IMG/VR virus record: IMGVR_UViG_3300017746_000112
Location: 1-27,228 of that record
Source of the DNA: a virus
Reading direction: 5' to 3' (one strand)
Length of the DNA stretch: 27,228 nt
Shown here in pieces: positions 1-27,228 of the stretch; the stretch's first letter is position 1, and the number at the start of each line of letters is the position of its first letter. The position numbers and the translations under genes were made by a program. Under the pieces are notes generated by a model, which worked only from the letters and a program-made list of their open reading frames with translations, had not been told where the DNA came from and searched no databases.

Positions 1-138
1 TACTACTTTATCGATAAACCAAATAACCTTGTTTAAAAGTGAATTGTCTTTTTCAGACGGTGTAAGTCTTACAATTACTTCGAAAATTGCTATTAGTGAC
101 CAAATTAAAGTAGTCCAATCAATGTTTGATAATTCCAT
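1..138 (-). CDS. Small membrane protein, holin-like (3' end cut by the window)
   Basis: An ATG at 138 opens a frame that runs off the window edge without a stop after 46 codons. The protein starts MELSNIDWTT and has one hydrophobic stretch at about residues 9-25 (TLIWSLIAIFEVIVRL), followed by charged residues and a second apolar patch (VIWFID). It comes directly after the M15 peptidase gene, with a 17-nt gap. A small single-span protein next to a cell-wall peptidase suggests a holin or other lysis partner, but this rests on position and topology only, since no holin family motif is visible. The upstream sequence TTTTATATTATGG resembles part of the late 17-bp element but does not match it fully. 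Confidence 0.6.
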   Translation of the reverse strand, partial: MELSNIDWTTLIWSLIAIFEVIVRLTPSEKDNSLLNKVIWFIDKVV

Positions 139-155
139 AATATAAAAAATTTTAG

Positions 156-539
156 TTAATATGTCCAAATTACGTTTTGTGTTTTTTCTAAATCCAAATC
201 TACGTGTATAAATGTATCTGCAATACCTATCCTTGTAAAACCTGCTAACAATAGACTATTAATAACTATAAACCTTTGTCTACTATCTTTTACGCTTATA
301 TCTGCTGCTAGTCCTTTAAGGTGACTAGAATTTCTACTTGCCTTATAACCTCTTTTTATTAGGTCTTCGTTGTACTCTTTTGTCCTATACCCTGAAGTAA
401 TTTTAAAAGGTACTTCTTTTTCGCCGTCCATAGCTAAACCTCTTGCACGATCTAACTTTTCTAAAAATGTATAATTCATTTTTTGATCTTGTAAAAACGG
501 ACAGTTAAACTCTGATAGTTTAAAATATTTTAAAGTCAT
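156..539 (-). CDS. Peptidase M15A-type endolysin (D-Ala-D-Ala carboxypeptidase-like)
   Basis: This 127-aa protein has the zinc-peptidase layout of the M15A family: SGYRT at 49-53, SSHLKGLAADI at 71-81 giving likely zinc ligands H73 and D80, and HVD at 112-114 giving the third ligand H112. Such proteins cut peptide crosslinks in peptidoglycan and commonly serve as phage endolysins. There is no signal peptide, so export would need a holin, and the holin-like frame immediately downstream fits this. The start ATG overlaps the stop of the preceding 28-aa gene by one base (TAATG). The length is that of a bare catalytic domain without a cell-wall-binding module. The family call is firm; the lysis role is inferred from context. 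Confidence 0.88.
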   Translation of the reverse strand: MTLKYFKLSEFNCPFLQDQKMNYTFLEKLDRARGLAMDGEKEVPFKITSGYRTKEYNEDLIKRGYKASRNSSHLKGLAADISVKDSRQRFIVINSLLLAGFTRIGIADTFIHVDLDLEKTQNVIWTY

Positions 540-625
540 TATTTTTTTTTACAGTCTAGGTCGCATTTACCTAAACATACTTTTTTTAAAGTTATGTAGT
601 ATAATATTTTACAAAGTGTTTTCAT
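539..625 (-). CDS. 28-aa cysteine-containing small protein
   Basis: A 28-codon frame starts at ATG 625 (MKTLCKILYY) and ends CDLDCKKK. It fits exactly between its neighbours: its ATG follows the stop of the upstream frame without a gap (TAAATG) and its stop overlaps the peptidase start (TAATG). It contains four cysteines (C5, C17, C21, C25), an apolar N-terminal half and a lysine-rich tail. The function is unknown. Its place in the lysis cluster suggests a small membrane-associated accessory. The evidence for its being real is the perfect start/stop tiling and coding-like composition. Confidence 0.5.
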   Translation of the reverse strand: MKTLCKILYYITLKKVCLGKCDLDCKKK

Positions 626-860
626 TTATTTATTTTTTTTATAGTGCGAGTACCACCTATTTACAGTATATCCAATAGTTAAAACTAATAGTAATATTTT
701 TAAAATCATTTCTATTTCGGCAAATGTAGTAAATCCTATTACAGAACTATTTACTACTATTGTTTCTACTGTGTCTTTTGTTGCTGTTCTTATTGGCACT
801 TTTAATATATGTTTTTAAAGCTACTTCGTTTTTAGCTTTTGGTTTATAGTTCTTTTTCAT
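626..860 (-). CDS. Small membrane protein gene interrupted by a +1 frameshift
   Basis: ATG 860 overlaps the stop of the upstream 187-aa gene (TAATG) and opens a frame that ends after 37 aa (747), with a tail of low-complexity N/S/R/K residues. In the +1 frame, from the AAAA run (complement of 800-803) onward, a much more protein-like sequence continues to a stop at 626-628, directly before the next ATG. Dropping one A would give one 77-aa protein: MKKNYKPKAK, then KVPIRTATKDTVET, then a transmembrane segment (ILKILLLVLTIGYTV) and NRWYSHYKKNK. No ATG precedes the second half; GTG at 799 or the internal ATG of MILKIL are alternatives. It may be a homopolymer sequencing error, a real disruption or recoding. 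Its role is unknown, but its lysis-cluster position suggests a membrane accessory. Confidence 0.5.
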
Positions 861-1423
861 TATTTAAGATCTGGTGTTAAGAAGTCGTCTAAAGTAATAT
901 CTCTACGTTGGTTTCTGTCGTATTCAATGTTTAAGCCAGAGTAATAGTTTGCTGTATCTGGTGAAACGTCTGCACCTGTATTTGTAGAATATTCAGGAAA
1001 ACTTGCAGTATTGTTTTTAATGTAGTCTATAAGACGTTCTGTATAAAATTCTGCTGTATTTCTTATTTCTTCTCTAAGGTCTTGTGCTTCCTCTCTCGTT
1101 AAAGGTGTACTGTTTTCTGCATTTTTAGAAACTACGTTGTTGTTCATAACCTTATAACGTAAAAACGGTAACGCCTCGTAAAAACACCAATGTACTAAAG
1201 CGTCTTGTATATAATCGTCTACTAAAGTTTGGTATGCTCCTGCTAAACTACCTGCTGTTATTTTAGTTTGTAACGCTTCGAATAGGTCTGTACCTAACTT
1301 AGTTTCTATATATTTTTTTTGTGCTACCTTTATGTATGGTAGTAAAAATTCGTTGTCTACATTACCACCTATTGCGGTACTGTCTTTTATTTTGTTTTCT
1401 GATATAAATAATACGTAACTCAT
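860..1423 (-). CDS. DUF6712-like virion protein, possible head-tail connector
   Basis: This 187-aa protein has a mostly helical N-terminal two thirds (KVAQKKYIETKLG, DDYIQDALVHWCFYEALPFL) and a flexible polar C-terminus. The pattern of an early Y/I-rich helix followed by a WC/FYEALP segment resembles the DUF6712 group of Bacteroidetes phage proteins that lie near portal genes. It follows the portal gene by 4 nt. Given this position and its helical make-up, a connector or head-completion role is plausible, but no biochemical motif is visible. The family is assigned from memory of its general pattern, so it should be treated as provisional. Confidence 0.5.
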   Translation of the reverse strand: MSYVLFISENKIKDSTAIGGNVDNEFLLPYIKVAQKKYIETKLGTDLFEALQTKITAGSLAGAYQTLVDDYIQDALVHWCFYEALPFLRYKVMNNNVVSKNAENSTPLTREEAQDLREEIRNTAEFYTERLIDYIKNNTASFPEYSTNTGADVSPDTANYYSGLNIEYDRNQRRDITLDDFLTPDLK

Positions 1424-1427
1424 ATTG

Positions 1428-3551
1428 TTATTTTAAAAAGCCGTTATTAGGTAAATTTTTAGGTGCTCTTGCTACTTTACTGTCGTTTGCCTTAGGGTAA
1501 AACCCTCTACTTCTTGCTTCTACTGTTCCTACTATGTCTGTAGCGTCTTGTATTTTGTTTCCTGTTGCTACTCCTAATTTGTAAAAGTATATTTTTCTTC
1601 TCCAAAAATGACCGCAATTACCACCTCCTTTATATAACCATACATTGTATGTAGTAGCACCGTTAGGCCCCCAACCTACTTCCCTACCTTGTTTATTAAT
1701 GTAAGTGTCATTTACTTTTTTATTACTCATTTGTAAAATATCTTCTTTACGATATACTTTGTCAGCTGCTAACATTTTATTGCAAAAGTTTCTAGTGTTA
1801 GGGCTTGCTATTGCTTGTGCGTATTCGTACCTTACTTTGTATAAGTTATATTCTCTGTCTAAACCGTCTTGTTCCGATCTACTATTAGGTCTTGCTGTAC
1901 CTGTAGTTGCAAATTCGTAGTGTGCTATGTCGTTTAGTTCGTTTTCAAAATCAAATTCTTCGTGCTCTTCTTCTACTTTTTCGTCACTTATTAAAGTCCA
2001 TTCTTCACTGTTAGGCTCGTCTTCGCCGTATTCTGCTATAAACTTGTCTAATTCGTCTTCGTATCTGTCACATTTTTTTTTACACTCTTTAGAAGGTTTA
2101 GTACAGTCACACTTTTGTAAGTTAGTTATGTCTTCGTGGTTTTCACACGGCATATAATACGTTTTACCGTCTTGTGTGTGTTCGTGGTAACCTGAACAAC
2201 CTAATTTTTCTGCTTCGGCTTCTGCTTCTTCTATAGTGTCAAATAAAGGTAGTTCTTTACCGTCTGTTATCATACTACCAACCTTTGCGTACTTTTGTCT
2301 TTTTTCTTCTTCGTCTGCTGTTAGTTCTTGTTCTAAAGGTTTTAAACCTAATTCTGCTCGTATTTCGTCTTCAGTCATTACAGACTTCATATCTTCTATA
2401 GTAAACCTTGTTGTAATTGGTTTGTTCTGTACTATTTCTAAAGGTAAGTTAATACCGTTTACTTCTAAGATCTTACCTAAACAAGATAATATGTTATTCT
2501 GGTAGGGTTTTATTACACTGTTCAAAAATACTTCGAAGGCACTATTAAGTTCTTCTGCGTTATTTCCTAGTCCTGTACTGTTTTTAATACCCATAAGCAT
2601 AGGTGACGTTACACGGTGACCTGTAAGTATGTTTTGTACTAAAAGTTCCTGTAAAGCTAAGTATTGCTTGTCTGCGTCTGCTACAGATATAGGTGTTATG
2701 TCTGGTGTTCTGTTTTTATCGTCTGAAAATGTAAGTACAAATTTACCTGCGTTACCAGATCCTGTAAATTTCTTTTTAATACTATTTTCTACTTGTCTTC
2801 GTTCTTCTGCTGTTGGTACTCCATTTGCGAAACTTATAAAGTAAGAACCTGCAAAACCGTTTTCTATATTTGCTAAATGAAATTCTGCTACCTTTTGGTC
2901 AATTAAACACCAATTACAAGCCGCTACATAGTCTGGTACTTTATAAAGTTGCATATTAGGACTGTACATACCGTCATATATAATAGCGTTAGGGTTTGTT
3001 CTGTCGTTTACATTAAACGCTGGTACTACTTGTGGTTTGTTTCTTCTTGTATTACTCCAGTCTGCACTTACATAGTATTCTGAAACTCTACCTAAAGCGT
3101 CTGGTTTTCCCATACGTATACGTTCAACAGGAATGTGGTACAAATCCGATATGGTAGTACGATCCTTTGACCATACAACGTTTAAAGCATACGCTCCCTG
3201 AAGTTTAAAGTCAAAAGCAATTTTCTTAACTACACTATGTAAACTTTCACCTTTACTATTTGCCTGTGCTAAGAACCTTTTAAGTTTTACGTAAGCGTCT
3301 AAATTGTCGCTTTCTTCTACTGTTATACTTTCCCCTGCTATCATATCCGAAACAGTCGAAATAATTGCGGAATGCGTCGAGCTGTTGTAGAAAAGGTCTA
3401 TTAAAAATTGAGGGTACAAGTTTTTATAGTTTTCTGTACCGTATTCTATATAATCTTTACCCATAGCTTCCTGTATTACAGGTGCCGTTTGTGTTTCAAA
3501 GTTTACGTTTAAAATACTTTCTTTAAAATTTACTTTCTTTTTGTTTTTCAT
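1428..3551 (-). CDS. Phage portal protein with C-terminal extension
   Basis: The 707-aa protein is a portal-type protein in about residues 1-410. The stem/wing region is followed by a conserved-looking stretch, LLVQNILTGHRVTSPMLMG (303-321), and then a clip/crown-like helical part. Portals form the dodecameric DNA channel at the capsid vertex. Residues 438-500 hold an acidic helix followed by a cysteine cluster (C452, C469, C481, C483, C490, C494) that could bind metal. Residues 545-660 form another segment (RNFCNKMLAADKVYRKEDI ... WLYKGGGNC) that I recognise as a recurrent tail of Bacteroidetes phage head proteins, function unknown. It overlaps the preceding lectin gene by one base. Its place near the end of the late module, far from terminase, is unusual. 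Confidence 0.8.
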   Translation of the reverse strand: MKNKKKVNFKESILNVNFETQTAPVIQEAMGKDYIEYGTENYKNLYPQFLIDLFYNSSTHSAIISTVSDMIAGESITVEESDNLDAYVKLKRFLAQANSKGESLHSVVKKIAFDFKLQGAYALNVVWSKDRTTISDLYHIPVERIRMGKPDALGRVSEYYVSADWSNTRRNKPQVVPAFNVNDRTNPNAIIYDGMYSPNMQLYKVPDYVAACNWCLIDQKVAEFHLANIENGFAGSYFISFANGVPTAEERRQVENSIKKKFTGSGNAGKFVLTFSDDKNRTPDITPISVADADKQYLALQELLVQNILTGHRVTSPMLMGIKNSTGLGNNAEELNSAFEVFLNSVIKPYQNNILSCLGKILEVNGINLPLEIVQNKPITTRFTIEDMKSVMTEDEIRAELGLKPLEQELTADEEEKRQKYAKVGSMITDGKELPLFDTIEEAEAEAEKLGCSGYHEHTQDGKTYYMPCENHEDITNLQKCDCTKPSKECKKKCDRYEDELDKFIAEYGEDEPNSEEWTLISDEKVEEEHEEFDFENELNDIAHYEFATTGTARPNSRSEQDGLDREYNLYKVRYEYAQAIASPNTRNFCNKMLAADKVYRKEDILQMSNKKVNDTYINKQGREVGWGPNGATTYNVWLYKGGGNCGHFWRRKIYFYKLGVATGNKIQDATDIVGTVEARSRGFYPKANDSKVARAPKNLPNNGFLK

Positions 3552-4240
3552 TATATATTGTTTAAATACGTATTAAGGTTTTCTCTGTCGCTTACACTTA
3601 AAGATTTGTTTGTAACTACAATTTCTTTACATATTCCGTCAAAAGCCCCTAAAACTCTATCTAAGTTAAAAGTATTTTCGTTATTTATTTCTCCGTCTTG
3701 AGCTGTAGCACCTATAAAAGCTCTACAGTCACCGCTTCCGTCACGTTCAAAACCTATGTTATAATAAGTACCTGTAGAAATTGTTGTACACGCATAATTC
3801 ATAGAACTACCACTAGCTATTTTTGCTCTTAATTGTGTTGATGAATGTACCCTGAAAAAATCATCGTTCGCAGCACCTGTAGCGTCGTTAAACATAACAT
3901 CATTATTCCCCGAACTTATAGTATCAAACTTTAACCTTGCATAAAAAGCAAACTGTCCTGTAAAGTCAATTTGTGTAATATCTAGCTTGTTATTACCTGC
4001 ACCTTCTACACCACCTGTTGCTGCGTCAAAAGTAAATCTAGTTGCCGCACCTGTAGCGTTATTATCGTTGCCTGATTGGTCTGCCCAACCAAATACATTA
4101 TCGCCGTCTTCACAAGCCGAACCGTCACTTTCAGTAATACCTACATTATTTCTAAACCACAATTGTAAATATGTTAGGTTTTCTGGTGTCCAGTCACCAC
4201 TTACAACGCTGTTTATATTAAGACCTAGTCCTAGTTTCAT
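3551..4240 (-). CDS. LamG/concanavalin A-like lectin domain protein
   Basis: The 229-aa protein has the pattern of a LamG-like jelly roll: LQLWFRNNVGITE near the start, WADQSGNDNNATG at about 72-84, a central FAFYARLKFDT strand and a C-terminal KEIVVTNKSLSVSDRENLNTYL, which is the usual closing strand and helix of laminin G-like domains. These domains bind carbohydrate. There is no signal peptide, and the gene is embedded in the structural operon with 1-nt TAATG overlaps on both sides, so it is probably a virion decoration or adhesion protein that contacts host surface glycans. Binding specificity cannot be read from the sequence. Confidence 0.7.
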   Translation of the reverse strand: MKLGLGLNINSVVSGDWTPENLTYLQLWFRNNVGITESDGSACEDGDNVFGWADQSGNDNNATGAATRFTFDAATGGVEGAGNNKLDITQIDFTGQFAFYARLKFDTISSGNNDVMFNDATGAANDDFFRVHSSTQLRAKIASGSSMNYACTTISTGTYYNIGFERDGSGDCRAFIGATAQDGEINNENTFNLDRVLGAFDGICKEIVVTNKSLSVSDRENLNTYLNNI

Positions 4241-4524
4241 TATTCGCCAGTTTTACCGTCTGTTTCAGTATATCCTATTGCTACACCACTTGTAAGTTGT
4301 ATTTGCGTACATCTACCAAATATTACTGTACCTGCTGGTATTGTAGTATGTAGTGCACTTTCACCTGTTAAGTTTGCTATAGTTATAGAAGCTATTACAC
4401 TTTCTACAACAAAATGTATTGCGTAAAAGTCTTTTGTTGTTTGGTTAGCAGTAGTAAATACTACACCTGCACCTTTACCTAGTTGTTCTCTTAAAAGAGT
4501 ATTGTTATTGTCTATTAAACTCAT
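4240..4524 (-). CDS. Small putative virion protein, beta-rich
   Basis: The 94-aa protein is made largely of short beta-prone stretches (FYAIHFVVESVIASITIANL, GTVIFGRCTQIQLTSGVAIGY) with a Gly/Thr-rich C-terminus. There is no signal peptide, membrane span or enzyme motif. It overlaps the lectin gene by one base and lies 5 nt after a 157-aa structural-type gene. The 'interface tag' layout, ending in GYTETDGKTGE, resembles small phage decoration or fibre-attachment proteins, but this is only a guess from context. Confidence 0.6.
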   Translation of the reverse strand: MSLIDNNNTLLREQLGKGAGVVFTTANQTTKDFYAIHFVVESVIASITIANLTGESALHTTIPAGTVIFGRCTQIQLTSGVAIGYTETDGKTGE

Positions 4525-4529
4525 AGTTT

Positions 4530-5003
4530 TTAATTTGTATATAAATAATTAGTTTCTGTTGTTGTATGTTTTGTATATTTTACTTGTTCTTGTCCTGCTG
4601 TTTCTTGTATGTATAGTTTACCTTCTTCTACTTTACCCTGTATTATTCCGTGTGTACTAGCTACTGGTAGTATGTCGTTTTCTGTCGTAGGTGCGTTACC
4701 TGCACTTATAGCTACTGCACCAGTCCAACTAACCTCGTAAACTTCGTATTTCCAAAATCCGTACGGCTTGAAGTTTATTTTATACATATATAGGTCGTCT
4801 GTAGTATTGTGTAAGAACTCACATTTAACGTATCTGTCGTTGTGTACTAGACTTTCTGCGTAACTATACTTTACGTCTTTAGTCATATCGTTAGTAAACT
4901 TAAATAAATAACGTATAGCAGTTTTATCTACCGATGTATTTATTCTCTTTTCTTCTAACGTCAAATATGCTGTTACTGTACTACCGTAAACCCCTGTTAT
5001 CAT
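4530..5003 (-). CDS. Conserved-type Bacteroidetes phage structural protein, unknown role
   Basis: The 157-aa protein is predicted beta-rich, with a recognisable core: YLFKFTNDMTKDVKYSY, NDRYVKCEFLHNTTDD, then FKPYGFWKYEVYEVSW at about 77-92. I have seen this layout in other Bacteroidetes phage genomes near virion genes, without a known function. The C-terminal part (KVEEGKLYIQETAGQEQVKY) is another small beta unit. The ATG at 5001-5003 lies inside the 3' end of a late 17-bp element (5002-5018), so there is almost no leader sequence if transcription starts at or after the element. It is probably a virion component made late. Confidence 0.65.
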   Translation of the reverse strand: MITGVYGSTVTAYLTLEEKRINTSVDKTAIRYLFKFTNDMTKDVKYSYAESLVHNDRYVKCEFLHNTTDDLYMYKINFKPYGFWKYEVYEVSWTGAVAISAGNAPTTENDILPVASTHGIIQGKVEEGKLYIQETAGQEQVKYTKHTTTETNYLYTN

Positions 5004-5018
5004 ACTATATAATATAAA
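5002..5018 (-). promoter_or_regulatory. Late 17-bp element, copy 5
   Basis: On the minus strand this reads TTTATATTATATAGTAT and runs into the ATG of the 157-aa gene, sharing its AT. It is one of five copies with 15 of 17 invariant positions. It follows the 52-aa gene by only a few bases, so it may provide a fresh start of expression inside the late operon. Confidence 0.6.
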
Positions 5019-5028
5019 AACAAGTAAT

Positions 5029-5187
5029 TTATTTTTCTTTTGTTGAAACTGTTTTTTTCTTAGTCTTTGTAAAAAAGTGTTCTACTCCTAATAATTCTAC
5101 TTCGTTAGATCTTACGTTGTCTAATATAATCATACGACCTGTTTTATTTACTGTAACACCTTTGTATTGTTCTTTTAGTTTATACAT
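5029..5187 (-). CDS. 52-aa basic protein after an internal terminator
   Basis: ATG 5187 to TAA 5029 gives a 52-residue protein (MYKLKEQYKG ... TKTKKKTVSTKEK) with a VTVNKTGRMIILDNV core and a lysine-rich tail. The composition is coding-like, and a similar short 'YKLKE...G.E.FF' protein often occurs beside capsid genes in Bacteroidetes phages. An intrinsic terminator ends 17 nt upstream of the ATG, so only read-through transcripts would carry this gene unless a promoter is hidden in that gap. The function is unknown; it may be a small capsid- or tail-associated protein needed at low copy number. Confidence 0.55.
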   Translation of the reverse strand: MYKLKEQYKGVTVNKTGRMIILDNVRSNEVELLGVEHFFTKTKKKTVSTKEK

Positions 5188-5204
5188 CTTTTTTATTTTA
5201 AGTT

Positions 5205-5232
5205 AAAAAAAAGGGGTAGCTATTGCCACCCC
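5205..5232 (-). terminator. Rho-independent terminator inside the late operon
   Basis: On the minus strand the sequence forms an 8-bp stem, GGGGTGGC, loop AATA, then GCTACCCC (one G-T pair), followed directly by eight T. This is a strong GC stem in otherwise AT-rich DNA. It comes 34 nt after the end of the 187-aa tube-like gene and 17 nt before the ATG of the 52-aa gene. It would end or attenuate transcripts from the scaffold, capsid and tube genes. Confidence 0.85.
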
Positions 5233-5266
5233 CTTAATAAATATGAAAACAAAACCATTTAAGGTT

Positions 5267-5830
5267 TTAAGAAGTCACTATTGCGTTAATTGTAAACGCT
5301 GCGTTGTCGAACGGAGTTGTTGTATAGTCCGCTAAAAGTTGCATTGGATTAGGTTCTTGTGCCTCGAAAGTAAAATCATATCCTACTGTATCTCCTAGAG
5401 CAACCCCAGAAACTGAAGTACCTGCAGATAATTCGCAACCGTTGTCTAAACCTAAAGCTACAATAGTATTTTTACCTGTACTATTTAATTGGTTTAGTTC
5501 TGCGAAAATAACCATTCTTTGTTGTGCTAATAGTTTAATTTCGTTTTGGTCTTCTTTAGTTAAGTTATGTAGTTTTACATTTACAGAGTGTGTATAAAAT
5601 ACAGTACCATTTTCGCTAGATGCGTTAATAGTTTCTGTTACACTCCCTGTACCTCTTTTAAGTAAATACTTATATAAGTCGTCACCTGAACCTAAATCGA
5701 AGTCTGTTACTTCACCACTAGCTGCTGTGTAAGACGTTAATTCATCGTGTTGTGCGATATAGATAGCTTTGATACCACCGATACCATCTCTACAAGTTAT
5801 GTTACGTCCTTTTGTTAAATTACAAGACAT
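5267..5830 (-). CDS. Probable tail tube or other abundant virion protein
   Basis: The 187-aa protein has a beta-rich pattern with several Gly/Thr turns: TKGRNITCRDGIGGIKAIY near the N-terminus, a central TETINASSENGTVFYTHSVNVKLH, a helix (EDQNEIKLLAQQRMVIFAEL) and a C-terminal GYDFTFEAQEPNPM. A helix packed against a beta-sandwich with this length matches siphovirus tail tube proteins, and the gene lies directly after the major capsid gene and before a terminator, as expected for a highly expressed virion protein. No catalytic motif is present. It could instead be a capsid decoration or hub protein; the tube call is inference. Confidence 0.5.
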   Translation of the reverse strand: MSCNLTKGRNITCRDGIGGIKAIYIAQHDELTSYTAASGEVTDFDLGSGDDLYKYLLKRGTGSVTETINASSENGTVFYTHSVNVKLHNLTKEDQNEIKLLAQQRMVIFAELNQLNSTGKNTIVALGLDNGCELSAGTSVSGVALGDTVGYDFTFEAQEPNPMQLLADYTTTPFDNAAFTINAIVTS

Positions 5831-5856
5831 TTTTTTTAGGTTTTAAAGGTTAATAA

Positions 5857-6708
5857 TTACGATTGTTTAGTAAAGTCTGAAGGTACACCAACTTGAACTC
5901 CTGCAGTATATCTACAAACCATTCTTACTACGTCTGATCCTGTAATGTCGCCCATATCTAAAACTTTCACCTCTGTTAAATCTGAACTTAGTGAAGTTCC
6001 AAAAAATACGTTAGACTTAGTACCTGCCCACATTACGTTGTCAGCTACACCCGAACAAACAGCGATAGAAATTCCTTCAAATTCTGGTGTGTATTGCCCC
6101 ATATGGTTAAAAGGGAATGCAGATAAAGCAGAAATAGCAGATAAGTAAAATCTGTAAGTTTTCTTGTTCATATAAATATAAAGATCGTCTTTTCCGTAAA
6201 CCGCTGCTGGTATATCAGCTACTAAAGTACCTAAGTTAGCTATAATGTTTGCTGCTGTATAAGCTGCAGACGCAGACGAAGTACTCATACCTGACGCACT
6301 TAAAGCGTTAAATTGTCCTGACGTAGAAGTGTTACCTTGCCAGATGTTAAATTCGATACTGTCTGCAATACTATCTGAAAGGTAAGTCATTGCGTAAGCT
6401 ACAAAGTCGTCTTGTTGTTCGTGCGCCCAGTCAGATAACATAGTTTTTTTACAAACGTCAATGTTAATTTGAAAAGGTTCTACTTCTAAAACTTGTTCTG
6501 TTAGTGTTAATGTTGCAGAATTTTCTGTAAAGTCACAAGTTGCGTCTTTTACTAGGTTTGCTCCTGCTACCTTGTTGATTACTTCCTTGTAAGATACGTT
6601 CTCTCTTACAGTTAAGTACTCTAAACTATCCGCTGCTTTTAAAGCTGCCGATACGTAAGCCCCTGCGTGTTTACCAGCGTATGAGCTTGATGTAATAGTT
6701 AATGCCAT
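5857..6708 (-). CDS. Major capsid protein
   Basis: The 283-aa protein begins MALTITSSSYAGKHAGAYVSAALKA and has the layout of Bacteroidetes phage capsid proteins: an N-arm, an E-loop-like segment (LEVEPFQINIDVCKKTMLSDWAHEQQDDF), an alpha domain with YMNKKTYRFYLSAI and a C-terminal axial domain ending VRMVCRYTAGVQVGVPSDF. The closing 'V..Y..GV' strand pattern is typical of this group. It follows an XkdF-like protease, a coiled-coil protein and an acidic scaffold-like protein, which is the classic capsid assembly set. There is no separate delta domain in the protein, so the scaffold function is presumably supplied by the upstream genes. It assembles into the icosahedral shell. Confidence 0.82.
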   Translation of the reverse strand: MALTITSSSYAGKHAGAYVSAALKAADSLEYLTVRENVSYKEVINKVAGANLVKDATCDFTENSATLTLTEQVLEVEPFQINIDVCKKTMLSDWAHEQQDDFVAYAMTYLSDSIADSIEFNIWQGNTSTSGQFNALSASGMSTSSASAAYTAANIIANLGTLVADIPAAVYGKDDLYIYMNKKTYRFYLSAISALSAFPFNHMGQYTPEFEGISIAVCSGVADNVMWAGTKSNVFFGTSLSSDLTEVKVLDMGDITGSDVVRMVCRYTAGVQVGVPSDFTKQS

Positions 6709-6722
6709 CGTTTTATTATTTT

Positions 6723-7424
6723 TTAGTTATTATTAATGTTATACCAATATTTCTCTTGTCTACTCATATTTCTATAGTCTGTTGCAGACAATTCTTTAGT
6801 GTTCTTTTTATTAGAAAACTTGTTTGTAGTTACAGGTTCTGAAGCTGGTTCTTTAGAAAGTTCTTCTAATTGTGCAGATAAAGTTTCTTTTTCAACTTCT
6901 AAAGCTTCGTTAGTTCCTTTCATTTCTTCTAATTCAGAAGATAATCTACTAACATCGTTTCTAACTTCAGTAAGTAATTCTTTAATAACAGCGCCGATTT
7001 CTTCGATCACTTCTTCTTTATTAAATTCTACTTCCTCTGTTGTTTTAATTTTCTTAGGTAACCTTTCGTTTACTTCTGAAGGTTCTACTACTTCTTCTAC
7101 AATTTCTTCGTTCATCTCTACTTCTTCTTCGTCTTTGTAGTCTTCTTCTTTTTCTGTTTCTACTTCTTCAGTTTCTAAGATTTCTGCTACTACTCCTTCT
7201 TCTTCTACAGAAAAACCTACTCCGTCTTCTGTTTCGTAAACTCCAACAGGTAACGGCATAGTCGTTCCGTCTTCTGCAAGAATTGCTACGTCTACAGATG
7301 CTGCTAGTTCATCAGCAGAACTTACTATTATAGTACCGTCAATAAGTTTAGCTTGAAATTCTAAGTTAGTTGCTTCGTCTTTGTTAAGACCTAAAGCTTT
7401 TAAGATTTGTGTTTTTAATTCCAT
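6723..7424 (-). CDS. Acidic scaffold-like protein
   Basis: The 233-aa protein is extremely acidic in its middle (residues about 80-135, long Glu runs such as ETEKEEDYKDEEEVE) and continues into a coiled coil (about 137-190, VRNDVSRLSSELEEMKG). It closes with a polar, asparagine-rich tail. The N-terminal part (LEFQAKLIDGTIIVSS ... PLPVGVYETEDGVGFSVEEEGVV) is a small beta unit commonly paired with XkdF-type proteases in Bacteroidetes phages. A position directly before the major capsid gene and this composition support a scaffold that is removed during maturation. The gene has its own late 17-bp element 15 nt upstream of the ATG. Confidence 0.65.
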   Translation of the reverse strand: MELKTQILKALGLNKDEATNLEFQAKLIDGTIIVSSADELAASVDVAILAEDGTTMPLPVGVYETEDGVGFSVEEEGVVAEILETEEVETEKEEDYKDEEEVEMNEEIVEEVVEPSEVNERLPKKIKTTEEVEFNKEEVIEEIGAVIKELLTEVRNDVSRLSSELEEMKGTNEALEVEKETLSAQLEELSKEPASEPVTTNKFSNKKNTKELSATDYRNMSRQEKYWYNINNN

Positions 7425-7438
7425 TTTAATTTTGTTTT

Positions 7439-7455
7439 ATACTATATAATATAAT
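7439..7455 (-). promoter_or_regulatory. Late 17-bp element, copy 4
   Basis: On the minus strand this reads ATTATATTATATAGTAT. It ends 14 nt before the ATG of the acidic scaffold gene, in a 51-nt gap that holds no gene. Together with the copy at 20053-20069 it is one of only two copies separated from the start codon by a true leader. Confidence 0.6.
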
Positions 7456-7475
7456 TGTTTAAGTTCTATTTGATT

Positions 7476-8033
7476 TTAGTAATCGAAGTCTAATTTATTT
7501 AAAGGGTTGTCTTCTAATTTTCTAAAGTTGTTTACTTGTGTTTCGTATTGTGAAACATTTACTTTTAGCCCTAAATCTTTCGCACCTTTTTCTACTAACT
7601 CTATTGCGTCTTCTAATTTGTCTGCTATACTTTCTGCTTTATTATAACTTGTCATATATTTATCGTTAGCGTTAAATACTTTTTTAGCTGCTGCGTCTGC
7701 TTTTTTTCGTGATACGTCTGCTTTTTTATTTACTTTAGTATATTCTTTTTCGAATTTTTCGACTGATTTTTTAAAGTCTTCTAACTCTTTTTCTTTTTTA
7801 AGTAAATTTTCCCATTTGTTTTGCTCCGCTTCTTTATCTTGTTTAAATACTTCGTTTACTTTATTAAAATTACCTAATTCAGATTTTATTTTACTATCGT
7901 CTAATTTACTTACTAAACTTTTAAGTTGTCCTGTTAATTTTTCTAAAGTTTTAATATCTTTAAAATCAAATCTTTTAACTCCTTTGTGCTTGTCTAAGAT
8001 AGCGTTTAATTTTATTTCGTAGTCTTTATACAT
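7476..8033 (-). CDS. Coiled-coil assembly protein sharing a C-terminal segment with the protease
   Basis: The 185-aa protein is almost wholly helical and highly charged, with heptad-like stretches from about 60 to 150 (NKWENLLKKEKELEDFKKSV, KADVSRKKADAAAKKVF). Its C-terminal part (SYNKAESIADKL ... EKGAKDLGLKV, about 129-156) resembles the C-terminal part of the neighbouring protease (KAESEAKKLNKVF ... KKQAKDLGVPL). This suggests a common scaffolding or targeting segment. It lies between the protease and scaffold genes, 18 nt after the former, so a role in procapsid assembly is likely. There is no recognisable enzyme motif. Confidence 0.6.
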   Translation of the reverse strand: MYKDYEIKLNAILDKHKGVKRFDFKDIKTLEKLTGQLKSLVSKLDDSKIKSELGNFNKVNEVFKQDKEAEQNKWENLLKKEKELEDFKKSVEKFEKEYTKVNKKADVSRKKADAAAKKVFNANDKYMTSYNKAESIADKLEDAIELVEKGAKDLGLKVNVSQYETQVNNFRKLEDNPLNKLDFDY

Positions 8034-8051
8034 TTTATTTTATTTTATTTT

Positions 8052-8981
8052 TTAGTCTTCAATACCATACACAATAGAAGAAGCCTTTTCTAATTGACTT
8101 GCTGCGTTTCGTGTACTATTTTCGTAAGCGCTTGCGTTTCTTATTAAACCTGCTACTTCGTTAGGTAACGGTACACCTAAATCTTTTGCTTGTTTCTTTA
8201 CTTTTTCCCAATTGTTTTCTAAATCTGTAAATACTTTATTTAGTTTTTTTGCTTCACTTTCTGCTTTATCAATTATAGAACCCGCTTTCCTTGCAGAACT
8301 ATTTATAGAATTAAACTTGTCTATTGCTTTTTTCGTTTCTTTTTCTAAATCGTCAATAAGTCCTAAATTAACTTTTATTTTACCTTCTGCTTGTAGTTCT
8401 TTGTATGCAGTTCTTATTTGTTCGTCTGTGTATTGTTTACCCATTTTTTCTAATTTATCTACAAAATATCCTTCAATGCTTAAACCGCGTAACTCCCCTT
8501 CTTTTATCTTATCCCAAAGATCTGAATTTTCGATTTTCATTTTTACAAACCAAGTACCATTTGCTAAATCAAAACCGTATAGTTTACTTTTATCTTGGTC
8601 ACCTTCTTTTATCCAACTTTCTACTGTTAATACGCCCGATACTCTTTGTTCGTGTTGGTATGTTGCTTTATGGTGGTTGTTGTGTTTTAAGTAACTATAA
8701 GCTGCCTTCTTTACAGTATCTTTTGAAAAGTATACGTAATAGTCGCTGTCTGTATTTGCGTCGTATCTGTAGATCTGTTTATTAGGTATTAAAGCTGGTG
8801 CTATAAGTTCTCTTTTTTCTTCGTCTACTTTAGCAAAGGTTAAGTTATTCTTTTCTTTACCAAAAAATACAAAGTCTACTTCTATAGCTGGTGACGTTAC
8901 TAAACTAATTGCGTCAATTGCTAAAGCTTCGTTTTCTTCGTCTATAACTAATTCTGTTATCTTAGTTGTTTTCTTTTTCAT
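8052..8981 (-). CDS. XkdF-like prohead protease (Peptidase S78_2 type) with scaffold-like C-terminus
   Basis: The first ~180 residues of this 309-aa protein match the XkdF-type putative serine protease layout: ALAIDAISLVTSPAIEVDFVFF (20-40), a histidine in TYQHEQ (H110), VESWIKEG (120-127), WFVKMKIEN (144-152) and the serine in GELRGLSIEGYF (S168). H110 and S168 are the expected catalytic pair. The remainder is a charged coiled coil that resembles the next protein (see the 185-aa gene). Such proteases cut scaffold and capsid subunits during head maturation. The ATG at 8981 directly abuts a late 17-bp element, leaving almost no leader. Confidence 0.8.
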   Translation of the reverse strand: MKKKTTKITELVIDEENEALAIDAISLVTSPAIEVDFVFFGKEKNNLTFAKVDEEKRELIAPALIPNKQIYRYDANTDSDYYVYFSKDTVKKAAYSYLKHNNHHKATYQHEQRVSGVLTVESWIKEGDQDKSKLYGFDLANGTWFVKMKIENSDLWDKIKEGELRGLSIEGYFVDKLEKMGKQYTDEQIRTAYKELQAEGKIKVNLGLIDDLEKETKKAIDKFNSINSSARKAGSIIDKAESEAKKLNKVFTDLENNWEKVKKQAKDLGVPLPNEVAGLIRNASAYENSTRNAASQLEKASSIVYGIED

Positions 8982-8998
8982 ATACTATATAATATAAG
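8982..8998 (-). promoter_or_regulatory. Late 17-bp element, copy 3
   Basis: On the minus strand this reads CTTATATTATATAGTAT and is followed immediately by the ATG of the protease gene. It differs from the other copies only at the two variable positions. It lies in the 38-nt gap after the tape measure gene. Confidence 0.6.
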
Positions 8999-9019
8999 TT
9001 ATTTGTTATTATTTGATTT

Positions 9020-10858
9020 TTAAATTGTACTTCTTCTATTTATGTCTTCCATCTGTGCTTGACTATCTGTAATTTCTGATTCTACTACAAACGCCTTAAC
9101 CGCTTGTTGTTCTACACCACCTAAACTAAAAGCACCTGTACTTGCTGGTATCATAGTGTCTGGTACGTCTGTACCACCTACACCACTAGCACCACCTGTT
9201 TTTTCACTTTTAATATTTGCTATTTGTGCAATACCCATAGCTCCGTGTATACCCGCTTGTATAAGTCCAAAAGGTGCTGGTATGTCTGCTAACGCTCGCA
9301 TAATAGACTTACCCGTAAAAAATGCAGTTTCAGCAATTGCTATCTTTTTTTGTACTTTTTCGTTTTTACCTCCTAACGCTTTAGCTAGTTCAAAACCTTG
9401 TGTGTCCATACTAGCTTTAAAGTCTGCTTTGTTTTGTTCTCTTTGTAAATAATTAGCTTGCTCTGCGTCTAGTCGTTCTTGTCTTTTTTGTTCTAGTTCA
9501 TTAAGTATATTTTCACCTTCTGTACTAATAGTCAATAACCCGTCTACAGTGTCTTCTACATATCCTTTTTGTATGTCTTTACGTTTTTGTGTAAATTTTT
9601 CTTCTATTAAAAGCCTTTGTTCTTCATAGTTTGTAGCGTCTTGTATCTTTTCTAGTTGTAAATCTTTTTCAAATTTTAGTAAAGCTAGTTCTCTAGTTTC
9701 TTCGTCTTGTATTCTTTCTAGTGATAATCTTTTTGCTTCTTCTTGTAACGCTCTTAGGTCTTCTGCGTCTTTTTCTCTTTGTGCTTTTCGTTCTGACCTC
9801 CTTTGACTGCTACGCTGTCTTCTTTCGTTGTCTTTCTGTTCTTTATCCTGTTCTGCTGCTATTTCTTTTTGTACTGCTGCTATTTTTAAATCTAATATAT
9901 CTACATTATTTTGTAGTGTTGTAGAATTTTTTTGTAAAGTTGTGGTATTGTTTTGTATTATTCTTTGACTTTCTTTACTGTGGTCGCCTAAATTTTCTAA
10001 ATTGTCTGCGTTTTTATTTAGTTTATCTGAATTTTCATTTAAAGCAGTTTCGTTTTCATTTAATCTATTAGTTAACCTAACTAACTCTCTTTCTGCTTCT
10101 GTATTTGCTGCCGATAATTCTTGTTGTAACTTTCTATTTTTTAAAAATTCATTATTTTGATTTGCTAACTCTCTATTTAAGTTTGCTTGTGATTGTGTTA
10201 CGTTATCTGTAGCTGTAGCCCAGTCGTAAACAGCTTTCCCTATAGCTAAGATTGCAATAACTAAAGCACCAATACCTGTTGCTGCTATAGCTAGTTTTAA
10301 AGCTTTCAAACCTACAGTAGTTAAAGCTATAGTCCCGTTCCATACTCCTTGTGCTGTAGCTGCGATACCTGTTGCTACTGCTTGACCTTTTGTAACTACA
10401 ATACCTAGTTTAGATTGTACTATAGCTAGTTTTTCTGCGACAACCCTTTTAGCAGTAGTAGCCATCAAAGCCGCTTCACTCATCATACGTACACCCATTG
10501 CTATACTAATAGCCGCTTGTACTTTTACTTGTATCTTTTCTAAGTCTTCACTTTCAACACCTGCAAGTGCAAGACTTCCCTGCATTATTGCGAAACCGCC
10601 GGCTATACCCTCTCCCATCTTAAGAAAGGCCTCTGCCTTTTGTTGTGGCTCAAGTCCTTCTAAACCTTTTTCTAAGGTCTTAATTTCAGAACCTGTTTTT
10701 TGTATTTTTTGTGCTAAGGTTTCAAAAGCCTGACTACCTACTTCAACTTCTTTTATAGCATCTCTTGCGTCGTTTAACTCTTTTTCTAACTGTCCTAAAG
10801 TCTTTACGGCTTTGTCGCCTCCTTTTAGTTTTAATTCTAACTCTACTCTTTCACTCAT
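9020..10858 (-). CDS. Tail tape measure protein
   Basis: The 612-aa protein has the usual tape-measure pattern: an N-terminal coiled coil (LGQLEKELNDARDAIKEV), alanine/glycine-rich apolar segments at about 85-215 (GEGIAGGFAIMQGSLALAG, IAATGIGALVIAILAIGKAV) that may insert into the host membrane, then long charged coiled coils (about 230-470, RRQRSSQRRSERKAQREKD) and a C-terminal apolar stretch (about 500-545). Such proteins fill the tail tube and set its length. Using the usual ~1.5 A per residue, a tail of roughly 90 nm would be expected (estimate, not measured). It lies between the fibre gene and the protease gene, so it marks the tail/head module boundary. Confidence 0.85.
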   Translation of the reverse strand: MSERVELELKLKGGDKAVKTLGQLEKELNDARDAIKEVEVGSQAFETLAQKIQKTGSEIKTLEKGLEGLEPQQKAEAFLKMGEGIAGGFAIMQGSLALAGVESEDLEKIQVKVQAAISIAMGVRMMSEAALMATTAKRVVAEKLAIVQSKLGIVVTKGQAVATGIAATAQGVWNGTIALTTVGLKALKLAIAATGIGALVIAILAIGKAVYDWATATDNVTQSQANLNRELANQNNEFLKNRKLQQELSAANTEAERELVRLTNRLNENETALNENSDKLNKNADNLENLGDHSKESQRIIQNNTTTLQKNSTTLQNNVDILDLKIAAVQKEIAAEQDKEQKDNERRQRSSQRRSERKAQREKDAEDLRALQEEAKRLSLERIQDEETRELALLKFEKDLQLEKIQDATNYEEQRLLIEEKFTQKRKDIQKGYVEDTVDGLLTISTEGENILNELEQKRQERLDAEQANYLQREQNKADFKASMDTQGFELAKALGGKNEKVQKKIAIAETAFFTGKSIMRALADIPAPFGLIQAGIHGAMGIAQIANIKSEKTGGASGVGGTDVPDTMIPASTGAFSLGGVEQQAVKAFVVESEITDSQAQMEDINRRSTI

Positions 10859-10861
10859 ATT

Positions 10862-11707
10862 TTAAAATGTTACTGCGTTTGTTTTGTTTATATGTAATTT
10901 TACTACAGCGTGCCAACTTGTATTTACGTTGTTTTGTCCTGCTATCTGTACCTTTAATGTAAATGCTGTTGCTGTATCTATTGTTTTTGTTCCTAAACTA
11001 CCGGTACGTCCTAATAACCTACTTATTTTTGCGTTGTGTGTAAGTGTTCCTGTGTTACCACACCTTATAGTGCCGTGGTACTCGTAAGTTTCGTAGTCGC
11101 CTGGTGTTCCTGAAGAACCTCCCGTTACTAAACCACTTAACCAGATTTCATAAGTCGTAACACTATTAGCTGGTAGCAATATTTCGTTTTGTAAAACGTC
11201 GTTACCTTCTATATATAGGTCTACGTCTGACGTACTTGTTGTTTTACCTGAAACTTGTAGTACTGAATATTGCGTTAGTCCTGCCTCACTATTAAAACTA
11301 CCTCCACCTATACAAAATTCGCTGTCGTGTGTTACTTTACCCATTTTACCGACAAGTAAACTATTGTTTATATTGTTTTGTACTTCGTTCTTTTCACCTG
11401 TTACTAAACAGTTTTCGTTAAACCCTTTTGCAGTGTTTAGTGTTCCGTTTATTATAGATCTAGAAGTACCTTTTTCGTGTTTATTAGAAGCACCCGCAAT
11501 AGTATTTGAAGGTTCTTTTAGTTGTTTATTTAGTTTTGACGTAGGTATAAAAGATATACAAGTACCTGTTCGTGTGTCGTATTTATAACCGTACGCTTCA
11601 CAAGCTAACTGATTTGGTACTACATCGTTTGTACCGTCTGTAAATATTACTAAACCGTTTAAATTTACTTCTTTAGGTTTTATTTTAAAGTCTTTTTTAA
11701 ATTCCAT
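10862..11707 (-). CDS. Tail fibre / receptor-binding protein with YadA-head-like repeats
   Basis: The 281-aa protein has an N-terminal attachment segment (FKIKPKEVNLNGLVIF) and then repeats of the left-handed beta-roll kind seen in YadA-like trimeric heads, at about 66-140: NTIAGASNKHEKG, SIINGTLNTAKG, NCLVTGEKNEV, NSLLVGKMGKV, EFCIGGGSFN. The C-terminal half (about 160-281) is a beta-rich domain with Gly/Ser/Thr turns that could be the binding head. It overlaps the 904-aa baseplate gene by one base and precedes the tape measure by 3 nt. Similar beta-roll proteins sit at the tail tips of Bacteroidetes phages, so host recognition is the likely role. Confidence 0.65.
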   Translation of the reverse strand: MEFKKDFKIKPKEVNLNGLVIFTDGTNDVVPNQLACEAYGYKYDTRTGTCISFIPTSKLNKQLKEPSNTIAGASNKHEKGTSRSIINGTLNTAKGFNENCLVTGEKNEVQNNINNSLLVGKMGKVTHDSEFCIGGGSFNSEAGLTQYSVLQVSGKTTSTSDVDLYIEGNDVLQNEILLPANSVTTYEIWLSGLVTGGSSGTPGDYETYEYHGTIRCGNTGTLTHNAKISRLLGRTGSLGTKTIDTATAFTLKVQIAGQNNVNTSWHAVVKLHINKTNAVTF

Positions 11708-14421
11708 TATGGTATTAGTATAAATTCTACACTACTTAATTCGTAAGGTTTGTATTCTATTTTATTAACTCTATATTCTCTATTCTTAATCCTAATTTTA
11801 TAGTAGAACTCGAAGTTAGCAATGTCTGCTGGTGTTAAATACACCTTTATACTAACAATTCTTGTATCTGGGTTGTATAGTTCATCGTAATACGGTGACC
11901 AATACGTATTGTATAAGTTGTCTATAGGTGTGTTACCTATCGAACCTATTAATTGTCCTGTTCTGAAATTATAGTCTTTTGTATTTGCAGTTGTTGGTGT
12001 TTCTGTTAAGTGTGAAAACTGTAAAAAACTACTTTGATTTTCTTCTGATACACCATTTTGTGCTGGTATAAAATATGTATTGTTAGACATAGTAACTTTA
12101 CCTATATTATAGAGTATTCTAGGTTTGTTGTCGTAACTTTCAAAAGTTCCGTCTTCGTTACCTTTATATATTACGGGTATAGTCATCTCTGTAGTAAATC
12201 CGTCAAATATAGGTTTAACAAATGTAGGACTAAAAGGTTTTGCTTCTACTTTAGTTTCACCAGACAAGCCTGTAAATATACTTGCGTCTATTTCTTCAGA
12301 TCCGTATTTATAACCAGTTGCGTTTTTATAAATTCCTAAAGCGTAGTCGTTACTGTCTTCTACAAAGTCTAAAAATACCTTTTTCTTTAGTTTTAAAGGT
12401 TTTAGTTTAATTTCTGATATATCTACTTTAGAAGTCCAGTCTAACGTCTTATGCGTTATGTATTGACTTGTTGCGTCTATAAATACTGAATTATAAGGTT
12501 CTATAATTAAATTACTAGGGTTTTCTTTATCTTGTAGTACTAATAAATTAAACATCGTAAACAATCCTTTTAAAAACTCAAATTGTCCTAAGTCACCACG
12601 TAATACTGTAAGTATTCCTGTATTTACTAAATTAATTTGCGAAACAGATGTAGAACCGAAAAAATCTGTAAACTTAACTACAGAACCCGCAGTAGCTTTA
12701 AATTGTGGTTGTATAGTTTCACCTGAATTTAATATTATACCTGTCATATAACCAGAAATTGTCGCAGTAGTTCCTGCTGCTAAAGTAATAGTTTGTAAAT
12801 CGTGTTCTATACCTGTAGAAGTAAACCACCTAAAAGTAACGTCTCTACTAGAAGTGTCTGTATTTTGTATGTCTATATGATAACCTACATTAAACTGTAA
12901 ATTGTTTACGTCTGCTGTATATACACCCGTCGCAGTGTTGTATTGTGCTATTCCGTCACCCGCATAAAGTCCTGTTGCTAACGGTATTATGGTAGTATAA
13001 CTTGTACCTGCGTAAATTGTAGAAGCACCTGTAGGTGCGTTTATTTGAGTGTGTGAACTTCCTGTAGCTAGGTTCGGTGCACTATCACCGAAATTAAAGT
13101 CCATAAATAGTTTTGTAAAATCTGTACTATTTAAAAAGTCTGAATTATAAGTAAAACCTGCTTCTGTAATTATCCGATCTAATAAATATTTACAATTTAT
13201 AAAAGGTCTAAAAGCGTCTTCAAGTCTTTGTAGTGTTACGTTACCTGCGTCTAAGTAACTGTCGCCGTTCCATTTTACAAAAGGGTATTTAATTACGTCT
13301 GTCTTGTCTACTCCTAAAGTTGCGTTATATGCAAAACTATCTGTAGTTAAACTATTAAGTAAAGTAACACCATCGTTACTTTCGAAACTTGCTTTTATAT
13401 TTGTCTTGTCGTAAGTGTGTGAAAGTTCTGTAAAGTCAATATGTTTAAATTTCTTGTCTTTTAGTTTGTCTGCTAGTGTTATTGTTTCACCGTATAAGTT
13501 TACATTATAACTTATTTCGTTTTGTTTATCTACTACATCTATAAGTGTTAAATATCCGTCAAAAATCGTGTAGCCGTCTTCTTTTAAAATAGCCTTTGTT
13601 TTCTTATATGGGTTAAAACTAAATACATCGTCTTTTACACTTTTAGTTACATCAAATAGACTCGTAAATATTTTGTTGTTTCTTTTTGTTGCTGGTAATT
13701 TAAAAGGTTTACTAAAACTTTGTTTCTTTTCGTGTATGTTTTTAAAATCGTCTACAGATAAACTTAAAGGTATATTACTTTCGTTATAAAGGTCGCAAAT
13801 AACTTGACCGTCTTTAAATACGTCTGTTGTTGGTGCACTACCTAAACTTTCTTTTATAGAAACTTCGCCTATTTCTAACTTTGTATTGTCGTTGTTACCA
13901 TAAGTTATAATAAATACTTGTTCGGTTTCTGTAGCTGTAAACGTAAAAGTATGCGTACCTACTGTAGCGGGTAGTCCTGCGTTTAAAATAGGTGTATATA
14001 AAACACCGTTATTTGTAAAAGGACTTGATAAACCTATAGCTGTTAAACCTGTTGTACCTGCTAATCGTTGTACTTTTACTATATAAGTAGAACCTATTGT
14101 AAGGTTGCTTATTAATTGATATATTCCAGAAAAACTAGACGTACCACTATCTGCGCAGTCTATTGTTATTTTACCACTACCAACAGAAGCTGCGTCTGCA
14201 GATCCTAAACCCCCTGTAGTGTTAAATTGTTGCCAAACATTTATAGGTGCTGGTATAGATGACAATATTTGTGCTTGTGTAGAAGCACTACCACTAAAAC
14301 CTGTACCTAGTGTACCTATATTAAAAGAATAGTCACTTACGTATTCTGTAAAAAAAGGTGTGCTTATTGCACTGTATTGACCTTCGTAGTTTTGTGGGTA
14401 TAGTATTAGTTGTACACTCAT
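11707..14421 (-). CDS. Large baseplate / tail tip protein
   Basis: The 904-aa protein has two parts. Residues about 30-195 look like a carbohydrate-binding beta-sandwich (WQQFNTTGGLG, KITIDCADSGTSSFSGIYQL, HTFTFTATETEQVFIIT). From about 200 the sequence changes to a baseplate-type region (FKDGQVICDLYNESNIPLSL, KQSFSKPFKLPATKRNNKIF, FDGYLTLIDV), which I recognise from Bacteroidetes phage tail modules, and it ends YKIRIKNREYRVNKIEYKPYELSSVEFILIP. The C-terminal Y/K/R/E beta pattern is typical of hub-type proteins. A 1-nt TAATG overlap links it to both neighbours. The N-terminal domain may have been inserted and could bind surface glycan. Confidence 0.65.
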   Translation of the reverse strand: MSVQLILYPQNYEGQYSAISTPFFTEYVSDYSFNIGTLGTGFSGSASTQAQILSSIPAPINVWQQFNTTGGLGSADAASVGSGKITIDCADSGTSSFSGIYQLISNLTIGSTYIVKVQRLAGTTGLTAIGLSSPFTNNGVLYTPILNAGLPATVGTHTFTFTATETEQVFIITYGNNDNTKLEIGEVSIKESLGSAPTTDVFKDGQVICDLYNESNIPLSLSVDDFKNIHEKKQSFSKPFKLPATKRNNKIFTSLFDVTKSVKDDVFSFNPYKKTKAILKEDGYTIFDGYLTLIDVVDKQNEISYNVNLYGETITLADKLKDKKFKHIDFTELSHTYDKTNIKASFESNDGVTLLNSLTTDSFAYNATLGVDKTDVIKYPFVKWNGDSYLDAGNVTLQRLEDAFRPFINCKYLLDRIITEAGFTYNSDFLNSTDFTKLFMDFNFGDSAPNLATGSSHTQINAPTGASTIYAGTSYTTIIPLATGLYAGDGIAQYNTATGVYTADVNNLQFNVGYHIDIQNTDTSSRDVTFRWFTSTGIEHDLQTITLAAGTTATISGYMTGIILNSGETIQPQFKATAGSVVKFTDFFGSTSVSQINLVNTGILTVLRGDLGQFEFLKGLFTMFNLLVLQDKENPSNLIIEPYNSVFIDATSQYITHKTLDWTSKVDISEIKLKPLKLKKKVFLDFVEDSNDYALGIYKNATGYKYGSEEIDASIFTGLSGETKVEAKPFSPTFVKPIFDGFTTEMTIPVIYKGNEDGTFESYDNKPRILYNIGKVTMSNNTYFIPAQNGVSEENQSSFLQFSHLTETPTTANTKDYNFRTGQLIGSIGNTPIDNLYNTYWSPYYDELYNPDTRIVSIKVYLTPADIANFEFYYKIRIKNREYRVNKIEYKPYELSSVEFILIP

Positions 14422-15869
14422 TACATTAATTGACTTTTCTTAGTTTTATCTACTTCTATTTTAAATGTATATTGTATTAATTTGTCGTTAGCTTTTGTTT
14501 TTCTTGTATGTGAACTATCCGTTACTGTAGTAGGTTTTATATACTTTCTCATATAGCCCTGTTGTGCTGTGTCTGTAGATCGTTGTTCTAATATATAGAC
14601 GTCATTACTTATAAATAGTTCTTCTAACCAAATAGCCTCGTTTTCTGTTATGTAGTCTGTGTTTAATGTTATACTTTCTTTTGTATTACTACCGAAGTAT
14701 TTTTTACCGCCTGTGTGCCCGTCTGGTCTGTACCTGCTTGTATTCCAAGTACCCGTTATTTGTGTGTAAGACTTTCTTTGTGTATTAAACGTTCTAACGG
14801 ACTTTTTCGTAAAGTTGTAGTAGTCCCATACCCCGAACTTATTTAACCAAGTTAAACGTATCGTTTCGTATTCTTTACAGTCTTCTGTTTGTTTGTAAAA
14901 CTTATATTCTTGACTAATAGCATCAACAGCCCCGAAAGCTTGTACTGTGTAATAATCCCAATTAGTCGGTATTGTTACACCTGCTCCTACTAAGTTACCT
15001 GTACCTATTCCTGCAAATTGTAGTTTAACATTACTGTCGTTCATATAACCACTATGTCCACCTGTCGATGCTTGTATAGTTTTCGTTATTAAAGAACCTG
15101 TAGTACTTCCGTTATAATAGAATTGTATTTTAACACTTCCTACAGAAGGGTGGGTTTGTCCTGCTGTACCTACTTCAAAATCAAAATCGTACTGGCTAAA
15201 ATAAGATAAAGTTAAATAGTCGTTTTCTCGTATGTATTGTGTAGTCGGTGCGTTAGTTAAAAACTTGTCTGTATTACTATTCATAACAAAACCCGCTTCG
15301 TCTAAGTTAAACCCAAAACTACCTGTACTATTTAAGTTTAAAATATCTGTATCGTATAGTACACCGTTATATATTAAAACAGTGTCTGCAATAGTATTAG
15401 ATGTATATTGTTCTGTTACCGATCCTGTAGCACTATCAGAAGCTTCTATATTAAACCTTACCGCAACAAACCTAACACTATTTCTATTTGTACTAAAGTC
15501 GTCTATTTGGTGTATTGTGTGGGGTGTGTTTTCTGTATAGTCTACTCCGTTGTATTGCGAATTGTTTAAAGTATTTGTGTTGTGTACTGTACCCCCTGTG
15601 TATTCTGGGCTTACATAGTTTTGTAAAATAGGTGACAAGTCAAATATTCCGTAACCTTCACCGTTAGGACTTACTTTAAATACTCCTACTCTATTAGCAC
15701 TTGAAACTATATTAGAAGTTTTGTTACTTACATATACTTCTGCTTTATATTTTATTTTAAACTTATTGTTTATAGGGTTTATAGTTACTGCGTCGTATAG
15801 TGTGTAAATTATATTGCTACCTGCTGGTATAAGTCTATATCTGGGTTTTTGTTCTATTACTAAACTCAT
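14421..15869 (-). CDS. Tail or baseplate structural protein
   Basis: The 482-aa protein is beta-rich throughout and has no enzyme motif. The start (VIEQKPRYRLIPAGSNIIYTLYD) and the segment KVSPNGEGYGIFDLSPILQNYV (about 66-87) match a pattern I associate with Bacteroidetes siphophage tail proteins encoded next to the large baseplate protein. The middle contains a conserved-looking YETIRLTWLNKFGVWDYYNFTKKS (about 335-358). Coupling by 1-nt overlaps to the gp10-like gene upstream and the 904-aa gene downstream supports a role in the distal tail. The exact function is unknown. Confidence 0.6.
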   Translation of the reverse strand: MSLVIEQKPRYRLIPAGSNIIYTLYDAVTINPINNKFKIKYKAEVYVSNKTSNIVSSANRVGVFKVSPNGEGYGIFDLSPILQNYVSPEYTGGTVHNTNTLNNSQYNGVDYTENTPHTIHQIDDFSTNRNSVRFVAVRFNIEASDSATGSVTEQYTSNTIADTVLIYNGVLYDTDILNLNSTGSFGFNLDEAGFVMNSNTDKFLTNAPTTQYIRENDYLTLSYFSQYDFDFEVGTAGQTHPSVGSVKIQFYYNGSTTGSLITKTIQASTGGHSGYMNDSNVKLQFAGIGTGNLVGAGVTIPTNWDYYTVQAFGAVDAISQEYKFYKQTEDCKEYETIRLTWLNKFGVWDYYNFTKKSVRTFNTQRKSYTQITGTWNTSRYRPDGHTGGKKYFGSNTKESITLNTDYITENEAIWLEELFISNDVYILEQRSTDTAQQGYMRKYIKPTTVTDSSHTRKTKANDKLIQYTFKIEVDKTKKSQLM

Positions 15870-16423
15870 TATTTAAATTTCATTTTTTTATTCATAACTT
15901 TTATTCCTTTTAGTACATCATCTTTAAAAGCTTTTTCCATTTCTTTTTTAAATTCGTTATAACTCCAACTTAAAGGTTGTGTATAAAAACTTAGTGCACG
16001 TATACCTTTACTTTTAATACTTCTAGCTATTAGAAACGCTAAAGACTTTCTAGTTATAAACCTACCTTTACGGTCACGTCCTCTAATACCCTTGATTTTA
16101 GTCCAATCCGATATAACGTTACTAGGAGGTTGTTTGCTTCTAAAACGAAACGGACTAGCTTTTCTTTTACCCCTTTCATCTATATAGGTTCTTCTTACTT
16201 TGTTACCTGAAACACCTTTATTTAAAAATGCTGCGTGCTTACTAGCTAAAAATTTTAATTCGTAACCGTCTTTTGTTTCTTTTACTTTATGTTTTAAAGA
16301 AGCTTGTAAGTTACCTGTTGCTGTATTAAATTTTAGCAATTTTTTTGCCTGTCTTACAATATATTTACCGTAAGAATTTAAATATTTTTCTACGCTCTTA
16401 TATTCTAAATCGAATAAAGTCAT
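15869..16423 (-). CDS. Tail completion / gp10-like neck protein
   Basis: The 184-aa basic protein begins with a helix and then shows TGNLQASLKHKV (about 37-48), ELKFLASKHAAFLNKGVSG (55-73) and an Arg/Lys-rich middle. The 'Y.L.F....YA.F...G' pattern is that of HK97 gp10-type tail completion proteins, in which a small beta domain presents a G-containing loop. Such proteins join the tail tube to the head. The C-terminal helix (YNEFKKEMEKAFKDDVLKGIK) is typical too. It overlaps both neighbours by one base. Head-tail joining proteins normally lie between head and tail genes, but here it is among tail genes. Confidence 0.6.
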   Translation of the reverse strand: MTLFDLEYKSVEKYLNSYGKYIVRQAKKLLKFNTATGNLQASLKHKVKETKDGYELKFLASKHAAFLNKGVSGNKVRRTYIDERGKRKASPFRFRSKQPPSNVISDWTKIKGIRGRDRKGRFITRKSLAFLIARSIKSKGIRALSFYTQPLSWSYNEFKKEMEKAFKDDVLKGIKVMNKKMKFK

Positions 16424-16872
16424 TATACACTAGCTACAAATACTTCTACTTTAATATCGTTAGTAGTTGTAGGTCTAACTTGTATGCTAGCTAAGTCTTC
16501 CATAGTTCCGAAACTTGGTGAAGTGTCTGCTTCTGCTAGTAGTATATCGTCACCGTTATATATTACGTGTGTAGCCCCCGCCCTTAACCTTACTTGGTAT
16601 AACGTAGCACTTCCTACAAAAGCTATTTCTGCTTCGTTAGTATCGTCTAAGTTAGTTATTCTAATATACTTTGCGTTGTCTTTGTCTAAAGCTCCTGTAG
16701 ATGAGTGAGGACTTGCTGCAAAAGCTACAATAGTTGTAGTTTGCGAGTGTGTACAAGTTTCTACTCGTTCGTAAGTGTGGTTTATACCTGTTGTTGTAAG
16801 TGTGTTTGTAGAACCTCTGTTAGTTCCGTTAATTGTTACACTTTCTGAAATTGTAATTTGTAAGTCTGACAT
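16423..16872 (-). CDS. Putative virion protein, beta-rich
   Basis: The 149-aa protein is Thr/Ala/Ser-rich and beta-prone (ISESVTINGTNRGSTNTLTTTG; CTHSQTTTIVAF; KYIRITNLDDTNEAEIAFV; YQVRLRAGATHVIYNGDDIL). It has no membrane span or enzyme motif. The KYIRITNLDD ... L.AG pattern resembles small phage decoration or tail-tube-associated proteins. It lies between a 116-aa helical gene and the gp10-like gene, so it is probably structural. It could even be a tube protein, competing with the 187-aa product at 5267-5830. Confidence 0.55.
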   Translation of the reverse strand: MSDLQITISESVTINGTNRGSTNTLTTTGINHTYERVETCTHSQTTTIVAFAASPHSSTGALDKDNAKYIRITNLDDTNEAEIAFVGSATLYQVRLRAGATHVIYNGDDILLAEADTSPSFGTMEDLASIQVRPTTTNDIKVEVFVASV

Positions 16873-16873
16873 A

Positions 16874-17224
16874 TTATTTTTTATCTATTTGTTTAAGTTT
16901 ATTTATTGCCCAATTTATACCACTAGAACCGCCCCACGCATCCCACATAATACCCCCGCAACCTTCGCTGTATGGTACGTCTTTATGTTGTTGGTGTCTT
17001 TTAAATGAAGACATACGCGCTATAGTATCTCTAGATATAGGTTTTCTGTCTGCTAATTGTCTTGCTCTAGTCCAACCTACACGAGTACCACAACTACTAC
17101 CGTTTTCTTCTTTGTACTCTATAGCTCGTTTAGCGTTGTTAGTTGCTGCTTGTGGATAGTCTGTATAACTTTCTAACTCTATACTTATTTCTTCTAGTTT
17201 CTCTATTACTTCGTTATAGTCCAT
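16874..17224 (-). CDS. Stand-alone 'GTxVGWxRARQLA' helical domain protein
   Basis: The 116-aa protein consists of ATNNAKRAIEYKEENGSSCG (27-46), then GTRVGWTRARQLADRKPIS (46-64), DTIARMSSFKRHQQHK (66-81) and IMWDAWGGSSGINWAI. I recognise this segment as one that is usually a C-terminal extension of phage head proteins (portal, protease or minor head proteins), where its function is not known. Here it is a free-standing gene in the tail module. The conserved Arg, His and Trp residues suggest nucleic acid contact or protein packing rather than catalysis. It is separated by 45 nt from the upstream gene and 1 nt from the downstream one. Confidence 0.65.
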   Translation of the reverse strand: MDYNEVIEKLEEISIELESYTDYPQAATNNAKRAIEYKEENGSSCGTRVGWTRARQLADRKPISRDTIARMSSFKRHQQHKDVPYSEGCGGIMWDAWGGSSGINWAINKLKQIDKK

Positions 17225-17269
17225 AAGTTATTTTTGGTGGTATTAATTGTATTGTTAATTTTCCTATTT

Positions 17270-17779
17270 TTATTTTGAACATATTGTAGTATTGTCTATT
17301 GGTACAATACAACTATTCAATTCGTTTTCTACTGTTATTGCAAAAGACATAACCCAACCTGTTACTGCGTTGTCGTATTCTTCTGTAAATGGTTCAATTG
17401 TAAAGTCGTTGTCTATAAAGTATCTTTGTTCCTCTCCTGCTGCTGCGTCGTATGCGTATAGTATCTCACCTTGTTTATATACTGCTATTATGTCGTTCAT
17501 TATTTCTAAACAGTCACTTAGTACTTCTTGTTCGTTACTACTGTCTGGTTCTACTAAGTTCATTACAAACAACTGAAAGTTAAACGATCTTGTATTTTGT
17601 CCTACCGTTACGTTTACGGGGTTTATATGAAACAAAGGAAATAGTGTATTCTTTTCTAAGTCAATAGTCCAGATGTCACCACTTGTAACAGTATTTATAT
17701 TTAAGTGTTGTTGTCCTACACACTTTAAGGTATCTATTACGTTATTGTAACTTTTAAATCTTATGCTGTCTATACTCAT
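17270..17779 (-). CDS. Putative tail terminator-type structural protein
   Basis: The 169-aa protein has a ferredoxin-like alternating pattern: YNNVIDTLKCVGQQHLNINTV (11-31), DIWTIDLEKNTLFPLFHINP, then NFQLFVMNLVEPDSSNEQEVLSDCLEIMNDIIAVY (about 67-101), and a C-terminal TGWVMSFAITVENELNSCIVP. This succession of beta-strand, helix and strand with a C-terminal 'F.I.V.N.L' strand matches tail terminator or tail-to-head joining proteins. It overlaps the 3' end of the frameshifted chaperone extension by 26 nt, and its ATG lies inside that extension. The call rests on the fold pattern and context only. Confidence 0.5.
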   Translation of the reverse strand: MSIDSIRFKSYNNVIDTLKCVGQQHLNINTVTSGDIWTIDLEKNTLFPLFHINPVNVTVGQNTRSFNFQLFVMNLVEPDSSNEQEVLSDCLEIMNDIIAVYKQGEILYAYDAAAGEEQRYFIDNDFTIEPFTEEYDNAVTGWVMSFAITVENELNSCIVPIDNTTICSK

Positions 17780-18005
17780 TTTCTATTTTTTGGTTTACGT
17801 CTTTTTTATAACTCATAAATGTTAAACATTCGTACGCTGGTTTCTTTACTACTTGTTCTACGTTTAAAAAGTTTTCGTTTGCTAACATATAGATAGCGTT
17901 GTACCATCCCCACTTTTTAGCTAGTCCGTCACTAAATCCTTCTTCGTCAGTTTCTCTATTGAAGACTTCTTCGAATTTATTAAAAGTTGCGTTCCTAAAT
18001 CGTAA
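17754..18005 (-). CDS. Frameshift extension of the tail assembly chaperone (gpT-like, -1 frame)
   Basis: In the -1 frame relative to the chaperone gene, an open frame of 83 codons runs from the T9 run to a TAA at 17754-17756. The translated sequence (LRFRNATFNKFEEVFNRET, DEEGFSDGLAKKWGWYNAIY, LANENFLNVEQVVKKPAYEC, LTFMSYKKDVNQKIENEYRQ) is clearly protein-like. The same frame is closed by a TAA five codons before the TTA at 18003-18005, and the first ATG occurs only at extension residue 40, so there is no ATG, GTG or TTG to start the conserved-looking part. Frameshifting at 18004-18012 would give a fusion of about 261 aa (178 + 83). This is like the G/GT pair of lambda-type phages. Confidence 0.7.
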   Translation of the reverse strand, partial: LRFRNATFNKFEEVFNRETDEEGFSDGLAKKWGWYNAIYMLANENFLNVEQVVKKPAYECLTFMSYKKDVNQKIENEYRQHKI

Positions 18006-18538
18006 AAAAAAACCGAAGCACCGTTAAAGTCTTCTACCTTTAAATGTTTCTTAAATAGATCTGCTCGTTCTTCGTTAGGTTCGTAGTCTTCTATTCTATA
18101 CTTGTCGTCCTTCTTTGCTGTAACAGGTCTGTATAATATACTTAGAATATTATGTAGATTTTCTTCTAAGTTTTCTGTATATGTTTCTAAGTCTACAAAT
18201 TCCCCTAAAGTCATATCTACTAACTTCGGATGGAAACCATACTCTACACCTTCTATTTCTATAAAGTGTTTAAGTTCGTCTGTAGGTACTGTTTCTAAAA
18301 ACGTAGTTAAGTGTTTACCTAACTTACCTATACTTTTCATATCCAAACCGTACAACTGCCTTTTAGGTATATCTGTAATACAATTAAGTATTCTTATAAC
18401 CTTTTCAATATCGTGTACGTCCTCATCTTTTTTAAGAACTGACATAAGTCTTTGATACCTTCCTAAGTTTAATTCGTCAAAACTTTCAGGTATATTAAAA
18501 CTTAACTTCTTCTTACCGTTCAATAGTTTTACTTTCAT
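17921..18538 (-). CDS. Tail assembly chaperone (gpG-like), zero-frame product
   Basis: The 205-aa protein starts MKVKLLNGKKKLSFNIPESFDELNLGRYQRL, a pattern common in Bacteroidetes phage proteins encoded upstream of the tape measure, then is mostly helical (IEKVIRILNCITDIPKRQLY; MTLGEFVDLETYTENLEENL). It ends with GASVFFYDLGTQL and a lysine-rich tail. A T9 run at codons 176-179 would allow a -1 shift to the 83-residue extension, leaving this shorter product as the major form. Such pairs bind the tape measure and guide tail tube assembly. The gene is not directly next to the tape measure, which is unusual. Its ATG lies in a late 17-bp element. Confidence 0.65.
   Translation of the reverse strand: MKVKLLNGKKKLSFNIPESFDELNLGRYQRLMSVLKKDEDVHDIEKVIRILNCITDIPKRQLYGLDMKSIGKLGKHLTTFLETVPTDELKHFIEIEGVEYGFHPKLVDMTLGEFVDLETYTENLEENLHNILSILYRPVTAKKDDKYRIEDYEPNEERADLFKKHLKVEDFNGASVFFYDLGTQLLINSKKSSIEKLTKKDLVTD
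18004..18012 (-). promoter_or_regulatory. Slippery T9 run, putative -1 ribosomal frameshift site
   Basis: On the minus strand the zero frame reads TCG GTT TTT TTT TAC. The nine T (complement of 18004-18012) allow both tRNAs to slip back one base and re-pair, as at T TTT TTT heptamers. After a -1 shift the frame reads TTA CGA and enters the 83-codon extension. I cannot judge a downstream stimulatory structure by eye. Confidence 0.65.
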
Positions 18539-18553
18539 AGTATATAATATAAA
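18537..18553 (-). promoter_or_regulatory. Late 17-bp element, copy 2
   Basis: On the minus strand this reads TTTATATTATATACTAT and its last two bases are the first two of the ATG of the chaperone gene. It lies in the 30-nt gap after the terminase large subunit gene. The variable position near the 3' end is C here instead of G. Confidence 0.6.
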
Positions 18554-18568
18554 TTTGTTGTTTTTAGT

Positions 18569-19771
18569 TTACTGTACGAAGTACTTACCTGCGTTAGGGT
18601 TGTCTAAGTGGTATATTACGTTATAACGTATAGCGTCTATAGCGTGGTTAAAACTATCTACGTATAATTTAGAACCTTTATCTGCGTATATATAGTTGTT
18701 TAATTCTTTAACTATATTTATACTGTCAGGTTCTACTATTAGTTCGTAGTCTTGCATTCGTGTTACTCCACTTTCTATTGTTCCTTTTTTTACAGGTCTT
18801 ATATTAACTCCCGTATGTCTTAGGTCTTCTATTAGTCTAGGTTCTGCACTATCCGCTACTATTAGTTTATTACCTACTTTGTTTAATACAATCTTTGCTA
18901 ACTCGTGTGACTTTAACCCGTTTCTGTATATATGTTCTTTAAGGTATATTTTCTTTTTCGTTTTGTCTATAGCTATTTCTATTAAAGTATCTGGATCAAC
19001 AGAAAACCCGAAGTCCATACCGCAAGACGTTTGTAAGTCGTTAGGGTTAAACCTTCCTATACTCCAATTCTCAAATACTACACCTTCTGCTTTATCTAAC
19101 CAACCCCCAAGTATTTTATGGTTATACTTCTTTATATTGTTTTCTTGTATTGTTTCTATACGTTGTAAAAAACTTTCGTTTAAGTTGTGTTTGTTATCTA
19201 AGTATGTTGAGTGTATATAACAGATGTCGTCTTTAATACCATTAAAACCTGCTTCTACACCTCTGTTTTCAAAGAACCTTTTATATATCCAGTGTTCCTT
19301 TGTTGTAGGGTTAAGTATTAATACTATTCTGTTTTGTACTCCCTTTTCTCTAATTGATAGATCTATAGTGTCAAAAGTGTTTTCGTCTATTAGTTCTTCT
19401 GCTTCGTCAAGTACCCAACAACTAATACCTTGTAAAGACTTTAGACTTGCTGTCTGGTTTCCTGAAGAAGTCTTAATACCTCTAAATATAATATCGCTGT
19501 TTGTTTTAGTATTGACTACTTCGGACTTGTTAATATTAAAGATACTCGTAAAACCTAATAACCCGATTTTCTCTAAAAACTCTGGTACAATACTTAGGTG
19601 TGCACTAATCATAGTATAACGAGTAAACAATACCCTAACACCTTTAGACATAGTTAGTAGTGTTAAGAATACTGTAACTGCAAAAGACTTACCAGAACCT
19701 CGACCACCTGTAACTATGTAATATCTACAATTAGATGTAAATAGATTATTGTATTTACTATTTAGGTTCAG
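18569..19771 (-). CDS. terL: Terminase large subunit (TerL), apparent non-AUG start
   Basis: The large subunit is an ATP-driven packaging motor and nuclease. Starting at CTG (19769-19771) gives 400 aa. Walker A is GGRGSGKS at 22-29, Walker B is CWVLDE at 118-123, and the C-terminal nuclease has D253 (GMDFGFSVDPDT), D307 (IVADSAEPRLIEDL) and D379 (SFNHAIDAIRY), in the order of PBSX-type terminases. The first ATG is at 19651, after Walker A; a protein from there would lack it. The frame is closed by TAG at 19775-19777, so translation must begin in a few codons. CTG fits the expected N-terminus (NLNSKYNNLFTSN), but +1 recoding from TerS cannot be excluded. It overlaps TerS by 14 nt. Confidence 0.85.
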   Translation of the reverse strand: MNLNSKYNNLFTSNCRYYIVTGGRGSGKSFAVTVFLTLLTMSKGVRVLFTRYTMISAHLSIVPEFLEKIGLLGFTSIFNINKSEVVNTKTNSDIIFRGIKTSSGNQTASLKSLQGISCWVLDEAEELIDENTFDTIDLSIREKGVQNRIVLILNPTTKEHWIYKRFFENRGVEAGFNGIKDDICYIHSTYLDNKHNLNESFLQRIETIQENNIKKYNHKILGGWLDKAEGVVFENWSIGRFNPNDLQTSCGMDFGFSVDPDTLIEIAIDKTKKKIYLKEHIYRNGLKSHELAKIVLNKVGNKLIVADSAEPRLIEDLRHTGVNIRPVKKGTIESGVTRMQDYELIVEPDSINIVKELNNYIYADKGSKLYVDSFNHAIDAIRYNVIYHLDNPNAGKYFVQ

Positions 19772-20027
19772 TGTCTATAAAGTTTATTAGTGGCATATTC
19801 AAACTTTCGTCGTTTGTCGTTACGTCTACTCTTTGTTGAGGTTTACCGTAAAAGTACTCAAAGAATAATTTAACACTCCACTGTTCTTGGTTGTCTAAAC
19901 CCTTTTTTAAAGCTGCTAGTGCTTTACTGTTCATAGGTGTTAAGTGTTCTATAAGTTTCTGTTCTTCTGCTTTACTCTTACGACCTGATCCTTTTCTAGC
20001 ACCACCGTTGTTTTTCCTTTTGTCCAT
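19758..20027 (-). CDS. terS: Terminase small subunit-like protein (TerS)
   Basis: Starting at ATG 20027 gives 89 aa: MDKRKNNGGARKGSGRKSK is a basic N-terminus with an AT-hook-like GSGRK, followed by helices (EEQKLIEHLTPMNSKALAAL; NQEQWSVKLFFEYFYGKPQQ) and a short C-terminal tail (RVDVTTNDESLNMPLINFID). The 'GGARKGSGRK ... FFEYFYGKP ... V' layout matches small terminase-like proteins that precede TerL in Bacteroidetes phages. They recognise DNA and start packaging. A frame extension to TTG 20051 would start within the late 17-bp element, so I prefer the ATG. The gene directly follows the early module, so it is the first late gene. Confidence 0.75.
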   Translation of the reverse strand: MDKRKNNGGARKGSGRKSKAEEQKLIEHLTPMNSKALAALKKGLDNQEQWSVKLFFEYFYGKPQQRVDVTTNDESLNMPLINFIDTEPK

Positions 20028-20052
20028 AATTGAAATAAATTGATTAACCAAT

Positions 20053-20069
20053 ATAATATATAATATAAA
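20053..20069 (-). promoter_or_regulatory. Late 17-bp element, copy 1, at the start of the late module
   Basis: On the minus strand this reads TTTATATTATATATTAT. It ends 25 nt before the TerS ATG in the gap between the early and late modules, and so is the best placed of the five copies to act as a promoter for the late genes. Its upstream end overlaps a 19-bp perfect palindrome. Confidence 0.6.
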
Positions 20070-20083
20070 TAAGTCTTATTTAT
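20065..20083. repeat. Perfect inverted repeat at the early/late boundary (operator-like)
   Basis: ATAAATAAG, one central base, then CTTATTTAT: two perfect 9-bp arms. It covers the stop codon of the last early gene (20076-20078) and overlaps the late element at 20053-20069. A homodimeric regulator could bind here. It has no T run and few GC pairs, so it is a weak terminator candidate. Confidence 0.5.
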
Positions 20084-20309
20084 TTGTTTCGGGTTCTTCT
20101 AAGACAAAGTTAAACTCTGACATACTCCATACCCTTATTTGTTCGCAATAGTCTTTAAATTCGTTTGTATTAAGTTCTTTACTTGTATCTGCTATAAACA
20201 GATCTTTTAGTATTTCGTGCATTTCGAACTTATGGTAACCCAAGTAGTTACCTAATGGTATTACTATACACTTAAAATAATATTTGTTTTGTGCGTGTGT
20301 TCTATTCAC
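20076..20309 (-). CDS. Small phage protein of the 'THAQNKYYF' type (NinB-like region)
   Basis: The 77-aa protein starts with GTG at 20309 (MNRTHAQNKYYF), then IVIPLGNYLGY, KFEMHEILKDLFI (28-40), STKEL-type residues (TSKELNTNEFKDYCEQIRVW at 42-61) and a short tail. The pattern 'R..QN.YY ... MHE.LK..F ... ST.EL...EF..Y...IR.W' is familiar from Bacteroidetes and other phages and resembles part of NinB-type recombination proteins, but the full NinB length is not present. It overlaps the upstream zinc-ribbon gene by 8 nt and is the last gene of the early module. Any role in recombination is inference. Confidence 0.55.
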   Translation of the reverse strand: MNRTHAQNKYYFKCIVIPLGNYLGYHKFEMHEILKDLFIADTSKELNTNEFKDYCEQIRVWSMSEFNFVLEEPETNK

Positions 20310-20520
20310 CTTTCATAAGTCCTTTAACGTAGTTACTACTTTTACAGTGTTCTTCGTTTCGTTTAATTTCTGGTATACCTTCGTATTCTTTTGTTCTTAC
20401 TTGTTCCATATATTCGTTACAACATATAGCGTCTTTACATACTAACCCGTCTGTAGTTGCTGTAAACTTTACTTTGTATATGTCTGTCGTGTTATTACAT
20501 TCGTTACAAATAAACTTCAT
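20302..20520 (-). CDS. Zinc-ribbon small protein
   Basis: The 72-aa protein has CNEC at 5-8 and AICCNEYME at 31-39, a ribbon-like pair of knuckles in which the second is reduced to C33-C34 (with C28 as a possible partner). In related phage proteins I recall a 'C..CG.YM' form here, so the second knuckle may be degenerate. The C-terminal EGIPEIKRNEE is also a familiar pattern. The start overlaps the upstream 25-aa frame by ATGA. The role is unknown; zinc ribbons of this size commonly bind nucleic acid or protein partners. Confidence 0.6.
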   Translation of the reverse strand: MKFICNECNNTTDIYKVKFTATTDGLVCKDAICCNEYMEQVRTKEYEGIPEIKRNEEHCKSSNYVKGLMKGE

Positions 20521-20594
20521 AACCTTTCTTCTATTTGTGTTAATATATACATTCCTAAAACAAAACCTATACCAAATATAATTGCGTTTGTCAT
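20517..20594 (-). CDS. 25-aa single-span membrane miniprotein
   Basis: ATG 20594 to TGA 20517 gives MTNAIIFGIGFVLGMYILTQ followed by IEERL, which is one apolar span with two glycine positions (G8, G10, G14) and a charged end. ATGA overlaps at both ends connect it with the 60-aa gene upstream and the zinc-ribbon gene downstream, which supports it as a real gene despite its length. The role is unknown, but it must be membrane-embedded. Confidence 0.6.
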   Translation of the reverse strand: MTNAIIFGIGFVLGMYILTQIEERL

Positions 20595-20773
20595 CTTTTA
20601 TATTTTAAGTATTGTTCTTCTTTTGTTATATGTTTTTCTTCTATACCAAACTGCATTTCGAAACCGTAGTCTTCTGTAATAATTTCTGGTAAAACTACCT
20701 TACCGTTTTTTATTATACTTTCTTTGTAGTAGTACTTTTTAGTTTTCCTACCTGCTTTTCTCCAGTTCTTCAT
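20591..20773 (-). CDS. 60-aa basic hypothetical protein
   Basis: The protein starts MKNWRKAGRKTKKYYYKESI and continues to GFEMQFGIEEKHITKEEQYL. It is basic at the N-terminus and acidic at the end; no motif is recognised. Its start lies 25 nt inside the end of the DUF3310-like gene and its stop overlaps the next ATG (ATGA). The function is unknown. Tight tiling in the early operon is the main support. Confidence 0.55.
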   Translation of the reverse strand: MKNWRKAGRKTKKYYYKESIIKNGKVVLPEIITEDYGFEMQFGIEEKHITKEEQYLKYKR

Positions 20774-21086
20774 ATTTTTCTATTTCAAATTGTAAGTGTG
20801 CTATAGCCTTATTTAAACATTCTATTGGTGTGTCGTGTTTGTGGTAAGATCTTAATATATAAGTAACCGCTGTTCCTAAATGATAACTTAAATTAAAGTT
20901 GTCGCATACCTTCCTAGCTTCGTAACCGTTTAACCCTTTGTAGTATTCTGGTACTCTTGCGTCTATTCCTAGTTCTTCTTTACTCAATAACATTTTAGGG
21001 TTTAATTTATTCTTTTGTTTAGCGTTGTCTAAGTTCCTGTCGAACTCGTAATAGTGTTTACTTTTTCCTTTTATTTTATTTCCCAT
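20748..21086 (-). CDS. DUF3310-like protein
   Basis: The 112-aa protein has a basic N-terminal third and a C-terminal segment (about 45-105) that matches the DUF3310 pattern: VPEYYKGLNGYEARKVCDNF, NLSYHLGTAVTYILRSYHK, then a helix with IECLNKAIAHLQFEIEKYEE. The family is common in phages, sometimes next to nucleotide metabolism genes, and its function is not settled. The gene overlaps both neighbours (by 16 nt with the 42-aa frame upstream and 26 nt with the 60-aa gene downstream). The match is by motif order, and the Y-Y-K and HLG-AV-YI-R elements make it fairly clear. Confidence 0.7.
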   Translation of the reverse strand: MGNKIKGKSKHYYEFDRNLDNAKQKNKLNPKMLLSKEELGIDARVPEYYKGLNGYEARKVCDNFNLSYHLGTAVTYILRSYHKHDTPIECLNKAIAHLQFEIEKYEELEKSR

Positions 21087-21199
21087 AAAAAAAACATTTT
21101 AAAATTCTTACCTACTTTTTTTAATACTCTTTTATACTCTTTAACTTCCTTTTTCTTTTTGTAGCGTGGGTTCTTACTATTTAATTTTCGTTTCTTCAT
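21071..21199 (-). CDS. 42-aa very basic small protein
   Basis: ATG 21199 to TAA 21071 gives MKKRKLNSKNPRYKKKKEVK, EYKRVLKKVGKNFKMFFLWE and IK. About 40% of residues are Lys or Arg, with an apolar end (MFFLW). An ATGA overlap with the upstream zinc protein supports translation. The function is unknown. A nucleic acid-binding or host-takeover peptide is possible, but no motif is visible. Confidence 0.45.
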   Translation of the reverse strand: MKKRKLNSKNPRYKKKKEVKEYKRVLKKVGKNFKMFFLWEIK

Positions 21200-21591
21200 A
21201 TCTTTGTTATTACGTCTTGCATAAATAAATACATACTTTTTAAACAACTACTACAATTAGTATTAACGCTGTATGTAGTATCGTGTATTGTATTATATAG
21301 TTCTATTAGTCTTTGTTTACTCTTTGTGTCTTTTATTCGTCCGTTGTCTATTAGTTTCCATACTTCCTTTATTTCGTCTTTAAGGTGTGTAGGTATTTCT
21401 TTAGGTGCTTCGTACTCTTGCGTCGCTAACCAATATTCGTTAGGACATTGCATAACACCCATACTTGCTTTAATTCTCATAAAACAACCGCATACTTTAC
21501 AAGATCCTGTAGGTTTAAAATATTCTTCACAACTTCTACAAGTGTCTAGACGTTCTTTATAGACTTCTTTATTTACAAAGAACCTATTCAT
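21196..21591 (-). CDS. Zinc-binding phage protein with two cysteine clusters
   Basis: The 131-aa protein has a first cluster C18, C21, C31, C34, C36, C49 (CRSCEEYFKPTGSCKVCGCF, MQCP), preceded by VYKERLDTCRSC, a motif common in marine and T4-like phage proteins. After a helical linker comes LIELYNTIHDTTYSVNTNCS with C113 and C116, another conserved-looking unit. It starts 8 nt inside the end of the sigma-like gene. Zinc-binding is clear from the cysteine spacing; its target is unknown. It may regulate transcription or DNA metabolism, but there is no direct evidence. Confidence 0.65.
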   Translation of the reverse strand: MNRFFVNKEVYKERLDTCRSCEEYFKPTGSCKVCGCFMRIKASMGVMQCPNEYWLATQEYEAPKEIPTHLKDEIKEVWKLIDNGRIKDTKSKQRLIELYNTIHDTTYSVNTNCSSCLKSMYLFMQDVITKI

Positions 21592-22147
21592 TTAACTTTT
21601 CTTTAAGTAATTGTCTTACGTTGTCTATTGTAGTAAATAAACTGTTTCTACTTATTCCTGTTTTCTTTGCTAAACTATCTAAAGTATTTGCTTCGTAATA
21701 GTATAGTTTAAATAGTTCCCTATCGTAACAGTACATATTGTCTAACTGTTTATCTATTTCTTCTAACTTCTTATATTGATAGTTGTTTATTTCGTTTGGT
21801 ATATTGTAAAGGTTCTTCGGGTTTGTTAGTTCTCCGTTTTCTGTTATATCGTAAGTACAACTAATACTTGAACTATCTATATTTGTGTAGTATTTTTTAT
21901 ACTTATAATAATAAGGACTGTTTTTACTTTGTAGACTTCTACGTATTACTACTGCTCCGTATCTTATTAAACCTTTTTCACCGTCCTTGTCGTATATTCC
22001 TTTAAGTGTGTCTGGGTTCATCTGTAACATATATAAATAAAATTCCTGTACTACTTCGTCTACTTCGTTATTGTCGGTAGTAAGTCCGTAAGTCATTTTT
22101 ACAAAGTGACTTCTTAGGTCTGCTAATATTTTATATATCTTGTTCAA
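21584..22147 (-). CDS. Divergent phage sigma factor-like protein
   Basis: The 187-aa protein begins at TTG 22147 (MNKIYKILADLRSHFVKMTY). Residues 9-72 look like sigma region 2 (NNEVDEVVQEFYLYMLQMNP; GLIRYGAVVIRRSLQSKNSP), and residues 153-185 are a region 4-like helix-turn-helix (NTLDSLAKKTGISRNSLFTT, IDNVRQLLKEKL). Such short sigma-like proteins are common in flavobacterial phages and probably direct the host polymerase to late genes. It is therefore the best candidate to recognise the five 17-bp late elements. ATG at codon 18 is an alternative start but would remove part of the region 2 pattern. It overlaps both neighbours. Confidence 0.65.
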   Translation of the reverse strand: MNKIYKILADLRSHFVKMTYGLTTDNNEVDEVVQEFYLYMLQMNPDTLKGIYDKDGEKGLIRYGAVVIRRSLQSKNSPYYYKYKKYYTNIDSSSISCTYDITENGELTNPKNLYNIPNEINNYQYKKLEEIDKQLDNMYCYDRELFKLYYYEANTLDSLAKKTGISRNSLFTTIDNVRQLLKEKLNE

Positions 22148-22499
22148 TTTCTATATGTTGTACTTTATCTATAAAGTTATATGCTTCTTCACTTAGTAAG
22201 TGTTTATATAATCTAACAGAATTTTTATTATTTTCGTTTTCTATTCCTGTTAAATATCCGTTTAACATTGCTGTGAAGTGTGTAGGTATTAGACTTATAA
22301 AGTCTTGATAGTTTGCAAGTACTAATACATCTTTTCTATAGTTGTTGTGGTGTTCTATAATTATATTTGCTACGTCTATAAAGTCTTTGTATTTTTCTTC
22401 GTTTTTTGTAACGTCTTTTATACTTGTAGTTATCATATCTAAATACACTTGTAAAGCTATTTCGTGTTGGTAGTTTATACTAATCGGTTTTAATAGCAT
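22131..22499 (-). CDS. Helical hypothetical protein, 122 aa
   Basis: The protein is mostly alpha-helical (HEIALQVYLDMITTSIKDVT; FIDVANIIIEHHNNYRKDVL; KHLLSEEAYNFIDKVQHIEI) and has no cysteine cluster, membrane span or motif that I recognise. It overlaps the NinG-like gene by 20 nt upstream and the sigma-like gene by 17 nt downstream, so it is expressed with them. The function is unknown. Confidence 0.55.
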   Translation of the reverse strand: MLLKPISINYQHEIALQVYLDMITTSIKDVTKNEEKYKDFIDVANIIIEHHNNYRKDVLVLANYQDFISLIPTHFTAMLNGYLTGIENENNKNSVRLYKHLLSEEAYNFIDKVQHIEIEQDI

Positions 22500-22872
22500 T
22501 TACTTTTTCTTTGTAGTGTTTTATCATATCTTCATATTCAAAACGCATATACTTAACAGTAGTTCTACTTAGTTCTTGTAGTTCTTCACTCTTACCTTCA
22601 CCTATCCTAACGTCTAATAGTTTCCCAAATGTATATTGTTCACCTTGTCCGAATAGGTTACACTTAGGACATTGTACCTGTACGTTTTCTTCGTTCCACC
22701 TTGTAGCGTGGTGTTTCCTACTCATAAAGTGCCCTGCGTGCATTTTCTTATAGTGTGCTGTTTTTCCACAAGTCCAACACTCAACTATTCCGTCTTTACT
22801 TGCGTTTCGTAGTCGTATGTATAGACTAAAAACCTTGTCTAAATCTTTTTTTAATTTACTTATAGTTTTCAC
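22480..22872 (-). CDS. ninG: NinG/Rap-like recombination nuclease
   Basis: The 130-aa protein starts with GTG 22872 (KLKKDLDKVFSLYIRLRNAS, a typical NinG N-terminal helix). It then has C32 and C35 (CWTC), MHAGHFMSRKHHATRWNEEN with H48, H54 and H55, and CPKCNLFGQGEQYTF with C68 and C71: the zinc-stabilised HNH-like region of NinG/Rap proteins. Lambda Rap is a structure-specific nuclease that acts on recombination intermediates. It probably helps process phage DNA during replication or recombination. The upstream TTTATATTATTG partly resembles the late element, but it diverges after ten bases. Confidence 0.75.
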   Translation of the reverse strand: MKTISKLKKDLDKVFSLYIRLRNASKDGIVECWTCGKTAHYKKMHAGHFMSRKHHATRWNEENVQVQCPKCNLFGQGEQYTFGKLLDVRIGEGKSEELQELSRTTVKYMRFEYEDMIKHYKEKVNAIKTD

Positions 22873-22922
22873 AATTCAATAATATAAATATTTTAGTTTT
22901 ATTTTACTATTTTTTTATATAG

Positions 22923-23327
22923 TTATAAACAGTCTATTGTGTATATTGCTTCGTCTGTGTTTATATATCCTACTATCTTTTGTATTTTCTCAGTCTGGTT
23001 AAATTCTGTGTTTCGATTTAGTTTCTTTAGTTCCCAGTTAAAATTGTAACCCCTCATATATAAAAGACTAACATTAAATAAGTAAATAGTGTTTTCCATT
23101 TTAACAACATATATAAATATTTTGTCGAACTCTTGCGCGTACATTGTGTTGTAACTGTACTTGTCGAACTCTATAAACGTATCTTTAAATAATTTACTTC
23201 TTACTTTTATTTCGTAAATATTCTTTTTGTCTTCTGCGTCGAACCTGTTATACTCATACTCACAAGGTTGTATGTTTTTCTTTACACTCCTTAATATGTC
23301 TATAACTTCATATTCTTTTACTTTCAT
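22923..23327 (-). CDS. Possible PD-(D/E)XK nuclease-like protein
   Basis: The 134-aa protein has VKEYEVIDILRSVKKNI at the start, then FDAEDKKNIYEIKVRSK (29-45). The strand 'YEIKVR' with E39-x-K41 and a preceding acidic residue (D30 or D33) matches the PD-(D/E)XK core, followed by FKDTFIEFDKYSYNTMYA (47-64) and KIFIYVVKMENTIYLFNVSL. The C-terminus has a 'NRNTEFNQTEKIQKIVGYI' segment. I recall similar proteins in marine Bacteroidetes phages. Nuclease activity is only inferred from the short motif; it lies next to the NinG-like nuclease, which fits a recombination role. It overlaps a 54-aa gene by 20 nt. Confidence 0.5.
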   Translation of the reverse strand: MKVKEYEVIDILRSVKKNIQPCEYEYNRFDAEDKKNIYEIKVRSKLFKDTFIEFDKYSYNTMYAQEFDKIFIYVVKMENTIYLFNVSLLYMRGYNFNWELKKLNRNTEFNQTEKIQKIVGYINTDEAIYTIDCL

Positions 23328-23472
23328 AAAGTTTATTTATTTCTTCACCTGTTAAATTCCTTGTAAGTATTTCTAATAGTTTGTTTTGTAGTCTAACGTC
23401 TTCTGTTAAAGTATCTACTAATATACGTGCTTTACCTACAGGGTTAAGTTCTTTTTGTGTTTTTAATTTCAT
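23308..23472 (-). CDS. 54-aa helical small protein
   Basis: ATG 23472 to TGA 23308 gives MKLKTQKELNPVGKARILVD, TLTEDVRLQNKLLEILTRNL and TGEEINKLYESKRI: an amphipathic helical protein without cysteine or membrane span. Its start overlaps the HTH gene upstream (ATGA) and its end overlaps the PD-(D/E)XK-like gene by 20 nt. The tiling and coding-like composition support it. It might be a regulatory partner of the HTH protein; the function is unknown. Confidence 0.5.
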   Translation of the reverse strand: MKLKTQKELNPVGKARILVDTLTEDVRLQNKLLEILTRNLTGEEINKLYESKRI

Positions 23473-23636
23473 CTTTTAATTCGTTCTTCTATAATTTTAT
23501 TTACTGTGTCTATACTTACGTTAAAGTGTTTTGCAATTTGTGGTATTGTTTCGTCATATTGTAACCGTTTAAATATGTACCCTTTTGTTATAGGGTGTAA
23601 GTCTTTGTAATTTTTAACTTTGTTTGTTTTTTTCAT
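23469..23636 (-). CDS. 55-aa helix-turn-helix protein
   Basis: ATG 23636 to TGA 23469 encodes MKKTNKVKNYKDLHPITKGY, then IFKRLQYDETIPQIAKHFNV, SIDTVNKIIEERIKR. Residues about 20-50 form a classical HTH (ETIPQIAKHFNVSIDTVNKI), with an A-x-x-F/L-N-V-S turn. Small proteins of this kind are DNA-binding regulators or resemble transposase/resolvase HTHs. It follows the methyltransferase gene by 1 nt and overlaps the 54-aa gene by ATGA. The operator is unknown. Confidence 0.6.
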   Translation of the reverse strand: MKKTNKVKNYKDLHPITKGYIFKRLQYDETIPQIAKHFNVSIDTVNKIIEERIKR

Positions 23637-23637
23637 A

Positions 23638-24459
23638 TTATAAAATGTTATTAAATATATGACTTATTACGTCTACAGTCCAACCATTACCAAGCATTTT
23701 ATATCTTTGTGTGTTACTAACACCTTCTGTGTAGTTATCTAGCACATTCTGCAACCTTTCACATTCTATAGGTGTTAAACGTCTATATTGTTTGTCTGAT
23801 ACTTTAACCCACATATTACCATTTGAAGAATTTAGTCTAAGTGTTGTAGATTTATTAGTTTTTATTTCTTTTTTATTATACGGATCTACATACTTAGTAT
23901 TTACAAATGCATATTTATTAACGCTATAGTCGCTTACATTAGGTATATTTATATTTTCTAGTATACTATCTAAATATATATTTTTATCGTTTAGTTTTTT
24001 AATTATAATATTAGACCAATATAACCTTATTCTATTTTGTGCAGATACTAAACTACTATTTATTTCAATAGGTACAACCCCTAGTTCGTTACTAATAATA
24101 TTTTGGTATTCTTTTTTCATTTTTACATTTTCAAGTAAAAAATATTTAGGTTTAGTTTCTTGTAATAGTCTTACATATTCATAAAACAAACCACTTTTAC
24201 CATTAAAACCGCCTCCTTTACCAATAGTACTAAAACTTTGACAAGGACTACCACCTATTAACAAATCTATTTTAGGTAAATCTGTACCTTTTATTTTTGT
24301 AACGTCGCCTAACTGTATGGTTTTAGGGTAATTTTTTTGTGTTATTTGTATTGCATATTTATCTATTTCACTAGAAAAATAGTTATCTACTTTCACATTA
24401 ACTTTTTCTAATGCTATTTGCCCGCAACTCATACCGTCAAATAAACTTAATACATTCAT
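23638..24459 (-). CDS. DNA (cytosine-5) methyltransferase
   Basis: The 273-aa protein has the ordered motifs of C5 methyltransferases: I LSLFDGMSCGQIAL (4-17), IV GGSPCQSFS (69-77) with catalytic C73, VI ENV (110-112), VIII QNRIRLYW (141-148), IX RRLTPIECERLQ (226-237) and X GNGWTVDVI (257-265). The target recognition part between VIII and IX is short (about 150-225), so the specificity cannot be read. There is no partner restriction gene next to it; an orphan enzyme could protect phage DNA from a host nuclease or regulate. The DNA of the gene appears more AT-rich than its neighbours by eye. It overlaps the 124-aa gene by ATGA. Confidence 0.9.
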   Translation of the reverse strand: MNVLSLFDGMSCGQIALEKVNVKVDNYFSSEIDKYAIQITQKNYPKTIQLGDVTKIKGTDLPKIDLLIGGSPCQSFSTIGKGGGFNGKSGLFYEYVRLLQETKPKYFLLENVKMKKEYQNIISNELGVVPIEINSSLVSAQNRIRLYWSNIIIKKLNDKNIYLDSILENINIPNVSDYSVNKYAFVNTKYVDPYNKKEIKTNKSTTLRLNSSNGNMWVKVSDKQYRRLTPIECERLQNVLDNYTEGVSNTQRYKMLGNGWTVDVISHIFNNIL

Positions 24460-24830
24460 TTTAATTTTTTTATTTTGTTTTCTATTTTGTTAAGTCCTGT
24501 ACCTTTACGGCTTCTGTATCTTAGTCTTTTGTCTGTGTGTTCTTTACCTTCGTTATTCCATATTATAGCCCTGTGTGCTTTTATCCACTTGTAATATGTC
24601 TTTACCGTTAAATGAAATTCTTGACTGTTCCGAACACCTTGTCGAAAAGACGCTTGTATGTCTTCGAAGGTCAAGTTAGGAAAGTCTTCTAAAAGGTCTG
24701 TAGCTAAAGTTTGTGCAAGTATTGCTAAAGTCTTGTCGTCTTTAACTTGTCCTAGTTCTACAAAAGTTTTAGTTATAAGATCTAAACATTTTAACTTTAG
24801 TTGTGAATTTTCTATTTCTTTTATTTTCAT
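24456..24830 (-). CDS. Putative replication accessory protein
   Basis: The 124-aa protein is helical: CLDLITKTFVELGQVKDDKT, LAILAQTLATDLLEDFPNLT, FEDIQASFRQGVRNSQEFHL, then TVKTYYKWIKAHRAIIWN and a basic tail. The 'L..DL...F..LTFEDI..AF..GVR' pattern is recurrent in Bacteroidetes phages and mobile elements near replication genes. A role as helicase loader or replisome adaptor is possible but unproven. It lies between the small membrane gene and the methyltransferase gene, with ATGA overlaps at both ends. Confidence 0.5.
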   Translation of the reverse strand: MKIKEIENSQLKLKCLDLITKTFVELGQVKDDKTLAILAQTLATDLLEDFPNLTFEDIQASFRQGVRNSQEFHLTVKTYYKWIKAHRAIIWNNEGKEHTDKRLRYRSRKGTGLNKIENKIKKLK

Positions 24831-24937
24831 ATAAATTTAAATATTAATATACCTACAATAATATAAATTAAAATTGATAGTATTAAATTTGTGTAATATT
24901 CTTTTCTTTTCTTTTTGTTGTATTCTTCTAAGTTCAT
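24827..24937 (-). CDS. 36-aa single-span membrane protein
   Basis: ATG 24937 to TGA 24827 gives MNLEEYNKKKRKEYYTNLIL, then SILIYIIVGILIFKFI: a charged N-terminus of about 15 residues followed by one strongly hydrophobic span to the end. It starts 2 nt after the stop of the HTH gene and overlaps the next ATG (ATGA). Its role is unknown; topology suggests an inner-membrane peptide with a cytoplasmic basic end. Confidence 0.6.
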   Translation of the reverse strand: MNLEEYNKKKRKEYYTNLILSILIYIIVGILIFKFI

Positions 24938-24939
24938 AT

Positions 24940-25194
24940 TTAATAAATTAAGTCCATAATAAAATTAGCGTCTACGTCTGTTTCTTCGCAAATAATTTTT
25001 ATTTGTTTTAATGTTAGTCGTTCGGGTTCGTTTAAATACCTGTCTATAGTCATAGGTGTTTTATCTAAGTCTATTGATAAACCGTAACGGCTGTAACCTT
25101 CTTCTTTTAACCATTTATGAAACAAACTTTTATCTAAAGTATTGTATTGTCCTTTGCGAAAAAATCTATGTACTTCTGGTTTCTTTGTTCTCAT
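24940..25194 (-). CDS. Small XRE-like HTH protein
   Basis: The 84-aa protein has a basic N-terminus (MRTKKPEVHRFFRKGQYNTL), then a HTH-like region (WLKEEGYSRYGLSIDLDKTP, MTIDRYLNEPERLTLKQIKI, about 28-66), with 'S..LD.T..TI.RYL..P' resembling XRE-type recognition. The end (ICEETDVDANFIMDLIY) is a closing helix. It overlaps the replication initiator-like gene by ATGA. It could be a regulator of the early operon or an initiator accessory. A lysogeny repressor is not implied by the sequence alone. Confidence 0.55.
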   Translation of the reverse strand: MRTKKPEVHRFFRKGQYNTLDKSLFHKWLKEEGYSRYGLSIDLDKTPMTIDRYLNEPERLTLKQIKIICEETDVDANFIMDLIY

Positions 25195-25796
25195 AGTCCT
25201 AAATGTTTTTTTGCGTTATTATAGTTGTCTAGCTGTTGGTCTATTTTAGATGTAGGATTTTGTTGTTTTCGTTTTTCCCAAGTTCTAACCGCCGCCTGCC
25301 AGTTCTTCATTTTGTTTTTACCTACATACCAATTTTTACTTTCGTAAAAGTCAAAAAATTGTTCTGCGTCTATTCCGTTGTTACGATCTAAACAATATTG
25401 TTTAATTTCTTCAACAGAGGGCTTCTTATTACTATACGTAGTATTATTATTAAGTATTGTAGTATTATCCTTTAACTTTTTGACAAGGGGGGTATTGACC
25501 TTTTTAACAACACCCCCTTTAATAATTCTTATATACCTATTGTCAATTTCTTTGCTACCTTCTTTGTATGTAAAAGATATTTCTATAAACCCTTCTTTAA
25601 CCAATTCACTTACCCATTTACTTATTGTGGTTTTAGTTTTTCCGTAAAGGTTTGCAAAGTATTTATTACTAGCAAAACAAACCCCGTTCATATTTATTAA
25701 CGCTGTAATTTCTGCATATAATAACTTAGCGTTCGGGGTTAAGTTCTGGTTGTATCTAACTTCTGAAGTTAGTATTGCGTAGTAGTTTGGTTTCAT
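25191..25796 (-). CDS. Winged-helix replication initiator-like protein (phage O type)
   Basis: The 201-aa protein opens with the Bacteroidetes/Firmicutes phage winged-helix pattern: YYAILTSEVRYNQNLTPNAK, LLYAEITALINMNGVCFASN, KYFANLYGKTKTTISKWVSE, LVKEGFIEISF (5-75). A low-complexity Asn/Thr linker follows (about 108-123). The C-terminal part (PSVEEIKQYCLDRNNGIDAE, QFFDFYESKNWYVGKNKMKN, WQAAVRTWEKRK, about 126-177) is the DnaD-like/phage replisome organiser tail. Such proteins bind the origin and help load the helicase. Two adjacent DNA-binding genes (the DnaA-like gene upstream and the XRE-like gene downstream) support a replication unit. ATGA overlaps occur on both sides. Confidence 0.7.
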   Translation of the reverse strand: MKPNYYAILTSEVRYNQNLTPNAKLLYAEITALINMNGVCFASNKYFANLYGKTKTTISKWVSELVKEGFIEISFTYKEGSKEIDNRYIRIIKGGVVKKVNTPLVKKLKDNTTILNNNTTYSNKKPSVEEIKQYCLDRNNGIDAEQFFDFYESKNWYVGKNKMKNWQAAVRTWEKRKQQNPTSKIDQQLDNYNNAKKHLGL

Positions 25797-26314
25797 AATT
25801 GAACGTCTATTTTATATTCATAATCAAATAAAGCAATTCTAATCTTTTCCAATTGATTACTAAAGTCTTTATAAGAAGTTCTTATAGAAGTTTTTAACAC
25901 TCCACTTTTAACAATTATATATACTTCACCGTTAGAAGTATTTACACCATTACTTAACAAGTGACTTCGTAAGTCTTGTTTAGTTAAAAAAGTCTTTTGT
26001 TCTTTTTTACTTTCCTTATAAGTATTAAATACTTTAGTAAACAAACTTCTGTATTGTAACCATCTTTTAAAATTGTATGCGTGTTTCTTCTGGTAGTGGT
26101 ATATACTACTACGATCTCGGTTTAACACTTTAGAAATTGTAACGAAATGTATTCCTTTGTTTAAACATATATTCGCTACTACTGGTCTAGCTAAAGCGTA
26201 CGGCTCCTTCCTTGACTTAGAAGACAAAGAACCCTGTTCTAATCCTACTATTTCTGTAGCAATATCGCAAAGTTCTTTAACTTCTTTTATGTCCGTTATT
26301 CCTTCTGTTATCAT
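25793..26314 (-). CDS. Protein with DnaA domain IV-like DNA-binding region
   Basis: The 173-aa protein contains about residues 30-78, which resemble the C-terminal DNA-binding domain of DnaA: SRKEPYALARPVVANICLNK, GIHFVTISKVLNRDRSSIYH. The signature NRDRSSIYHY (65-74) parallels DnaA's GRDHTTVLHA, but there is no AAA+ ATPase region. The rest is a helical C-terminal half (YRSLFTKVFNTYKESKKEQK; GEVYIIVKSGVLKTSIRTSY). It could bind DnaA boxes or phage origin sites, to start replication or to divert host DnaA. It precedes the initiator-like gene (ATGA) and follows the SSB-like gene (TAATG). Confidence 0.65.
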   Translation of the reverse strand: MITEGITDIKEVKELCDIATEIVGLEQGSLSSKSRKEPYALARPVVANICLNKGIHFVTISKVLNRDRSSIYHYQKKHAYNFKRWLQYRSLFTKVFNTYKESKKEQKTFLTKQDLRSHLLSNGVNTSNGEVYIIVKSGVLKTSIRTSYKDFSNQLEKIRIALFDYEYKIDVQL

Positions 26315-26760
26315 TAAAAAGGTAAGTCTGTGTTATCAATTTTAGCAACTACTTTTTCTGTCTTAGCTACTACTTCTGTTTCTTTACCGTTTACCCAGTG
26401 TGTAAAAGTGTCTGCTAATCTTAATACGTCTGCACTATTTACACTGTTACCAGACTTAATATAAGCACTACATAGTTCTACTGCTGCTTTTAAACTTGAT
26501 TGTTTAATAATAGACTTCTGTACGTCTGGGTTAGACTTACTAGAATATCCACCACCGCCGCCGCTGTATTGTTCCCTTTGTATCTTAATACTTCCTTTGT
26601 CGTTTAGTGTGTAAGTTATTTCGTCACCAACTTTAACGCCTGCATCTTTTCCTTTTTTGTAGATTTTACCTGCGTCGTTGTTGTCTAGTTGTAGTTCAAA
26701 TACAAATAATTCTTTAAATGTTCCTGAACCTTGTACGTTTGTTACTTTTGCTGTTTTCAT
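26314..26760 (-). CDS. SSB-like single-stranded DNA-binding protein
   Basis: The 148-aa protein has an OB-type N-terminus (KTAKVTNVQGSGTFKELFVF, ELQLDNNDAGKIYKKGKDAG, VGDEITYTLNDKGSIKIQRE, about 2-64), a glycine-rich linker (YSGGGGGYSSK) and a helical C-terminal segment. It ends DNTDLPF, which copies the acidic DxDLPF tip by which bacterial SSB proteins recruit replication and repair enzymes. This, plus the adjacent replication genes, supports a phage SSB. It is not a canonical SSB by sequence, so the name rests on the fold pattern and the tail. Confidence 0.65.
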   Translation of the reverse strand: MKTAKVTNVQGSGTFKELFVFELQLDNNDAGKIYKKGKDAGVKVGDEITYTLNDKGSIKIQREQYSGGGGGYSSKSNPDVQKSIIKQSSLKAAVELCSAYIKSGNSVNSADVLRLADTFTHWVNGKETEVVAKTEKVVAKIDNTDLPF

Positions 26761-26793
26761 AATTTTATTAATTTTTATATTTTGTCTACTCTT

Positions 26794-26997
26794 TTATAGA
26801 TTTTCGACGTCCTCTTTACAATATTTACCTTCGTCTATACAGTATTCTGTTTCACCGCAATATTTACACGGTTGGTGGTCTTCACAGTATAAGTCGTCAA
26901 ATTCTGCTTCTTTGTCGCAGTGTTCGCAACTTCTGTTTTCACCGTTCCACTCTGTAGGATCTTCGTACAACCCACCTATAATTAATGTATCTATCAT
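26794..26997 (-). CDS. Cysteine-rich zinc-binding small protein
   Basis: The 67-aa protein has an acidic middle and two knuckle sets: C24, C27, C38, H41 and C44, C47, C53, C60 (CEHC, CEDHQPCKYC, CIDEGKYC). This spacing should hold two zinc ions. It is acidic overall, which favours protein rather than DNA binding. ATGA overlaps the gene upstream; a 33-nt gap separates it from the SSB-like gene. The function is unknown. Confidence 0.6.
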   Translation of the reverse strand: MIDTLIIGGLYEDPTEWNGENRSCEHCDKEAEFDDLYCEDHQPCKYCGETEYCIDEGKYCKEDVENL

Positions 26998-27206
26998 AAG
27001 TTTATAAAGTAAAATAAAGTTATTAATATAGATAAAGATATTACACCTAAAATAGCATAAGATATTTCTTCTATAAATTCTATATCTATTTCGTTAATTC
27101 TTTTTACTTTATATTTATAGTCGTTGTTATGCGTTATAAATCTTTGCATATCCTGCTTACTCATATACTGACTAAAGCCAGATTGTTTGTTAGTTATTTT
27201 AAACAT
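26994..27206 (-). CDS. Small protein with a C-terminal membrane anchor
   Basis: The 70-aa protein has a soluble N-terminal two thirds (FKITNKQSGFSQYMSKQDMQ, RFITHNNDYKYKVKRINEID) and a strongly hydrophobic end, EISYAILGVISLSILITLFYF (about 47-68), so it is probably tail-anchored. It is the first gene of the window in transcription order, with ATGA to the next gene. The 22 nt before its ATG hold no recognisable promoter. The function is unknown. Confidence 0.55.
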   Translation of the reverse strand: MFKITNKQSGFSQYMSKQDMQRFITHNNDYKYKVKRINEIDIEFIEEISYAILGVISLSILITLFYFINL

Positions 27207-27228
27207 CTTATTTTGTTTTAATGTTATA

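Follow-up and report, generated by a model that had tools for sequence, protein, structure and literature searches.

Late genes of the window and the element before them

The window, that is, the whole 27,228-nucleotide stretch of IMG/VR virus record IMGVR_UViG_3300017746_000112 that was analysed, has 39 listed genes, five of which are preceded by copies of a single element. These genes and the promoters predicted before them are given below, together with TerL, which served as the query for retrieving relatives, and a sigma-like gene.

21584..22147, minus strand: ECF-like sigma, 187 aa, TTG start; weak matches to PHROG 36/1740 and to Sigma70_r4
20054..20086, minus strand: predicted promoter 1, before the TerS-like gene; 33-bp pattern with 0 mismatches, 31.9 bits; predicted transcription start 20054, with a 30-nt leader that contains TTGGTTAATCAA
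19758..20024, minus strand: TerS-like gene, preceding TerL; PHROG matches weak, function unknown; promoter 1
18569..19651, minus strand: TerL; PHROG 3717 (5.5e-35)
18538..18570, minus strand: predicted promoter 2, before the 205-aa gene after TerL; 0 mismatches, 28.0 bits; predicted transcription start 18538, the A of the ATG
17921..18538, minus strand: 205-aa gene after TerL, an ORF; PHROG 32199, unknown function; promoter 2
8983..9015, minus strand: predicted promoter 3, before the head maturation protease; 1 mismatch, 29.8 bits; predicted transcription start 8983, leader 2 nt
8052..8981, minus strand: head maturation protease; PHROG 24921, 15223 and 3017; promoter 3
7440..7472, minus strand: predicted promoter 4, before the scaffold-like gene; 1 mismatch, 29.4 bits; predicted transcription start 7440, leader 16 nt
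6723..7424, minus strand: scaffold-like gene, preceding a capsid-like gene; no PHROG match better than E 0.04; promoter 4
5003..5035, minus strand: predicted promoter 5, before the 157-aa gene; 0 mismatches, 26.1 bits; predicted transcription start 5003, the A of the ATG
4530..5003, minus strand: 157-aa gene, an ORF; no PHROG match; promoter 5

The 205-aa gene was called a chaperone in the earlier note on this DNA; the PHROG that it matches is of unknown function.

An exact search reproduced the five copies of a 17-bp repeat that the earlier note had described: HTTATATTATATANTAT occurs at 20053-20069, 18537-18553, 8982-8998, 7439-7455 and 5002-5018, on the minus strand only, with 15 of 17 positions invariant (positions 1 and 14 vary) and with no further exact copy on either strand of the window. 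Exact copies were absent from 300 dinucleotide shuffles of the window, and a search with up to three mismatches, which is weak if taken alone, found 23 matches versus 10.2 expected and a shuffle maximum of 22. The repeat is thus real but only half of the element, since an upstream block that had been overlooked, [AC]AA[AC]TAAA, lies at a fixed spacing and completes a bipartite element of 33 bp. The 33-bp pattern fits three of the window sites without mismatch and two with one, and a 33-nt matrix scores all five at 26-32 bits. The next-best matrix score in the window, 14.5 bits at 22887, agrees with the earlier statement that the early module holds no full copy; likewise, the host TAnnTTTG box is found in none of the five elements, and the placement before late genes is borne out by gene positions and by relatives.

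The motif search over the whole phage and its relatives that had been proposed showed the element to be conserved and strand-specific. In 147 fetched loci, a set that takes in overlapping stretches of the same contigs, the exact core occurs 33 times in sense and never in antisense, and the core with at most one mismatch 137 times versus 6. Among 15 whole records, the 33-bp pattern with at most two mismatches gave 43 matches in 11 records, on one strand per record and with 2-5 copies ahead of late genes in each, while the pattern read backwards gave none; at the same threshold, two records with an L160-type sigma, P12024S and a Riemerella phage had no match. These two counts and the DNA-only scan described below are independent of matrix training. 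The matrix itself was trained on sense-strand seeds, so its 154:0 strand ratio is no independent test, and its set of 85 nonredundant loci still contains recurring homologous sites (weighted number, ~17). A TerL search of GTDB genomes returned two MAG contigs, labelled Euryarchaeota and Pseudooceanicola, which we take for misbinned phage and which name no host.

A sigma-like protein diverging in parallel with the element

The likely reader of the element, judged from sequence and predicted fold, is the 187-aa ECF-like two-domain sigma encoded at 21584-22147. Its AlphaFold model (whole-chain pTM, 0.45) matches ECF sigma L and sigma E, sigma L being the best match both in Foldseek (E 2.1e-4) and in VIA (Z 9.7, a tool in which Z below about 13 can reflect an arrangement common in helical proteins). 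Residues 1-81 of the model compare with solved sigma2 at 2.0 Å and residues 120-187 with sigma4 at 2.6 Å, and the two domains occur without sigma1 or sigma3, as in the ECF type. At the sequence level, the protein reaches 14.8 bits against Pfam Sigma70_r4, for which the cut-off is 24.1; among 37 members of this sigma group, matches at E ≤0.1 were obtained by 7 for Sigma70_r2 and by 30 for Sigma70_r4. Proteins of the L064 and L160 types link the window sigma to P12024S_33, annotated "Sigma-70 region 2", so that fold and remote homology together place it in the sigma family. Direct searches of 50,697 phage records with the window sigma gave no match, nor did searches of phage records with the L160 and L064 sigmas, and the P12024S sigma matched only four P12024S/L records. 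A sigma match was absent from 33 of 170 examined sequences, a figure that includes any cut short by a contig end.

The earlier suggestion that a phage sigma-like protein is the partner of the element is supported by this fold and by the way sigma and element diverge in parallel, as seen in the P12024 clade, in L064/L070 and, on two branches only, at sigma residue 76. The Nonlabens phages P12024S and P12024L (JQ823122, JQ823123) resemble the window in having a homologous TerL (64%), a small sigma directly ahead of the late genes and a bipartite element that ends at the ATG. In P12024S, however, the sigma has diverged and the element differs in sequence (AAACAAA..CGTTAAT), yet it holds the same place relative to the ATG; the GenBank feature tables of both phages annotate no promoter. 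In this clade, AAACAAA and CGTTAAT, separated by 13-14 nt, are found at 19 distinct sense sites versus 0 antisense, and 13 of the sites have an ATG at +5, with GTTAAT consequently in the -11 to -6 interval used by window-type sites. L064/L070, two near-identical contigs that count as one event, have kept TerL (84% and 83%) with a sigma that is 28% identical to that of the window. They lack the window element (best score, 6.9 bits) and have in common AGCGTTTA-type sites at TerS and at the gene after TerL; AGCGTTT by itself is also found within genes, 11 times in sense and 4 times in antisense. The L160 sigma type offers only three candidate sites, with GTTAACAT found 3 times in sense and 0 in antisense and GGTTAAC 3 times in each.

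Sites are present in 136 of the 162 loci with a window-type sigma (87 distinct sigma proteins, counted by locus). Throughout these 136 loci, sigma residue 76 follows motif position 3 without exception, R occurring with C in 109 and N or H with A in 27; the window sigma carries N76. Among later loci, R pairs with C in 16 of 16 parsable new sigmas, residue 76 having been parsed in 16 of 21 and position 3 being restricted to A or C in the search pattern. With only two independent changes behind it, this covariation did not reach statistical proof (sign test, p 0.5). Residue 76 is N or T in a third lineage (L146/L179/L180/L181), whose element has diverged and falls outside the window register. A residue-neutral matrix also returned 12 matches with A at position 3 in R loci, which were set aside for lack of the TATTATATA core, as was one weak match with G at position 3 in L103. 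Of the 26 loci without a site, 20 have less than 1.7 kb after the sigma and 4 are the L146 clade; L110 and L122 lack a site despite 2.8 and 3.2 kb after the sigma.

Transcription start, start codon and competing readings

Three copies touch or overlap an ATG, as the earlier note had pointed out: those at 18537 and 5002 overlap it, both exactly at the ATG, and the copy at 8982 touches it. From the A at motif position 15, the ATG lies 16 nt away at copy 7439 and 30 nt away at copy 20053. A DNA-only scan of newly fetched loci (hits on L065 and L095 left out; sites counted as distinct at any sequence difference) yielded at least 131 distinct sites, 129 of them followed within 30 nt by a reading frame that begins with ATG. 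Among the matches listed, the A of the ATG falls exactly at position 15 (offset 0) in 73 of 131 and at offset +2 or +3 in 29; the sites span 7 gene clusters. In the TerS family, 45 sites have their element 22-30 nt ahead of the ATG. Relative to the ATG, TATTAT occupies -11 to -6 in offset-0 sites, which fits a -10 element if transcription begins on the start codon. About half of the sites, TerS excepted, thus have a -10-like element ~10 bp before what appears to be the true ATG: in codons 2-16 of offset-0 genes, third positions vary most in all 10 clusters with similar N termini and at least four members (change sums of 1902, 1133 and 3861 for positions 1, 2 and 3), and they dominate codons 2-6 in 9 of the 10, an excess right after the ATG which indicates that coding runs from there.

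We consider it probable that the element serves the phage-encoded ECF-like sigma as its late promoter and that many of its sites give leaderless mRNAs. Domain 4 of the sigma would contact [AC]AA[AC]TAAA (about -32 to -25), while its domain 2 would contact TT[AC]TATTATATANT (about -14 to -1); the host RNA polymerase would thereby be led to five transcription units of late genes, and transcription would begin at the A of "..TATATANTA". This A would be that of the start codon at about half of the group's sites, including two of five in the window, and the late mRNA would then be leaderless; others would give leaders of 1-3 nt, and TerS leaders of 22-30 nt. What the data show directly is the sites, their two-part structure, their strand and position before genes, the fixed place of the ATG, the fold of the sigma and its divergence alongside the element; recognition by the window sigma, the exact transcription start and leaderless translation are inferred. 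The puzzle that the earlier note saw in the overlap with the ATG would vanish, TATTAT being the -10 element and +1 the A of the ATG.

A phage-sigma promoter may instead start transcription several bases from A15, in which case the leader would be short, or a start codon farther downstream would be used, and the mRNAs would not be truly leaderless. The 29 sites with an ATG 2-3 nt downstream would suit this reading, which we nevertheless find unlikely given that -10-like hexamers lie at -11 to -6 in both the window-type and the P12024 groups, that Flavobacterium johnsoniae promoters have 4-5 nt from the -7 box to the start (PMC6847099), that phiEco32 sigma promoters start 6-8 bp past their element (PMC8948821) and that third-position changes directly after the ATG speak against a downstream start codon. 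We regard it as very improbable that the element serves as a signal for translation initiation at the start codon. No other single spacing is as common as offset 0 among the matches listed, and flavobacteria lack Shine-Dalgarno sites (PMC6847099), but the TerS-family spacing, the restriction to 5 of 39 genes, the second block ~30 nt upstream and the change of element with sigma all argue otherwise.

We attach just as little probability to a site where another phage factor would act, either as an operator or for RNA processing, beside an ordinary host promoter. The core is nearly palindromic, the genome is AT-rich and the TerS leader has a further palindrome (perfect arms of at least 5 are found in 11 of 30 TerS leaders versus 17% of shuffles, weakly above). 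Against this, every copy points one way, the element follows the sigma across lineages, and none of the perfect TAnnTTTG boxes on the sense strand falls in the 120 nt ahead of the 205-aa gene, the protease, the scaffold or the 157-aa gene. A host sigmaA promoter was rejected on similar grounds: scoring perfect boxes only, we found 15 in sense and 28 on the opposite strand, none close before late starts bar one, which stands 81 nt ahead of TerS, within the gene that precedes it. Chance or a simple AT-rich leader, which the ~68% A+T of the genome might suggest, is least probable of all in view of the shuffles and of the 33:0 strand bias in relatives. Of the alternatives that the earlier note had listed, leaderless transcription is therefore favoured, while a translational signal, an RNA-processing site and an operator account less well for an element that has two blocks, varies with the sigma and at some genes stands 16-30 nt from the ATG; the interpretation given there is partly supported.

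Precedents and significance

The reading of the element as a phage-sigma promoter has counterparts in gp36 of phiEco32 and gp47 of phage 7-11, sigma factors that redirect host RNA polymerase to few conserved late promoters (PMC8948821, PMC4331800); a recurrent same-strand element before late genes is what we found here as well. The two proteins share 15% identity, and their promoters, though unlike in sequence, occupy similar genome places. These are enterobacterial phages with other elements, GTAAtg-(16)-aCTA and tAATGTAtA, and the accessible parts of their descriptions mention no start codon built into the promoter (PMC8948821, PMC4331800). In Thermus phage phiYS40, as proposed here, most middle and late mRNAs lack leaders; its host belongs to another phylum, and the accessible part of the report names no phage sigma (PMC3594737). 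In flavobacterial hosts, sigmaA recognises TAnnTTTG, and a motif named SM6 that contains a conserved CGT box is ascribed to ECF sigmas (PMC9723704). This box recalls CGTTAAT of the P12024 clade and is similarly distant from the start, whereas the window element differs from host promoters in having no TTTG (PMC9723704). Titles and abstract openings in the open-licence literature held nothing on this element or on leaderless late promoters in Bacteroidota phages. Phage-sigma late promoters and leaderless mRNAs each have precedent; their proposed combination in Bacteroidota-type phages appears to be new.

Our results propose a late-gene switch for a marine phage group for which we found no description of transcription in the open-licence literature, and predict exact transcription starts for late genes. 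They also provide a natural series of sigma factors and promoters (TTATATTAT, TTCTATTAT, CGTTAAT and AGCGTTTA), with residue 76 as a candidate specificity residue. It is an evenly balanced question whether, in these Bacteroidota-type phages, late promoter and start codon are fused, so that the sigma would set the starts of both transcription and reading and most late mRNAs would be leaderless. How ribosomes would start on such messages is then a question of its own in hosts with rare leaderless mRNAs, which make up 5.5% of 890 host mRNAs in Flavobacterium psychrophilum (PMC9723704). If true, the fusion of promoter and start codon would let the phage bypass the leader-reading translation rules of its host, and this architecture would have persisted while the sigma and its DNA code changed repeatedly.

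A bipartite element ahead of late genes

The 17-mer HTTATATTATATANTAT occurs in five exact copies in the whole 27,228-bp IMG/VR record, all on the minus strand, at 20053-20069, 18537-18553, 8982-8998, 7439-7455, and 5002-5018, as the earlier note had claimed; 300 dinucleotide shuffles of the window produced no copy. That note had also placed three copies at an ATG, and indeed two overlap the start codon and one touches it; the remaining two lie upstream of the ATG, giving leaders that run 16 and 30 nt from A15, the A of motif position 15 and predicted transcription start. Elsewhere in the window, a weak match (22872-22887, 14.5 bits) adjoins the GTG start of a NinG-like gene and is possibly a degenerate or host-type promoter.

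TerL served to fetch one set of relatives (best 80 of 398) and the sigma-like gene product another (best 80 of 315); the combined set comprises 147 loci and 1.51 Mb, overlaps included. The element recurs in these related genomes with the strand bias seen in the window: across the 147 loci, the sense strand holds 33 exact copies of the core and the antisense strand none, and allowing one mismatch raises these counts to 137 and 6. The 100 seed sites (85 non-redundant loci), which include repeated homologous sites and carry a weighted number of ∼17, read TT[AC]TATTATATANTA, with [AC]AA[AC]TAAA upstream at constant spacing, and each of the two central A's of this block is present in 99 of them. 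The upstream block was found at all five window sites with at most one mismatch. With up to two mismatches, the 33-bp pattern gave 43 matches in 11 of 15 whole records, at 2 to 5 per record and confined to one strand within each, and the backwards-read pattern gave none in the same 15 records. At that threshold, the pattern had no match in two records with a diverged, L160-type sigma (G011 and G012), in Nonlabens phage P12024S, or in a Riemerella phage. At G005:C1:14190-14222 (record of L103), the core of a late-type element is shifted (TTATATTATAATATA).

Element position and gene starts

Among 154 matrix matches scoring >20 bits, the A of the ATG falls at position 15 (offset 0) in 80, and the ATG lies at +1 in 4, at +2 in 12, and at +3 in 3; the TerS family accounts for 45, with 22 to 30 nt to the ATG, and the rest comprises 7 at +10 to +28 and 3 without a reading frame. 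When IMG/VR was scanned using only the DNA pattern, with sites counted in newly fetched loci, at least 131 distinct sites and, among the matches listed, 7 gene clusters were obtained; 73 of these 131 sites are at offset 0, 29 at +2 or +3, and 27 at +4 to +30, and 2 are frameless, again among the matches listed. We compared codons in 10 clusters, each with at least four offset-0 genes with similar N-termini. Third-position differences predominate over codons 2 to 16 in all 10 (difference sums at positions 1, 2, and 3: 1902, 1133, and 3861), and codons 2 to 6 alone show a third-position excess in 9; coding therefore starts at these ATGs.

With A15 taken as +1, TATTAT would lie at -11 to -6, which fits the 4 to 5 nt separating promoter box and start in F. 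johnsoniae (a passage of PMC6847099) and the spacing of 6 to 8 bp reported for phiEco32 sigma promoters (a passage of PMC8948821). Offset-0 sites would then yield leaderless mRNAs, a kind uncommon in flavobacteria and accounting for 5.5% of 890 mRNAs in F. psychrophilum (an excerpt of PMC9723704).

Other sequences were observed near gene starts. The TerS leader (window 20024-20054) often carries a palindrome immediately past the predicted transcription start (TTGATTAATCAA, TTGGTTAATCAA, TTGAATAATCAA, and TCAGTTAACTGA, with paired changes by eye), and different palindromes occupy it in the relative loci L064 (AATCAATATTGATT) and L036; by arm length, the palindromes are only weakly above shuffles, and they may serve as an operator or form a 5' hairpin that controls TerS. 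At window 17224-17269, a AATACCACCAAAAATAACTT-like stretch, unlike the late element, lies directly ahead of a gene start, as it also does in a dozen fetched relatives (e.g., L032 8377).

A predicted sigma factor and its parallel divergence with the element

The window encodes a candidate sigma factor.

21584-22147, minus strand: sigma-like gene, 187 aa, weak family matches, ∼1.5 kb ahead of the first late promoter

Its AlphaFold model (36 sequences; pLDDT 78.3, pTM 0.45) has a sigma fold. The top Foldseek match is ECF sigma L (E 2.1e-4, no other match being <0.001), as is the top VIA match (Z 9.7, a value that can be common among helical proteins). Residues 1-81 align to a SigR sigma2 fragment (70 residues, 2.0 Å) and residues 120-187 to sigma E region 4 (68 residues, 2.6 Å); the whole-chain rmsd is large (∼16 Å), as expected because the two domains are joined flexibly. 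The protein is homologous to those of L064 and L160, and both of these to P12024S_33, annotated in the P12024S GenBank record as containing Sigma-70 region 2; no direct match between the window and P12024S sigmas was found, and the two are linked via the L064 and L160 proteins.

Sigma and element have diverged in parallel. L064 and L070 are near-identical contigs, representing one natural swap event, in which TerL is kept (84% and 83%); the L064 sigma has 28% identity to that of the window, and the top window-matrix score is just 6.9 bits in either contig. AGCGTTTA-type sites lie ahead of TerS and ahead of the gene after TerL in both. Since AGCGTTT by itself also turns up inside genes (11 sense and 4 antisense occurrences across three loci), what defines this element is its position at the two homologous starts. 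At TerS, L036 carries a similar site, and a search of the L036 contig gave no sigma. The TerL match of L070 (1793-3163) covers 1371 nt instead of 1080 and is spread over two ORFs, which would fit an interrupting insertion of ∼290 nt.

The window element is absent from P12024S, which has a TerL homologous to that of the window (64%) and a strongly diverged sigma. The element of P12024S itself consists of AAACAAA, a gap of 13 to 14 nt, CGTTAAT, and then the ATG, and eight loci of its clade hold 19 distinct sense sites and no antisense site. By script, the ATG is at +5 in 13 of the 19, so that GTTAAT takes the same -11 to -6 place; at the L175 site, the script took an ATG directly after CGTTATT, and the listed reading frame begins at +5. 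Six GenBank-annotated P12024S coding sequences start at ATGs of this element.

A window-type sigma is encoded in 162 loci, and 136 of them have at least one site; of the other 26, 20 have <1.7 kb beyond the sigma, 4 belong to the diverged L146 clade, and two are L110 and L122. In the 136 loci (87 distinct sigma proteins), residue 76 and motif position 3 pair as R with C (109), N with A (26), and H with A (1), with no exceptions in a count that leaves out 12 weaker R-locus matrix matches with A at position 3, because they are without the TATTATATA core, and one G match in L103. In the model of the window sigma, N76 is placed in a loop flanked by predicted helices 45-73 and 78-87. Among later loci, fetched by a DNA pattern that admitted A or C only at position 3, R pairs with C in 16 of 16 parsable new sigmas. 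A 106-row tree with the residues masked contains two motif changes, each accompanied by a residue change, so few independent changes that significance is out of reach in a sign test; L146 has a third residue change, in a clade with a diverged element. The sites of that clade (L146 3575 and 6677, L180 8607 and 11935, L181 8607 and 12498) lie at the same genes and are partly ATATATA..TATTATG-like.

Proposed mechanism and known phage systems

What the sequence analysis demonstrates is the sites, their bipartite form, their geometry relative to the ATG, the sigma fold, and the parallel divergence. From these we infer that the phage sigma, encoded ahead of the late genes, would recruit the host's RNA polymerase to each of the five late transcription units. 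In this scheme, sigma4 would contact the AAA-block (about -32 to -25) and sigma2 the TATTAT region, transcription would begin at A15, and translation from offset-0 starts would be leaderless. The relation to the Nonlabens phage suggests a host within the Flavobacteriia. Two GTDB MAG contigs labeled Euryarchaeota and Pseudooceanicola (L341 and L342) carry the same phage type, with one C-type element each, and are probably misbinned phage.

Phage sigmas with their own late promoters are already known, and in the phiEco32/7-11 pair, sigmas and promoters have diverged and promoter places are alike (passages of PMC8948821). Most middle and late mRNAs of phiYS40 are leaderless (an excerpt of PMC3594737); in part of the AR9 paper, leaderless phage transcripts are called frequent, and phiKZ late promoters are described with a TATG motif in which transcription starts at the G (PMC5312081). 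In our literature search, neither the window element nor leaderless late promoters of Bacteroidota phages came up in any report.

What the first reader, a model, noticed from the sequence alone, without database searches (positions are those of the whole stretch)
17754..18538. Putative -1 programmed ribosomal frameshift joins the tail chaperone to an 83-residue extension
Seen in sequence: a T9 run at codons 176-179 of the 205-aa gene, followed in the -1 frame by 83 protein-like codons (including KKWGWYNAIYMLANE) up to 17754. That frame is closed by TAA just upstream of the run and has no ATG, GTG or TTG before the conserved-looking part, so only a shift would translate it. Established: G/GT tail chaperone pairs of long-tailed phages use such slips. 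Unusual: the gene is next to terminase and about 7 kb from the tape measure. It sits beside a tail-terminator-like gene.
Basis: partly seen in the sequence, partly recalled or inferred. Interest (0 to 1): 0.75.

Follow-up and report, generated by a model that had tools for sequence, protein, structure and literature searches.

The report
Nine-T slip makes two phage proteins
A run of exactly nine T's in a virus gene next to the DNA-packaging motor has been kept for a very long time in viruses of Bacteroidota bacteria, where it lets one gene make a short and a longer protein; the pattern suggests that the copying enzyme (RNA polymerase), rather than the ribosome, does the slipping.

Summary
A T9 run (18012-18004, minus strand) joins the 205-aa frame to an 83-residue -1 frame, giving a 261-aa fusion.

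The recoding is very probably real. All 198 parsed locus records with the homologous extension (47 clusters at 85% identity, 10 at 40%; marine phage contigs, cultured Nonlabens phages P12024L/S, Bacteroidota genomes) carry T9 or, rarely, T10 at the same point, and the extension is always in the -1 frame. Distant phages (Duneviridae, Leefvirus, a Microcystis phage) encode both halves in one ORF (hhalign E 4.5e-11), so the fusion is a genuine protein.

The heptamer T_TTT_TTT needs seven T's, yet none has seven or eight. When the run moves by one base against the codons, upstream and downstream T's compensate to keep nine (Fisher p 2.6e-6 to 0.005). Runs of nine or more are avoided elsewhere in coding sequence. 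No stimulatory hairpin or Shine-Dalgarno is seen. This favours programmed transcriptional slippage (U9 to U10); ribosomal slippage at the same site is not excluded.

A tail/neck assembly role is plausible from synteny but unproven.

The parts
17921..18538 (-). 0-frame ORF, 205 aa (short product); residues 1-178 form the shared N-terminal domain
   Evidence: AlphaFold2 mean pLDDT 80.9
18004..18012 (-). T9 slippage run (codons 176-179: GTT TTT TTT TAC)
   Evidence: conserved as T9/T10 in all 198 parsed locus records
18005..18011 (-). T_TTT_TTT heptamer in 0-frame register, contained in the T9 run (possible ribosomal -1 site)
   Evidence: sequence
17754..18005 (-). -1 frame extension, 83 codons plus TAA, W-x-WY helical domain; fused product 178+83 = 261 aa
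   Evidence: homologous to the C-terminal half of single-ORF proteins
17921..18004 (-). 0-frame tail after the slip point (27 codons plus stop), overlapping the extension
   Evidence: in the window's own group its length is not beyond chance (P 0.34), but in two other groups the 0-frame overlap is constrained
   Evidence: found next to the gene in 45 of 45 representatives with enough flank
15869..16423 (-). 184-aa protein with a weak match to tail completion/Neck1 (phrog_5), conserved in the module
   Evidence: 44 of 45 representatives
18569..19651 (-). terminase large subunit, immediately upstream
   Evidence: Pfam PF04466 5.6e-29; upstream in 45 of 47 representatives

Best explanation
The gene makes two proteins that share a 178-residue N-terminal domain: a 205-aa product by ordinary decoding and a 261-aa product with an 83-aa helical C-terminal domain reached by a programmed frame change at a T9 run. 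Most likely the RNA polymerase stutters on the nine T's, so that a fraction of the mRNAs carries ten U's; ordinary translation of those mRNAs reads the -1 frame. The ribosome may add to this, because every T9 also contains the heptamer U_UUU_UUU. The two products probably act in virion tail or neck assembly, in a set ratio like lambda gpG/gpGT. Shown: the conserved frame arrangement, the fusion's homology to single-ORF proteins, and conservation of run length independent of codon phase. Inferred: which machine slips, the efficiency, and the assembly role.
For: All 198 locus records have T9 (192) or T10 (6), never 7 or 8, and the extension is always -1. Eleven further loci that the parser missed also have T9. 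Five more remote Bacteroidia homologues are all exactly T9, with homologous extensions. The residue before FF and the residue after FF co-vary so that the run stays at nine: V/L/I-FF-Y/W/C/S (run starts at codon position 2) or S/G/A/T-FF-L (starts at position 3); the combination that leaves eight T's with the heptamer intact never occurs (Fisher 2.6e-6 for 47 clusters, 0.0048 for 10 clusters). The outer T's play no part in tandem ribosomal -1 re-pairing. Runs of nine or more A or T are avoided in other genes of these phages (A 3 observed vs 15.7 expected; T 1 vs 4.5) and in a Flavobacteriaceae chromosome (T 3 vs 12.9; A 16 vs 33.9), while in-phase 7-8 runs are not avoided in the host (observed/expected T 1.22, A 1.49) and phage A runs are equal in and out of phase; this is the logic Baranov 2005 used for transcriptional slippage (PMC1088944). 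No downstream RNA structure (mean z -0.04, 48 representatives) and SD-like sequence in 2 of 48. E. coli RNA polymerase slips on T runs from T7, about 10% at T8, and prefers poly(T) (PMC6260861); transcription insertions rise exponentially with run length up to 9 (PMC5574713). The fused profile aligns end to end with single-ORF proteins of Duneviridae, Leefvirus and a Microcystis phage (hhalign probability 97.2%, E 4.5e-11, 218 columns).
Against: No RNA or protein data: slippage itself is not observed. Every T9 includes the perfect ribosomal heptamer. The well-studied frameshifts in tail chaperones are ribosomal. Phage T7-8 runs are somewhat rarer in phase (0.62) than out of phase (0.90), though numbers are small (13 observed vs 21 expected). 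Avoidance of long runs could also come from replication slippage. Pseudoknots and nascent-peptide or tRNA effects were not tested. No fusion-protein fold could be predicted.
Confidence: 0.62

Rival explanations
1. Classical programmed -1 ribosomal frameshifting: two tRNA-Phe slip back on U_UUU_UUU, giving a G/GT-type pair. The extra T's are side effects of the residues preferred at the flanking codons.
For: The heptamer is in register in every homologue; long precedent in tail genes (PMC5009743). Phage in-phase T7-8 runs are slightly depleted.
Against: It does not explain why seven or eight T's never occur or why the flanking codons compensate to keep nine. No structure or SD stimulator. In-phase T7-8 runs are not avoided in the host.
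Confidence: 0.3
2. The extension is a separate gene translated from its own start, as annotated for gp41 in Nonlabens phage P12024L/S.
For: gp41 is annotated with an internal ATG.
Against: 39 of 47 representatives, the window included, have no ATG, GTG or TTG before the W-x-WY motif, and the conserved FFLxFR part lies upstream of the annotated start. Single-ORF homologues join both halves.
Confidence: 0.03
3. Sequencing error, pseudogene, or phase variation by changes in the DNA run length.
For: Homopolymers are error-prone; phage 6H's record appears to carry indels at the homologous gene.
Against: T9 in independent metagenome contigs, two cultured phages and several bacterial genomes; both frames stay open, and in two groups the 0-frame overlap is longer than chance (P about 0.002 or less). 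Run length hardly varies between relatives, as phase variation would predict.
Confidence: 0.02
4. A rival on function, not on mechanism: the two products are head-tail connector or neck components and not tail-tube chaperones.
For: The gene sits in a TerL - gene - 169 aa - neck/tail-completion-like block, far from the tape measure; in Cellulophaga phage Ingeline_1 the homologue is the second gene after the adaptor protein.
Against: Weak links to tail families: phrog_166 tail protein, PF10109, 'tail assembly chaperone' ctCpR1; in Ingeline_1 the tape measure is close downstream, with two genes between.
Confidence: 0.35

Closest known systems
Lambda gpG/gpGT tail assembly chaperones (and HK97, P2, Mu counterparts)
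   Same: Short product plus a -1 extended product from one gene in the morphogenesis region; the extension is a separate domain
   Different: The run is always nine (rarely ten) T's and not a variable XXXYYYZ heptamer; no stimulator found; the gene sits beside TerL, 7 kb from the tape measure; remote relatives encode only the long form in one ORF
Programmed transcriptional slippage (Thermus dnaX, Shigella mxiE/spa13, IS elements, Citrobacter tssM)
   Same: Run of nine or so A/T inside a gene gives two products; runs of that length avoided elsewhere
   Different: The conserved organisations found in a survey of 108 genomes had 9A runs, in IS elements and mapW (PMC1088944); here a T9 run in a phage morphogenesis-region gene of Bacteroidota; slippage not yet shown
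phrog_32199 / phrog_38404 (Inhavirus gp40 and gp41, unknown function)
   Same: The two halves of the same system; T9 and -1 arrangement present in P12024L/S
   Different: Annotated as two separate hypothetical proteins
phrog_25418 (single-ORF proteins of Duneviridae, e.g. Ingeline_1 gene 5, FPSV-F7 QCW20227.1)
   Same: Homologous over both halves (hhalign E 4.5e-11)
   Different: One uninterrupted ORF of 259-301 aa, no T9

Membership tests
G/GT tail assembly chaperone pair | -1 frame change producing a C-terminally extended second product | tested here: met
   By sequence only: conserved T9 and -1 extension in all homologues; fusion homologous to single-ORF proteins
G/GT tail assembly chaperone pair | Gene directly upstream of the tape measure gene | tested here: not met
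   In the window it lies next to TerL, 6.9 kb from the tape measure; in the remote relative Ingeline_1 two genes lie between
G/GT tail assembly chaperone pair | Sequence or fold match to a known tail chaperone family | tested here: inconclusive
   No Pfam or NCBIfam match above cut-off; PF10109 E 0.033 in 1 of 46, phrog_166 tail protein best 3.8e-4, 13 of 46; no significant PDB match
G/GT tail assembly chaperone pair | Binds tape measure and major tail protein; absent from virions | not testable with these tools
   Needs protein experiments
Programmed -1 ribosomal frameshifting | X XXY YYZ heptamer in register | tested here: met
   T_TTT_TTT at 18011-18005 and in all homologues
Programmed -1 ribosomal frameshifting | Stimulatory downstream structure or upstream SD (common, not obligatory) | tested here: not met
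   Mean z -0.04 in 48 representatives, SD-like in 2 of 48; pseudoknots not tested
Programmed transcriptional slippage | Run of about nine or more A or T at the shift site, kept whatever the codon phase | tested here: met
   T9/T10 in all; phase 1 and phase 2 with compensation
Programmed transcriptional slippage | Runs of this length avoided in other genes, independent of ribosomal phase | tested here: met
   (small numbers for T in phage); replication slippage could contribute
Programmed transcriptional slippage | mRNAs with extra nucleotides at the run | not testable with these tools
   No RNA data available

The most novel reading that the evidence does not exclude
RNA polymerase slippage on an invariant T9 run is the sole and ancient mechanism by which many Bacteroidota phages set the ratio of two assembly proteins. 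It would be a conserved use of programmed transcriptional slippage in a phage morphogenesis gene, doing the job that ribosomal frameshifting does in lambda-like phages.
Probability: 0.5. Interest if true: 0.78.

Novelty: new variant of a known kind. Interest (0 to 1): 0.64.

Why it matters
If true, phages reached the same end (a set ratio of a short and an extended assembly protein) by a different machine, the RNA polymerase in place of the ribosome, paralleling dnaX in Thermus versus E. coli. It would show that Bacteroidota RNA polymerase slips usefully on T9. It also shows that annotation of these phages misses a conserved 80-90-residue domain or lists it as a separate gene. Cultured phages (P12024L/S) make it directly testable.

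Tried and rejected
A first mixed alignment (A5) was misaligned and not used for folding. PDB fold searches with the N-terminal domain gave nothing above noise, nor did VIA with the extension; this does not show a new fold. PDB sequence hits (chitinases, a partial Crov588 match) were judged chance. Flavobacterium phage 6H first looked like a homologue with a T_TTT_TTC site, but relatives 2A and FPSV-F7 show one ORF, so the 6H record probably has indels. The near-immediate +1-frame stop after the run was considered as a slippage feature, but it follows from the two overlapping protein frames. One viral-contig scan found no relative. Literature searches found no report of transcriptional slippage in a phage tail gene in the held library, which is not proof of absence.

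Full report
OBSERVATION. The window is an IMG/VR virus record of 27,228 bases. Codons 176-179 read GTT TTT TTT TAC; the -1 frame from 18005 runs 83 codons to the TAA at 17754-17756, giving a 261-aa fusion.

CONSERVATION. Relatives were collected from viral contigs, from cultured phages (Nonlabens phages P12024L and P12024S) and from Bacteroidota genomes. In 198 locus records a frame with the W-x-WY motif of the extension could be paired with the upstream frame. All 198 have the extension in the -1 frame and a T run of 9 (192) or 10 (6); none is shorter. Some records come from the same contig, so clusters are the fairer count: 47 clusters at 85% identity (45 T9, 2 T10) and 10 at 40% (all T9). 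Of the sixteen loci the parser missed, several are contigs cut near the site, and eleven show the same T9. Four of the most remote homologues (HMM E-values between 1e-14 and 6e-7 for the N-terminal domain) and one closer one again have exactly T9 and an extension that matches the family profile.

THE FUSION IS A REAL PROTEIN. The N-terminal domain model matched, in the viral structure library, proteins of Nonlabens phage P12024S (E 3e-11) and Flavobacterium phage 6H (5e-5). Relatives of the 6H protein in Unahavirus FPSV-F7 and 2A, Labanvirus laban6-1, Cellulophaga phage Ingeline_1, Polaribacter phage Leef_1 and a Microcystis phage are single ORFs of 259-301 aa without a T9. The profile of the fused family aligns with the profile of these proteins over 218 columns on both sides of the slip point (hhalign probability 97.2%, E 4.5e-11). 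Single-sequence comparisons were weaker. So the -1 extension is an old, genuine domain; in the T9 group it is most likely reached only by a frame change.

TWO PRODUCTS. In two of three groups of T9 phages the 0-frame stays open for 50-67 or 83-89 codons over the extension, more than expected given the -1 protein (median P 0.002 and below), so the unshifted product also appears constrained. In the window's own group (25-40 codons) this is not significant (P 0.34).

WHICH MACHINE SLIPS. The ribosomal heptamer T_TTT_TTT uses the third base of codon 1 and the whole of codons 2 and 3; it is at the same place in all members. What varies is the flanking T's: one upstream and one downstream (V/L/I-FF-Y/W/C/S), or none upstream and two downstream (S/G/A/T-FF-L), or one and two (T10). 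None upstream with one downstream would leave eight T's and an intact heptamer; it never occurs (tables from [[39,2],[0,6]], Fisher 2.6e-6, to [[6,0],[0,4]], 0.0048). Hence selection appears to act on total run length. In a Flavobacteriaceae chromosome and in these phages, runs of nine or more A or T in coding sequence are two- to five-fold rarer than after synonymous shuffling, while runs of seven are not rare in the host and show no in-phase deficit there. This is the pattern that Baranov and co-workers used as a sign of transcriptional slippage (PMC1088944). E. coli RNA polymerase needs at least seven T's, reached about 10% at T8 and prefers poly(T) (PMC6260861). No RNA structure downstream (mean z -0.04) and almost no SD-like sequence (2 of 48) were found. 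I therefore favour transcriptional slippage (about 0.6) over ribosomal frameshifting (about 0.3), with a mixture possible. Direct RNA evidence is missing.

FUNCTION. TerL, the T9 gene, the 169-aa neighbour and the 184-aa neck/tail-completion-like protein form a conserved block (45 of 47, 45 of 45 and 44 of 45 representatives with enough flank). Weak matches point to tails: phrog_166 tail protein in 13 of 46 members (best 3.8e-4), PF10109 Phage_TAC_7 at 0.033 in one member, Foldseek to a 'tail assembly chaperone' at 0.07. A tail or neck assembly role by a short/long pair, like lambda gpG/gpGT, is the best guess, not a finding; membership of the G/GT family is not claimed.

NOVELTY. Programmed frame changes in phage tail genes are well known; a conserved T9 site with the marks of transcriptional slippage in such a gene was not found in the literature searched. 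I rate it a new variant of a known kind.

Noticed in passing
L235 (KC959568, Flavobacterium phage 6H) 10352-10927: The annotated 191-aa gene appears truncated by indels in the record; relatives 2A and FPSV-F7 carry a single 293-aa ORF.
   Followed up: partly
window 2072-2080: An A9 run on the coding strand inside the portal gene (1428-3551), one of few A runs of nine or more in coding sequence of these phages; possible second slippage site.
   Followed up: no
window 1428-19651: Unusual gene order: TerL, T9 gene, 169-aa, 116-aa, 149-aa, neck-like, tail proteins, tape measure, protease, scaffold-like, capsid-like, portal with a long C-terminal part.
   Followed up: no
L047 5085-5252 (Nonlabens phage P12024L gp41): Annotated as an independent 55-aa gene; it is the 3' part of the -1 extension.
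   Followed up: yes
L025 group, e.g. L056 2490-2760: About 87 codons are open in two frames at once (0-frame tail and -1 extension), a long overlap conserved across the group.
   Followed up: partly
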